Source: Zarea fungicola (Eukaryota; Ascomycota; Sordariomycetes; Hypocreales; Cordycipitaceae). Taken from it: DNA of 64,000 nucleotides. The notes under the pieces are model-generated. The model saw only the letters and a list, made by a program, of their open reading frames with translations, had not been told where the DNA came from and did not search any database. Location of the stretch: assembly GCA_900169235.1 (NCBI GenBank), contig FWCC01000232.1:122092-186091 (forward strand). Direction: 5' to 3'. This document shows positions 1 to 64,000 of this stretch, in pieces (the stretch's first letter is position 1; each line of letters begins with the position of its first letter). Position numbers and translations under genes: made by a program.

Positions 1-362
1 CCCTTGGCCTTTGCCTCGAGAGCTAGCTGCTCCGCTTCGGGCAGTGTCTGTGCCAGGGGCCACTCGACAAAAACATTTTTGCCTTGTTTGATGGCTTGTG
101 CGATGATAGAAGCGTGAAGAGGAACCTTGACAGACACCACGACCAACTGCACATTTGGGTCATTTATCAGCTGCTTCGCACCATCCTCCCCGTAGGCAGG
201 AACATTGTATTTTTTGGCGGCCGCTTCAGCGCTTTGAGAATTGGACGTGGCCACGGCCACTAGTTTGACGTGGTCCTGAAGCAGTGGTGAAGAAAGCGCT
301 TCTGCGTGGCGAAAGCTGGCCCATCCTGAGGCGGAGAGCCCAATTACTCCGACACCAATCAT
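1..362 (-). CDS. Gfo/Idh/MocA family oxidoreductase, N-terminal part (runs off the window)
   Basis: Reading the minus strand from the ATG at 362 gives an open frame to the window edge, about 120 residues with no intron. The N-terminus starts with MIGVGVIGLSASGWASFRH, the glycine-rich dinucleotide-binding turn of a Rossmann fold. It continues with VAVATSNSQSAEAAAKKY, a segment on predicted loss/position (YGEDGAKQLINDPNVQLVVV) and VFVEWPLAQTLPEAEQLA. This is the familiar EKP-type region of the Gfo/Idh/MocA family, with the usual Lys replaced by Trp (EWPLA), as in the fungal galactose/D-xylose dehydrogenase and Gal80-like branch. An NAD(P)-dependent sugar or inositol dehydrogenase, or a Gal80-like regulator, is expected. 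The rest of the gene lies outside, so activity cannot be judged. Confidence 0.85.
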   Translation of the reverse strand, partial: MIGVGVIGLSASGWASFRHAEALSSPLLQDHVKLVAVATSNSQSAEAAAKKYNVPAYGEDGAKQLINDPNVQLVVVSVKVPLHASIIAQAIKQGKNVFVEWPLAQTLPEAEQLALEAKAK

Positions 363-883
363 TGTTTATAGAGTCGTTGAACGAACAGAGTTATAATTAA
401 GCCTTGGTTGACACTTTGGTGAACTGCTACAAGCTGTCTGATGCTACAAAATGAAAGTATACAGTGGCGTCTCTTTATATAAAAACAATGCACCGCCTAC
501 TCGCGATGAGTAAATCCCAACGTCTAGTTCTTTCCATTTCCGAAATATTTCGTCCGATGAGTCGTGATTAGCAATCCGTCTCGCCAGTTTCGGAGCCGCT
601 TTTTGTCCGAAACATGGTGGTCTGCAGCAACAAATCAGCCTCCGTTGTTAGCGTCGTCCGAAAATTCGTCCGTGTTACAGTCGCAATGCGCCATCTGACA
701 AATGCCTGTCCAACTACGTATTAGAATGATGGAGACATTTCCCATTATTCTTGGGTCAAATATTTTGAGCGTTGCTTCAGAGGTTGCTTATAAAAAGCCT
801 GGTGATGGCAAGCCAGGGCAGACAGATGGGCATTCACGCACTTTATCCTGCAACATCAATTATTTCAACACAAATCCAGTACA
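363..883. promoter_or_regulatory. Shared divergent promoter region
   Basis: A 521-bp gap separates the divergent starts of the Gfo/Idh/MocA gene and the MDR gene. A TATA-like run (TTTATATAAA) lies at about 473-482, roughly 115 bp upstream of the minus-strand ATG. A second (TATAAAAA) begins near 789, about 95 bp upstream of the plus-strand ATG. No long open frame is convincing here. The two oxidoreductases may be co-regulated; that is inference from the arrangement only. Confidence 0.45.
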
Positions 884-2196
884 ATGATTCCTGTAACAAG
901 GAGAGTCCTCCGACGCGGTAGTAATGGGAGTCTTGACATGGTCGTTGAGCCTCTTCCACCAACTGGAGCCACAGATGCACTGATCCGGGTTAAAGCTGTC
1001 GCATTGAACTGGAAAGACGCTGCCATGCTCAACAGCAAGTTTCCTTGGCCGAATGTACTTGAACATGGTATACATGGAAGCGAGTTCGCTGGGGAGATTG
1101 TTGCATTAGGAGACAGAGCTGCCTCGTTTCAGGTAAGGCGCCGAAATGTGTTGACAAGGGAATCACAAAATTAACTCGGAGCAGTTGGGCGATAGGGTCG
1201 TTGCATTGCATGATCAGCTTGCAGTTACGGGCCTTGAAACACAATTTGAAGGCAAGTAAAATCAATGAGCTACACCACAACTCGAATCATCTAATTAACT
1301 CGGCCTGTTTTGCAGGATTGGGTCAGCAAGTCGACGGAACGTTGGCCGACTATCTGGTATTTCCTATACATACTCTAGCTAAAGTACCAGCGCATCTCAG
1401 CTGGGAGGAGGTGTGTTTTTCTGTCGCAAGTTGAGCCTTGATGCGTTGGCTTACACCGTTGATGTCTGTCCTTTACAGGCAAGCACAATTTCTGTCGCAG
1501 GACTTACCGCCTGGAATGCATTGGATGCTTACCATGCAACTGCCGGAAAGACTGTACTCTTGCAAGGTATATTGCCGATACTATCAATACTCACAAACAT
1601 GGCTGACGCCCGTCAGGGACCGGAGGCGTTAGCCTTATTGCGCTCTTACTTGCTCAACAGCTTGGTTTCCGAACCATTGTCACATCTTCATCCGATGCTA
1701 AACTTCAAAAAGTCAAAGAATTGGGAGCCACATTCACCATCAATTACAGAACCCACCCTGACTGGGAGAAGGAAGTTTTGCGTCTTACTGACGATGTTGG
1801 TGCTGATCTGGTTATTGACCTAGGCGGAGCTGCGACGTTGCTTCAGAGCGTCATGGCGCTTCGGAAACGTGGTCGGGTTTCGCAGGTTGGACTAATGACC
1901 TCAGAGGGCAATGGAAGCTTCGTACCGTTGGTCCAAATGCTCATCATGAAAGCTTGTAGTATTCAGTACGTTCTCATTCACCACCTTTGCACTCGTTTCA
2001 TCCGCTGACCAGTCCTAGGGGGATCCAAGTAGGGACAAAATTTGATCTTGTCGTGTTTTGTGCGTTTTTGGAGCAGACGAAATTGAGCTTAAATCCAATT
2101 ATAGATCGTGTGTTTAGCTTTGGTGACACAATGGAAGCTTTGCGCTACCTGACTGCTGGGGATGTTTTTGGGAAAGTGGTGGTTCTACTGCCATAG
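884..2196 (+). CDS. Medium-chain (MDR) zinc-type alcohol dehydrogenase-like oxidoreductase
   Basis: Six exons: 884-1132, 1185-1251, 1316-1410, 1479-1566, 1617-1965, 2019-2196, coding 341 residues. The N-terminal GroES-like half includes VKAVALNWKDAAMLN, EHGIHGSEFAGEIVALG and DGTLADYLVFP. The Rossmann half begins VLLQGTGGVSLIALLLAQQLG, with the GTGGVS nucleotide-binding turn, followed by GADLVIDLGG. Length is normal for NADPH-dependent quinone reductase/alcohol dehydrogenase-like MDR proteins. The Cys and His set of classical zinc ADHs is not evident, so it is probably a non-zinc or structural-zinc-free member. Intron 2 (1252-1315) has a GC donor in an AG/GCAAGT context; the other introns are GT-AG. 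The substrate is unknown. It is divergent from the Gfo/Idh/MocA gene. Confidence 0.88.
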
Positions 2197-4057
2197 AGCA
2201 ATGAATTAGAACCTCCCACTGCACAGATGATTGATTAAATAGCAATAATACGTGAATTTCACGGATGCTATGCAAAACAGATCGCCTTGGTCTTGGGATG
2301 AAATTTGTACTTCTACATTAGAGAAACTCAATTTAGTAGCTGACCGTACATTGTTGCATTCTGAGTCCAGCTCATACGTCGCCAACCCCAGCTCCAATTA
2401 CATTTCACCACGTGGCTATCAGTCATGATGCTATGATCTGGGCCTCAAAGGTTTGTGAGAGTGACAAAGGCTATTCAGGATTAAATCAGTTGCTCGGGTG
2501 AGCACTTGAAAGCAGAAATCCATAACATCCATTGCAGTAGATCTGGGCCCAGTCGCCCATCTTCCTCGCAACGAGCTTCGATTTTTTGAGTTGCCCGCAT
2601 CGACAGCAGGTGAATTCAGTGCTTTCGGCCAACCTATGTTGCTGCAAACTATCACGAGGAGGATAGTCCTTGATGATTTTGAATCGATCTGGAATTGCTT
2701 CCACCACCCCTACTTGCGAGGCTGGTTGGTCAGTCGAGGCGTCAGTTGTGGTATTCAGAGGGTTATTACCGTCTTCGCCCAGATCTCCGGCCGCCACTAT
2801 CACTGTCAGTACATAATCCAAAAGGAAATTCAATAAAGAGGCTGATTATTAATACTTCTTAGACCGTATTGCAACTTGTAACCCAGTGGCTGCTTTCGCG
2901 ACAGTAGGTAACAGGTTTCGTGGCCGCTGATGGCGCTGTTCTGTTTGACGGCATCTATTATCGCTCTCTTGGTCTTATATAAGCATAGACCTACTTACAG
3001 TATTATTAATACCATTCCCCCTAGTGGTTAATCAAATTACTTTAGGTGAGTGCCTTGCTCCATGCAGGGTGCAGGGGCCGAGACAGCCGTACTGAGAAAT
3101 TGACGCTTGAATGCCAGCTCATTACATATGCCAATGAGCTGCCGACGCAATAATATGAACTACACGAAGTGTCTCCCAATAGGAGCTTCTGACAGTAAGC
3201 CTGCTACGTGTGTGACTTCGTGTCAGCGTCCGGTTGGATCACCAATGTGGAGCGTAGATGCGGAGACAACGCATCTTGCGACCAGTCTTGAAGAGGGTGG
3301 TGACGTTGCTGATTGTTGAAGTTGACACTTCACATTCTGTACGGCAAAATTTATTAGGGGCTGCAGGGGCTTCATTCCTCTGGCCATGTAGGCGAAGGTC
3401 AGTGAACTTCTATGGGTATCGAGCCCTCTGTCGACTGAACGCTTTGTCAATTACAAAGTGTTATTCTCTTACATGCCTGCTTCAGGCCGAGTAGCGAGGC
3501 CGCTGATCACTGGTTTGATATGCCGCGAGCTTCTGCGATACACACATCACCACCAGCAAGGATTCTGCCAGCATAGTCCTAGTCGTATTGTCACGCCCCT
3601 CTGGTGCGTATAAGTTTTACTGTATGTATTGCGCGTTCATTATTAGGCAGGTTGAGGGAGTGGTTTCGAATCTTGAATGTAGGTTACAAAAAAGCGTGCT
3701 GTGGACTACGATTCACAGCACTACTAAATAGGCGGAGAATGTTGGAGAAGGTGAAATCGGGCTTACAAATGGTGAAAGCAAAGGCCACAGCAAAAGTGCT
3801 AGTTACCTGAGTCGAACGTGTACAACCTGCATCGCCTCTGTTCTTTATTCATCGATGTAAAAAGGAAGTCTCATAAGCTATAGATTCCTCGTCGTACAGA
3901 ATTTTTTCTTAACCAAATAATACGTCAATTAGCCTTTGGTTATAAATTTCGTTATTTACTGCTGCTTTGATTGTGATTGCCTAATAAAGCGTGTTTCTTC
4001 TCACGCCACATCACAGAACAAGAAATTTGTCAGCAAATACGGGTCATACGTGCCACC
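2197..4057. other. Gene-poor interval with one zinc-ribbon remnant
   Basis: About 1.9 kb between the MDR gene and the Zn2Cys6 regulator. Apart from the minus-strand zinc-ribbon frame at 2486-2833 listed separately, I see only short overlapping frames on both strands (for example around 3100-3450 and 3600-3810) with no recognisable domain. No repeats or RNA genes were recognised. The 3' part (3830-4000) is AT-rich and probably contains the regulator's promoter. Confidence 0.4.
2486..2833 (-). pseudogene. Zinc-ribbon-like protein, C-terminal exon or gene remnant
   Basis: The frame translates to about 115 residues but has no upstream ATG (the frame opens on TTG), so it is a 3' exon or a remnant. 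The C-terminus has a clear CxxC-x(n)-CxxC zinc-ribbon: TCCRCGQLKKSKLVARKMG followed by DWAQIYCNGCYGFLLSS. The spacing and the CNGCYG box look like a small fungal zinc-binding family that I recall only as uncharacterised. A possible acceptor (ACTGACAG) lies near 2803 on the minus strand. No matching 5' exon was found by eye. It may be a decayed gene; the intact zinc ribbon argues that loss, if real, is recent. Confidence 0.4.
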
Positions 4058-6262
4058 ATGTTCGGCTGCGAGCTTTATCAAGCTGACTTGACACATCATG
4101 GTGTTCATGAGTTCCCACAGGCTCGCTTTGCATCCCATAGCATCATGAAGGTTCGAAAGGGAACCCGTTGTTGCTCCGAGTGTAAGATCTACGCAGCTGC
4201 CAGTGCCTATATTCCGCGGCAACCCGTAGCTGACTTATCAATAGGCAGACGTCGGAAGACGCGGTGTGATTTCAAGTCGTCTGCAATCATTTGCTCAGCT
4301 TGTCGTATTCGCGGGGTATCTTGTATTCCACAGGAGGATATGCAGATTGACAGGCGGCTGTTGGACAAAAGAGAGACTCTACGCGAGAAAGTCACCCGCT
4401 TAGAGGCTTTCCTGGACGCACAAGTGGCTCGGCCACCAACGGCTGCCCCTAGCCCAAGTACGGTCAACACTGTACGAGAGGGACAGCCTGTCAATGTCTT
4501 GAAATGGCCCACACCCGTTCTTTCGTTGTTTGCAAATGACGTGTTGACTAGCAATCGTGGAAGTGACGGTGTGGTCATGACTGGAGAAGCAAATGGCTCG
4601 CATGCTCCAAGCAGTCACGGTGGGCTTCAAGCGGGCGGCTCTCACAACAAAAAGTCGGCGCGCATTGCTGAATCACTACTATCCTTGATTCCTTCACAGC
4701 AAGATTTGGATAAAATCCTGCAGAGTGGTGGTGGTTGGTGGGTATCCTGGCGAGAGATGTACCCAGGCATCTGCTCTAGCGGCAAGCATGCAACCCTGGC
4801 GCAATACATCTCTTATGCGGTTAGCCAAGATGACGCAGTACTCGCCGCCAATGCGCTGATATGCGTTGCTATTTCGTTGCAGCTTATACCGCCGACTTTT
4901 GACTATACATCTCTTAGCTTTACAAAAGGTCGAACGGCAACAATCTATGACTTTGTCGCCGCCGTTGATGGTTTGGTGACCCCCGATGACACACTCATGT
5001 CGAGCCTGGAAGGGATCGAGACAATACTACTCCAGAGCAAGCTATACATCAACTTTGGACAGGCTCGAAAAGCGTGGCTCCTGAACCGGCGCGGCTTTTC
5101 ATTCTGTGACCTGCTTGGTTTACATGCCAACGAGAAAACTTCGAAAGGGCCTGTATCTGCAAGTACAGGCCGTCGCGATAGCATCTTGTCGCATTTGATA
5201 GAGGTTGACTGCCAACTGAGTTTGATTCTTGGTCTTCCTCCCATGATTTCGCGCACAGGTGATAATGCATCACATAACAAGATGCGCATACAGGGCCGAG
5301 ATTTATCAAATGGGCTGTATCGTCGGCGGTTATTCGGAATAGCAGCGGCAATTGTGGACAGGAATGCCCGGGACCCAAACCCATCACTTGCTACAAACAG
5401 CAACATAGAACATGAGCTGGATGACCTCAGTGAGCTCATGTCGGATGACTGGTGGGATATATCATCAATCATGTCACACACCCCAGAAATGGGCGATATC
5501 TGTGACCGTCTTTTCACACAATTCTGGCATCATCAAATGAAGGCCTCTCTTCACTTGCCTTTCATGCTTCGCTCGGCCACAAAACCACGCTATCTCAATA
5601 ACCGAGAGGCGTGCCTCATGTCTTCAAGGAAAATGTTGGAAATCTACCACATGGTGCGTCAATGCAATTGTACACGGTTTCTACACTACTGTCAAGTCAT
5701 GGATTTCCAGGCCTTCACCGCAGCCGTCATTCTAATCCTTGGGCTCTGCGGATACCATGGTGTAGATCAAATGCAAGACTCAGATAGGCGGTGGTACGAC
5801 TGGGAACTTGTAGATTTGGCCACGGAAACACTCGGCAAGGCTGCTGCCGAGGTAGAAAACACTGTCGCCAAACAAAGCCACCAGGCTCTGCAAGTCATAC
5901 GAGCAGCGCGGCAAACTGAGATTTCCGAAAAAAGCCAATTTAAGAATGGGGCAAACATCACAGTCCCATACTTTGGCACAATTTTCATTGCGGCTGGCAA
6001 AACATATCCGCGATCACGGAACGCTGCACCGGACTTGCTAGCATCAGCTTCACCAATCTTGTCAACCTCTTACAGTGAATTCGACGCCGAAGTCCCATTC
6101 ATTGGGTTCAATAGCTTTGCACCTTACTTGGTCAATGATTATTCCAGCGATTCGATTGGCCTCTCCGACGCAAGTGTCTCGACATGGCAGACTCCAGTCA
6201 ACGCTGACCTTAATGAGCAATGGCACGGACTACCCGATGGCTTGGCGATGCCTGGGACATGA
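4058..6262 (+). CDS. Zn2Cys6 fungal transcription factor
   Basis: Two exons, 4058-4181 and 4245-6262, coding 713 residues. The 63-bp intron splits the binuclear zinc cluster. Splicing joins CCSE to CRRRKTRCDF and restores CxxCx6C, then CSACRIRGVSC completes the second half. Unspliced, the frame stays open but the cluster is broken, so the intron is almost certainly real. A basic/leucine-containing stretch (LLDKRETLREKVTRLEAFLDA) follows as a short coiled coil. The rest fits a fungal middle homology domain. I chose the ATG at 4058 because it sits in GCCACCATG; the ATG at 4145, 12 codons before the first zinc-cluster Cys, is a good alternative. Targets are unknown. It could regulate the MDR gene or a distant cluster. 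Confidence 0.85.
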   Translation: MFGCELYQADLTHHGVHEFPQARFASHSIMKVRKGTRCCSECKIYAAASAYIPRQPVADLSIGRRRKTRCDFKSSAIICSACRIRGVSCIPQEDMQIDRRLLDKRETLREKVTRLEAFLDAQVARPPTAAPSPSTVNTVREGQPVNVLKWPTPVLSLFANDVLTSNRGSDGVVMTGEANGSHAPSSHGGLQAGGSHNKKSARIAESLLSLIPSQQDLDKILQSGGGWWVSWREMYPGICSSGKHATLAQYISYAVSQDDAVLAANALICVAISLQLIPPTFDYTSLSFTKGRTATIYDFVAAVDGLVTPDDTLMSSLEGIETILLQSKLYINFGQARKAWLLNRRGFSFCDLLGLHANEKTSKGPVSASTGRRDSILSHLIEVDCQLSLILGLPPMISRTGDNASHNKMRIQGRDLSNGLYRRRLFGIAAAIVDRNARDPNPSLATNSNIEHELDDLSELMSDDWWDISSIMSHTPEMGDICDRLFTQFWHHQMKASLHLPFMLRSATKPRYLNNREACLMSSRKMLEIYHMVRQCNCTRFLHYCQVMDFQAFTAAVILILGLCGYHGVDQMQDSDRRWYDWELVDLATETLGKAAAEVENTVAKQSHQALQVIRAARQTEISEKSQFKNGANITVPYFGTIFIAAGKTYPRSRNAAPDLLASASPILSTSYSEFDAEVPFIGFNSFAPYLVNDYSSDSIGLSDASVSTWQTPVNADLNEQWHGLPDGLAMPGT

Positions 6263-6502
6263 TGTTGAGAAGCGAATGTGGCTATTTCTCGCCCCGGCAA
6301 ATTGTAGTAAAGGTTCTACCGCATTGCAAATTGTTACCATCACAGGGGGTAGACCTAGGTCATGAATTCTGGTTGGTCGATTACTAGTTGTTCCATTCAT
6401 CTTCTATGTGATTCTCTTAGGTGTCGATCATCTCACTGTCTAAGCTGCCTCCCTGGGCCAATACATCGGCGCGCTCCTCTTGATCAACATTGCCCGATCC
6501 AT

Positions 6503-8150
6503 CTAAAATCTGGATATGGAAGACACAGATCCTGCGCAGCGGCTAGAGCAGCCTTGTTGGTTCTCAACTGGACTACAGGTTCCATTATGCTCAGATGATA
6601 TTTCCATCAACGGCATTGTTTCAGCCTCCAGTTGCTCATATCCTAGCTTGTTTTGCCTGTACCGCCTTCTCGCATACGCGACACCCACCACCAAAAGTAT
6701 CGCAACCACGACAGTTACCAAGATTGTAACCCACTTTCTCCAAGCTCGGAAAAAGTATGGATACACAGCCATAAAGGCTGCTGCAGCCAACTGTAGGAAG
6801 TTCTTGCCCCCGTGGCCGTCCGGAAAGAGGCCCTTCCTCACCAGTCCTTTGTACGCTGGACCTTGGGGGCCTGCGACGAACCGTTTAAGCCCTACCCACG
6901 GGACCTTGTGTTGGCGGGGGTCGTCTTCGGCGTACTCATCATCTCCCCAGATCCCGTCAAAGTAGAAAAAGGACGTAAAGTTGGAGGTGGCGGGATTGGA
7001 CTTTGACAGCGACAGGCGGGTCAGTCGGAAGCTATCAGGATCGAGTCGGAAGAAGTATGCTGATAGAATAGGGTTCCATAGCATGCCTTTATCGCAATAG
7101 TCAAATAGTACCGAGTCATGAGGTTGCTCGCTAGACAAATCAATACCACTTGTTAGCTGAGATCAGGTGAATCGGTATCAAGATGACATACCCAGGAGCT
7201 GGATAATTAGCGTGCGAGCCGAGGGCACTATACACGTGTGGCTAGAGCTTGTATTTTCAGTACCGAAATGTCAGAAATGTAGTCATTAGTCTGGTAAAGG
7301 ACTTACCCGGCCACCCTCCAGCGTAATGTGGTCGTCATCCCATTCGTACGCAGCGCCATCTGAATGCTGACTGTAGTAGATACCAGTAGGCTTCCCGCCA
7401 TGGAAACGGATAATGTTATGCTCCCTAAATTAGCTCATATTAGTTAATGAGCGTAATACGCAAGTGTATTCTACTCACCAGTCTCCAACATGACTTCCAA
7501 AATGTAAGCCGTCCTGCAAGCCAATAAAGCTACGAAGCGGCTCCTTTACTTGCGTCATATTTCCTCCCTGATCAAATGAGTAGAAGTAGAAGTAGAAGGC
7601 GTCTACATATTCAGAGGTCCTCTCCACGATAATCACCACAGATGCTGTTGCGCTCTGGAGCCTCCCATCGTCGTCGGGCTCTTCACCATACAACCATTCT
7701 GGCTTCGCCGTGACGTCGTCTTTAGAAGTAAGTGCTACTTTGTTATCTCCGGCTCTATTTAGATGTTCAAGGTTATCCATATCGATTCTTGGGGGATTTG
7801 CAATGGTCTCTCCGTTGAGCATTGCTGTAGTGTGCTCCAAGTGTTTGGAAAGGTCAGACGGTCGGAAGGGATCCTGAGAGTGCAGCCAGACTAGAGGGGC
7901 TATCAAAACAAATTAGCTTCCGGACCACGGGAAACTTTGCACGGTTGTATTCAACTCCAAGGGGGACTGTACCATGTCGGATCACATATCCAGGTACAAC
8001 AAGGTCGTCCCTGGCCGGCATTGACGCGGAGACAAATGTTTCGCCAACTGTGGATAATACAAGAATCAGGGTTATTACTGTTGGAATTGCCAGCACCGTA
8101 AGAGATTGGCCGCAACGCTGTGGCATTGCGAAAAGCATTTGCATTTGCAT
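6503..8150 (-). CDS. Vps62-like protein with signal peptide and C-terminal membrane helix
   Basis: Five exons on the minus strand: 8150-7973, 7899-7479, 7424-7307, 7241-7192, 7130-6503, coding 464 residues. The N-terminal hydrophobic stretch (LTVLAIPTVITLILVLSTVG) is a signal peptide or anchor. Then come the family hallmarks VPGYVIRHAPLVWLHSQDPF, PSDLSKHLEHTT, SFIGLQDGLHFGSHVGDWEH, YYSQHSDGAAYEW, SALGSHANYPAPG and GMLWNPILSAYFF. These match the fungal Vps62/TDA6 (DUF946-like) family. Near the C-terminus KWVTILVTVVVAILLVVGVA forms a membrane helix followed by an Arg-rich cytosolic tail (YARRRYRQNK). The two tiny internal exons (50 and 118 nt) were placed by recovering the SHANYP motif. The molecular role of the family is poorly defined; Vps62 mutants in yeast affect vacuolar targeting. 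Confidence 0.85.
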
Positions 8151-9608
8151 TTGCGTATTCGTCAGGTCAGAAGAGTTGCCGAGCTAAAAATGGGAGGTGG
8201 AGAGGTGCGACGTCGCAAGCACAAGGTCTCGGACAGAGGGCTCGATCATTTGCATAAACAAATCCAGATGCCTGCCGTGGATGCCTAGGTGCGAGTGTCT
8301 TTGGTTTGAGTGGGATTCAGCTTGGGATGCATCAACGGCCCTCGTCCTTTAGCAACTCAGACCGGTCGCGGAGAGCACGATCAACCTCTCCTCGTTTAGG
8401 TGTTGCCTATAACTAATAAAATCGCAAGGACGGTACGTGCGCGACCACGAACTAATCAACGAATAGCAAGGCCAAAGTGATGTGTCGGAGGACAGGTCAT
8501 TACGACTGAGCAATCCAAGTGGGAAAGAAGTCATCCAAATACCACTGTTGCCAGGTCGTAGCCCAATGTTCCCCTGGAAGCCATTCCCACAAAGGCTATG
8601 CTACAGTTCTGTCTTGCATCTCTTTGAAAGGGTAGTGGCGCACTGACATGGCGCGCCAAGGCAAACATGGCAGGCAAACATGGCAAATTCATTTGCCGTG
8701 TGACTGGTCTTTCAAACGACACCGCAAGGAGCCAAAACTAATAACCCGGGCCGGCTCACGCTTCAGCTCAAGAATGCGGCAGGATAATTCCAAATATGCA
8801 TCGCGGAGGCATCACAAGGCCTTTGCGGCATGTTCAGAGTAGGCGACAGACAAAAGAGAGCGGCAACATGTTTCGGAAACAAACTCTTGAATACGTCCCA
8901 TTTTTAATCCCTTGGTGGGTGCTTCCACCTTTTTCAACTGTTCGCAAACTCACAATGAGGCCGCCCCTGATCAGTTGAAAAGTCTGCATTTACGAAATTG
9001 CATATCTCGGCCCGGCCGCACGACTATCTCGCAACGCAAAACATACAAAGACGCAATTTCAAGCCAGGGGCAGTACCCTGCCCCCAGGGTGAAGGCTCAA
9101 CAGACAGTCAATCCCAGACACTTAGTATCCCTGCCGAACAACTACGGCACAACGGATAGGCCCACGATTGCGGCCGCCGATCCGGCGTAGGCCGACCTGT
9201 TGATCTCCGTGTTCGTCAGGATCATGCCGCTCGGGACGCTTTGTACTGGCTGAAACCACGCGCCGACTGACAACGCGCATCAGTCATGGATGTAATGCAA
9301 AGTGAAAAGCGCTTAACTTTTGGTATTCTCGTTTGATGCTTGGCTGGCGGACACCATGGTCAATGAAAACTTTACAAACGGAGAACAGGTGGCCGCAACG
9401 CTCAAGCTTTCACGGGCCTTGCCGGCTTTGGCTGTAACGTCATGGCGAATTTATAGCTGGTATTGGGCTCTGACTTGCCCGTCTGAGATTTGGTACTTAT
9501 AGAGGGTATTGTCTCTAAATGGTAATATCCGTAATGTCTTTGGTTCCCATACCGACAATAATCGACGGCTCTTACATTCATCGTCCGAACGCTTTCGCTA
9601 CAACCGTC
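8151..9608. other. Intergenic region with short direct repeat
   Basis: About 1.5 kb upstream of both the Vps62-like gene (minus) and the membrane-protein gene (plus). It is a divergent promoter interval. A short direct repeat of GGCAAACATGGCA occurs twice head to tail near 8660-8690. Frames here are short, overlap on both strands and show no domain. The first 60 bp after 8150 contain a small ATTTGC-type repeat that makes three alternative in-frame ATGs at the start of the Vps62-like gene. Confidence 0.4.
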
Positions 9609-10871
9609 ATGGCTAAAGTTGGCGTCCCGAGGACCTTTTCTTCGACAATGTGGCTCGCCTGCCTGCCCTTCATAGGCTCAGTTATCGCCAACTCTGACTT
9701 CTCGAGAGCTTCTGGATACAACAAAACAGCCCCATTCACTAACCAGTTCCAGAACTGGTTTCCCTAGTACGGATACGTATGGAGTGGGATCTTGCGAGAC
9801 AATTGCTCCGAGCAGTATGAGGCATACCGAACAGGCATAATAGACATGGACAAGGTTGACTGGCGAGGAGGAGGTGGCACAAATACTGGTGCAGCACAGC
9901 CGGTCGTCCAGTGCATTCTTGCCAACTGCTCCGAATACCTCCAAGCCATCATGACAGGAGCTCAAGTCATTCTTGGCATAACTCCCACTGTTCTGTCGCT
10001 GCCTAGCGCTGGCTCCCAGGAGTTCTCTACTCTGGCTGTCATTGGGAGGCGACCTGTCCTAGCGACGCTCCTGGGGCTCGGCAGTCCCTGCATATTTCTG
10101 GGTAGAGCGTTCGAAGCTTGGGACCCTGCAAAGGTTTTGAAGTTACCAAAATACAGTATTTTGCAAGTACAGCCTTCGGCAACAGTGCGGCCCCTTGTCT
10201 GTACCCTGCAATATCTCTTGGCTTTGTGCTCGATTGTCAACATGGCTCTGCTCACCTGGGAGATTGGCCTTCAGAGTGTTATGGCGATGTGGACAGACAT
10301 GCCGGTAGGACCGACGATCTGGATCTTGTTCATCATGCCTGCTCATCTTGCCGGTGTTTTGTGCATGTTCCTTAGGGCAGATAGAAGATTCGATGACCAA
10401 GGCAACCTCATTAAGCAAATAGGGTCGAAACCCTCGCGCCGAAGCCTGAAGCAACGAGTGTTTTGCCCAGGATGGATCCAACGACTATGGCACACCGAAA
10501 CCACGCTATGCATAGCTCAGCCATACATTGATGTCGAGATTTATCATAAGACGGTGTCCTTCATTGCTCTTTCCTGGCTCATTTCAATTGCGATTCTTGT
10601 TCATCTTGTTCTTGGTACAGTTGTCTTGTCGAATACACTATTCCTTGGTCCCAAGGATGCACTTTCCAACACGGGGAGATGCATGCTCTCTGTTTTTACT
10701 TGTCGAACTGTCCTCATGTATGAGCTAGCTAGCATCAGAACAGTGCATTGTAAGACTCTAGAGGCTCGTGCAAGAAGATCAGCTGGCGACCATGTATTCT
10801 CCGATGGTGGTGAAATAAGACAAACGGCGCCGTACGACAGCGACAGCGGTAATAACGAGGATGATATTTGA
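9609..10871 (+). CDS. Fungal polytopic membrane protein with in-frame TAG
   Basis: From the ATG at 9609 the frame encodes a signal-like N-terminus (STMWLACLPFIGSVIANS), then meets TAG at 9765-9767. It continues in the same frame as YGYVWSGILRDNCSEQYEAY and on to a stop at 10871. Downstream features are typical of a fungal multi-span family: CILANCSEYLQAIMTGAQVI, LGITPTVLSLPSAG, RRPVLATLLGLGSPCIFLG, then several further hydrophobic helices and an acidic tail. Sequence on both sides of the TAG reads as one family member, and no plausible donor was found to splice it out. Either the gene is a recent pseudogene, the base is an error, or translation starts at the ATG at 9846, which would lose the signal peptide. 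Function is unknown. Confidence 0.6.
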
Positions 10872-13379
10872 ACAGGAGCAAAGCATCAATATGTTTTCTT
10901 GCATGTTGGCAGGTTCTGAGAGGCGAGAGTGCAAGACCGCGATGCTCTTTGCCAGCGTTGTGTTTTAGTTATCGTGCTATTGAACGCAAAGTCAGCTGTG
11001 TTTATATTCGCAAAGTAAATATTATTTGATAGCAAAGTAAATAAAAGATGAAGAATGAAGAATGAAAAAGTAGCTCACCAGTGCAGATATACCTAGCACC
11101 AGCAGCCTAGTTGACCTGCAAGATTCACCATCTATATCTGGTCTGCCAATAATAAGGGTAGAAGCTCATTATCAGTCTCGATCAGGAGAAATGAAGGTGC
11201 TCAGACGGGGTCGGGCTAGAGTGTAATGACTGCAGAGTTTTGAAAGAGCCCTATACAAATAGTCCAGCCACCTGCCGGGAAACTTTCGGCAGACACTCAA
11301 GCTTTTTATTGCATGTCTTCTTCTTTGCTGAACACTTATTCCATGATCAATTGTTCCCCGTCGTCAGTTCTGGCTTACTATACCTCATTTTTGTGCGGAA
11401 GATGGAATGCTGAGTGCTTTGATGTGCGCCATCCTCACACAGTGGCCCAAAATATTCCGCACGCTCTCTCGTCGTTCTTGAACATTTTCTGCAGCAATCC
11501 TGACGACTTGCTTTGAATTGAGTGTATCATTACTGATTTCGCTGACTTGCCAAAAGACACTGTTGGTCTATCACAGGCAGTCACTGGGCACAATACTAAG
11601 AGGTCTTTCCCCTAGTATATGCTACTTGTGACTATATTGTGATATTTTCTGTTCTTAAATCTATCTATAGATAGAGGAGGAATTCCTCCTCTATATACAT
11701 AAATTCAGGAATAGAAAAAGCAAGTAACAAAGCAAATGTAGATCCCTCTTTCCTCCACAACTCGTATTGCTAGCGGGCTGCTTGACCTCCTAACGCTATA
11801 GTCACAACAACTAACACCTCCCATCCACACCATCACATTTTTCGTTGCTGCGCATAAGTTACTGAGAAGACTTTCACATATGCTTTCAGACATGACTATT
11901 TCTCGCCCCAGTACATTGCATAAAATTCTATCAGAATGCAAATACATATTTGAAAAACAGAAACTCCTTTGTGCTAACTTTTTCAACATTGGCAGCACGG
12001 GGCATCCCGACAAGCAAGCTTTAAAGGAAAGAACAGCGAGGAATTTCAGTAGACGGCGTATGTACGTTGCTTTTAGGGGGAAATTCGTGTGGTACACTTG
12101 ATCAGGGGGGGAAACTGTGTGGGATACGCAAATTCCCCCAAGAGGGGCAGATCACAAACGGTTGGAGCATCGACGGAACAGCACTGTGGCTCAACCTATG
12201 CCAAGACACCGACTGTGCGAGGCATGTCGGCAAAGCCTCTAAAACTGAGTCTGCTAGCTGTATTGGCATCTTCAAAAGCAAAGTTTAATCAGCGGAGCGG
12301 CCAGCCGGCATTGCCGATGAAAATTAGAACATACACTATGCCCCCACACTACCATATATGGCAGGTCGCCATTACTAGCCACTATAAGCCTATAAATAGA
12401 TGGTAGTATGTCAACCAGGAAGGTAGAAGACCATGCTTCCACTTATCACTGCATATAATAACAGTGAAGACAGTGGTATTATTGAACTTGGAACCAATTT
12501 ACATAATTGCGAGTAAAGACTCATTACTACTAAAAGCACCTGGGTCGACTTGGTTGCTGTCTGGTTAAACATGAGAGCCATTGGAGGGAGGGCTTGCACC
12601 GTACGCATCAGGTTCCTTGCCAGGCGGTGCGTCCCGTCAGCAACTAGCTCGACAGTGTAAAAGTAGTTGAACTTGGAGGAAGAGCTGCGCTCAACTTAAA
12701 AAAGTGGTGCTGTTGGCTTCTGTACTTTTGTTTCTGGGGATGTTTAGGTTAAATCCCGGTTGTAGTGGTTATGTAAATGCTCCGAACAGCGCAGAAAGAA
12801 TATCCAATATTTTCCATCCGCTCGGCAGTTGATACACAGAATTACGCTCGCCCTTTATTGTGGACTCTTCCTTACAAGGCCCCTTCTTTCATTGATCTTT
12901 TCCCCCGGTCGCTTTGAACTGAGAGCCCAAGCGAGAGCATTGCATGTGGGTGATTTGTAAAGCGGTAGTCAAGCTGCGACTTGGTATTTGGCAATAAAGA
13001 CGAAAGCACCGAGTCGTTCGTCGAGTAAACAAGATTTTCTGATACTTATAGTAGTTTCATGATGTACGAACCAGCAGAGACGAGCCTAGCAGGCGCAGCT
13101 CTGCCTGCATCCATTAAGATGCACAGCCTGAAAGATGTGGAAACTGAATACTGTCAACAAATTCATTGAATTAATAAAAACAGCGGTACGAGTTGTATCT
13201 AAAGGACTTCTGAGCTAGCTGAATGCATATTCGGATAACTACACCAATTAACCTATCGAAGGCTCCAATATCGCGAGACATTTCACAAGAGCCCACCATC
13301 GTATTTACAAAATAGCTTCCGTTCATTACACATTCCTTATCATAACATATTCATTATTTAAATTTAACTTGAGCGCGTC
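10872..13379. other. Long gene-poor, AT-rich interval
   Basis: About 2.5 kb without a convincing gene. It is AT-rich, with a perfect palindrome at 11671-11694 and a G-run/C-run inverted motif at about 12074-12140 listed separately. Frames at 11313-11516 and 11705-12097 have no domain and no coding-like companion exons. It lies 3' of the membrane-protein gene and 3' of the minus-strand bZIP gene, so it is a convergent tail-to-tail interval. It may hold decayed mobile DNA, but I could not identify a transposon family. Confidence 0.4.
11671..11694. repeat. Perfect 24-bp palindrome
   Basis: The 24 bases read identically on both strands, centred on GAATTC, with arms of purine-rich ATAGAGGAGG against its complement. 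It sits in AT-rich non-coding DNA and could form a cruciform or a transcript hairpin. One more mismatch-free pair does not extend it. No gene lies within 700 bp. Confidence 0.75.
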
Positions 13380-14034
13380 TTAGACCTGAAAGCCGTCTGT
13401 GACACCGTAATGAACATAGTCGGCCAAGTCCGAGGTAGAGAACAGACTTTCTGGTCCCATGGTGAAACTCTGAATCCGTTTATTGTCCATCTTCGGTCGA
13501 AATGGGAGGTTTCCGAGCGGCAGGTATGAATCAAAACTGGCGTTCTGAGAGCTTTCGGAATATCTCCTGGCATCGTCCAGATAGTTCTGGCCAACATAGC
13601 TCGACCCAGGTGAAATCGGGCTTGTGGACATGTTGTAGGAGATGCTTTGGCGCTGCATTTGCGCCCGCATTGCGCATAGCTCTTGTTCGAGTTCAAAGAC
13701 CTTTTGCTTCATGCGGTTGCCTGTTTCACTCTTATTAGTATGATGTTGAGAGCATGCTCGCTCTCAGCTGCAACTCACGATAAGACCTCTGAGCTACTCT
13801 GTTTTGGGCTCTTTTCCTGACGCGTCGCTCAGTATCTGATAGCGGCTCAGTTGCGGTCTGGTAGTCCCGAGCCGCCGGCAAGCGATCGGCGTGCTGCTCA
13901 GCATTGCATACGGGCGAATGCAAATTAGGCTGTTCTTTTTCTTCATAGAGATGAAGGCTATTCTCTTCAAGAGCAAGTTCATCTGGCGAGGTGGCCATGT
14001 GGTTGTTGCGAGGGTGGCAGTAGTGGCAGGACAT
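13380..14034 (-). CDS. Fungal bZIP transcription factor
   Basis: Two exons on the minus strand, 14034-13779 and 13720-13380, coding 198 residues. The 58-bp intron falls inside the basic region. Splicing gives RRVRKRAQNRVAQRSYRNRM followed by KQKVFELEQELCAMRAQMQR. This is a canonical NxxAQxxxR basic region and leucine-zipper-like coiled coil of the fungal Yap/secondary-metabolism bZIP type. The C-terminal part is Ser/Tyr-rich without a known domain. I took the first in-frame ATG, 14034 (MSCHYCH); 13998 (MATSPDELALEENS), in ACCACATGG context, is an equally reasonable start. It is an isolated gene, so targets are unknown; short bZIPs of this kind often sit near biosynthetic clusters or act in stress responses. 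Confidence 0.85.
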
Positions 14035-16224
14035 GCTCACGAACAAAAAGCAAGTATAGATGTATTAAAGCTGAGTCGTGGGACCAAGCAGAATTGCCTA
14101 TGATGAGGTCTGTAGGAGGCTGAGTTTTATCTTGAGAGTAAAGTGATGAGAGATGATGCAAGCTGCACTTTCCACTGCTGGCAGGAGAAGCTTATATATC
14201 GTGGAGCTGGTGATCCAGCAACGATATTATAGACAACCTAGCATGTCAACTTCGGACTCTGTTTAGTGATACCTCACTCGGCGAGAGCCGGGCGAGTGGA
14301 GATGCTGTCATTCTTAGTGTCAAAGACGTTTGGCATTCTCCACCAAGTATATGGGACTGCCATGTCGAGGTTGACTGCTCCACCAACTGGGGAAACAGCA
14401 TTTAGGCCGTCCACACGTGGCAACTGTTCTACGCAAGACAGCAAGAGTTCACTTGTTCGAAATTATGAAGGCGTTGCAGCTAGATTCGCATGCCTCCGCT
14501 AGCCTCTGCTAGGCTAGTGTCACATCGGCTCCCGCTGCAAGTTCGGATCGTAACTATGCCACGTGCGCTAGAAATTTTGAGCCACGCTTCTGCTGTGTTA
14601 CTCAGGCGCTAATGTAGCTCTGAACCTTGTTTGGACCGTTACCGTTATTGGAATGTCGGTCAAAGCCTTGTAGCGAAGGCCGCCTCCTCGTCATTCGAGT
14701 GGCTTCTGGTCCCATATTTACGGGAAATCCGAGTTTACTACCTTCTGCATCTGGCCTACGTAATCCGCTTCATGACTAGTCGATGGAGAGCGTTGAAAAA
14801 CTCAATTGCGATGCTGCCGGCTGCATTATTTGCCAGCGGGTAGAGATTGTGTGGAGATGTAGCCATCCTCTCCAGCAAAACAGGCTGTAAAGGGAAGGGT
14901 TAGAACGATGTCGGCTACTTGCAAATCTGGTCTGAAGATTAGTTTCAGAAGTGATTACTATAAAAGACAAACGGAGAAATTGCGTATGATACATCAGGAT
15001 TTTTGAAACAAACAAGCTAGAGAGTATGCCATGTTGAGGGTACACGCCAAGGCCTAACATCGAATTACTCACTACGATCGAAACATTAGCTAATCTCTGG
15101 GGCGTTACGTGAAGAAGTTGCTTGAGAGGCCATTTAGGAAGGTATCACGGTAATCCCACTCTACGAGCCGCTAAGTTGTCTTTTTCTTCTCCAGACGCAA
15201 TTGGCTTACTCTTGGCAACTCGGTATCAGCACAGACACAGGCACGGTATTAAACACCGAAAAATTGCCAACCCAGATACGCTAAAAGGGATCCAGCCACC
15301 GTCTCCCGTTCGACATTACTACAGGCAGCTTCCAACACGTGGAAACGCAGATGCTTCGGTTCATGGTGCCGCTCCACTTGACAGCATTTCCCGAACCAAC
15401 GACTGGTACTTGAGAATGAATGTCTAGTGTTGGTCGCACGGACCCTTTGCCTTATTCGCTAGCTTAACACTGAAATCATCAGACTCAACAAGTGCCATCC
15501 ACGTGCTGAGAGCAATCAAAACCTTGACTAGCTTCGATACTGCTTTGTATGGTGAAGCAATCTAGGGAATTGAAGACACAGATTCTCAACGCGTGGGTGT
15601 CTGCTTTGTAACTTATTCGGGAAGCATTATAAATTTAGATGGTAAGCGCAGCCTAGTATTACAAGTCCGCCGGTTTCCACCTTATTCAAACACCGGTAAC
15701 TGAACTGGTCACAGTGTAAAAGAATACATACTGCTTTTGCCTTCTGTGTCGTATTGGGCCGCCAGCTCACCGCATCGGTGGCACTCACTACAAATTTTGG
15801 GCTGGGTTCCTGCAGCTACATTGCAGATAGACGCCTGCATGGCATTACGAAAAGTGCGCCGCTAATGTGTGGGATGCCTACGTTCTAGTTAAAAGCTAGT
15901 ACATCGAAGCATAAATTAGACGCACGCTCTAGAGCGCAAAGTCGACATGTACTGGGTGAAGAGATAGGTTATTTTAGGTGGTATGGATTGTGGATAATAA
16001 TATTAGCAATTTGAGCCACCTAGCACTTTATGCAAAGACCGTTTTTGCTGTAGATGAAACGAAGTTACTGTAAATGTATAAAATCCTAACTGACGTAGTA
16101 GAAATAGTAAAAACAGTAAATAGTAGCAACAGTAGATATAGCGGAACCAGTGGAAGAAGGGAAATAGTAGAAATAGCAGAAATAGCAGAAATAGCAGAAA
16201 CCGGACGGGAGGTTCTCCGACCTT
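14035..16224. other. Gene-poor interval with purine-rich microsatellite
   Basis: About 2.2 kb between two minus-strand genes. I recognise no coding domain. Near its end, at about 16100-16200, the plus strand carries degenerate AGAAATAGC repeats (four near-identical 9-bp units at about 16163-16200, with looser copies upstream). These lie just beyond the stop codon of the PD-(D/E)XK-like gene, that is in its 3' region. No RNA gene was recognised. Confidence 0.4.
16163..16200 (+). repeat. 9-bp tandem repeat (AGAAATAGC-type)
   Basis: Four successive copies of AGAAATAGC or a close variant lie immediately 3' of the minus-strand gene that ends at 16225. More degenerate copies extend upstream to about 16100. 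It is a simple-sequence tract with no evident function. Confidence 0.6.
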
Positions 16225-17847
16225 TTATTGCCGCGAGTAGTTTTCATACTCTTGCATGGTATTCTGCTGCCTCCTTGGCCAGGACCTCGGCATGCCCTGC
16301 TCAACGAAGCTCGCTGGCGGTGGCTGCGGCGTAAAGACGCTGACGGGCTCTGCCGCACCGCTCCGCAACTGTAGCATCAACGCAATGAGACGGCGCACGA
16401 GGCGCTCCATGTTGTCTGCCTTTGTGATGAGGTACGGCCCGTACTGGTGCATGACGAGGAACTCATCGGCGGGGGGCAGCTTCACTGCCGGTGGCGCCGG
16501 CCGAGACCGCGTGAACATGCCCGAAGGCAGCGGTGGCGCCGGTCGTGACAAGGTATCGAGACCGGCAACCGTCATGCCCGTGGCCTCGACGCGGCGCACG
16601 TACGACGCGGAACCTAGCGATCCCCGCAGATTGCCTGTGACATCAAAAGCGGAGGCCGTCGCGGCTGGCAGCTTCTCCGCGCACGCAGGTAGTGCTGTGC
16701 GACCAGTGATGTAATCCTCGTAGGAAGCGCCGTACTCGCCAATGATGATGTAGATTTCGTGTCGGTCCTGAGAAATAAGCAGTCGCCGCATGCGACCGCT
16801 TGTAGACGATTGCAGTAAACCATCGCTGCCGTTTGACTGGCCGCCATGACTGGCAATCCATGCTGCCATTTCTGCCGTCTCCTGGCGAAAAACTTGCGGT
16901 CGCTTCCTACTTCTGACAAATGGCTTCGTTTCGCAGATGGCGAGAGGCACCGGTACGAATTCGTTGGTGGCGCTCCGTCGGCAGAGATAGCCATCGACTT
17001 GTGCCTCGAGCAGTTCCTTGGCTGCGGGCCTGACACCGCTTGTGGATTTGATGGACGGGGCAGGCAGCGCCAGGAGCTTGAGAGAGAGGCGCGGAGGTAC
17101 CCAGATGAGCGATCCAAGCTCAATGATGGACTCGGAAATTGTCGCCTGGAGCAGAAGCAGCAAAGACACATTGGCATACATTTCATCCACTGATTGCGGG
17201 TTCGCGCGTGGCGTGCTCGCCATCTCGTAGCCGATTGCGGCTGGTGTCCCATGAATTGGGTCCGCTCTCTTCGCCTTTGGAGGCGGCGTCGACAGGGCCA
17301 TGTTCTGATAGGTGTTTGCAAGTGTATTGACGCTGGGGTTGTATGCATAGCCATGCTTCACAATCTTTGAAGCCTCACCATCGTCGCCGGATGTAGCAGA
17401 CGAGCTGGATTTGGTGTGCCAGACGGCTAGGGCCTGCCACAAGCGTACAAAGGCCCAGAGTCCGCATTGAGGATCGGGAGCCAAGCCATCGCCGTTCGCA
17501 GCGACCTCTTGGTAGTATCGCTTCAGGGCCTGTGTCGGGTTGTCACAGATTCTCGCTGCACGCTCGTGGTTGGCAGGCGAGACGTAACCTGTATACTTGG
17601 TCTTGGGGTCATCTCTCATCATTTTATCAAAGTCATTCAAGCTGTCTGGGTGGAAGACCCAGAAGGAGCGTAGATGGAGGTACTCTGTTCGGCGAAGCCC
17701 AGAGCCTGATTGATAGTCCGTGTGCGCAACATGAAGCGGCTCGCGACCGCTTTTGACGGCTTGGCTAATGTTGTTATCGCTTTGAATATCGTCGAGCCAC
17801 TCCTGCACGTTGCCAGGAATTTCGGTCAGGCGCCTGTTGGAGGGCAT
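16225..17847 (-). CDS. PD-(D/E)XK nuclease-like fungal protein
   Basis: A single-exon frame on the minus strand; the first ATG is at 17847, giving 540 residues. Around residues 282-340 it has AQVDGYLC, then VPLAICETKPFVRSRKRP and FRQETAEMAAWIASHG. The Asp in VDGY, the Glu and Lys in CETKP and the following Arg/Gln helix form a convincing PD-(D/E)XK core, as found in a large set of uncharacterised fungal proteins. After the core comes RHEIYIIIGEYGASYEDYI, also typical of that set. The C-terminus is Pro/Arg-rich. Whether it cleaves nucleic acid is unknown; fungal members are mostly untested. The upstream neighbour on the same strand (18403-19437) is another conserved unknown, and the two may be functionally linked. 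Confidence 0.65.
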   Translation of the reverse strand: MPSNRRLTEIPGNVQEWLDDIQSDNNISQAVKSGREPLHVAHTDYQSGSGLRRTEYLHLRSFWVFHPDSLNDFDKMMRDDPKTKYTGYVSPANHERAARICDNPTQALKRYYQEVAANGDGLAPDPQCGLWAFVRLWQALAVWHTKSSSSATSGDDGEASKIVKHGYAYNPSVNTLANTYQNMALSTPPPKAKRADPIHGTPAAIGYEMASTPRANPQSVDEMYANVSLLLLLQATISESIIELGSLIWVPPRLSLKLLALPAPSIKSTSGVRPAAKELLEAQVDGYLCRRSATNEFVPVPLAICETKPFVRSRKRPQVFRQETAEMAAWIASHGGQSNGSDGLLQSSTSGRMRRLLISQDRHEIYIIIGEYGASYEDYITGRTALPACAEKLPAATASAFDVTGNLRGSLGSASYVRRVEATGMTVAGLDTLSRPAPPLPSGMFTRSRPAPPAVKLPPADEFLVMHQYGPYLITKADNMERLVRRLIALMLQLRSGAAEPVSVFTPQPPPASFVEQGMPRSWPRRQQNTMQEYENYSRQ

Positions 17848-18030
17848 GGCGATTGTAGAGTGATGGTTCAAAAAGTGGCAGGTGATTTGAGAGTCTCATT
17901 CCTGCTCCCATCACACTGGGCAAGCCGGCCTCTTTATTCCCAGCCTGATCAAGCCCCAGGCAGAGCAGCAGGAAACCACGAGGTGCATCTTGCTCAATTT
18001 GGCGCCCAACCTGAGACAGGACAAAGTTGC

Positions 18031-18082
18031 GCGAACCAAGCCAACTGTTCAGCGAACCAGGCCGACTGTTCAGCGACCCAAG
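18031..18082. repeat. 21-bp tandem repeat, about 2.5 copies
   Basis: Two 21-bp units starting GCGAACCA, differing at three positions, are followed by a 10-bp partial copy. They lie about 200 bp upstream of the PD-(D/E)XK-like start codon, within its presumed promoter. The 555-bp interval 17848-18402 holds nothing else I can support. Confidence 0.6.
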
Positions 18083-18402
18083 AAGGCGTCGTTGTCTCCT
18101 ATTTTGAGTAAATAAGGGGAGCTCAGGGCTGGATTCATGTACGTCCAACTTCTGTCATGCAGGCCCCTCGGCCGGGGTGGGAGGGTAGGCCTGTTGACTG
18201 ACTTGGCACTAGTTTCGGAATTAGGCGCCCGCCATTCGTGGTTGGGCATCCCGCCACCAGTTGCTGCAGGTCGGCGGCCCCAACGCACGTCAATGGATGC
18301 AGCATCCTAAAATTAATTGACTATGAGCGAACAACTGCCTTCCATGTGGACATGTAGCGCTCGCTGCAAGGCATTGTTTCAGGGGACAGATGATGGCTGA
18401 AG

Positions 18403-19437
18403 TCATGGCGAGGGTGAGTCGACAATAGTGATCTGCGGTGCCAGACTCGCCTTGCCACCGTCAGTTTGAACGTCGCCAGCCGCGGCGGCATCTGGATATT
18501 TTGTCAGTCCGACAGGCATGCTTGCCATCCAACGCAGCAAGATCCACGCATCGGGCCCTGGGCGCGTGCCGGAAAGATCAAAGAGCCGTGATTGGTGGAC
18601 CACAACGTTGTTCTTCTTGCCGTCAAAGTAAGCCTGCGTGAGGCGTCCAGTCTGGTTACGCATGACGGTGGTGATGAGAATAGGCTTGGTATGGTGGTTG
18701 ACAAAGAGGCCATCCTGGAGCTGGTACTGGCACATGGTGATGGCTGTGTCGATTTCGGAGCGGAGGAGTACGTTGTCGGTAACATTATCGGCCGAGTCGA
18801 TAATTAAGCATTGGGCATGCGGCCGGTCTGTCTCGAGCTTGGCAAGATACGCAAACATGCCCTCGGATTCATGATTGGAAAGTCTCCCATCGCGAATGAA
18901 CTCCCGCTGGGGGAGGTGGAGTCCGATTGTTGCATAGTCCCTGCTTAGCGGTCAGATCAATCATAAGCCGTGTGTGGACTCGATGGAAGTAAAAGAGACA
19001 ACAAACCAGTAGTCATCCCAAACATCGGGACAGAGCTCCTGCAGCTTGCTGAGGCTCTGTTGGAACCAGTTGGATCGGAGCTCGGGGTAGCGTAAATTAC
19101 CACTCGAGTACAAATTAACATCGTCCATCGGCATCCACCAGCCTCCCCAAGCCTCGTATTCTAACCAATCTTGGGGCCAGTCGCAAGGCATAAAAAACCT
19201 TGATTTGTGCTCGTTCACTGTTGCCGAGGACCAGTCGTCAACATTGAGCATCGAGCCGCAGGTTATTGAAAGCTTGGCAAGGTCATCTCTGCCAACTATG
19301 GGGGCGTATTTTAGTGCGTCAAGCGCATCTTTCATATCTGTTAGCTTCCTGTGCTGCATTTTCTCGAGCGTGGCGCGTCGAATCTTTTCGGCCGCCGTAG
19401 CATCCGCTTGGCAGCTGCCTGGGGCGGCACATGGCAT
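18403..19437 (-). CDS. Conserved fungal protein of unknown function
   Basis: Two exons on the minus strand, 19437-19007 and 18940-18403, coding 322 residues. The 66-bp intron has a GTTTGT donor and GCTAAGCAG acceptor. Splicing joins CPDVWDDYW to DYATIGLHLPQREFIRDGRL, a continuous, well-formed sequence. Other notable segments are WPQDWLEYEAWGGWWMP, HAQCLIIDSADNVTDNVLL and QSRLFDLSGTRPGPDAWILL. I recognise no catalytic domain. The ATG at 19437 follows immediately after a good acceptor (TTTACAG), so an additional 5' exon may exist upstream, in the stretch that contains an A-run and an assembly gap. It is next to the PD-(D/E)XK-like gene on the same strand. Function unknown. Confidence 0.6.
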
Positions 19438-20680
19438 GGCTGTAAATTATCTGGGTGGTGTACTGGGAGAGATGCCGCTGAGAATTATAATGGAAGGGAA
19501 AACCCCCTCTTTGTTGCGGATGTAGTCGCGATGTTCAATTGTCTGTGTTTGTTGTTGAGGCTGTCCTTGTTGGCGGTGACGGGAGAGGAAAGTGGTGTCG
19601 TCAGAGCAACCCCACATGTCAACAAGCCACTTACCAAGTAAACAAACTGCACCCAGCGCAGCGTCTTGTCTTTCTGTATCAGCGCAAAAAAAAAAAAAAA
19701 AAAANNAAAAAAAAAAAAAAGAAAAAGAAGAAGGAGTGCAGTAACTTTTTGCCAAGCTAGCAACTCGAAAGAAAATAAAAATAATTGGTCCTCCATGTTG
19801 ACTATGGTATCAGTGCCGCTACTACAGCTGTACTATGTCTCGGACTACTCACGCCAACTTATTACAGGGCGTAAAACCACATATTCTTAGCCCAGGTCCT
19901 AGGTGGGTGGTTAGTCAAACACCTAGTTACCCTACAGAGTAAGCTAGTTTGGAACTGATAGTATTGTGCCGTCATGCGTCGGACGTCTCTTCATATTCAT
20001 TGATACGTTAGTCTTGGGCAGGGAGAGCCACCATGTGCTCCTATTGGCACAAGAAAATATTTCCTTTTGTACAATCTGTGTCTGAATGCCGAAGAGCAGG
20101 AATGAGTACCACGAGTTCCGGCGGGACTTATGCTGGTAGCTCGAATAAAGTTGCTTCGCGGGACCCGGCTCTACAACCAATAGCCGGGAAAAAAAAACCT
20201 TTACTAAACCCTGTTTACAAAGCCCAATACAAAGGCTACCGGACAAAGTTTCATGATCAAGATACCAGACACAAGGAAAGTCTGCATTCCGATGCCCCGT
20301 CTTGCAACAATCCCAAGCCGACCCCATTCTGTCGCCACCGAGAACCCACCCGTCGCGCCCTTAATCTGGCCCGATCCCCGTGTTTTAGCGCCAGTAATTC
20401 GATCCGGCGGCCGAAAGTGGATGATGCTCGTCGCGGAATACGTCAGATTTGGTGTCCTTGGTCGAAGAAATACCGTCTTGATTATGAACAATTTCTAGTG
20501 AAAGCTTCAGCCAAACCTACATGCCATTTTTGAACGACTATAAAATACGGAACAAAGAACCAAAATAATGTACCAAATATCACCAGACAGCATCTCCCCC
20601 AGTCATCCATTCACTCCGACAAACTGTTATTGGTGGCAGCAACCCAGAGTCCCTAGAGCACCAACAACAGCAAGGTCAAC
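19438..20680. other. Intergenic interval with poly-A run and assembly gap
   Basis: A long A-run flanks two undetermined bases (19705-19706), so this is a small assembly gap inside a homopolymer. On both sides the interval lies upstream of two divergent genes (18403-19437 minus, 20681-21019 plus). A 160-codon frame near 20033-20533 and its antisense partner have no domain and mirror each other; I do not accept either. A missing 5' exon of the minus-strand gene could lie in 19450-19680. Confidence 0.45.
19705..19706. other. Assembly gap (NN) inside poly-A
   Basis: Two undetermined bases inside a homopolymer A-run. The true run length is unknown, so the 5' end of the minus-strand gene 18403-19437 cannot be fully resolved. 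Confidence 0.95.
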
Positions 20681-21019
20681 ATGAACACAACACCCCAACC
20701 CGCATATCTAATCATGCTCTGCACCGAAATCATCAATCGGACAGAGCTGGAAAAGTACTGGGCCTCCGTCGTGTCTACCGTCGACGGCATCAATGTCCAG
20801 CCACTCATCACCTACAACCGCTTTGAGAAGCTCGAGGGCGAGAAAAATGTGGAGGGCGTCTACATGATGCAGTTTCCGTCGTTTGACGTCGCCAAGGCGT
20901 GGTATGAAAGCCCGGCTTACAAGGAGGTCTGCCAACATCGCTTCCGCGGCGCAAAGTATCTGGGTATTCTGGCGGAGGCTGGCATGGCTCCTTTCGGTAC
21001 TTGGATGGTCAAGGAATAA
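20681..21019 (+). CDS. DUF1330-type small protein (dimeric alpha/beta-barrel)
   Basis: Single exon, 112 residues, from ATG at 20681. The sequence MNTTPQPAYLIMLCTEI, RTELEKYWASVVSTVDGINV, YMMQFPSFDVAKAWYESPAY and KEVCQHRFRGAKYLGILAEA follows the DUF1330 pattern (a ferredoxin-like dimeric barrel related to ABM-fold proteins). In that family the FPS/FxxAxxWYxSPxY segment and a following basic residue are the most conserved part. Bacterial and fungal members are mostly uncharacterised. The ATG lies in a CAACATGAA context about 80 bp after AT-rich sequence. No obvious link to neighbours. Confidence 0.85.
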   Translation: MNTTPQPAYLIMLCTEIINRTELEKYWASVVSTVDGINVQPLITYNRFEKLEGEKNVEGVYMMQFPSFDVAKAWYESPAYKEVCQHRFRGAKYLGILAEAGMAPFGTWMVKE

Positions 21020-21316
21020 GCAAATGGCTCGGAGCAGATATCTCTTCTTTATATTTATTTTTTAAAAAAAATATTTCCAGAGCAACTTGACGGAGCAGGC
21101 ACATACTCTTCTTTATTATCTCGACTCTGCTCAGCCCCGTCCAGGCGCCACCACAGCAAGCTAGCCCCGACATGGTTGGTTAGTTGTGGCCGCCTTGGAG
21201 AGATTTACAAAATAAATACAAAACTGCCTCCGAATAGTTTCTAGATTTCGATAAAACCACTCATCATTGCATTTCACAGACGAGACTTCAATTGCGTAGT
21301 TTGCACATACATAACG

Positions 21317-22618
21317 ATGCCGGGGCAAATACTACCGGTAGTGTCCATATCCAATTTGACCGACGACCAGGCTCCCGACATCGACTCCGGTAACTAAAAA
21401 GAGACTCGTTCTTAAGCTACATCTGCTTACGTGCAAGCCATAGTGAGTTTCCGCGACTACAAATTAACACGCCGACTAGGTACGTCAATTCACCAATGAA
21501 TGATGCATTTCCTACACACCTCATTGCTAAGAAGAAACCCAGGCAAAGGACGAACTTCTGTTGTTTTCGAGGCCCAAGATGTTGTCTGCCACGAAACGTA
21601 CGCCCTAAAGACTGTCCTGCCGGGCAGGCTTAGAGTCCGACGCGAAGCGAGAATACTGGCACATTTACGCGGCGGGCCAAACATCGTTTCATTGATAAAA
21701 ACGCTTCAAGATGAAGAGGTTAGTCGCTATGTCTGTCAAAAATGCCATTGCAAATATTAATCACCTCCTCTTCATCGACATGCTAGAATCAAATACAAGC
21801 GTTCGTATTGGAGGCTGTCGACCCCAAGGACTTCAGGTCACTGTTTCCGAAATTCAACATTGCCGATATCCAATACTATACAGCAGAGCTTCTTAAAGCT
21901 TTGCAATTCTGTCATGCAAAAGGGGTCATTCACCGAGACATTCGACCACATAACCTCGTCATCAATCATCGCGTAAAACAGGTACGAAGCCCCCCATGTC
22001 ATTGACCACGACAGCACAAAGTCTTAAAAGAAACTGAGACTAAAAGAAATTGCCCCAAAAACTCAGCTACGGCTAGTTGGCTGGGGATCTGCAGCATTTC
22101 AGCAGCCAGGCGCTAGCCACACCGTCCGCGTTGGGCTCTTCAAGGCACCCGAACTCCTGCTCGACTACGACCGATACGACTACAGCTTGGACATGTGGGG
22201 AGTGGGCACTATACTTGCTTCTCTCATCTTTAGAAAAGAGCCATTCTTCCATGGAAGTGACATTATTAGTATGCTTCAAAGTATTGCCAAGACACTGGGA
22301 ACGGATGAGCTCTACCAGTTTGTCCGCGACTATGACATCGACGTGTACGAAGGCATTGTTGAAGAGTTGGGGGAGCATGCAAAGCGTCCATGGCGAAACA
22401 TGCTCACAAATGCAAACAAGGATGAAAATGAGAACGCTGCCAGAGATCGAGCAATGGATTTGATTGACCAGCTATTACGGTATAATCCTTCTGTGAGTTT
22501 TCCCGTTTCCCTCGATCGCGAACGCACCATGTTGACTTTAGGACAGCAAAGGCTCTCTGCAGAACAGGCACTTGAACATGACTTTATCACACAAGAAATT
22601 AAGAGTGAATTGCAGTGA
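21317..22618 (+). CDS. CK2-alpha-like protein kinase, probable pseudokinase
   Basis: Six exons: 21317-21389, 21438-21479, 21543-21718, 21787-21981, 22067-22492, 22547-22618, coding 327 residues. It is clearly built on the casein kinase 2 alpha plan: DYKLTRRLGKGRTSVVFEAQ (glycine loop), YALKTVLP (ATP-binding Lys), LRGGPNIVSLIKTL, LLKALQFCHAKGVIHRDIRP, YDYSLDMWGVGTILASLIFR, KEPFFHGSD, KTLGTDELY and RLSAEQALEHDF. Two changes stand out. The metal-binding Asp of the DWG motif is Gly (LRLVGWGSAAF), and the catalytic-loop Lys after HRD is Arg (HRDIRPHN). The activation segment is also about two residues shorter than in CK2. The exons join cleanly, so it is a maintained frame. I expect a pseudokinase or a very atypical kinase, perhaps competing for CK2 partners. 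Confidence 0.8.
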
Positions 22619-22720
22619 GAAATAAATAATCCATGCTTCAAATCTAATTATTTTCCAAGCCAATAACTATGCCGTTGTGTGTGCACACGACATAGCATAC
22701 GTACAAGATTGTGGCCGCAA

Positions 22721-24895
22721 TTACAAGCTATTCAGCGACTCAACCAAAGGCAATAAATCCTGTATATGTGCAATAAAGTCCGGAACCTCCACCAGCCAGC
22801 CCTTTGGCGTATAAGCATCGACCCGGACTTGCCACGCCTCCTGCACATGCTGCGCCAACAGAGCATACCTCTTCTTGCCCAGGTCAAACAACTCTGGAGT
22901 CTTCCCGTAGAGGCTCTCCGCCGCCTTCCAAGCGCGCTCCGCGAGCTGTCCCGTTGGTTGGTAGCGCGTCTTGGCAATCATGGTGGCCACCTTGTCGAGC
23001 CCTGCCGTGACGCTGAGGAACCACCCAAAGCCGCACTTGGCCATGGCATCGCGCGCCTCCATCCTGTACTCGACACTTGCAATGAGATACTTGTACAGGG
23101 AGGCGTGTGGGCACGACTCATCAATCGCATCCCCTGACATCAGCGAATCGTTCTGTGGATCGAGGATGCGCACCCATTTACTCGCAAACAGGGGCCGTAT
23201 GCACAGCGCGGCGCGATGCACCGGCCCGGCCGACGGCTCAACGTAGCGGTCCTCCATCTCTGCGAGCTTCGCATCAAGCTTCTGCGCCGCATCCCGCATC
23301 TCCGCCAGGTGAGGTGCTGTCGCCTCCACCCCCTCGTTGTCGTCGTCTTGTCGTGCATTCCCTTGCAGCACGGCTAGCTCAAACGCGTAGTCACCGACGG
23401 CGGCATCGCGCTTCTGCCGAGAAATGTACACCTGGTTGAGGAGCAGAACAAAGGCCATTTCCGTGGGACTACCCCCCTCATCACGTGGTTGGATCGGCGC
23501 CGAGGCGTTGGGATGCATGTCTGCGTCGTTTACGTTGCAGGGCGGTCTGGTGTCGGCGCCGGGCACGGCAATGTACGGCGCCACGGCGGCGGCGGTGGCG
23601 AGCTTGGCGTCTTGCATCATGATGTGCCACCATATCCTGCGCCGCATCTCCGTCTCAAACGGATCTAATCCCAGAACTTCGCCGTCGCGGTGATAGCCCA
23701 TCTTTTGCGCGATGCGGACACTGTTGGCGCTCAGAATCCAAATGGCGTCGTAGTCGTAGCAGTCTTCCAGAGACAACTAGTCGTAACGTAGGCGTTGGTA
23801 AAAAGAAGATAAAAAGCTGGGGATGTGATACATACAAGGTATAGCAACAGGGCTTGCAGGATGGTCATGTCGTACTTGCGCATAAAGTCGGCGGCAATCA
23901 ATGACTGCCGCGCCCCGGACATGTACTGGCGCCATAGGTGGTCGCGGGACTGGCCAAAGAGATTTATGCACTCCATTTGCGACATGGATACCACCGCCAT
24001 GGAATAGATTGAGAACAGGAGAGCATGCATGCCGGCGGGCACGGCTTGTGGGTTCGTCGCGGCGAGGACGATGCAGGGCTGGAGTGACGGCGCGTGTATC
24101 AGCTTGGTCAACGGGTTGACGCGGTCCAGAAACATCTGCCACAGCGCAAAGACAGACGTGGAATGAGGCGCCAAGCTCTCCATGTTGCTGTACAGGGGCT
24201 CTCCTGCGAGATGTAGATAGAGATCCTGATCTGGATGGCCGGGTATGGCAGGGTCGTGGCCATCGACAAGGGTGCGTATCTCCTTGAGCTGCGGGACAAA
24301 AACAAAACAATGAGACTTGATCTCTCACAATGGCTAAGAACCTTGCCAAAAACTTACCTCGTCATACATGCTGGCCCAGGCTTGTCGCTCAATAAATCGG
24401 ACCTGTCCCCCATAAGAGCACAGCTTGCCTGTCGGTTGGTGTGCGGCTGCCGATCTCGTCTCAGAAGCGTCGTCAAGGTTATGTGGTGTATGATCTTCAT
24501 TTTGGGTAGATTCATGAATTCTATTTCATGCGCTGTTAAAAAAACAAGTACTCTTCGGCGGCAGTAATTTTTGGCGCAATAGCTTACTCCTGTAACATTG
24601 CCTCACAGCGTAGCAGCCGCTCCCTTAGCTCTTGGGCTGGTCGTCGACGATGTTTGACTGGTGGTGCGGGCTCCCGTGGTGTGCAAATGACATTGGCCTT
24701 TTGAAAAAAATTATATGATACAGGTTACCGAGAGTAATGGAAAAGGGGAGCGTTGGAGTTTCAGAGGTGAAGTGTTCCTACCTTGACACATGTGGAACAG
24801 GGCAGTTTTCTGTCGCATTTCACACGGCGACGCTGACAGAGCACACATGCCAGAATTGGTTTGGCATCTGCCGCATCAGCAGTCGCTTCATCCAT
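22721..24895 (-). CDS. Zn2Cys6 fungal transcription factor with middle homology domain
   Basis: Five exons on the minus strand: 24895-24782, 24697-24588, 24520-24358, 24288-23836, 23776-22721, coding 631 residues. The zinc cluster LACVLCQRRRVKCDRKLPCS plus TCVKANVICTP has the exact Cx2Cx6Cx5Cx2Cx6C spacing and is interrupted by an 84-bp intron. A basic linker (KHRRRPAQELRERLLRCEAM) and short coiled coil follow. The middle homology region includes LWQMFLDRVNPLTKLIHAPS, LQALLLYLLSLEDCYDYDAIW, SANSVRIAQKMGYHRDG and DPFETEMRRRIWWHIMMQDA, all hallmark positions of Fungal_trans. Start is the ATG at 24895 (MDEATADAADAK). It lies 2 kb from the salicylate synthase gene and is the best candidate regulator of the 27-49 kb cluster; that link is inference. 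Confidence 0.9.
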
Positions 24896-25618
24896 TTCTT
24901 TTGTGGGTTTTGAGCAGCGGCAATGAAGCGCCCCAAAAGTACCTCACCGACAAATAGACGCAATGCTTGCCCGGAACCAGTTGTTCGGTCCCGAATCATT
25001 ACAGAGGAAAAGGAACTGAGCTTATAAATCTCAACAGTAATAGTTGCTTTACATAATCTGCGCGTGCTAACTTGGCAGCTTACTGTACAGCTAGCCCGAA
25101 TTATGGATACCACAAATACTGTGATAGGTGTCGCTTGTGCGTCTAGTTAGCTATAGCAACAGTTATGCATATCTCCGTAGATCAATTCTGGACTTGAAAT
25201 TGATATATAGAGTGAGTGACGAAAGGACAGAAACTGAGGGGTTCTCCTTGACGGGAAGTTTTACCCGCTGCACAAGTATATCACTCTAATCAGCAGCACT
25301 TTAGACTTCAAGACTATGCAGTAAAGCTTCCTCCGTAGCTTCGTTCACAGCAATCGCTCACCATTAAGAAACAGCTGGGACGGGTCCGTGATCGGGGCCG
25401 GACAGCTTAGATGTCATTGCCAAGAACTCACGAGCGAGACAACGGGACATTGATCTTGAAGGGTAACAGAACAAAAGTATTTGCATTAGTTGGAGGCGGT
25501 GGCTGTGGAAGAAAATACTGGCAGAGCATGGCTTTTGTCACACGCTCTGTCGCAGCACTGAGTTAGTCGGTGAATATAATTCGGAATATCTCTAAATCTT
25601 GTACATACGACCATAGAT

Positions 25619-25620
25619 NN
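25619..25620. other. Assembly gap (NN)
   Basis: Two undetermined bases just before a T-rich tract in the interval left of the salicylate synthase gene. The distance between the Zn2Cys6 gene and the cluster is therefore approximate. Confidence 0.95.
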
Positions 25621-26153
25621 ACCGGCTGTTGTATGTTTTTTTTTGTCTTTTTTTCTTTTTGTCTTTTTGTCATTTTGTTTTTTACGATTTTTTGTTTTGC
25701 ATGTTGGTGAAAGGTTAGAGTTTAAACAAATTTAGTTCCAGAGGTTGTGGTGTACTAAATGCAGCCACACAACACTAGGCTCTGTAGCCTGATCTGCTTT
25801 TATAACACAATACAGTACTCCTGGTACAGCTGCCTAGAACAAATTGTATTCCATAATAAAATCCTTCTGTTAATACCCCCTCGTAAAGATGTATTTTAAA
25901 ATGCACTCGTGAACTTCTGTTGTATGTACAATGATGACTACTGTGCCACAGCCATTAGCCGCAACATCCGTAACAGTTACGGCAACGATTAATTCCACTT
26001 TTCGATCTGGAGGGAGGACAATAAATGAGCTCATTTTAAGGGGCCCAGGCAATTCCGCTCAAAATCCATCGAAATTTAGTACTAATATCCGCAGCCATGG
26101 ATTGTCCGTTGCCCCTAACTAGGTTGCAGGCTCCAATCTGATAAAGGACGGGC

Positions 26154-26179
26154 ACTTTCCACAAGCTTTTGTGGAAAGT
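26154..26179. repeat. Perfect 11-bp inverted repeat with 4-base loop
   Basis: ACTTTCCACAA, then GCTT, then the exact reverse complement of the first arm. It could form a stable hairpin on either strand. It is followed by several TTAATTAA-type units. It sits about 720 bp beyond the 3' end of the salicylate synthase gene, too far to be its obvious terminator. Confidence 0.7.
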
Positions 26180-26895
26180 ATTATTAATTAATTAATTCAT
26201 ACTTGCTGTACCTTCATCTCAGTCTCTGTATCTTGTACGAGGAGACAAAAATCCCGGCAAGAGACAATATTATGTCAAGCACACCTCTCGATCATTGCGT
26301 TCGACTGCCGAATCATACCACAACCTAAACACTGGGGTTGCCATATAGGCAAGCCAATATATATATAGAAGATCCGATTCAAGGTAGGTAAGCTAGAGAC
26401 GTCAGGAAGGCAGTCCATATCTAGAACTTGAAACTGCGAATTATATGTTAATTACTACACTAGCGTGCGCACAGTTTCCTTTAAACAGCTGCACAACCCT
26501 CTCTACAATGCAGTTACAGCACATAATATTGATGGCGGACGAATTCCCCGGACAAAGACATTAGTCGTAACGTAAGCACAGGTTCATAAGCCCCGAAGAG
26601 CTCGGATGTAGGTTTACATCCATCACATGTTGTAGTAGATGTGGCTGTGCATCGGTACAAAGCCATCGACGCTAGATTGCGAGTGTCTTATAGGACAGGA
26701 TGCCTGTCAAGGGCCTTGTCTCAAACAAGGTTGGAGCTGATACGAGAGCCCATTGAGGTCCGCCCTTCATACATCCCGCTCTTTGTGCGGCTCTACTACC
26801 TCGTCTGCGTCCTATTATTCAATGTAGGAAACAACAACAATAAGATTTTAAAATGATAGCTAACTGTCTCACATAATGGGCCAATTGTTGGTATT

Positions 26896-28224
26896 TCAGC
26901 CTGGTACGATGAATGGTTCTATACATTGCAGCTTCTCAGAAGTTTCCGTGAGCTCTCGTTCTGCGTTGGACAGAGCTATAATACCCGCGCCTGCTTGCAA
27001 CCAATTTCGTTCGGGATCCTGAAATGCAGAGCGAAGAACCAATGATGCTTCAAGGTCATGTGGTCCATTCCAGAGGAGCACAGCGCCAGAGTATAGCTCC
27101 CGCGGGCGCTCTTCAAGTCGGTGTATGGCCTCGATAGCTTTCATTTTGGGTATGCCGGTAGCAGTAATAGAAGGAAAGAGAACGTCAAAGGCATCCCACA
27201 CATCTTTTTCGGATGACAGAACCCCGGTGACGGTAGAGCCCAGGTGCTGAACGTTGCCCCGTTCTCTAATAGACATGAAGTCTTTTACAGCCACCGTCCC
27301 CGGTATAGAGAACTGACTCAACTCCTGCATTGCCTCTTTTACCGAAATCGCATGCTCCTCAATTTCTTTTGGATCGCTAAGCAGTTCGTTGCGAAGTTGA
27401 TGTCGCTTAGCTTCACTGCCCGTATTCGATCGGGTCCCAGCTAGTGGCTCTGGTGTAACCGTGCCGTTTTCGACGGACATGACTAGCTCTGGACTAAACC
27501 CTGTAGCCCTGAAACCAAAATGACTGAAGAAAAACGTGCGTTTTGGGGTGTTTGCACATCTGCCGCGAAGTAGAGTCCCAACCATATCGATAGAACTCAG
27601 AATATCAATAGAACGTGACGCAATAACCTTTTGGTAAAGACCGTTATCAATTTCATCGAGTGCTTGTTGAACCATTGTAATAAAGGCTTCCTCATTTCTG
27701 GCTCTCTCAAGCTCATGGGAAAATTTGGATTCGAATTGGGGAAGAGGGTTTGACAAAGATGTCTTAATCAAGTCAAGGTCCTCGGTTGATCCGATACGTA
27801 ATAGAAGAGCATCGTGACGAACATCTATTTGCATCCGCGGAATCATGATGCTGACCAAGGGCCAAGTGCCTGGTGCAAATTCAATACCACGTATATAGGA
27901 CGCATAATTGAAACCAACATGGCCAAAGACCAAAGTAGCATCTAGACAGTGAGCCGCAATGAATTTTGCGACGATTTCTTTGATATTCCTATTGACAGTA
28001 ATAAATGAGCTGCCTGTATCTGTTTTAACTGTTGCCGATGTTCCAGTCGGATCGACCACAAGACTCGCCAGGTTGCCGACACCGACGTGCCATGTAGATT
28101 CACGTTCATAGGCGTAGCAATATTCATAAGCAAACGCTGTTAGTAGCTTGACTACGGCCTTGAGACTGCCTTGAGTTTGGCTATGCATAGTGATGCTCAG
28201 AGGCAAAGTGACAGTAGATGTCAT
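26896..28224 (-). CDS. Salicylate synthase (MbtI/Irp9/YbtS-type chorismate-utilising enzyme)
   Basis: A single exon, 442 residues from the ATG at 28224. It converts chorismate to salicylate via isochorismate in characterised relatives (mycobactin MbtI, yersiniabactin Irp9/YbtS). The C-terminal two thirds carry the family core almost unbroken: LYQKVIASRSIDI (the Lys near residue 199 is the expected general base), ATGFSPELVMSVENG, TPEPLAGTRSNTG, DPKEIEEHAISVKEAMQELS, DFMSIRERGNVQHLGSTVTG, LFPSITATGIPKMKAIEAIH, RPRELYSGAVLLWNG and LQAGAGIIALSNAERELTET followed by SEKL. The metal-ligand glutamates near the C-terminus are present. The match is closer to salicylate synthases than to anthranilate or PABA synthases. 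Absence of introns among intron-rich neighbours fits a bacterial origin, but is not proof. It is divergent from the methyltransferase gene. Confidence 0.88.
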   Translation of the reverse strand: MTSTVTLPLSITMHSQTQGSLKAVVKLLTAFAYEYCYAYERESTWHVGVGNLASLVVDPTGTSATVKTDTGSSFITVNRNIKEIVAKFIAAHCLDATLVFGHVGFNYASYIRGIEFAPGTWPLVSIMIPRMQIDVRHDALLLRIGSTEDLDLIKTSLSNPLPQFESKFSHELERARNEEAFITMVQQALDEIDNGLYQKVIASRSIDILSSIDMVGTLLRGRCANTPKRTFFFSHFGFRATGFSPELVMSVENGTVTPEPLAGTRSNTGSEAKRHQLRNELLSDPKEIEEHAISVKEAMQELSQFSIPGTVAVKDFMSIRERGNVQHLGSTVTGVLSSEKDVWDAFDVLFPSITATGIPKMKAIEAIHRLEERPRELYSGAVLLWNGPHDLEASLVLRSAFQDPERNWLQAGAGIIALSNAERELTETSEKLQCIEPFIVPG

Positions 28225-28840
28225 GATCAAATATTGGTGACTTTAGGCGTGATGACTTGGATGATCTTAAAACGGCTTCAAAAACTATGCTTTTCAACTT
28301 GTTTTGAAAATTGGGTTTATTTGATGTATTATATACTAACCGTTTACAGTGGTTCTACTACGTTTGCGTCTTCTGTAAGGCATTCCTTGCCGCGCAATGG
28401 AGCAAGCTCTGATGTCAACGCATAGCGCTTGCGGCCGCACATTCTTAATTGGCTTGGTTAATGAGAAATAATTGACGTAAAAAATTATGTATACCTCATC
28501 ATTCCACGGGGCAAACTCCGGATTCCTATGTGAAACCGGCAGATGTCACCTGATTGGCGCGGTCTCTGTCGGTACGGGAATGTTAAACAACGCTATGGTG
28601 AGATTTTGAGTTATAACGTCAGTGTAAAGTTGGAAAATATCTAATGGTAGGAATTTTGTTGAGAATTGTGTCATATATTTGTTCAAATGTGCATACCAGA
28701 TAAGTTGGCCTGAAGCCCGGCTCAACAGTCTCGAGATATGCGTAAAGATTTAAATAGACAACATCATGCATATGAACTCCATCGTATACAAGCCCTGAAT
28801 GGTCATCCTACATTGTTGCACTTTCTGCATAGTAAGAAAC
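28225..28840. promoter_or_regulatory. Bidirectional promoter, salicylate synthase / methyltransferase
   Basis: A 616-bp interval between divergent start codons (28224 minus, 28841 plus), suggesting joint control of the two genes. It contains AT-rich runs (for example near 28330-28345 and 28740-28760) and one GATA-type sequence (CAGATAAG) near 28700. No confident TATA box or transcription-factor site is claimed. No coding potential seen. Confidence 0.45.
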
Positions 28841-29879
28841 ATGTCTCGAAGTAGCAACTCAAGCGACAACTACGTCTTAGGTCGTGGAGCCGCAGAATCT
28901 GTTCGGTAAGCCTGTGGCGTCACCGTCTCTGAAACTTAGCTAGCTGAACTGTCCCAAGCTTGGACGCACAGCATCTCTTATGGAAAGCTTACCTTGGTTA
29001 TCTCCTGCACCCTTCAATTAAAGTGACTGAAAATTTCAAGATTGCGGAGATTGGTTGTGGTACCGCGTAAGTTCTCCTTTAATCCTTTTTGCTTCTACAT
29101 TCTCACAAAACTTAGTATGTGGCTTCTCGATCTTTCCCATCAGCTGCCTCCAACTGTCAAGCTCTATGGATTCGATGTATCAAGCAAACAGTACCCCGCC
29201 AAAGAGCTATGGCCCAAACGTTTATGCCTTCTGACCATGGATTCTCTGCAACCACCGCCAGCAGATTTGATGGGTCAGTTTGATGTAGTACATCTTCGCA
29301 TGTGGGCAAGTAATGTGACCCAAACGACTTTACCAGCACTTGTGTCTCATATTCGATGTCTTTTGAGTATTTACGTCCTGCACCATTTGCAATTCCATCT
29401 GCTAATGCTCAACAGAACCGGGCGGCTATCTTCAATGGGAAGAGGCCAACTTGACTAGACAAGTTGTGATGGGAGTGAAAGCGCAAGAGTTTGAGACACA
29501 AATTAACTCCCTATTCGAAGAAGCAGGTTTGGATTACAGGTATGCAGCTTGTCACTGATCTATAGGCAGTCATATCATTTACGCTAACCGTCTTCGTGAT
29601 AGCTGGGTTAATATTCTGCCAGAAATCTTGAAAGACGGCAAGTTTTCGATTTTAAAGCTGCAGGAGGATGTTTTGCCGCCCTCGCTTAGCCAGCTTGGCA
29701 CTAATACATACCTTTTGGCGCTACAAGGGATCATTGAAGGAATTGGATCGAGATTGGCGTTGTCAAAAGAGTCGACTTACCCACACGAAAAGGCTCTTTC
29801 TGAGCTGCTTGATAAACATACAGGTATAATCTACAACTGGGGACCAACATTCGTCTTGGCCCAATGTAGTCTTCCATAA
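28841..29879 (+). CDS. LaeA-like SAM-dependent methyltransferase
   Basis: Five exons: 28841-28905, 28959-29066, 29116-29366, 29416-29539, 29603-29879, coding 274 residues. The N-terminus NYVLGRGAAESVRLDAQHLL leads to the SAM-binding motif KIAEIGCGTAMWLLDLSHQL. Then come LYGFDVSSKQYPAKELWPKR, MGQFDVVHLRMWAS and LKPGGYLQWEEANL, which is the usual order of fungal LaeA/Tam-like class I methyltransferases in biosynthetic clusters. Length is normal. The first intron uses CCCAAG as acceptor; the earlier AG sites give stop codons. Likely an O-, N- or carboxyl-methyltransferase acting on the cluster product rather than a global regulator, judged from context only. Divergent from the salicylate synthase and convergent with the NRPS. 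Confidence 0.85.
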
Positions 29880-30401
29880 GACAGACATTGCTGCAGTATC
29901 AGAATGACTGCACTCATAACATTTAGTGGTTCGTTCAAATGAATATCTAGTTTCACGAGCAAAATATTACAAGCGTCAATTTGTGTGCGTAGTCATATGC
30001 GCGACCTTGTCTGTGTGGTATGGAGACATCCAACAGAGACAGTGACAATTTAGCAATGGCAGTTGGTTGCCCCGCGTTCTGCAAAGCCTTTCACGGGCAA
30101 CTCACCATAGGTAATACGGCCCCTCGAGCTCACGTTTGCTTGAAGCAATAATCACTGTGCAGCAGAATGAAGAACCACATGGTCAAAATGATTGTAAGGT
30201 CTCTTCCTTGTTCTCTTACTAAAATAATCTACTAGGTACTGACTATCATATACATTTACTTTAACCTATAGTAGATTTATATTCCCACGAAATGCAATAC
30301 AGAGGTGAAGGTTACCTACATCTATAGACTGTCTACCTGAAACCGCCTTCAATCGAATTTGTATTGCATACCGAGGTCTTCAAGTCGATTCTGCTCAAGG
30401 T
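29880..30401. other. Convergent 3' interval
   Basis: About 520 bp between the 3' ends of the methyltransferase (plus) and NRPS (minus) genes. AT-rich in its second half (30220-30300). No open frame with a domain, repeat or RNA gene seen. It presumably carries the two 3' untranslated regions. Confidence 0.4.
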
Positions 30402-33400
30402 CTAGCCCATGGCACCAAGACCATGCACAGCAAGCCTTAACTTGCCATTAGAGTCAGCTCTAACGTCCGGAATTAGGGCGGATGGTGCACCCCAATCTGC
30501 ATCAGCATGCACATCCTCCAAAGTCTGCTCATCATCACTCGCCACTATCTGCACCATGACCTGCTCAAATTGTCGAAGAATGGCGTCCATGGTTTCTACA
30601 GCAAGAAGACTGCCATCAAAAGTAGTGTTGACAATGATGACATCTTGGGATGATTTGACACTAAATCGGAACGGCGAATGCATCGTAATACCAGTCCAGA
30701 GAAGCTCCATACCAATCCCGTCACCCCAAGAGTTCGTGATAAAGCTCGAACCGGCGGAGACGGTAACATAGATGGCAGCGTCGCATGCCGCCCTTGTGTC
30801 TTCAGTGAGATTTTTGATATTGTCCCAGCCGAGGTGTTCAAAATTAGCCATCACATTTAAATCCCGCTGGGAAGAATAAAGCAACTCTCGTATCTTCCGA
30901 CCGGTCGTTACATGGAAGCGATGGGGAATTTTCGTCATGGCCGGTGCAACCATTTCTTCGATACCCGGAAGTGGTAAGTTGCGGCCAGTCCGGTACTGCG
31001 AGAATACCACATCTTCAGATTGCAAATGCCGGCTAAATACAATAGCCATTGCAACCTCAGCCATAGTAGAGATTGTAATCTCGGACGTTTGGGCTTTTTG
31101 TATGCTAAACGATCGTGCAAGATTGACATTTGCCACTACATTGTGCGATGCAGGGACTACGCAAAATGGCTGGGTGGGCATGGATGACTTTGAACCTGCC
31201 AGATACGCTCGCCAAAATGACTCGGCGGGAGCTTGGTCCGCCAGAACAGTGTGTTTGATGAACTGATTGAATTTCAGTCCTTGGTTCGGCGAGGCTTCGT
31301 CTCGGAAGGCATGTTCCACGTCGGCGTATAACATAGGCACAGCTGTACCATCATAGCAGGCGTGAGATCCTGACCATACAAAAAGTCGCTTACCGCTATT
31401 CCCGTCATCTATAATGGCAAAGCGAGTAAGAAGATCTCCATAGCCAATGTGGTCCCCCTCATTTTTTTTAAGAAAGCTCTCTAGGGATGTTGCGGAATAC
31501 CATTCGAGCTTGCCTTTCATAACTACTTGGAAGTTTCTGCCATCGGAAGTTCGTACAATTCGTGTTCGCAGGACAGCATGCTGCAAAGCAACAGTATCCC
31601 ATGCGGCTTTAAATCTCACGAGATCTATACGCCGAGGTAGACGAAAGACGCATTGCAGAAAATACCTATTCTCTGGCGCTGCGAAGTAGTCCTGATGTGT
31701 GCTCGCAGGATACACATCTTCGATCTGCGCCTTGGAGAATTGAGTTTCCTCAAAAACTTTTAATAAAGCATCCTCAGAGACCAAAGAGTAGGGTTCGGTC
31801 AGCGGAAGTATTTCTGCAGCAGAGGTGAACAATGCCATCTCCGCTAAAACTGGATGCTGGGAGATCGTGGCCACAGTCAGGGATAAGCCTTTTGCACGAG
31901 CCGTGGAAACGAGCTTCATGGCAGCTATAGAGTCTCCTCCGTGGTGATAGAAATTGTCTTGCGCCTCAAAATGCGATCCCCCAAGGACAGCCTGCCAAAG
32001 GACTGACAATTGGAGCTCTAGCGCGGTCAACTGGCGCTGCACCTTTTCGCCAGTGAAACTCTCAAGCTCGGCTACGGATAACTCTGCAGCTATATTACGA
32101 AGTTTCTTCCTGTCTAGCTTGCCAGACACTGCAAATGGAAAGCTCTGAACAGGGATGAAAAATGTCGGTATTGCGTACGATGGAAGAACAAGAGACAGGG
32201 TTGCTGTTGCTTGCGTCGCGTGAGAGCGTAAAACTCTTTGCTCGCTTGAAGAAGTCATGACACGAGGCCCGTCCTGCTCCCAGTTGAGGTAGCCGGATTC
32301 CTCGACCATTCTCAGAAATGCCATCAGTGTAGGAGAGCCAGAGTTCGCTACTGGCGCCACGACCTCGACTATGACTTCCGTAGCAGCCGAAAAAGCCTTC
32401 TGAAGCTGGTGCTCTACCTCACCCATCTCCAAACGATGGCCCCGAATTTTCACTTGGTTGTCTTTTCTCCCCTCAAAACTCATGGTACCATCCTCATTGT
32501 ATTTAACCAAATCGCCAGTTCGATATAGACGGCCTTGTCGACCTGTGGATTCCATCCAGAGAGGGGGAGGTATGAAAGCTTGCTGGGTCTTCGCTGCGTC
32601 GTTTAAATAGCCACGACCCACGGTAGGACCCTCAATCAAAAGTTCACCAACAGCGCCGATGGGCATTAACTGGCCCGGATCATCCTGGTCGGCAATCCAT
32701 GCGCCGACAAAAGGCTTTCCCAAGTCACCAGGCCCGTGTTTTGATGAGCTATAATCCAGAGAAGTGATGGCCACCGCACACTCTGTAGGCCCATACATGG
32801 AATAGAGGCTGAGTTTGATTTTCCATTTGTTAATCAAATCCGCGGAAACGCTTTCGCCGCCAAGTATCACTCTTTCGAGTCCTTCTACATCTTGTAGCTC
32901 AATGTTCCTGAAAAGGGACGGTGTGAAGAAAGCACTGGTCACTTGCATAGCGGCTATAGAACCAGCGAGATTGTTCATTCTATCCCAGTCAGAAGGTATG
33001 CAGACGCATCCGCCAAAAAACAGCGTGTACATGATCTCAATGATGCATGCATCAAATGCATAGCTAATAAACTGTAGCATTCTTGGCCGCCGTTGTTCGA
33101 ATCCTATGGCTCTTCCACCCAGGATTGCGCTTGTGCATAGCTGTTCATGCTCGATTACGCAGCCCTTTGGCTGACCAGTACTTCCCGACGTGAAAATAAC
33201 GTATGCTGCGTTGCTTGGCGTCGCTTTTGTGATGGTTGCTGTTTCTGGGACATGGCTGGTTGTAGAGTCGTCAATTACCAGCACTGCTGGAATCATGTCC
33301 TCACAGAGCTGCGCATATTTCGGTGATGCGAGTATCAATCCGGCCCGAGTCTGCTTGACAATGTCGCAGAGGCGACTTTGCGGTTGGGATGGATCCAGGG

Positions 33401-33722
33401 ACACAAAAGCCCCTCCAGCTTTCAGGACAGCCAGCATAGACACAATTATCCACTTTGATTTCTCAAAACACAGAGGAACAAGAATTTCAGGACCTACACC
33501 CCGGGCGGCGAGACCGCATGCCAGGCGTGATGCGAGCGCGTCAAGCTCTCGATAGCTCAAATCGCCGTCCCACGCACAAACTGCTGGCTGATTTGGCTGC
33601 TCCAGGACGCGACTTTGAATCAAGTCATGCGCGAGGGCGCTGACCGCCTTTGGAACATTGCTGTTCCAGCGCAGTATTTGCTGCAAATCAGCTGAACTGG
33701 TGAGTGACTGCTTTTCCGCCAT
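30402..33722 (-). CDS. Single-module NRPS, A-T-C (terminal condensation-like domain)
   Basis: Single exon, 1106 residues from ATG at 33722. Adenylation domain about 35-540: AYVIFTSGSTGQPKGCVIEH (A3), FDACIIEI with the amino-acid-binding Asp near residue 224, SLYSMYGPTECAVA (A5), YRTGDLVKYNEDG (A7), KIRGHRLEMGEVE (A8) and SGKLDRKKL with the A10 Lys near 535. Carrier domain about 565-635 with FYHHGGDSIAAMKL (phosphopantetheine Ser near 598). Condensation-like domain about 665-1080 with WSGSHACYDGTAVPMLYAD. The SHxxxD form resembles the fungal terminal CT domains that release or cyclise products; the Tyr expected 15 residues after the Asp is Phe. There is no N-terminal condensation domain, so the enzyme loads one amino acid. 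The Asp in A4 argues for an alpha-amino acid rather than salicylate as substrate. Neighbouring genes suggest pairing with salicylate or an opine step; this is inference. Confidence 0.9.
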   Translation of the reverse strand: MAEKQSLTSSADLQQILRWNSNVPKAVSALAHDLIQSRVLEQPNQPAVCAWDGDLSYRELDALASRLACGLAARGVGPEILVPLCFEKSKWIIVSMLAVLKAGGAFVSLDPSQPQSRLCDIVKQTRAGLILASPKYAQLCEDMIPAVLVIDDSTTSHVPETATITKATPSNAAYVIFTSGSTGQPKGCVIEHEQLCTSAILGGRAIGFEQRRPRMLQFISYAFDACIIEIMYTLFFGGCVCIPSDWDRMNNLAGSIAAMQVTSAFFTPSLFRNIELQDVEGLERVILGGESVSADLINKWKIKLSLYSMYGPTECAVAITSLDYSSSKHGPGDLGKPFVGAWIADQDDPGQLMPIGAVGELLIEGPTVGRGYLNDAAKTQQAFIPPPLWMESTGRQGRLYRTGDLVKYNEDGTMSFEGRKDNQVKIRGHRLEMGEVEHQLQKAFSAATEVIVEVVAPVANSGSPTLMAFLRMVEESGYLNWEQDGPRVMTSSSEQRVLRSHATQATATLSLVLPSYAIPTFFIPVQSFPFAVSGKLDRKKLRNIAAELSVAELESFTGEKVQRQLTALELQLSVLWQAVLGGSHFEAQDNFYHHGGDSIAAMKLVSTARAKGLSLTVATISQHPVLAEMALFTSAAEILPLTEPYSLVSEDALLKVFEETQFSKAQIEDVYPASTHQDYFAAPENRYFLQCVFRLPRRIDLVRFKAAWDTVALQHAVLRTRIVRTSDGRNFQVVMKGKLEWYSATSLESFLKKNEGDHIGYGDLLTRFAIIDDGNSGKRLFVWSGSHACYDGTAVPMLYADVEHAFRDEASPNQGLKFNQFIKHTVLADQAPAESFWRAYLAGSKSSMPTQPFCVVPASHNVVANVNLARSFSIQKAQTSEITISTMAEVAMAIVFSRHLQSEDVVFSQYRTGRNLPLPGIEEMVAPAMTKIPHRFHVTTGRKIRELLYSSQRDLNVMANFEHLGWDNIKNLTEDTRAACDAAIYVTVSAGSSFITNSWGDGIGMELLWTGITMHSPFRFSVKSSQDVIIVNTTFDGSLLAVETMDAILRQFEQVMVQIVASDDEQTLEDVHADADWGAPSALIPDVRADSNGKLRLAVHGLGAMG

Positions 33723-34386
33723 CGTGTGCGTTGAGGACGCTTAGTTGGTAGAGACATCTGCTTTAGCATTGGAATTTGTCGCGAAGCACACTTCAGCTGT
33801 TAAGTGCCGTGATTCACTGAAAATGAAAATAGCTCTTGCATTGAACTATGCAGCGCAGTGGAGGCTGGTGGATAGGTGTAAGCAAGGCTGCGTTGCACGT
33901 TGACCCGACAGGGGTGGGGGGTGAGGCTATGACAACCACACCCAACAACGGCAAGTAATCATGCCTTACGAAATAACTCAATTTAACGACGAAAATTTCC
34001 ACCAGTGGGCTCTATGTCAGTTTAGGAAAGTCTCACTGGTAGCGTCATCGGTGTTCGGAGCCTTGCTTGAACGGTATGCGTTGATGCAAAGCAGGCTGCA
34101 TGGTGTGCGCGGTCTCGACCATTTTGCATGCATATTGTTTCCCAAATTTGCCGCCAAAAATGCCGAACAAGGGCTGGCGAGTGATCCAGGTGGAACGATT
34201 GATAATACGATGTACATTGACTCCGGGAAGTGGATATCATTTGGTTCATAAACCATCTCTGTGAAGCCTCTCCCTACCAAGGTCAACCGATCTCCCACTT
34301 CCTTCGAGGCTATTCTGCTCCTGTCTTTTCTTCCATCTATTCGTTTTTTACTTACTCCATCTCATAAACCTCTTGCGGCAAGTAAT
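33723..34386. promoter_or_regulatory. Divergent promoter, NRPS / TauD-type dioxygenase
   Basis: A 664-bp interval between divergent starts (33722 minus, 34387 plus). A plus-strand frame at 33961-34251 and antisense partners overlap here but lack any domain; I treat them as chance. A pyrimidine-rich run (34290-34370) precedes the dioxygenase ATG, as is common in fungal 5' leaders. Confidence 0.4.
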
Positions 34387-35644
34387 ATGTCTCCCTCTAT
34401 GGTAGAGACACCTTCTGCTACAGAGCTCCCAGTAGCCAAGCAGGCGCCGGAACAGGGAGCAATAGGAAACTACAAGGAGCACCTACCCATCACGTATGAC
34501 AAAGATGCTGAGGAGGGTAGAAAGGGCTACGCTGCAGCAAAGGTATGTGTTTAGTTGAGTTTCAAATCTGCGGAATACCCTCAAAAGAAATTTTAAGCTG
34601 ACGTGCAAAGTATCCAAACTACCTGCCAACCTGGGACCATTCTCAGAAATTCCCACCGCTACAGCCCTTTCCACACCTTGAGCGTGGAAAGGATGCCGAT
34701 ACTTTGTATCCAGATTTACTTGCCAATGGTGCACAGGTGACACACCTCACTCCCACCATCGGCACGGAAGTCGAGGGCATTCAGATCAGCAGGCTCTCTC
34801 CTGCCGGTAAGGACCAACTCGCTCGATATGTGGCAGAGCGAAAGGTGGTGGCTTTTCGCAAGCAAGACTTTGCGTCACTTGCTATCCCTGAGGCACTCGA
34901 TTTTGTTCGCTACTTTGGCCCCCTTCACATCCATCCCACTTCCGGGTCCCCAGCTGGCCATCCCGAAATCCACCTGGTGCATCGGGCCGCAGGCGACACA
35001 AGTGCCAGCAAGTTCCTGGAGACGCGTACCAGTTCCGTTGCGTGGCATTCCGACGTTACGTACGAAAGACAGCCACCTGGCATAGCCTTTTTGTACATTC
35101 TCGAGAAGCCGGAGACGGGAGGTGACACGCTCTTTGCCAACACGGTTGAGGCGTATAAGCGTCTGAGTCCGCTACTCCAGGAGCGCCTGCACGGGCTAGA
35201 AGCTGTGCATTCAGGCCTTGAGCAAGCCAATGCCAGCCTTTCGAGGGGAGGAGTACTGCGTCGTGAGCCGGTTCAGTCCGTGCACCCGATAGTTCGAACC
35301 CATCCAGCGACAGGCGAAAAGGCTCTATTTATTAACCCACAATGTTCGTCTCCGTTGAAACCCCGAAAGCTGCAAACGATGCTAACAAGTCTCAAGCCAC
35401 ACGAGAAATTGTAGGTATGAAGAAGGAGGAAAGTGACATGCTCCTGTCCTTTCTTTTCAATCACATTGCTCTTGGTGCGGATTTTCACTCTCGAGTTAAA
35501 TGGGAGGAGGACACAGTCGTCGTCTGGGATAACCGTGTAACGCAGCACACCGCGCTGATTGACTGGACAGATGGACAGAGGCGACACATTGCTCGTATTA
35601 TGCCCTTGGCAGAAAAGCCGTACGAGACACCATTTAGCATTTAA
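34387..35644 (+). CDS. TauD/TfdA-type Fe(II)/2-oxoglutarate-dependent dioxygenase
   Basis: Three exons: 34387-34542, 34611-35343, 35397-35644, coding 378 residues. Motifs: YPDLLANGAQVTHLTPTIGT, VAERKVVAFRKQDF, VAWHSDVTYERQPPGIAFLY (iron ligands H and D), TGGDTLFANTVEAYKRLSP, VRTHPATGEKALFINPQSTR, GMKKEESDMLLSFLFNHIAL and VVWDNRVTQHTALIDW (distal His ligand), then RRHIARI (2-oxoglutarate-binding Arg). This is a full fungal TauD-family protein of normal length. The second intron has a weaker GTTCGT donor but a perfect GCTAAC branch site, and removing it restores the family reading frame. In clusters such enzymes hydroxylate amino acids or taurine-like acids; here it may hydroxylate the amino-acid part of the product. 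Confidence 0.88.
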
Positions 35645-35895
35645 AAGCCTAGAAATAGTAAATGAAGCTCTTTAGAAAAATCAATTTATGTTTTACAAGC
35701 GCAAGTACTGCTAATTCTGCTTGGAAATGCAACTTTTCCCATCTTCGCCGCTGAAATTTAACAAGCACTGCCAGAATGTCTTTTTTCTTTTCGCAAAATT
35801 GATGCTCCAGTCGCCAATGTTGCTTTGCTTTCATTGTTTGAAGTGTGCAAGATGTTGAACCATAATTAAATTGGTGCCAGTTCATTTTCTATATG

Positions 35896-37788
35896 TCAGC
35901 TGCCTTGCTTCAAAGCCCGCCATTTTCTACCATATTTTAAGATTGCCACGGGACCAAGCAAACTAAGCCCAAATATCAATGCCAAAGTAGTATAAGCCCA
36001 GCTTGTTCCCATAGCATGAGACATTGGTTCTATCGTGGCGCTTACAACTGCAGCTAACAGGCATTGACCAATATTTCTTGCCGCTGCTGCAACAGCGAAC
36101 TGGCCGGGGCTGCATGTCTAGTTAGCAAAGCACAGTGTACGTCCCTGACGGCGTAGTTACTCACTGAATATCAGCCATCAGCACAATGGAAACCTGTGAG
36201 GTCGCGCTAACACCATATCCGACAATAAATAGGAACACAAGCGGACCTGCGATTGACATGCCTCGTTGGAGCGTCCAGGAATAACCGACAACACCAACAA
36301 CGACGAGAAACATGAGAGGAAGCCCAACTTGGAGTCGGGCTAACTCGAGAGGGAGTTTGGAATTATCAATTTGAACCTGCTTTTCAAGCTTAATTCCAAG
36401 GTTTCTCGCATGGCGACGGTAATTCCAATCCAGAAGTGCCCCAGTGGCAAAGCTAGACACGATGGTTCCAGCACCTACAGGTAGGGCCACGAGCGAAATC
36501 TGAGTGTTGGAGAAGCCGTAGAGATCGTAAAGAATCTTGGACATGTCGGTGAATATTGCATAGTAGCATAAATTCGCTGTAGTTTGTCAGCTCGGCGCCT
36601 TCGTGACAAAATTTCCAACATGGGGGCTTACCAAGACTCAGTGTTAGCACTAAAAGTGCAGAGGCAGGGTTGGCGAGTATGCGAAGTGTCCAAAGAGGAT
36701 TGGGGACAGTAAGACGGAATCTTTTGTGTAGATCTGATTTCTTTTCATGATCAATAGCGATGCCGTTCAAACGCCTGTTTCTGAATCGGATCGAATCAGT
36801 CACATTACTGCAGAGCAGCGGCGGCGGAATCGATCCGTCGTCGACAATCTGACGGCACGTCTCTGGAAGGAAGAGCACAAGCGGGACAAGGGTAACGACA
36901 GATATAATCACGAGAAACCAGAATATCCTACAAGAGATTAGCTGCTTGATACTTGTATGCAGGAGTAGCTTTGGTATGTTACCAGTGCCAACTGCATGTT
37001 GGCTGATTACGCCACCAAGGACAGGACTGAGCGAGGGACCAAGGGTCGCAGCCACAGAGGAATATGCAAGATATTCACCTCGCTCCGCGGAAACGATGCA
37101 GTCACCAACCAGACTTTTCTCGGTTAGTGTGACAAATGGGACAAAGGGGCAAATGAAATGACCTACGCTTGGCTCATAATGCCACAGCTGCCTGCCGATT
37201 GCAGCATTCGCAAGAAGAGCAAGGCATAGTAGTTGTTCTGCAAGGCAAGCCCAACATTTGCAATGATTGAGATGATGAAGCAGACAATATAAGCCAGTCT
37301 TCTTCCAGCAGTTTCAGAGAAACCCGCGATGATTGTCGGCGCGATACCTTGGACGATCTGTCCTACAGTCAGTAACAGAAAGGAAAGCAAAATCCGCCAG
37401 TTCCAACGCACCAAAAATGTCGTCACCGAAAGATTAACCTGTGCGTTAGAGATACCAATATCATGAGCAATCTATCACCGAGTTAGAGGCGCACGGAGAC
37501 AGAACGCGCTATGCATACCTGATTTACGGCTGGGAAGTAAATGCTGCTTCCCATGAAGGACAGCAAGCCCATGAAGGAAGCAGACAGGATGATTGCGCGC
37601 TTCTGCAGCCCAGTGAAAACTGAGTACGGCCGAGCTTGCTCAGCATCTGCCTGCATGACCGGCGTTGTAGGCGTGGACAGCGCCATAGCGTCTTGGACAC
37701 CCTGGTCAGGTTTACTGCCGGTTACCTCTGCGCACTCGCCGGAGGTCCCAGTCTTTGCAGGGCTAACGCCATCCTTCTCTGGCAGCAT
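35896..37788 (-). CDS. DHA1-type MFS transporter with apparent 1-nt frameshift
   Basis: Seven exons on the minus strand: 37788-37519, 37471-37412, 37357-37167, 37113-36983, 36927-36632, 36576-36165, 36109-35896. The sequence follows the fungal DHA1 plan: LLSFMGSSIYFPAVNQIAHD, VTTFLIVQGIAPTIIAGFSE with TAGRRLAYIV (motif A), FLRMLQSAGSCGIMSQALVG, GPSLSPVLGGVISQHA, IFWFLVIISVVTLVPLVLFL with PETCRQIV, and IHPGQFAVAAAARNIGQCLL. Exon lengths total 1574, one short of a multiple of three. The family motif expected before IFWFL is GWxxIFWFL, and near 36991 the DNA reads GCAGTTGGCAC where an extra G would give it. Retaining the 55-bp intron 36928-36982 instead keeps the frame open. The protein is related to the MFS at 47560. 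It is likely the cluster's exporter, if functional. Confidence 0.78.
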
Positions 37789-38997
37789 GGTAGAGCCGGT
37801 AGTGCTCGTGGTGTTGTAGTCCTAAATTGGTAGCATTCCGGGGCTGAAAATTGCACTTGGTGCGAAAAAAGGCTGTCTTGTATGCTATCGCGTATTCATA
37901 ATGATGCCCGAGGGTAAGGAAAGTCGCAAATGTAGGGGTGAGACCGCCTCGGAGACTGAGGCACGCGGAAAGCAGGCGGAAAACGGTCCGTCCCGTTATC
38001 GTATTGCGCGAACGTGTGTGGCCTTGCTGATCTCTTCTACCATATCCCTGCACAGACCCTACCACAAGGCTCCGCTATGCTAGATAACTGGTTGACTACA
38101 GCCAAGAAACGGATCGCAGATGCCGTATAGCCGGCGCGAGCATCTATATCTGAGTCACTTCATTTTAATCAGCGCTATCACGTAACCGAAGATTTGTCCG
38201 GCGCCGAGCCTGATTGGTACCTACCCAATCGACTTTCAACTTCTGCAGCCTTGTATCGTATATAGACAAATCGTTGGTGTCCATTCTTTGTTTTGTCTTT
38301 ATCCACAATTAAGAGGGCCAGGGTCTAATATATTAATTTCTGTACCTGGGAACAAAATTCCAGAAAAAATCACAACTTCGGCGCGGCTTGACGCCATTTC
38401 TCTTTTGTACAATCTTGCGCCATGGATGTTCAGCCCCCAACTATCAACGACCCACCGTCGCGCGTTCTACCACTTGCCTGAAAAGGATAGTTTCTTGAAA
38501 ACTCTATCCAGTGAAACGTGCATAATCATGGTAAAACCCTTTATAGATTTCAAATAATCGAGGGGGGTGGTTATTGGGCTTACGGTGTAGAGATTGGCGA
38601 CGGAATCGGAGGAGGCCTTTTCCAGGCATGAAATGAGTCCCCATTTACGTGCAGAACATGGGCAAGAGCCTCGTTCCTAGATGAATGGCAATGAATAGGC
38701 AAAAGCCTGATCGTTCAGACAGAAGGTCAGCATCATTGGACGGGACTTTTGTGCAATGTCTGAATATCTGGTTCATTCTACGCTGGGCCGCGTCGACAGT
38801 CTAGAAGCGAGCCGTCACTTTGAAGCGAGCCGTCACTTTGAAGCGAGCCTGGCCGGGTGAATAATTGTTTTTTTAACATGTCTGTTCTTTCCATACCTCA
38901 CCCAGTAATAGATCCCTTTTTGATACATCTATTGATCTATTTCTAGCAAAGGGCTGGTTTAAACACTGTACTCAATTGGTCAGTTTTATCAACGCAT
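37789..38997. promoter_or_regulatory. Divergent promoter region, MFS / opine dehydrogenase
   Basis: About 1.2 kb between divergent starts (37788 minus, 38998 plus). It contains the 18-bp tandem repeat at 38804-38849. Around 38290-38560 the plus strand has an open frame without a domain, which I do not accept. No RNA gene seen. Confidence 0.4.
38804..38849. repeat. 18-bp tandem repeat, 2.5 copies
   Basis: Two exact 18-bp units (GAAGCGAGCCGTCACTTT) followed by the first 10 bases of a third. It lies about 150-195 bp upstream of the opine dehydrogenase ATG, a position where repeated binding sites for a regulator would be plausible. Whether it binds anything is unknown. Confidence 0.8.
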
Positions 38998-40200
38998 ATG
39001 GTGCATGCCAGTACTCCAGAAATTAACAACAGACTACAGATTTTGGACGGAATGAAAGTCGGAATAGTTGGTGTTGGCCATGTTGGATGTGCCCTTGCGG
39101 TAGATTTGGAGAGTCGCGATGTGCAGACAATCCTTTGGGCAGCTTCTGCCCATCGCAGCATCTTCAATCGACTATCCAATCAAGGCTACCTGGAAGCTTC
39201 CGAAGCAATGAGTGGTCGATTCTACCCAGCCTTGACAACCAACTTCGATGAGCTCGTGCAATCAACAGAGGTCATCATTGTGGCCGTCCCGACGACTGGA
39301 CACCAGGCCATCTTGACAGAGCTTGCGAAACACGATTTGAGTCGTCACATCGTCGTCTTTATCACTGGAAACTTTGTCGGGCCCGTCGCTGCCACTTCGA
39401 TCAATGCTCAAGCAATCATCTGCACTTCCAGATCTCCCTATACGTCGAGAACAGAAGAGACTGTAACAGGAGAGATTCGAATACGGTTCAATGGCATCAA
39501 GAGGCGCCTCGAGATTGCAGGTTTCGGCAACATTGACTGGTCTGTCCGTGATACGCTGAATCGAATCTTTTCCATCCCACTAGTATGGTACTCCAACACA
39601 CTGAAACTTGACTTGGCCACCAACCACGGCGTTGTCCATCCGCCGACTATGCTTTGCAACATTGGTGCAATAAATACCAAGGCCAATCTGTTCTTTTATC
39701 GCGATTGTATGACTGCCGAAGTTTGCAGTCTCATGCTAGCTGCAGACAAAGAACGCTTGGCGGTCGCTGCAGCTCTCGGGTTTACAGACCTGGAAGATAT
39801 CCTCACAATGTTCAACACCGATTATGGCACTGAATTCACAGATCTAGCCGCATTCATGCAGCAGGTAGATTCTCTCAACAAACGGCCGGGCCTTCCAACT
39901 AGCCTCATGGCTCGGCAGATTTCTCAAGACATTCCTTTCTGGTGCGTGCCTGTAGCCAGTTTAGGAAAGGCGCTGAGCGTGCCAACGCCAGTCATTGATG
40001 GGTGGATTCTTTCAAGCATATGTATCAACCAGGTCGACTATCGAGGAGTTGGAAGGACGCTGAAAACATTTGGAATCAGAAGTGATGCCTCTGTCGAGGA
40101 AATTCTTCGAGCTTTCAGGGCAACAGATGACTTGAATCAAGATTCCTCGCACACAGACCTCGATTATTTGGCATCACTAGACATCAAGTTGCGACTATAA
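38998..40200 (+). CDS. Octopine/nopaline (opine) dehydrogenase family protein
   Basis: Single exon, 400 residues from ATG at 38998. N-terminal Rossmann domain: MKVGIVGVGHVGCALAVDLE (GxGxxG) and EVIIVAVPTTGHQAILTELA, then FITGNFVGPVAATSI. The C-terminal all-alpha opine dehydrogenase domain has SRSPYTSRTE and RFNGIKRRLEIAG, LKLDLATNHGVVHPPTMLCN (the His of the HPP motif near residue 214 is the expected catalytic base), FFYRDCMTAEVC, AADKERLAVAAALGF and DIPFWCVPVASLGKALSVPT. Family members reductively join the amino group of an amino acid or polyamine-like intermediate to a 2-oxo acid using NAD(P)H, as in octopine and the bacterial opine metallophores staphylopine and pseudopaline. It is intact and within the biosynthetic cluster. 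The substrate pair here is not known. Confidence 0.85.
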   Translation: MVHASTPEINNRLQILDGMKVGIVGVGHVGCALAVDLESRDVQTILWAASAHRSIFNRLSNQGYLEASEAMSGRFYPALTTNFDELVQSTEVIIVAVPTTGHQAILTELAKHDLSRHIVVFITGNFVGPVAATSINAQAIICTSRSPYTSRTEETVTGEIRIRFNGIKRRLEIAGFGNIDWSVRDTLNRIFSIPLVWYSNTLKLDLATNHGVVHPPTMLCNIGAINTKANLFFYRDCMTAEVCSLMLAADKERLAVAAALGFTDLEDILTMFNTDYGTEFTDLAAFMQQVDSLNKRPGLPTSLMARQISQDIPFWCVPVASLGKALSVPTPVIDGWILSSICINQVDYRGVGRTLKTFGIRSDASVEEILRAFRATDDLNQDSSHTDLDYLASLDIKLRL

Positions 40201-40875
40201 ACGGGGCCTGATAACAAATAGAAATAGAGACCCCTCACAGGTATTTCATCCATTAGCCTTGACTAGACTTCTCCTTTTGACTCAAGTTATCCGCCCTGCA
40301 CCGTATTCTGTTTGTTTCCTTTAACTTAAAAAAATGGATTGCGCATCCATCGCTACCATGGCCTAGCCGACATATAGCCGCTATGATTCTGCCGCAAGGA
40401 GCATTTGGTTGCCATGACTGCAGTCGAGAAATGAGTCCACGGTAAAAGATCTTTTGCGTCGATTGACCCTGTCGTAACTGCGCTGGATTATTCGTACAAA
40501 TACACATGTCATTGAACATTCCGCGTCGATCAATGTCGAATGGGAAATCCTGAAACAGACAGTCAACTGGATACTCCATGTCCACGACTTACCTTCGCGG
40601 CTCACGCACTTCACGGTGGTGTCATTTGTTGATGGGGATCTTCATAAATGAGCTCAGTTGGACTGCGCCCCTTCTGTCGAATCTTTGAAGAGATGAATCA
40701 TTTGAGCGGGCATGCTGCGGCTTTGTCCCTTTATTCCCCTGATATTGTTCCCTAAAACAAAACCATAAGAGCACAAAGCTTGATGTAATTAATCCAGATT
40801 CATCCTCTAGCAAATTTATCACATTTCAATCTATCGTTAGTAGTAAAAATACCCCGATCATCATCATGGCTCCCC
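40201..40875. other. Convergent 3' interval
   Basis: About 675 bp between the 3' ends of the opine dehydrogenase (plus) and GMC oxidoreductase (minus) genes. Minus-strand frames of 66-110 codons are present at 40253-40822 but overlap each other and carry no recognisable motif. Nothing else supported. Confidence 0.4.
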
Positions 40876-42624
40876 TCAAAGTTGCAGCTCTGAGATCATA
40901 CGCTCCGCTGCCCAAGCGCCAACCAGCAACGCCGTCGACACGGGATGAGAATTCGGGAGCACAGGAGCCACACTCAAATCAGCAATGCGGAGATTCTCCA
41001 GTCCGTGAACCCGAAAGGACGGATCGACTACGCTATTACCACCTTCATCCTGCAAAGATCCCATGCGAGCGGTACAACAGGGATGCCAGAGGGTGCCGAT
41101 GGTGTCGCGCACATATGCAATAATGTCTTCATCGCTGTCCGACTTTGGACGCACAATTGGCGCTACGATGTGCTCTGAGAGCGATTTGGTGTTTTCCACA
41201 AAGGCGCGCATTCTTCGCACGTAGGAAACGGCGCTGGCCAGGTCGAGGCCGGCGTCGTCGTTGAGAAGTTGATAATCGATGGCGGGTGCGTCTTGCCATT
41301 TTGACGATGCGAGCTCTATGCTGCCGGTGGACTGGGTTGCAAGGTGGACCGCTCCAATCGTGAGGTTGGGGCTCGTTGTCGGTGCACCGGGCGTCCAGTT
41401 GGTCACGCCGAAGAGTTCCAGCGTTGGCGTCTCTTTTCGCTGGAGGAAACGCTGTTCCTCATACGGAATTCCAGAAAATCCCACGTGTTTCATCATGGTT
41501 TCGTCGCGGTCAAAGCCAACGACAAAGTTCATAAAGTCTTGGTTCGGATGAGGTACTACCGAGCCCGGGATAGGCTGCCCAGCAAGCTCTTCGTCGACTT
41601 GCCAGGAGAGAAACACGACCAAGTGGTCTTTTAGATATTGTCCAACGCCAGGCATCTCGGCTGTCAAGGAGATGCCCCTATCGGCAAGATGCTGCACCGG
41701 GCCAACGCCGGATAGCAGGAGCAGTTTCGGGGTATTGATAGCACCAGCAGACAGGACAACACAGCGGTTGGCGACAAATATCTGCTCGCCACCATTGACC
41801 TCTGCTGCCTTGGCTGTGTTTCCTTCAAATATGACCCTAGTAGCTTCGAGGCCAGTCTTGATTGTCAAATTGGATGGCGGGTCGGACAAAAATGCGTGAG
41901 TCGGGGTAGTTCGTAGAGCACCACCAGTGGACATGGATGGCAGTATACCAAATCCAAGTGGATTTCCTGAAGTCATATCTGCATTCATCAGGAACCCGTG
42001 CTCCACTGCACCATCTAGGATGGCTGCGTCTCCCTTTTTCAAGTATGCGCTGAATTCAACATTGAATGGACCGCCAGTTCTGTCGCTGACGTCGTTGGCG
42101 AATTCACTCGCTCGGCGATCCGTCATACCCTTAACAGGGTGTGAAGGGGTTCCATTGAGGCTAGTCATATTGTATTTGACGAAGCCGTCAATTAGTGGTT
42201 TTGAATTTTCCCAGTTAAAGAAGGGATCTCCGACACGAGCTGCCCATTCGTTGAGGCCATCTCTGTTTGGGTGTGTCCAGCAGCAAAAATTGATGTTTGA
42301 CGTTCCTCCAAGTGCTTTGCCTCGGCTGGCATCGACGGAGCGGCCGCCGACATTGGGCTGAGGTGTCGATTTGTAGCTCCAGTTGAACTCGGGCTGGGTT
42401 ATGAATGCATTCCATCGATTTGACATGACCAAATCATCTTGAGTTGGCTGCTGATCACCGGCCTCGAGAAGGAGGATGGAGGGCTTGGATGAGGCATTCG
42501 CGAGTCGAGATGCCAGTAAGGCTCCGGCTGGACCACCTGCGTAGTGTCAGTAAGCACAATGGGCCTTGGGAACCTGGCCGCACATACTGCCAACAACGAT
42601 AATGTCATATGGATCCATTTCCAT
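40876..42624 (-). CDS. GMC-family FAD oxidoreductase
   Basis: Two exons on the minus strand, 42624-42588 and 42536-40876, coding 565 residues. The 51-bp intron splits the FAD-binding motif; splicing gives MEMDPYDIIVVGSGPAGALL followed by ASRL, then ILLLEAG. Further hallmarks: GKALGGTSNINFCCWTHPN, VVLSAGAINTPKLLLLSGVG, EMPGVGQYLKDHL, GTLWHPCCTARMG (catalytic His region) and HPVSTALLVGAWAAERMI. This is a complete glucose-methanol-choline oxidoreductase similar to fungal aryl-alcohol oxidases and choline-type dehydrogenases. There is no signal peptide, so it is probably intracellular. In this setting it may oxidise an alcohol or carbon-nitrogen bond of the cluster product; the substrate cannot be read from sequence. 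Confidence 0.9.
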
Positions 42625-44118
42625 GCAGAAAGCTCTGGCGACGATAGTAGCAGCGTGTGAATATTGTAGCTGGAAGACTCTTTTGGTCTATGCGAGGTGT
42701 AGAAATGGCGGGGTTGATGAACTTCTCTGAGCCATTACCCATTTTGCACCAAGCTTTAAATAAATCCAGGATCCTACTACTACTTTCTTAATCAGGTATA
42801 CATAATCCAATCATTGCCTGAAATGATTTCAACTAAGAGACGACTAATTCGAGTTGTCACCCTCTTTCCTGTTTCGGTTTGTGGGACCCTGGTTGGATGG
42901 TTACTAATAAAGCAAAGAGTAACCACGCATATGTGTCGCCGCTAAGTTTAGAAGCTGAATCGCGTCTGCCAAACTCGTCACCTATGATCGATGCAACCCA
43001 CATCATGCCAACATGGCGCGGTTGTGTCTAGACGGGGAACAAAGGAGCCTTCTCCGCCCCCGATTTTAAATCATTGGGGGCCGCATCGCATTTAGAAAAG
43101 CGGAGAGGCATCATTAACATGAAACATCCTTTTGGTTGCTGCCAAGAGCGGCCGAAGAACTCGAGTTAACACAAAGGAGTGAAAAGCTAGCGACCTAGAT
43201 TGGACGCTCAGAATGCCAGGGATAACTTGCTACACAGCCATATCCAGGCAGTCTTGGACCGTCATTGTGAACAAATGAAGATGCTGGTTAGCTGAGCTGT
43301 TCCATTTGGTTCTCGCTGTAAGTACCTACAGACAGGTCGGTGATGCTACTTGGACAGTTGAATATTTTAAAAAAGGCTGCAAATTTAAAAATCACAATAC
43401 TGGTTTTGTCAGCCTACTAGACCCCTATTTAGGTAACTGGTGGATTTGCGTGGGGTCCGGGGAAGAATGCTTGACTCGGGTTGCCTGCGAGCATGGCTAG
43501 CTGGATGCAGGATGTTGGCATGGTGTGACGCAGCCAAAAGTCAAGGTTGCCGAGTCACCAATCGGGCAATTTAGTGCGGACGGCGACGTCGTCAGCCGAT
43601 TGAAGGGGCCAAGCAACAAGCATGAGCGGCATCATGGTCACTATAATACAGTGTATTTTATGAATTGGATCGCAATAACCCTGCTGTACTGATCCTTGAT
43701 GCTCGTAATGAAATGGAATACACACTGTCTAGTACTTGGCAGGATTGTTCAATTGTCGGTTAGGTCAACTCGTGACTAGAAGAGATGTCAGCGACGTCTA
43801 CCAACCACAATTAGATCTGCTCAAGCGTTCGGCTAAATGCCTTGAAATAAGGATACTAACTGATACTAGAAAAACTGAAGATTGCACCGACTGGACTAAT
43901 TACATCTAAACTAAAATAAATTTCTCGTGCTAAGCTACCGACTTGTGGGCATTAAATGCAAGATGCTGAATACCAGGTGGAATTAAACGAAGAAAATCTG
44001 ACTGGAGGATAGAATCTACCTTCCTCTTGTTAATCTCCATGAACAAACCAAAAATTAGGAGTTTGCTTCTGCATCAGTCTTGGTCTTGAACAGAGTAGTA
44101 AAGTCAAACTCAATACTG
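42625..44118. other. Intergenic interval inside the cluster
   Basis: About 1.5 kb between the start of the GMC gene and the 3' end of the FAD monooxygenase, both on the minus strand. No long open frame; a 64-codon plus-strand frame at 43306 has no domain. Pyrimidine-rich and AT-rich stretches near 42750-42850 probably belong to the GMC promoter. Confidence 0.4.
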
Positions 44119-45603
44119 CTATTCTTCTGCTTGGATATTAGTACAATCACGGGCGATTCTTCGACTCAGTATACGTACAATTAGAAATTTTCTCGTCTCA
44201 TCGGCATCACCTTCCATACTTTTCAGAAGCCTCAGGAATGGGTCTGTCTCTAGAAGTGTGTCCGCACTCATTTTGGAGATGCGATCCAAGTTCTTCCTAG
44301 CGCGTCTGTCGATGAAATTGATAAATTTCTCACGCCGAATCTCTGCGTAGGCGTCAAGTATGTCTTCGTCAGCCTTGCCCTCATAATATCCGATGAGGCA
44401 ATCAGCAAGCCCTTCCACGTCCAAGACCGCAGCCATGCAGCCGTATCCCCCAAAGGGGTTGCATACGTGGGCAGCGTCGCGGGCCAGCAATACCCTACCG
44501 ACACGCATTTTCTCTACGCACCGATTGTGCATTCGAAATTGATCGGCCTGGGTCACTTCATATTGACTGGGGTCTGGGTGGCCGGGGAGCATCTTCTTGA
44601 AAGCAATGTCCCGGCGCCTTATATATCCTTCGTTCGAAAGGCTTGCCACCGAGTCGCCATACGTCACACGCCATAGCTCGCCCTCTTGTCCTTTGGCCTT
44701 GCCTCTTTTTGCGATGAGACCCCAGAATTCGTCGTCGATCATGTAATTGCCACCGTCCCAGCCATGTTCCTTGAATCCTTTGTAATACACCTTCTCACAG
44801 TTAGTTGATACCGACACTGCTTCAGGCTTGAGAGAGAATAGCGCCAGAGATACAAGACAAAACGCATTAAAGTGCAAATATTGCACGTACATTCTGAACA
44901 AATAGGGGACTGTCAAAAGTCTCACCGGGCCAATTTCTTTGAAACAGAGTTTTCCGTACGCTGCTCTGCGCGCCATCACACCCGATGATGTAGTCGGCCG
45001 TGAAGGTAGTTGTACTTTTGATGCCCGCACTCACCTCAACTGTCACGGTTGCTGTTCTGGAATCCTGTTTCAAATCAATAACCTTGTGATTGAACAGTAA
45101 AGTTATGAACTCGGAATACTTCTCGCGGCAGTGGCGTAGCATAATCTGCAAAATTTCGTTCAACGGCAAAATCACCATGCGATCTTCGTCGTCTTTTACC
45201 ACGGAAAGGTCAATCCCCGTAAGCAGCTCCCCAGTTTGAACGCTACGCCAGCAGATTGACGGGAAGTGCGTGATGCTTTTGGCTCTCATATCACCAAGAA
45301 GACCCGCTCGCCTAAATACCCGTGTTGCTGGAACACCATATTGCGTTGCGCGCAGTCTCTCATCTACCTGATCCCACGACTCCAGCACGGTCGAATGGAT
45401 ACGGTTCCGGGCGAGCAGAATAGAGAGAAGCAGCCCTGCTGGACCAGCTCCAACGATCAAAACCTGTATTGTCAGTTATATTAATATCTGGTTTGTATAA
45501 TCCGACGATATCTAACCTTTTCAAACGGATTTGGCCTTTGCTGAGATGTGCCATTTTGCAACTTGGAATCTTGAACATCTCCCATATTGTTCTGCGGATT
45601 CAT
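44119..45603 (-). CDS. PHBH-fold FAD-dependent aromatic monooxygenase
   Basis: Three exons on the minus strand: 45603-45517, 45463-44891, 44790-44119, coding 443 residues. N-terminus: NPFEKVLIVGAGPAGLLLSI with the dinucleotide motif. Then LLARNRIHSTVLESWDQVDE, YIIGCDGAQSSVRKTLFQ (DG motif), QNVYYKGFKEHGWDGGNYMI and VLLARDAAHVCNPFGGYGCM (GD-type motif with A for G). The order and size fit class A flavin monooxygenases of the FAD_binding_3 type, which hydroxylate phenols and salicylate-like rings. With a salicylate synthase in the same cluster, a ring hydroxylation (for example towards a catechol or gentisate-like moiety) is an attractive guess. The second intron is long for this window (100 bp). 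Several ATGs lie near the start; I use the first, 45603 (MNPQNNMGD). Confidence 0.87.
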
Positions 45604-47559
45604 GCTACCCCCGCACACAAAAAAAGCAAACCCGGTTCAAAGAGGGGAGACGATAAACCAATCAGGCATTCAATGATTCGTGATGTACTAAAGTGGTCCA
45701 ATCACACGATCTTTTGGCAGGGCACTGGAATCCGGATGTGTTATATATTCCAGGGCCTTTATTATCGGACTATTCGGCCACTCAGCACTAGGACAACGTC
45801 GGGCATGTTTATCGACTTAAAGGCGTTATCGCCACAAATCTTTTTTTAGAAACTGGTGGAGCAATTGCCTAACACAATAAATGCTCGCTTATAAATTAGT
45901 TTTCAGCATTGAGGAGCGAATTTGCCCTATGCGTTTTGAAAAACAACCCACACTCTATAGATAATCTGCTAAATGACTCAGATATTCCAACTAGTGTGCA
46001 TTTAAGTCAACCAGAAGCCAGTATCTACTCATGGCCTTTACAATAGCATTACTTCCTTCGCCTGCTCGCTGATGACACCCGCATGGCTATCTAGTTGCGA
46101 GAAAGACGGCTTTGCGAAGATGGTCTGCATCGGCGATGGACCTTGTCGAATCCGCCCTGAGGCTTGGTGGGCGTGTGCTGCTATCACTATTCGCTGAGTG
46201 TGAGGCTGGTGTTCTACACGACGTATGGGGGACTGAATTGCTGGCAGCAGCGTCTTCAGACGTTGGCGTATGAGGTAATGTGGTTACTGGGGTCAAGACA
46301 TGGCGCTTCTCGGCAGCGGGTCGACAGGAAAGTGGCCGGTGGTTGATGCATCAAGCCGTGGGGGATTTCTGTTGTTTTCAATTAGGCGATTGTTGCAACG
46401 AACTACAAGGCTATGGAACGAGTCAAAGCTACCAATGAATCCTCCTCGAGGCGGGGGAGCGAGCAAGCCAGGTTCACAGCTTACACACTAGAATTTATCA
46501 GCCCCCAACTCTGACCAGTCAACTTCCGTAATACCTGAGCACCCAGTGGATGCCCAGCTGCTGCAGGCTGAGAATGTTCCGTGAATACCAGGCCGGGTCC
46601 ACCACACAATAGGGGCGGGCGATGCGACCAAAATTGGGATGGCACAACGGATACTAACGATAATATGACGTCTTATTTTTCCTCTTTCATATAGAAGATA
46701 TATGATCTGTCGCCTGCGCCTCGCCTCCAATATAAACAACACATTGTATAATGAAAGTGTTGCCAAAGTTGTGACTCGAAAGGTTCTCCCTGGGAGAGGG
46801 GAGAGGTGGCCAGCCTCGTTCCAGAAAGAGCAGTTCTAGGCAGCGAGTTTGTAGATCACAGTCTCAGGGTCAGCATGCCTTCACTCCCATCTTATCCCCG
46901 TCGAAGCCCCTTGCAACCCCTGTCACTAGTTGCCGATTTGCCGATCTACCAAATTTGGCGGCGCAGCCTTACTCCAATGCTACCGTGACAGGTTTGATTA
47001 CGCCGCCCATTACCTTGTAGCCCCTGCCGTGCACGTATGAGTAGATACGGCGGTAGGTGAAAGGCAGTACCTAGTACGTATGTGTATGCCTCGCTACTCG
47101 CCACTGCATGCACATGCTGTCGGCCAGACAGAAGGGGGAACACTCTGGGACGTAGCCCAGAGTGTGACACATACATTGCATAAAGCGCCCTTAAATAAAG
47201 CGTGTAGGGATTTTTGATTGTACTATGTGGGCTGTTGTGTGGGCGCACATGGTGCGTGCAGACAGCCTGCTTCCCCAGCACTGAAAACTTCACGCTCAAC
47301 AGTCTGCATGCAATGCCAATTGCAACAATGAAATTGCGTATTGAAGGAGTGGAAAGAACAAGAAAAAATGACGGTTTCTCGCTCCCCTGTTACTTGTCCC
47401 TCTCTACCCGTTAAACCCAAGCCGGTGGCAGGAACCAACATTGTCAGGTCCATTGTGAAAACAGGCCTGGAAATCATTCGCTAGTGTGTTGCTTGCACAT
47501 CCTCCAGCTCTATCGTCTCTTCGCCGCAGAATCTGCCAAGTCGTCTAGCCACATTCATC
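45604..47559. other. Intergenic interval between FAD monooxygenase and MFS transporter
   Basis: About 2 kb upstream of both divergent genes. Around 46100-46270 the plus strand reads as a short protein-like stretch (ALRLGGRVLLSLFAECEAGV) before stops, possibly a decayed exon, but I cannot name a family. A plus-strand run just before 47560 is CT-rich, typical of a fungal 5' leader. Nothing else supported. Confidence 0.35.
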
Positions 47560-49182
47560 ATGGCCAACACCGACTCTGTGCGCCCAGAAGAACCTACCCG
47601 GAGCATGACGGAAAATGGTGTAAAGCCGCAGCATGAGCAGCAGCAACAGCAGCAGCAACAACAACAACAGTCGTCCGATCCGCCTCCAGCTGCGCATACA
47701 CTTCTTGACGACGACAATGGCAACACCCCACCACAACCGCACACAGTCTTCAATCCCTGGGAGAAGCGCTTCATTGTCCTAATAGCCTCGACGGCGGGAT
47801 TCTTTTCTCCGATAAGCGCCAACATTTACTTTCCAGCCCTCGACACTCTGTCTCGCGAGTACCATGTCACGCCAACTCTCATCAACCTGACAGTCACCGT
47901 CTACATGCTCTTCCAGGGCCTTGCCCCGTCCATAACCGGACCCCTTTCTGACAGCATCGGCCGTCGCCCTGTCTACCTCGCCTGCTTCATCATGTACATC
48001 GGTGCCAACATTGGCCTGGCCCTGCAGCACCATTTCACGGCGCTCATCGTCCTGCGCTGCCTGCAGAGCACTGGCAGCAGCGCGACCGTCGCCCTGGCCA
48101 ACGCCGTCGTTTCCGACGTTGCCACTGCCGCCGAGCGCGGGACCTACATTGCCTTCGCTTCGCTCGGTGGTGTTCTCGGAATTGCTCTTGGCCCCATCCT
48201 CGGCGGCATCCTCAGCCAGTATCTTGGTTGGCGGTCGATATTCTGGTTCCTCGTCATCGCCGCCGGCGTCGTCTGTCTCCTCATACTGCTCATCCTGCCC
48301 GAAACGGCCCGCGCTGTTGTCGGAAATGGCTCGACTGTCCCTTCGAAATGGAGCCTTTGCTTGTGGGACATGCTCCCTCACGTTCGACACAAGAGAGTAC
48401 ATGTTCGAGCGTCTTCTGGCCCTGCCTCCCGCATGGCAAAGGAGTCAAAGTTTATCAATCCATTCTTTACACTAAGGATTTGTGCCGACAAGGAGGCAAC
48501 TGTCGTTCTGCTGGCCAACGGGCTCGTGTTTTCTGGCTACTACGCCGTCGCCAGTGCCATCCCATCCCAGTTCTCCAACATCTACGACTTTAATGCTCTC
48601 AAGATTGGTCTGTCGTTTATCCCGATTGGCGTCGCTAGCGCCATATCAACAATGGTCGTTGGCCGAGCTGTCGACTGGAACTTTGCCCGTCACTCGCGAC
48701 GTCTCGGAATCAACGTTGACGAGGCCAAGGCCCGGAACCGTGAAATGGGCGACTTTCCCATTGAGAGGGTTCGCTGCGAGATTGCGCTTCCCATCCTGGT
48801 ACTGGCCAGCGTCTCTACCATCACGTACGGCTGGGTTCTTGACTTCCAGACTAAGGTGGCTGGCCCTCTGGTCATGCTCTTCTTCATCGGCTTCTGCGCC
48901 AACGGTTTCTTCACGATATTGAGTGTTCTTATGGTTGACGTCTATCCTCAAGCACCAGCTACGGCAACCGCGGCCAACAATCTCATCAGATGCTGGCTCG
49001 GCGCCGGCGCGTCCGTAGTAATCATCCCGATGATCAATACCATGTCGTCAGGCTGGGCGTATACCCTTATTGCTCTGCTTTACCTCATGATGGTACCCCT
49101 TCTCTGGGTCATTATGCGCTTTGGGCCAACATGGAGAGCAGAGCGTCTTGCTGTCGAGAAACTTTCTCAGCATCAATTTTAA
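47560..49182 (+). CDS. DHA1-type MFS multidrug/metabolite transporter
   Basis: Single exon, 540 residues from the ATG at 47560 in a TCATCATGGCC context. A long N-terminal cytosolic tail contains a polyglutamine run (about residues 25-37). The core follows fungal DHA1 proteins: ISANIYFPALDTLSREYHVT, SITGPLSDSIGRRPVYLACF (motif A), LRCLQSTGSSATVALANAVV, ALGPILGGILSQYLGWRSIF and WFLVIAAGVVCLLILLILPE. The second half has IPSQFSNIYDFNALKIGLSF, DWNFARHSRRLGINVDEAK and FFTILSVLMVDVYPQAPATA. It is clearly homologous to the transporter at 35896-37788 but intronless and intact. It is likely the exporter of the cluster product or a self-resistance pump, and marks the probable right edge of the cluster. 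Confidence 0.92.
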   Translation: MANTDSVRPEEPTRSMTENGVKPQHEQQQQQQQQQQQSSDPPPAAHTLLDDDNGNTPPQPHTVFNPWEKRFIVLIASTAGFFSPISANIYFPALDTLSREYHVTPTLINLTVTVYMLFQGLAPSITGPLSDSIGRRPVYLACFIMYIGANIGLALQHHFTALIVLRCLQSTGSSATVALANAVVSDVATAAERGTYIAFASLGGVLGIALGPILGGILSQYLGWRSIFWFLVIAAGVVCLLILLILPETARAVVGNGSTVPSKWSLCLWDMLPHVRHKRVHVRASSGPASRMAKESKFINPFFTLRICADKEATVVLLANGLVFSGYYAVASAIPSQFSNIYDFNALKIGLSFIPIGVASAISTMVVGRAVDWNFARHSRRLGINVDEAKARNREMGDFPIERVRCEIALPILVLASVSTITYGWVLDFQTKVAGPLVMLFFIGFCANGFFTILSVLMVDVYPQAPATATAANNLIRCWLGAGASVVIIPMINTMSSGWAYTLIALLYLMMVPLLWVIMRFGPTWRAERLAVEKLSQHQF

Positions 49183-50563
49183 AATTTGGCCTGTGAAGCC
49201 CGTGTACATCTTATGATTCGGAATTTTCCTTCATAGCTTAGGGCCGAAACCTACTGTTTTCCGTATTTACCTTCTTAACCCTCGCGAACGAGTACGGACA
49301 CTGCGCTCCTCTTTCATCGATACTATATATTCATCGCTAAGTGCAAGTCACGCCACGCAATGAAGCCATGACATCACTCTTGTACAGTTCAGGAGCATCA
49401 TCAAGCCATCGCTCTGGCACGAACCTAGCCGGCCTCGCACAGTTGCTAGTCGACTGGTACGTTGCCCACTGTTGCTCTATAAATGAGAGTCGCAATATAA
49501 CTTAAGGTGGGTATCACATGTAGCCGACATATCTACATCAATTATTCTCAGAGAGTAATGAAATACAGAAGATTTATCTCTGCAATGCCGCCACGCTCCT
49601 TACATGTCCTGATCCAGTAATTTCAAGAGATTGCGCACTTGTCTTGCTTCCTTCGGCATCTTGGGCGGAAAGCCAGCGCCTGCGAGTAGCATCGACCAGT
49701 GGCTGAAACATATGTCATCTGATAAGGCTTGAACATCAATTTAGGTTAACGTTATCCGCAGCCAGATCAATTCAACAAGCATCAATCAAATAGTGATGGG
49801 TACTTGAAGCCTCGTGATACATGTATATTTGAAGTTCAAGAAAGATATTATTTGCTATCAATACATCTCCCACTGTGATTACTGCGGTTATAAGCTGCGT
49901 TTCTGCGAATCTCAAGTTCTATAGAACTCGCAACTGCCCCGGTGTTGCGGGGAATCTTGGCGATTTATCAATCTTGCCGGTGGTTTTGACTGCAGCAGTA
50001 TCTACTCAAATTCTAAAGACATCGCTTGCGTCCATCTGCAGCCATGGCGCTTTTCATTTGGGTCTCGTTTCTTCTTTGTTTCGCACCTGGCAGGTGGCTG
50101 GTCTAGCGCTGATCCAGACGCTGAATTGAACCCACAGAGCAACCAAATGAGGAATCATTCATTCCAAGATCTGGTAAGGATTGCTCGCTGTTTTAGTGCT
50201 GACCTAAGATGTATGTGTGTCGCGGACTTGATACTGGTCTCTGATTAGCTGATTCATCGACGATGCAAGCGCCACACGGCTAAAACGCCTGATTTGGACA
50301 GCACAGGTTTTCTATGAACAAATGTATCTATCCACCAGTATATCCCCCTGTAATACCGCAACATACAACGTAGTTATCCCCCTTTTCTTACGGTAAGCCT
50401 CACTATGTAATGATCACCCGGAGCTTGACCCAAAGGTTTCTTAAACTAGGGTATGGAGACAATTTTACTCTATATAATACTACTTCGCACCTCATTCATG
50501 GTCGCCCTCTAAAAGGCTATATACCAATCCGCCAGTGCTTCAACACATACTCAGCAGCGAACG
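49183..50563. other. Intergenic interval with one orphan exon-like fragment
   Basis: About 1.4 kb. On the minus strand 49600-49702 there is an exon-like fragment (see separate entry). The rest has short frames only. A TATAATACTAC-like AT-rich run near 50470 and TATATACC near 50520 precede the small secreted-protein gene and may be its promoter. Confidence 0.4.
49600..49702 (-). pseudogene. Orphan 3'-exon-like fragment
   Basis: On the minus strand, after an acceptor-like TTTCAG, an open frame reads HWSMLLAGAGFPPKMPKEAR then QVRNLLKLLDQDM and a TAA stop. The composition looks protein-like (amphipathic helix with charged residues), unlike random frames nearby. I could not find a matching upstream exon in 49740-50200 and do not recognise a family. 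It is probably the remnant 3' end of a lost gene, or chance. Confidence 0.25.
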
Positions 50564-50876
50564 ATGCAAATCAATACCAACCTCGTCGCGGCAGTAATTC
50601 TGTCGGTACCTGCTGTCAGTGGAATTTCTGCTCCACTACAGCCAGGGACTTGCTACTTTGGTGGTAGTAATGGCGCTGGAAGTTGTCACTTTCTGGATGC
50701 GAATAAGAATCCAACCAATACGTATACCGACTGCCTTGTGAGTCTATGCATTGTCTTTTGAGACTCAATCAGTTGTTGGTTACTTAATTTTTCTTTTCTA
50801 GACATCACACCGATGCACCAAAAACCTCAATATATGCTGGATTAACCCTTTAAACGGTCAGACCAAATGCACGTAA
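50564..50876 (+). CDS. Small secreted cysteine-rich protein
   Basis: Two exons, 50564-50737 and 50802-50876, coding 82 residues; the intron (64 bp) ends in TTTCTTTTCTAG. N-terminus MQINTNLVAAVILSVPAVSG is a typical signal peptide. The mature part has six cysteines: GTCYFGG, GSCHFLD, TDCLTS, RCTKN, NICWINP and TKCT at the end. Six evenly spread cysteines suggest three disulfides, a common design in fungal effector-like or antimicrobial small secreted proteins. The stop TAA at 50874 overlaps a GTAAGG, so an alternative further exon is possible but not needed. Function unknown. It lies at the left of a group of secreted-protein genes. Confidence 0.7.
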
Positions 50877-52099
50877 GGACTTGTGCTCGTTTTATGCCTC
50901 GAGTGGAATCGTGGCGACTAGCTTTAGGAGTGGCTGATTAAGCTACGAAGCTTTGGGTGCATGGATGCTGGCCTCCGCCGGTTAACGCGCTGGGCGACTG
51001 CAACCCGTCACGGATAGGAGCAGGGTAGTCACTGTATTCCTTTCTCCTGTCAGATTGTGGTATATACTAAGAAAGTCCATTTCATAGCCTAGCCATTCAT
51101 TTAAAAATAGCTGCAACTTGCATACCAATTTAGAGTCACGCCTCTCATTACGTCCATTGTGACGCCCAGAACGTCTGCTAAACCAACAGGGATATTACGC
51201 AGAGGCTTTTATTTTAAACCTCTGCACCACCAAGGGTTCCCCGAAAATGCTAGGAATAGTATTATGAACATATATAGTTGCTTCCTCTTCAGTAAGTAGG
51301 CATCATTTGCAGCCAAGATCCTCACCTGATGCTGCGAAACAGCCACGCTGCCGTAACCGGATCTACAACAACAGGAATCGCAGGATGTTCGATGAAAATG
51401 GTGGCAACTCGTTGACTAGCGATTGTCTTTGATTATTCCTCCAAGGCAGTCATTTCGTCCAATCCCAAATATTAACGACATCTAAGCTGGGACGCCGTAC
51501 ACCTGTGAAAAAATGGACATTGACCAGGGGCATTGTAAATATGGCTTGCACAAGGCGGATAACCATGGCGCAAAGTAGTTACGAAAGTCAAGGTCTCGCT
51601 CTTCAATACCAGAACTTCTCAGGCGAATACAAGGGATGTAGTGAAAGCAGCGGGCGACAAAGAGATTTCTTCTAGCGAGTGCTTGCTGCAGGCTATAGCT
51701 GCGGCTTGGGCGTGTGGTTTCATTTTGCCAGCGAGGCAGTGCGGCTATGAGTTGGCTTTGAATGACGCTCAAGTCTAAAAGTCACGACGAGGCATTGTCC
51801 ATTTACAGAACGCAAAACCGCTCCGCGAGTTAGCTAGCCCTTGCGGAAACTTGGACATCTAGCTTAGGTACTTTTGCCACGAGGTCCAATCTTTCGCGGT
51901 CATGGAGGTCGGATGAAACACTGATATGCGAGAACATGCAACTTTGACATTCAGCTCGCACTTTTGGGCGACAACGCCCCCAAGGGAGCTAACTGACTAT
52001 TTGTATCCTATGGCTGTCCGCTACCGTGAGATCCGGAACCTGAGCTAGCTACATTACACTTTGACTAACTTCTTCTCCTGCGCCTGGAAGTGCTGTGAG
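50877..52099. other. Intergenic interval with exon-like repeat copy A
   Basis: About 1.2 kb. At about 51785-51980 lies one copy of a diverged repeat that recurs at about 55285-55470 (separate entry). A minus-strand frame at 51482-51772 has no recognisable domain. The 51060-51300 part is AT-rich. No RNA gene seen. Confidence 0.4.
51785..51980 (+). repeat. Diverged exon-like repeat, copy A
   Basis: Aligns by eye with copy B at about 55285-55470. Shared blocks include CGACGAGGCAT, AGGTACTTTTGCCAC (GGGTACCCTTGCCAC in B) and a final block. In one frame that block reads TCNFDIQLALLGDNAP here and KYNVDFQLTLLQDSTI in B. In both copies this block follows a branch-point-like CTGAT/CTAAC and a GAG acceptor-like site. 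It looks like an exon of a duplicated gene; copy A runs into a stop soon after. Confidence 0.45.
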
Positions 52100-52632
52100 C
52101 TAAGGGCAAACGAGTTTCCCGTTGTTGTTGGAAACACAGTCGTCTAGCAGAGATTTATGTTAGTCATGCCTCTGAGCCGAAAAGCAAGTGCCCTGACTTA
52201 CTGAGCTGAATGGTTGTTTTAACAGCGGCTTGCGCCTTATTGGCGCACAGACACTCCAATACATTTCCAACTTGCAGCTTACAATCTCTGCAGGATCCCG
52301 AAAAGTTACTGAATATAGTTAGTTCGCCCCCAATATACAATGGAGGGGGAATGCGACTCACACGCCCGGGCACTGAGATAAAGTTAGTATAGGCAGGGCA
52401 TTTTGGGACTGTGGAGATATCTTACCTTCAGACGTCCGTTGTCGTTGCCGGAACACTTATTCAGATCGACGCTAGTTGGTGTCTGGTACCGGCCACCAGC
52501 ATCTTTGCAGCTTGCGCTGAGTTTGGATGGAGCAGCGAAAGAAATAGTTTTGCAACTGTCTGCAAATCCTCTACCGAGAACAACAGTGCTAGTGGACAAG
52601 AGGATGGAAAGAAGAGCCGGAAGGGAAATCAT
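52100..52632 (-). CDS. Secreted CVNH (cyanovirin-N homology) domain protein
   Basis: Four exons on the minus strand: 52632-52426, 52372-52362 (11 nt), 52308-52202, 52143-52100, coding 122 residues. The N-terminus MISLPALLSILLSTSTVVLG is a signal peptide. The mature part has the two tandem CVNH half-repeats. The first is FADSCKTISFAAPSKLSASC then DLNKCSGNDNGRLK. The second is CPGVNFSGSCRDCKLQVGN then LECLCANKA and IQLNDCVSNNNGKLVCP. The conserved N-D/N-N-G-K/R-L ends of each half and the paired cysteines are present. The 11-nt microexon supplies the C-P-G-V linker; it is flanked by TCTCAG and GTGAGT and its phase fits exactly. CVNH proteins bind high-mannose glycans. Likely a secreted lectin with a role in cell-surface recognition. 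Confidence 0.82.
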
Positions 52633-55600
52633 AACGCAGCGTTTAGGTTGTTCTGTTCGAAGTTGATGTAGGGAGGTGTAGGGCTATGGAGTCTTAAGTT
52701 TCCAGAGTAGGGAGGCCAACTCGAGTACTTATAGTTACCAAAGTGAATATATATATATATATACCATGTTAAAGTCCTAGCATTGCGATGGAATGCTTAA
52801 CCCTCGCCACAGCAGAGCTTGTTTTATGCCAAGTGCCACCCTAAGTATGCCATGTTGATAATTCAAAAACAAAACGATTCCAGTCATGTCTGACTGGCGA
52901 AGTCTAGACCTATGTTTTTACACTTGTCACTTTTTACGCGCATACCATGCACTGAAACCGCCTTTTTATTAAAAAGACATTTGATGCAAGCTTTCTCTAC
53001 TGTTCCACTAAGCCCCCATCATATCGTAATGCTCACTCTTATGGGCGACTGGGCGAAACCGCCGGCCACGTCTGGTCGCCGAGCACAATACTGTGTAGTG
53101 TAGCCGCCACCATGGTCGAGAAATTAATCATTACTCTATGCAGGTGCTTTGATCTTTTGTTGCAAAATTGCCAAGTTTTCAGTGCCTGTGGTTGCAAAGA
53201 TGTATGAAATTGCATGCTCAACTCATCAAGGGTCGTCAATCCGGGTCGGGACCTCGCTTTGAGCAGGAATCTCCATACAAAAATATCTAGTAACGACCGT
53301 CTTGGAGAGGACTCAAAGTGGAAGGACGCCACGGAGGAGGGGATTTTACGCGTTTAAACTTGCAGGCAATCAGAATCTTTAGTTCGTCCACACTTATCAC
53401 CGATGCTGCGTGTCGAGTTTTATTGGCTGGGGCACAGTCATGCCTAGATAACATCCTGGCAGATACGTAAATAGATGCTATGTAAAGCGGGGTAGTTAGA
53501 CAGGAAGTGGATTCTAGTGGCAGCTATGTAGCAAAGGGAAAGAGAGTCTAAACCTGTCATATAAGAGTTGACTGTTATTAGACTGCTTCCAAGTCATAAC
53601 TCTCTCTGACGGCTTGACCCAGAACCTTGATACTTAACATGAAATTTGTTTCGCAGTATAGTCTCTATAAACAAGATCAGGGAATGCTGGCTTCTATTCA
53701 CGCACGACAAGAGACGGAGGATAATTATTATGGAAGAGGACTCGAGAAACTTCTTACAGCGGTCGCAACCGTCCGTGCCAGCAATGGTTTTGCCGGCAAT
53801 TATTGTCGCAAATAGCATAGTCCAAAATATTTAACCCTAGAAAATCTAATACCGAGCCTTAGTTACTCTGAAAGGCAACCATCAGACGATCAGATGCTAG
53901 GTAAAGAGTTCAGGAGTCGTGTATGGCCTGTCTTGGACAGAGGAGTCTAGTCGCCAACCGGCCGGCCGGCTCTCTCATCACAGTATGAATACCCTTATAA
54001 GACATGCATCTTTCCCTAAACAAAACACACCTCCTTATGCCCTGATCCTGAGTTTTCATGTACAGGCAACCGGGTGACTGAGGTACATTTTGCTAGCATC
54101 CGTGATGACAAAATACAGATGTACCATTCCACACAGCTGCGGCCACATTTTAGGCCGTCTCGCTTTATTGCATCTGCAACATCACTAGGCCAACCTCCTT
54201 GCTGTTCCATTGTCCACACCCCATGCACAACGGTTTTCAGCCTGCATTTGACTAGGAGACAACGGCGACCGGACTAGAGCGGCATAACCGGTGAACTGAA
54301 CGTACTCCGTAGAATAGATAGTCTAGAGTGTTTAATGTAAATGAAACTTTAGTGGGCCAACAGCATAGACAGTAGCGAGTGAAAGGAAACCGTACGATGT
54401 TTTCCCTGGTCGGAAGTAGGTTGTGGCCCTTGCGTTAAGTGTGCCGCATTATTGTTGCGAGAAAATGGATAGAGTCCTGAACACACTGGAGCCGTTCTTA
54501 TAGGATACTGATTAAAGCGAGAATAACACCAGAAGTAAGCCTCTATTGCTGACTATAATGTAGTGCCGCATTTTCTCTGCGCACGCGGTAACGTAGACCG
54601 GGCAGTATAGCAGGACCGTGTGGGAGAGCGGGATAGAACCAGGCTCCAAAGGCCCAGAATCGCCACAGCAATGGCACGCTTTACTGGGTAGGATATTATG
54701 TCTCATCGCTCCATCATATATTCGGAGCTACCCTTACACAAGTAACTAGAATGTGGGGGCAAAAGACAGCAGGCGGCCGAAACATTCGCCTGGGAGCGAA
54801 ATACCCAACCCGTTTTTGACGAGAGCAACCGTTGGCGCTGAGATGCTTTAAGGCAGGCGTGACTTTCTCTTAACGTACAACTCCTAGAAACTCACTACAG
54901 TGGCAGAACCACGAGTGTCATGGGAGATGAAACAAATCGACCTTTGCGTTGCCTTGGGGCTCAGGCGCGACTAGCTGAACGTTGGCGAGCCATCTTCCAT
55001 CGATTTGTGCAGATGTGGGAATATGGGCACACCATCAGGGACAGTTGTATTAATATGTCTCGGACAATGGTCGTCGCACACCGTAATTGCGAGCGCCACG
55101 GTCTCGCGTTTCAGAACCAGTACTCCTAGGGCGGTCGCAAGAGTTTAGGGACAGGAGTAGGCTACACAACTGTTTTTTCTAGCTAGTTCTTGGATGCAAC
55201 GGGCTGGGCCCGTGGCTTAATTTTCACGATTGCGTGGTGCGTCTGTGAGCTGGTATGTAGAGATGCTCAGGGGCCGGAAGTAGCGACGAGGCATCATCTA
55301 TTTCTAAAACATAACAATTGTTCCGCTCGGGTTAACACTCATACAAGCTAGCAAAATCTATCTTGGGTACCCTTGCCACTAGCTTTGATCCTCCCGCGAC
55401 GGGAGATCGAATGAGACGCTAACTTGCCGAGAAAATACAACGTCGACTTTCAGCTCACACTATTGCAAGACAGCACCATCTCAGCCGACCAAATCTCAGC
55501 CACCATATGGAATGCTGCAGGTCAACTTGTGCAAAGGTACGTTGCTTACTTGGCTGATCATGGACAGCGTTTTGGCGCTTTGGGATCTTTTATGAATGTA

Positions 55601-55954
55601 GTTGGGGAGAGAAAGGCGAATAACGGTAGAACTGCCTACCCCTCGCTCTAGATGACCGAGACGACACAGTGAGGGCCTGGTAACCCCAGCCATAAATTAC
55701 TGCGGGAAAAGGAACACAATTGTAGCAAGTCCAAGACACGCCCATTTGGCATGACATGGCACCACTCGCAAGAGGCTTGCCGCCGGGACGTGCATGCCGC
55801 ATGTCTCGGAGATGCTCCTCCGGGCTCCGGGGCTGCATTGATTTCAAGGCCACTTGTTCGCACTCAGTTGCAGGCAACCGTTTAGATACCACATGTTGTT
55901 TATAGTCTGACAAGAAACCATCGAACCGTCTTCGAGGACAGATACATAGCCAAA
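52633..55954. other. Long gene-poor interval
   Basis: About 3.3 kb between the CVNH gene (its start at 52632, minus) and the small secreted gene at 55955. It includes a TA microsatellite (about 52747-52763) 115 bp upstream of the CVNH start, and copy B of the exon-like repeat (55285-55470). Frames such as 53039-53332, 53639-53815, 54919-55129 and 55590-55913 lack domains and mostly overlap antisense frames, so I do not call them. More intron-rich small genes could be hidden here. Confidence 0.35.
55285..55535 (+). repeat. Diverged exon-like repeat, copy B
   Basis: Counterpart of copy A at 51785. After a GCTAAC branch-like site and GAG acceptor (about 55428), the frame reads KYNVDFQLTLLQDSTISADQ and continues through ATIWNAAGQLVQ to a good donor (AAAG/GTACGT, about 55535). 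The open, spliceable frame here is longer than in copy A. It could be an internal exon of an uncalled gene; I found no start exon with confidence. Confidence 0.4.
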
Positions 55955-56518
55955 ATGCGCCTGCTCAATCTTCTTCCTCTCGCTATTGTTTGCGTTGCTG
56001 CCAATAAACCGGCGGCGCCAATTGTAATCGAACGACTGACTACAGCACTTTAAATGGTTTACGCCCAGCTAACAGTCATGCCGTAGGCCGCCATCTTTAA
56101 TGGAACAAACTACGAGGACGTCGGTTTCGAAATACGTACCGAGAACTGCATCAGGCTTCGCGCTCCACTGTGAGTCCTTCCCTCGTCTCCTCCATTTATG
56201 CCAAGGAATCGGAGCCTCGAGTCTAACTAGGTGATTGCCAGCACGGACAATATTAGATCGATCCTGGTTTGGGACGGATATGAATGCAGCCTCTATACGT
56301 AGGTGGAACTTAGACCTGGTCAAACAGTGCATCTCAAAGACCATGAGCAAAACGAAAGATAAACTAACGAGAAAAGCGAGAGGAAATGCAACGACAAAGA
56401 GTTACACAGGGAGTATTCTGCCGACGAGGCCGACATTGCTGCAGGCAACGCCGTCGCTGTCAAATGTGTAAAGGGTTGCGATAAATGGGGCGAAGCGAAC
56501 CAAAACAGCGATCTTTAA
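55955..56518 (+). CDS. Small secreted cysteine-containing protein (four exons)
   Basis: Four exons: 55955-56023, 56087-56169, 56242-56298, 56410-56518, coding 105 residues. The start MRLLNLLPLAIVCVAANKPA is a signal peptide. The mature part reads AAIFNGTNYEDVGFEIRTEN, CIRLRAPLTDNIRSILVWDG, YECSLYTEYSADEADIAAGN and VAVKCVKGCDKWGEANQNSD, with four cysteines that could form two disulfides. Splice sites: GTAATC/CGTAG, GTGAGT/GCCAG, GTAGGT/CACAG, each with a CTAAC-type branch site. No frame longer than about 35 codons exists in the DNA, so simple ORF searches miss it. Exon borders were chosen where alternative acceptors gave stop codons. Family unknown; it has the look of a fungal effector-like protein. 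Confidence 0.65.
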
Positions 56519-57192
56519 TTGAGACCAGGGATAGCAGAATTGATGATGATTCTGGGAAACCCGCTGTGAGGCGCGTGAGCCATCTTGAGGCGTGGTGTGT
56601 ACAGTGACCTGCTAGGAGCGCACAGCATTACCGTCTGGATGCCACCATTGTTAATACACCGAGTAGAAAGGTCAATAGGGTTGTTAGTACGGCATCGAGG
56701 TGCTTCCCGAAGCAGCAACTATAATGCTAGACTCTAGACGCTTCTGGTTTAGTCTACGATGGAAATAATAATGCAATTGTGTATTCGACGCCGACCAACT
56801 GCTAGCCCCACGTTGCTTACCGCACAAGTTACCACTTTGGGACAAGATGAGGCCGGTGATTATTTCTAAGTCCGCTAATTCCAAGGAAGACAAATTCTAC
56901 AATACCGTAAGCATGGGTAAGGAGGTGGAGAAAGACGTGAGGGAAAATACGCAAGTCAGGCTGACCATGACAAATTCCGAAGCAATGAAAGACGGAAGGG
57001 TACCGGAAAAGCCGCTCTTGCCCAAGATTAAGCGGCGCAGTGGCGCAAATCGCCCTGCCATGTCTTGACTCTCCTGCGCCGTTTGTATAAAACCATCAGT
57101 CTTGCTCTTCCAAATCCTTTTTTCTTATCGCATTTAGCCATCCATTAATTGTTTAAATTTGACCTTGTTTGATATAATTCCGCCAAGTCAAG
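56519..57192. other. Intergenic interval
   Basis: About 670 bp. A plus-strand frame at 56847-57068 (Lys/Glu-rich) and a minus-strand frame at 56684-56893 overlap; neither has a domain. A TATAAAA-type element lies near 57087, about 105 bp upstream of the ATG at 57193, and is a likely TATA box for the PEBP-like gene. Confidence 0.4.
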
Positions 57193-57978
57193 ATGCATAT
57201 TCTTGCCGCCTTAACCGTTGCCTCTGTGCTCACAACTGCATCCGCCCAAAGCCCTCCTGGATTTACGCCTGCTACGTCGCAGCATCTATCGGTTAAATAT
57301 GGAAGCGTCGATGTAGCCTCTGCTGGCGTAACTCTCACTGGCACTCGTGAGCTTTTTTTTTTTTTTTGTTTCTTTTGCTGTTGAAACCATTCTTACGCTG
57401 TAATAGAGACCGCTGTCGCACCGAATCTGGCCTACAATGGCACAAACGACGCGACCTATATCGCCATCATGATTGACCTCGACGTTCAGCTCCCCCAGCA
57501 GTCCAGCAATGCTACTCTCGTCCACTGGCTGGTTTCTGGGCTCAAGAAATCTTCCACGGGCAGTCTCACGAGCGATGAAAAGGCTCTGGCCCCGTACTTG
57601 GGTCCCAGCCCACCTGCCGGCCAGACTCATCGCTATGTCCTGTTCCTCTACAACCAGCCAGCCAGCTTTTCAGTTCCAACCAATTATGCCGCTTATTTCG
57701 GCAACATCACGGCGTCTACCTTCAATCGTATCGGATTTGACGTGGCCAACTTTACGGCCGAGGCTGGTCTGGGGGCGGCTGTGGCGGCCAACTGGTTCTT
57801 GGTTGGTACGCCGGCGGCAGCACCGTCCAGCTCTGTTTCTGCATCTGCGTCTGCTTCGGGTTCTGCTAGCGCGTCTCCCAATGCTACAACTGTCCCGGTT
57901 TCCGCTGCGTCGATTGCCTGCATGAGTTCCGTCCTTGTCGCTGTGGCTGCTCTGGGTGTCGCATTTCATCTGGTGTAG
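57193..57978 (+). CDS. GPI-anchored PEBP-like (phosphatidylethanolamine-binding-like) secreted protein
   Basis: Two exons, 57193-57346 and 57407-57978, coding 241 residues. Signal peptide MHILAALTVASVLTTASAQS. The middle part follows the PEBP fold: PPGFTPATSQHLSVKYGSVD, TYIAIMIDLDVQLPQQSSNA (DxDxP-like ligand loop), TLVHWLVSGL, GPSPPAGQTHRYVLFLYNQP (the conserved GP-PxG-HRYxFxxY box) and GFDVANFTAEAGLGAAVAAN followed by WFLVG. The C-terminus is Ser/Ala-rich, then ends in a hydrophobic tail (MSSVLVAVAALGVAFHLV), a typical GPI-attachment signal. The 60-bp intron contains a run of 15 or more T. Likely a cell-surface protein; ligand unknown. It belongs with the secreted group at 50-58 kb. Confidence 0.85.
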
Positions 57979-58318
57979 TTTCTGGTGAGTGGGAGGTGCT
58001 GTGTCCAGACGTTGCCTGTGTGGCTCTAATCTTGGAGGTTGGATGCTGAGTAAATACTTTCTCAGTACACGGAGTATTGTAGGACTAGAAACAATGGATT
58101 GCCTGGTAAATCAGACATTTTCTCTGAATTTTGTCGCCTACTTGACTTGTGACTGTGTCGCAAATGCCACCTTGTGTAGGACATGAGTACCGCCCATTCT
58201 AATCTTCGCCGCGACGGTGGGCTTCTGGTTGTTCAGGTGTCAAAAGGCAGCACATGCTTGCCATATTTAAACTAGACAATAAACAAGTCAACGGTGCAAA
58301 AAGAGGTCAACATCAATT
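57979..58318. other. Convergent 3' interval
   Basis: About 340 bp between the 3' ends of the PEBP-like gene (plus) and the SDR gene (minus). No gene, repeat or RNA recognised. Confidence 0.4.
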
Positions 58319-59507
58319 TTAATGAGTCACTGCTTCCCTGCGCCCATTCAGAGAAAAGAACTGGCCGCTGTCCTCCCTTCCAGAACGAAACACAAACTCT
58401 AGGCTTTGCGCCACCGACTGCTCTGGCTGAAGAGGTGCCTTGACGACAAATAAAATCAGTGTCAATTTCCGAAACGATTTTCTTCAGGAGCAACTCACAA
58501 TGGCGCCGGCTCCCTCGCCGGCGAGATCCGTGTTTGCCCAGCCTGGGTTTAGCGCGAGGAAGATGAAGCCTCTCTCCTTGAATCTGGTGGACTCCGTCAG
58601 CAACAGCTTGAATCAAATGTAAAATAAAGTCTAAATCAAGGGATCACTTACTCGACGTGAAATTTGGACGTCGCAATCGTTAGCGCAGCTTTTGTTGCAG
58701 AATACGATGCAAAGTGAAGGCCAGGGTTGGCAAGCGTATAGGTCAAATCTCCCAACATGGACGCAAGGTTGATGACCTTTTTATCCTTGCCAGCCTCGAG
58801 TTGGTCCAAAAGGGCAATCGTGAAGAATACAACACTTGTCACGTTTAAATGGAACTGAAATTCACCATTAGCAAATAAAGTGGAAAAAAAAGCCGGAAAG
58901 AGACTATACCTGGTCGCGCCATTCTTCGGGCGTAGACTTGGAAATGCCCAGTTCAAACGAGGCACCGGCACCAATCATTACACCGGCATTACTACAGGGA
59001 GACTATGTTAGTAGGAGCGTATTTTGTGTTTGGAATGTGCCATGCGTCTTTTGTGAACTGACTTGATGAGGATGTCAATTTTTCCACCGCCAAGCTTTGC
59101 AATCTCCGCCGCCACACTCTGTCATGAGTTAGACATAACACTAAAAAACAATGGCTGTCAAAAAAAAAAAAAAAAAAGTATAAAAAAAGTAATTTAAAAA
59201 AGTAATTTAAAGCATTGATGCTATATTGTGAAAGAGCACTTACAGAGAACGTATCCAACTTTGATAAATCGGCCTGGACAAGTGCAACGTTTGACCGAGT
59301 GAGGACGTCGGACTCGCGGGCCTTGGACGGGCTGCGGACAACACCAATGACGAAGTTTTCCGGGGTGCTACTCAGCTGTCTCACGAATTCCAGCTAAACG
59401 ATAAGCTTATTAGCCAACCATGGTGTCTACAGAGAAGCAGGGTAACAAACACCGAGACCACGAGATGCGCCCGTAACGACAATGACTCGAGACGCTTGTG
59501 AAGCCAT
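58319..59507 (-). CDS. Short-chain dehydrogenase/reductase (classical SDR)
   Basis: Seven exons on the minus strand: 59507-59451, 59393-59244, 59118-59063, 58991-58910, 58854-58652, 58583-58499, 58438-58319, coding 250 residues. Motifs: SRVIVVTGASRGLGLEFVRQ (TGxxxGxG), LVQADLSKLDTFSSVAAEIA, KIDILINNAGVMIG (NNAG), KVINLASMLGD (the catalytic Ser region reads NLASM), ASYSATKAALTIATSKFHVE (YxxxK) and FIFLALNPGWANTDLAGEGA (PG motif). Length is normal for a classical SDR. The first donor is GTTTGT; intron 5 uses a downstream acceptor (CACCAG) because the nearer one gives a stop. The 125-bp second intron contains an A-run. It resembles fungal carbonyl reductases related to yeast YIR035C/norsolorinic-acid ketoreductase types; substrate unknown. 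Confidence 0.86.
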
Positions 59508-60346
59508 TTTTACTTTAAAAATAAGTCGAAACTTTTTTTAATGTTTGGTGTAATGATACTGACGGGTGTCCTGCAGTGTATTTTCCTGTAAAGCGTGTTC
59601 GTCTGATTTAGCGGTCACTTGATCAAGCATAGCAAGACGGGTTCCAAGAGCGCGGAAATTCAGCAACTTATATGTTTGGATGGTCATCGCCGATCTTCCT
59701 TCCATTTCTCTCTCAACAATATAGCCATGCGTCTTGTAATCAAACCACCAGAGCTGACAAATAGGGGCCTTTGCGAGAGTCCTGTACGGAGAGGCGTATC
59801 GTGTAATGCATTGTTCACTAATCGAGGATGTCCTTGGGGTGTGAATGGCGTAATTTAGCGGGCAAACCGTTGCAATGGATCCGATCTCACATGTTTTTCG
59901 TACTGTTCCCAAATGGGAAATTTTCCCAATTGAGCCTGGACTAGCTACAGCTGCTTGTTAATGGAATGACCGTGAAATAGAATGAAGTAGAATGAAATAA
60001 ATGAGATGAGATGAAAAACGGCAAATCGTATTTTGATGAATTTCATTAATCCTTGAGATTTCATAGATTGTAAATATAGAAGTTTTATAAATTTTGTAGA
60101 TTCTTTTAATTGATTCGCTATTCAACTGCATGACCTTTTAAAGCTACCCCGCAATCAATTCTCCTTCATCGCGCGACATGAATCTCTCCGGGGACATCAA
60201 TGGGTTGAACACAGCAGGCATGAGTGCAACAAGTGATTTGAGTCGCAAGGCGAAAATACGATCCGGTACATTTCCAAGTCGAGCGGTACTTGATTCTCTT
60301 TACTGTTTTCGCAAGAGCTAGGAGACTCTGATTGATCTTTACCGAA
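59508..60346. promoter_or_regulatory. Divergent promoter interval, SDR / transcription-factor-domain gene
   Basis: About 840 bp between divergent starts (59507 minus, 60347 plus). Strongly AT-rich at 59980-60110, with GAATGAAATAAATGAGATGAG-like short direct repeats near 59985-60015. No domain-bearing frame; the minus-strand frame at 59538-59912 is not accepted. Confidence 0.4.
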
Positions 60347-62139
60347 ATGGCGGATGATCCGGGTGATGCGGCTCTACCGCCGCGGGCTGTAATATTCTTA
60401 GAGCACATGGCGCCAAAGAACATGCCGATTCGGATCATGCAGGACGACATTTTCAAGCCAGTGCGATCGCAGGCGACCAAGGAACGAGCGTGGAGGCAGC
60501 ACCAGCCGTCGCTAACAAACAAGGCGACGGGAAAGGGTAGCAAGCCGTTGTCCGCACACCAATCTGAGCAAATGAGCCGGTTCCGATTACGCGCTAAATC
60601 GCAAAAGCAAATACAGCCAAAGAACGCCAAGCGGCTCGAAGACCATCGCGACGTAGGGGCCGCGGCTTCGGATGGCTCTGTTACTGCAACGACGGCTCAC
60701 GCTGGCGTGGCTGCACGAATGCAGCACCAAATCCTGTACGGCTCGCAAGTCACACTCGGAAAGCGATTCAATCCCTTTGACGCAAAACTGGTTGACTTGG
60801 GTCCAAAGAGTGAAAAACTCATCTTTTACTGTACGTACCTGCAGCAATACACAATTTTACCACGACCGCTGGCGCTAATACCGCGTCGCATTTTTGTCAG
60901 ATCACCAAGGTTATTCTATGAATAGAATGGCGCTCGACATGGCAGACAACTGCTTTGGACAGGCCATTAGCAATACCGCACTTTTGCATGCCATATTATA
61001 CATGGTTGGGACAGATTATGACCTGCGGCGGCAGCAAGCTGACGAGACTGCATTGACGCTCCACCACGGGGGAGAAGCAATACGACAAGTCAACAAGACC
61101 TTGTCGACCGGCACGTTTGACGATGCTACTGTTGCAGCGGTGGCTATAATTGCGAGTCGCGAGGTGCGAGACAAACTGCTATTGAAAAAAAAAAGGCGAG
61201 ATTAACATACCGTGTGCAGAACTTGAACGGAATGTTTGAAGCCGCCAACACTCATATGCAAGGGTTGCGGCACCTCATAGCGAAACGTGGAGGGCTCCAG
61301 AATATCAAGGGGATACACGGACGGATAGTCGCATGGTTTGTGGCCTGAAAAACTTGTGCTCAATGTCGCGGACTAATTTTCTTTTTCTTCTTAGGGCTGA
61401 TTTCTGTGCTTCAAGTATGCAAAAGTCTACGCCACTGTTGTGCAAGCCAGAACCAGCGATAAATGGTCGCAGAGCGATACCTCAACCGTCTGCCGCTGCG
61501 AGCAATGTGCTCGATCCACGCGATGCGTTTAGTCTTGCCGAGCCAGCCCTTTTTGATGCTGTTGACATGCTTCGATACATCTCCTCCCTTCTGAGCTCCA
61601 GGAATGATCCAAAACTGGACAAAAAGTTTATAAGCGAGTTGGTATATGATGTAGAGTACCATCTTGGCATGTTCAACGTGGTGGCAGCGCCGACGAGTCT
61701 TACAGCGTCTGAGATGTTGCATGGGCGGCTTTCCGACACTCTACTGCACCTCTCCCTGCAAATTTACATGTATATAGTCATTAGGGAGCTTCCGGCGGCC
61801 TCGCTACTTCTAGGCACACTTTCAAGCCGTCTTTGCGTGGCACTAAACTCACAAGTGCCGACCGCATGGAATGCACACATGCCGGAAAACCCGCTTCACT
61901 GGTATCTGTGGATGCTTCTTCTTGGGCATCATACATCCTCACCCGGTACCTGCAAACAGTGGTTTTTGCAAAGGCTAGTTGTGGTTTGCCAGGCAGTACA
62001 GTTGACCAACACCAAAGCGCTGCAAATGTGCTTGTTTCGGGTTCTGTGGAGAGAAGATGCGCTATGCAATAATCTAGTCAATGAGGCTTGGGGTGCCATC
62101 AGCGCCTGCCAGTATGTAGATGTTGAGGAAGTGGTCTGA
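60347..62139 (+). CDS. Fungal transcription-factor-domain protein without zinc cluster
   Basis: Four exons: 60347-60830, 60901-61163, 61220-61335, 61395-62139, coding 535 residues. The N-terminus has PRAVIFLEHMAPKNMPIRIM, then a basic segment (VRSQATKERAWRQHQ, FRLRAKSQKQIQPKNAKR). After FNPFDAKLVDLGPKSEKLIF comes the helical domain: MALDMADNCFGQAISNTALL, AIIASRENLNGMFEAANTHM, QGLRHLIAKRGGLQNIKGIH and GRIVAWADFCASSMQKSTPL. This is the pattern of the fungal-specific transcription-factor C-terminal family (Fungal_trans_2/DUF3468-like), where the GGL and WAD-type positions are conserved. No Zn2Cys6 cluster is seen. The intron after VAW has a GTTTGT donor. Regulatory function is probable; DNA binding would depend on the basic N-terminus. 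Confidence 0.75.
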
Positions 62140-62628
62140 ATTCGGAGATTAATCAGCCACAAAACTTAATTAGAAAGACAATTAAATAGAACCAGTAATC
62201 CTCTTTCCCGTTCGTGGCTGCATTAGCGGAACGAGATGGGCGTTTGATTAGAAATTCGCCGTGTCCGTTAGCCCGCTAGGGCGCTGATCGATGTGGCCGA
62301 AAAGGGAAATTTCCCTGAAATGGAAAGCTAAGACGCATCAAATCCATCCATTGTCCCACTACTGAGGATGGACAGCAGGGTATTAGACAACATGTAATCA
62401 ACCGGTATCTCTCGCATGAAATTCGTGCAGCTTGTGCATATACGAGAACATTCCGCTAGTAAATTAATAAGCCTGTTTCTATAACCAGTTACCATTCTTC
62501 TCAGGCTGCGTACGACAGAGCCCATCAAGTCGGTCCAAGACTTGTAAATGTAACGACCTGACCTTGAAGGACCTAATGCAATTCTCCGCTCATTCACTAC
62601 AGCAGAAAAATATTGTGCATTATAAAAA
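62140..62628. other. Intergenic interval
   Basis: About 490 bp between two plus-strand genes. A minus-strand frame at 62328-62687 runs through it and into the NmrA-like gene's first exon; it has no domain and I reject it. Probably the 3' region of one gene and the promoter of the next. Confidence 0.4.
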
Positions 62629-63705
62629 ATGTCGAATACGATTGTACTTACAGGTATGCAGTTTAATAATTCATGGCCTTGATGCACAGAATATTTACTA
62701 ATTCACTTAGGCTCCACGGGTGGCATTGGCCGCGTCGCCCTGCAAACCATTCTGGACAGAAACCTCGGGCCCGTATCCAATCTCCGCATCTCAGCCTACA
62801 ACAGCAACGCAGTGCCCTCCTCTGTCAAAGCGAGCGGCATCGAGATCCGACAAGGCAACCTGTACGATGGCGCGTCGCTGGAGCGCTCCTACGCCGGCGC
62901 CGACGCCCTCTTCCTAGTCTCGTTCCCATCCATGGGCGAGGAGCGCTTCGCGCTGCACAAGAATGCTATTGACGCCGCCAAGGTGGTCGGCGTGCGGCAC
63001 GTCATCTACACGTCGCTGTCCTTCCGGGGGGGAGATGATGGGAGCACGAGCGTGGCCCAGGTGGCCCAGGCTCACTTGCGCACAGAGGCGTATCTGAAGC
63101 AGTCAGGCCTGACGTTTACCATTCTTCGCATGGGGACGTATGCGCACCTGTGGAACAATTATGCCGGATTCCTCGATATCAGTGGCGGTTCTGCTGCGGC
63201 GCCGCTGGAGGCGGTGATGCCGGATGATGGCCCGGCGCACTGGGCCAATCGTGAGGACCTCGGTGAAGCGACTGGGCTCATCATTGCCAACTGGGTAGGT
63301 GGAGTTTGTATAACTTTTCGAATAAATTAGTGCTAATGCGCTTGCGTGCCTTAGGAGAAATACATCAACAAGGTTGTTACACTGACGGGTCCGGAACTCT
63401 TGTCTGGAGCCGACATTGTGCAAAAGTTTACAGAGCACACGGGAAGAGAGGTTAGGGTGCGCGTGTTGCCACCCAAGGAGGCGATTGAATGGCACATTAA
63501 GAATGGCAGCCTGCCAGCAGAGCAGCACGGGTTTCTGGACAACTGGGCGAGCTGGCATAGGGCGAATTCGCTGGGAGAGTTGGCGTATGTTGATTCTGCT
63601 TTGGAAGAGATTTTGGGACGCAAGCCCAAGACTATTAATGAGCAGGCAGATGAGATTTTTGGGGCTTTAAACGGCCTTGATACCAAAGACTTGGTTGGAA
63701 TCTAG
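62629..63705 (+). CDS. NmrA-like NAD(P)-binding protein (atypical SDR)
   Basis: Three exons: 62629-62653, 62711-63294, 63355-63705, coding 319 residues. A 25-nt first exon encodes MSNTIVLTG, and splicing completes the glycine motif VLTGSTGGIGRVALQTILDR. Then IEIRQGNLYDGASLERSYAG, ADALFLVSFPSMGEERFALH, DAAKVVGVRHVIYTSLSFRG, RTEAYLKQSGLTFTILRMGT and the C-terminal KVVTLTGPELLSGADIVQKF follow the atypical SDR family of NmrA-like, quinone oxidoreductase-2-like and azoreductase-like proteins. The YxxxK catalytic pair of classical SDRs is not conserved. Likely an NADPH sensor or a quinone reductase. Neighbours give no firm clue. Confidence 0.87.
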
Positions 63706-64000
63706 CATTCGAGAGTGTATGCTTGACTGTTTTTATTCAGCTTTATGTAGAAATACCGCACCACTCATCTATCCAGTAGCCGTCCTATTCCTTGTTTATT
63801 ACTTGCTGTGTCCGTGATAGGCTGTCGTCGGTTTCGGCGTTGAGACGGATGCCTGCTGCCGTGTTGAGGCTTCCACAAATTTGTTGATTGATATGATAAA
63901 TTTTAACGTCTATGAATATCTGCAATAGCGTTGGCTGTCTTTTTTGCGCATCTTTGTATAAAGTGCGGATTGTATTTGTGTATTTGTATTTGTATTTGTA
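63706..64000. other. 3' interval ending in a short tandem repeat
   Basis: Follows the NmrA-like gene to the window edge. The last 26 bases are a TGTATT/TTGTAT-type hexanucleotide repeat (about four units), which continues beyond the window or ends there. No gene seen. Confidence 0.45.

Follow-up and report, generated by a model that had tools for sequence, protein, structure and literature searches.

A salicylate synthase (SS), a one-module NRPS and an opine dehydrogenase (ODH) lie side by side with tailoring, transport and regulator genes in the Zarea fungicola DNA analyzed here (the window, 64,000 nucleotides), an arrangement which, at the level of sequence, suggests a novel salicylate/amino-acid natural product. 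We give roughly even chances to the view that the locus is an uncharacterized fungal biosynthetic cluster of ~26 kb whose ten genes serve one such product. The gene models and the intergenic regions between divergent genes are as follows:

22721 to 24895, minus strand: Zn2Cys6 transcription factor that likely regulates the pathway (two pieces matching Zn_clus, 38.2 bits, and Fungal_trans, 73.6 bits; ATG at 24895; middle exons approximate)
26896 to 28224, minus strand: SS, 442 aa, intronless (TIGR03494 496.8 bits; Irp9 2fn0 363.3 bits)
28225 to 28840, no strand: divergent intergenic region SS/MT (from gene models)
28841 to 29879, plus strand: SAM methyltransferase (MT), 5 exons (Methyltransf_12/25/23 on the hand-spliced model; in-frame joins at GT-AG introns)
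30402 to 33722, minus strand: one-module NRPS, A-T-C, 1106 aa, intronless (AMP-binding 214.6, PP-binding 33.8 and Condensation 63.5 bits)
33723 to 34398, no strand: divergent intergenic region NRPS/TauD (from gene models)
34399 to 35644, plus strand: TauD-type Fe(II)/2-oxoglutarate dioxygenase, 3 exons (main exon with a PF02668 match of 149.1 bits; 126.7 bits to structures of taurine dioxygenase)
35896 to 37788, minus strand: MFS transporter 1 (MFS1), 6 exons (PF07690 120.8 bits on the spliced model; in-frame GT-AG joins)
37789 to 38997, no strand: divergent intergenic region MFS1/ODH (from gene models)
38998 to 40200, plus strand: ODH, CENDH-like (PF02317 113.7 bits; start 38998 or 39052)
40876 to 42618, minus strand: GMC flavin oxidoreductase, 2 exons (GMC_oxred_N 99.9 and GMC_oxred_C 101.8 bits; alcohol oxidase, choline oxidase and patulin synthase structures)
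44119 to 45463, minus strand: group A FAD monooxygenase (FMO), two exons (FAD_binding_3 on both; small first exon and last codons approximate)
47560 to 49182, plus strand: MFS transporter 2 (MFS2), probably of the drug:H+ antiporter type (PF07690 168.9 bits)

Profile searches and gene models place nine biosynthetic or transport-type genes in a row at 26.9-49.2 kb, in the order SS, methyltransferase, A-T-C NRPS, TauD dioxygenase, MFS1, ODH, GMC oxidoreductase, FAD monooxygenase and MFS2. The initial annotation had named nine genes of biosynthetic or export type, and Pfam and NCBIfam scans recovered all of them at its positions, none visibly broken. The Zn2Cys6 regulator gene (22.7-24.9 kb) adjoins the nine-gene set and lies outside the interval covered by that annotation. 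A stricter gene-finder setting missed MFS1 and MT and split FMO, and these three were read by hand. Their exon pieces lie in different frames, yet they join in frame at GT-AG introns (for FMO, the intron at 44794-44890), and we rejected the idea that the genes are broken. Throughout the 43.1-Mb genome, profile searches returned 3 chorismate-binding and 3 Octopine_DH matches. With so few such genes, the chance of an ODH lying within 11 kb of the SS is ~0.002 by our own arithmetic from the match counts, so their proximity is more than chance.

Three adjacent pairs (SS/MT, NRPS/TauD and MFS1/ODH) had been described as divergent from shared promoters. The divergence is real, and FMO/MFS2 forms a fourth such pair across a gap of ~2 kb, but the sharing of promoters is conjectural. 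A common motif did not rise above genome background. Six 9-mers were shared by at least three of the seven upstream regions, against 1.7 expected from Markov shuffles; when the controls were 34 upstream regions taken from other parts of this genome, however, the observed counts were reached in 58, 55, 122 and 346 of 500 draws. The word CCATTTTGCA occurs unchanged at three places in the window (upstream of NRPS/TauD, of GMC and of FMO, where it overlaps a possible start codon), and ATGCGTTGA has three exact copies, one per divergent region. Neither was retained as a cluster motif, since shared words are equally frequent in the control upstream regions.

The SS passes the equivalog cut-off for salicylate synthase (TIGR03494, 496.8 versus 325.15 bits), and the isochorismate synthase and TrpE models shown for it both fall under their own cut-offs. 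All seven positions that we take, from Irp9/MbtI, to be catalytic are present (K, E, H, Y, R, E and E), which bears out the identity first assigned to this gene. Among 120 listed SS proteins, the window's included, K and E are each kept in 119, with one gap each, and the other five positions in all 120. The protein is a full-length homologue of Irp9/YbtS and would turn chorismate into salicylate; the yersiniabactin-type assembly line is absent at this locus. In a tree of 47 sequences, the bacterial SS proteins group together, separate from their fungal counterparts (98/98).

The NRPS contains A, T and C domains only, in that order (Pfam). The code of its A domain is DAIFIGMVAK, for which no characterized twin was found among the sequences compared. 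Asp at A-domain position 235 is the mark of alpha-amino acid loading, and aryl-acid A domains normally lack it. Because this residue is kept in all seven A domains (the window's NRPS and six listed orthologues), the enzyme probably takes an alpha-amino acid rather than salicylate, which we set aside on this ground. By comparison, the first A domain of P0205 and of P0210, which we take to be ochratoxin-type NRPSs, has Thr at position 235, and the second has Asp. The C-domain motif, SHACYDGTA, retains the His and Asp of xHxxxD, as do five of the six listed orthologues; the sixth, P0179, has a public model without this segment.

In this architecture the NRPS resembles AneB, ThmA and SubK, which are fungal A-T-C transferases of one module. 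According to the available text on AneB, the His and Asp of its C motif are essential, its first residue, Q, is dispensable, and an S801A variant is still active (PMC10720950). Both essential residues also occur in the window's NRPS; the first His is replaced in both proteins, and the window's NRPS has Ala in place of the final Ser of the AneB motif. The same text on AneB describes the one-module NRPSs AneB, ThmA, FlvI and DrcB as A-T-C and gives AneB 1078 aa by chimera numbering, against 1106 aa here. Unlike those systems, the gene models at this locus include no terpene cyclase.

The ODH passes PF02317 with 113.7 bits against a cut-off of 30. Among 57 listed ODH proteins, the window's included, the His of the His-Asp dyad is present in all and the Asp in 56, the remaining one not being aligned there. 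Its fold is closest to CENDH, N-(1-carboxyethyl)norvaline dehydrogenase (1bg6), at 22-23% identity; CENDH, going by its name, acts on norvaline. The initial annotation's opine dehydrogenase therefore stands as such, but not as one of the staphylopine/pseudopaline type, whose enzymes are more distant, and the window's ODH did not match the Staph_opine_DH domain (PF10100). It is probably an octopine/CENDH-type enzyme, for which reductive condensation of an amino acid with a keto acid is predicted. It differs from most relatives of this kind in an Asn common to it and eight close relatives, which does not occur at that place in the remaining listed ODHs.

As for the tailoring enzymes and transporters, the best structural relatives of FMO are PnpA (188.1 bits), which we take to be a 4-nitrophenol hydroxylase, and HspB (145.1 bits). 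TauD has the HxD motif and the distal H. The best NCBIfam match of MFS2 is the Bcr/CflA efflux subfamily, at 138.5 bits, under the cut-off of 200.9.

From these identities we infer a pathway in which the adjoining Zn2Cys6 factor would switch the cluster on and SS would convert chorismate, the phenol-type FMO and the methyltransferase probably decorating the salicylate ring. The A domain would activate a neutral alpha-amino acid, or an N-substituted one, to be held on the T domain, and the C domain, with its His and Asp kept, could transfer the residue to a small acceptor bearing a free hydroxyl or amine, in the manner of AneB and ThmA. Before or after the NRPS step, the CENDH-like ODH would probably use NAD(P)H to couple the amino acid nitrogen reductively with an alpha-keto acid. 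TauD and GMC would oxidize the product, and MFS1 and MFS2 would move it out of the cell. We rate as less likely than not a more specific form of this scheme, in which the ODH makes an N-carboxyalkyl amino acid that the NRPS couples to a salicylate-derived ring, giving a salicylate-opine hybrid, with NRPS-ODH as a transferable core that has different aromatic partners in different fungi.

The same gene set, which the initial annotation proposed to seek in other fungi, recurred in part. Orthologues of the NRPS and ODH are listed from contigs of the same size (33329, 11696 and 1092287) in three other sources, a linkage read from equal contig sizes in protein listings, in which each protein cluster is represented by its longest contig alone. 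Three of the six listed NRPS orthologues thus match a listed ODH; a fourth (P0181) is on a short contig (7445), and two, from Zarea fungicola (28860) and Akanthomyces muscarius (5386820), have no match to a listed ODH. The three NRPS+ODH contigs contribute no protein to the 120 listed for SS, and for this reason SS may be a late addition to the cluster, or an optional one, and may not serve the same product. The pattern would also fit two neighboring units, namely a conserved NRPS-ODH pathway, perhaps with TauD and MFS, and a separate unit of SS, MT and perhaps FMO whose product would be salicylate, free or with simple modifications. SS occurs widely among fungal genera without any listed orthologue of the window's NRPS, and SS and MT form their own divergent pair next to the regulator. 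However, no unrelated gene model separates the two units, and the phenol-type FMO lies beyond ODH on the far side, so that aromatic tailoring may bracket the NRPS-ODH core. We regard this division as possible but doubtful. Much less probable is direct loading of salicylate or hydroxysalicylate by the A domain, followed by C-domain transfer to an amine or alcohol. SubK offers a precedent, as such a transfer is predicted for it with benzoate or nicotinate, and a figure legend for that cluster type names an SS and a salicylate hydroxylase (PMC13107220, as available); the Asp235 pattern described above, both in the seven domains and in the aryl-acid rule, speaks against it.

The initial annotation had proposed a salicyl-amino-acid opine-like metallophore. 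Its starting point holds, in that SS, NRPS and ODH are indeed side by side, but a staphylopine-type ODH, a nicotianamine synthase and, on the contig, ferric-reductase or copper-transporter matches were not found, and we consider the proposal unlikely. Chemically, metal chelation would be expected from a phenol combined with carboxylates and a secondary amine. In Pseudogymnoascus destructans, copper shortage induces an ODH gene, and in Trichoderma another ODH gene neighbors those for a metal reductase and a copper transporter, according to the available parts of the two reports (PMC12113139, PMC12855858). Against this, the window's ODH belongs to PF02317 and is nearest CENDH, and MFS2, the only transporter compared, is nearest to efflux pumps. 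Nicotianamine synthase (PF03059) had no match in the genome in a search whose control matched in Methanosarcina acetivorans, though an intron-broken gene could escape it, and none of the 20 Ferric_reduct and 6 Ctr matches in the genome is on the window's contig. Because of the CENDH-like ODH and these two negative results, we dropped an opine metallophore as unsupported, and a metal-carrier role for the product is only a guess.

No paper joining SS, an A-T-C NRPS and an ODH was found in searches of an open-access library, in agreement with the earlier statement that no fungal pathway is known with both salicylate and opine parts. As far as the available texts go, published relatives share parts only. 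The subrubine (sub) clusters of Aspergillus terreus and Penicillium use SubK, a one-module A-T-C NRPS like the window's, as an acyl transferase; SS appears in the sub figure legend and is not among the enzymes conserved across all three clusters (PMC13107220). The available text has no word beginning "opine," so an ODH is not mentioned there for sub. Genes for the TDC (tryptophan decarboxylase), DMATS and ene-reductase of subrubine were not found among the 30 frames and gene models Pfam-scanned in the window. The copper-linked clusters share a fungal ODH with ours: CRC of P. destructans has an ODH, a metal reductase and, as here, an MFS and a SAM enzyme (PMC12113139), and PCA of Trichoderma harzianum has an ODH, a metal reductase and a copper transporter, with methylation by PCA6 discussed (PMC12855858). 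In the parts available, both are described with metal genes and without an NRPS, whereas the window's cluster has an NRPS and no metal genes.

ODHs have been proposed to act in fungal metal and plant-interaction chemistry, and none was tied to a peptide synthetase in the literature found, as far as its available text goes. An NRPS-ODH pair that recurs across fungi would offer a defined setting for learning what fungal ODHs make, and SS indicates a labeled precursor to feed. The case also argues against inferring metallophores from gene names alone.

Pfam and NCBIfam bore out the gene types that the initial annotation had named across 26896-49182, and none of these genes is visibly broken, the FAD monooxygenase being modeled with its first exon not found. 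Intron-bearing genes were modeled with a small gene finder, for which the source genome itself supplied the training data, and the models were then checked on the DNA. This genome comprises 43.1 Mb in 456 contigs, and the window forms the final 64 kb of contig C340 (186,091 bases). The following genes flank the cluster:

16225-19134, left: 836-codon gene, five predicted exons, no Pfam match
20714-21019, left, adjoining the regulator: small DUF1330 protein
22721-24895, just outside the 26896-49182 interval: Zn2Cys6 regulator (Zn_clus, 38.2 bits; Fungal_trans, 73.6 bits)
57469, right flank: phosphatidylethanolamine-binding protein
58138, right flank: short-chain dehydrogenase
62629, right flank: NmrA-like protein

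The DUF1330 gene could be a cluster member. Among the open frames of 100 codons or more at 6.5-15.1 kb and 49.9-56.4 kb, ten were scanned and yielded no Pfam domains. The region that separates the cluster from its right-hand neighbors (49200-57200) is gene-poor; its four open frames of this minimum length have no Pfam matches. The protein of the second MFS gene has 11 consecutive glutamines close to the N terminus (47638-47670).

Genome-wide, there are three chorismate-binding and three Octopine_DH matches, and simple arithmetic puts the probability that one of three opine dehydrogenases would lie within about 11 kb of the salicylate synthase by chance at ~0.002. The proximity of the NRPS is less telling because the genome is NRPS-rich, with 78 condensation-domain matches. 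Its NRPS open frames include four whose lengths range from 4,493 to 6,993 codons. Words shared upstream of the cluster genes were commoner than in Markov shuffles and showed no excess over upstream regions of the same genome. CCATTTTGCA has exactly three copies in the window (34119, 42739, and 45551), all lying upstream of cluster genes or at their start. ATGCGTTGA likewise has three (28415, 34076, and 38989), one per divergent region. As shared motifs, both were rejected as not significant against genome controls.

The salicylate synthase (26896-28224, -) scored 496.8 bits against TIGR03494 (cut-off, 325.15) and fell under the respective cut-off of each isochorismate synthase and anthranilate synthase model shown. 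Among solved structures it is nearest to 5jy9 ("Putative salicylate synthetase"; 364.7 bits) and Irp9 (363.3 bits), and it matches all seven catalytic positions of the family. Many of the 120 homologues listed (the best of 821) are named Aspergillus, Penicillium, Fusarium, or Metarhizium, and therefore a fungal salicylate synthase is not in itself new. In a midpoint-rooted tree of 47 hand-chosen members of this list, the 12 bacterial sequences form one group (98/98). The window's enzyme pairs with one metagenome relative (87%), and this pair is sister to a clade containing Aspergillus alliaceus, Paecilomyces, Penicillium antarcticum, and Hortaea (both together, 100/97). In Colletotrichum, a salicylate synthetase gene is reported from an accessory chromosome (PMC12842837); the same paper refers to a thesis about MaSalS of Metarhizium.

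Linkage elsewhere was read from protein listings, in which entries on contigs of exactly equal size were taken together. The window's own salicylate synthase, NRPS, and opine dehydrogenase all appear on one 31,754-base contig. Orthologues of the latter two occur together in three further sources, two of them metagenomic (33,329 and 11,696 bases) and one with a contig of 1,092,287 bases (Ustulina deusta in both lists). None of these three contigs carries a salicylate synthase among the 120 listed of 821, where an orthologue as close as those of the NRPS and opine dehydrogenase should appear. The NRPS-opine dehydrogenase pair thus recurs, but among the listed matches its tie to salicylate synthase is seen only in the window. 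NRPS orthologues of Zarea fungicola and Akanthomyces muscarius had no listed opine dehydrogenase on a matching contig. Metagenome contigs 2263 and 12180 hold a salicylate synthase (87%) and an opine dehydrogenase (88%), respectively, which may come from one close relative. Searches of an open-access library gave no paper seen to join the three genes in a fungus, which is weak evidence of novelty because subscription papers lie mostly outside that scope.

The opine dehydrogenase (38998-40200, +) and its eight closest relatives (9 of 57 sequences) carry an Asn within TNHGVVHP that precedes the catalytic His by five residues (residues 209-214; 39622-39639), a possible substrate-site signature; most others have Ile (47/57), and one has Val. 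A second, apparently intact opine dehydrogenase on contig C385 of the same genome (L027:5382-6446) shares 40% identity with the enzyme of the window and 61% with protein P0130, and a third, more distant one lies at C280:93355-94482.

Opine dehydrogenase genes have been described in two other fungal clusters. The copper-responsive cluster of Pseudogymnoascus destructans also includes a metal reductase (PMC12113139), and in Trichoderma harzianum the PCA cluster has both a metal reductase and a copper transporter (PMC12855858). Unlike both, the window's contig has none of the genome's 20 Ferric_reduct matches and, unlike the latter, none of its six Ctr matches. Nicotianamine synthase had no match in the genome, its positive control being detected; PF10100 had no match, nor did its control search. 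Contig C118, which holds none of the genome's three opine dehydrogenase matches, has a copper-transporter match and a ferric-reductase match separated by about 1.3 kb (17692-19725), an arrangement that resembles the PCA cluster's metal pair.

Among the tailoring enzymes, TauD keeps its HxD...H ligands, and the GMC enzyme is akin to alcohol, choline, and patulin-type oxidases. The FAD monooxygenase probably acts on a phenol, since its closest matches are PnpA (188.1 bits), a 4-nitrophenol hydroxylase, and HspB (145.1 bits).

The NRPS (30402-33722, -) is an A-T-C protein of 1106 aa with the ten-residue code DAIFIGMVAK. Six listed orthologues (P0179-P0184; 69-82% identical over aligned parts) have DA[IL]F[IV]G[MAIV]VAK, and all seven proteins keep Asp235, the residue that binds the alpha-amino group. 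In contrast, P0205 (Aspergillus westerdijkiae) and P0210 (A. cretensis), probably ochratoxin synthetases, have TVCWTGSWCK in the first A domain and DAIWCMAVLK in the second, and the fusarinine C synthase P0254 has DVDHGGAVGK. The C motif, SHACYDGTA, has its His and Asp, which are kept in five of the six orthologues; the public model of P0179 is without that stretch. In AneB, the same His and Asp are essential, unlike the first motif residue, Q (PMC10720950). Both AneB and ThmA transfer an amino acid from the T domain onto an alcohol, and the same kind of transfer is predicted for SubK (subrubine clusters) with benzoate, nicotinate, or N-formylvaline (PMC13107220). The window's NRPS would thus most likely act as a stand-alone aminoacyl transferase.
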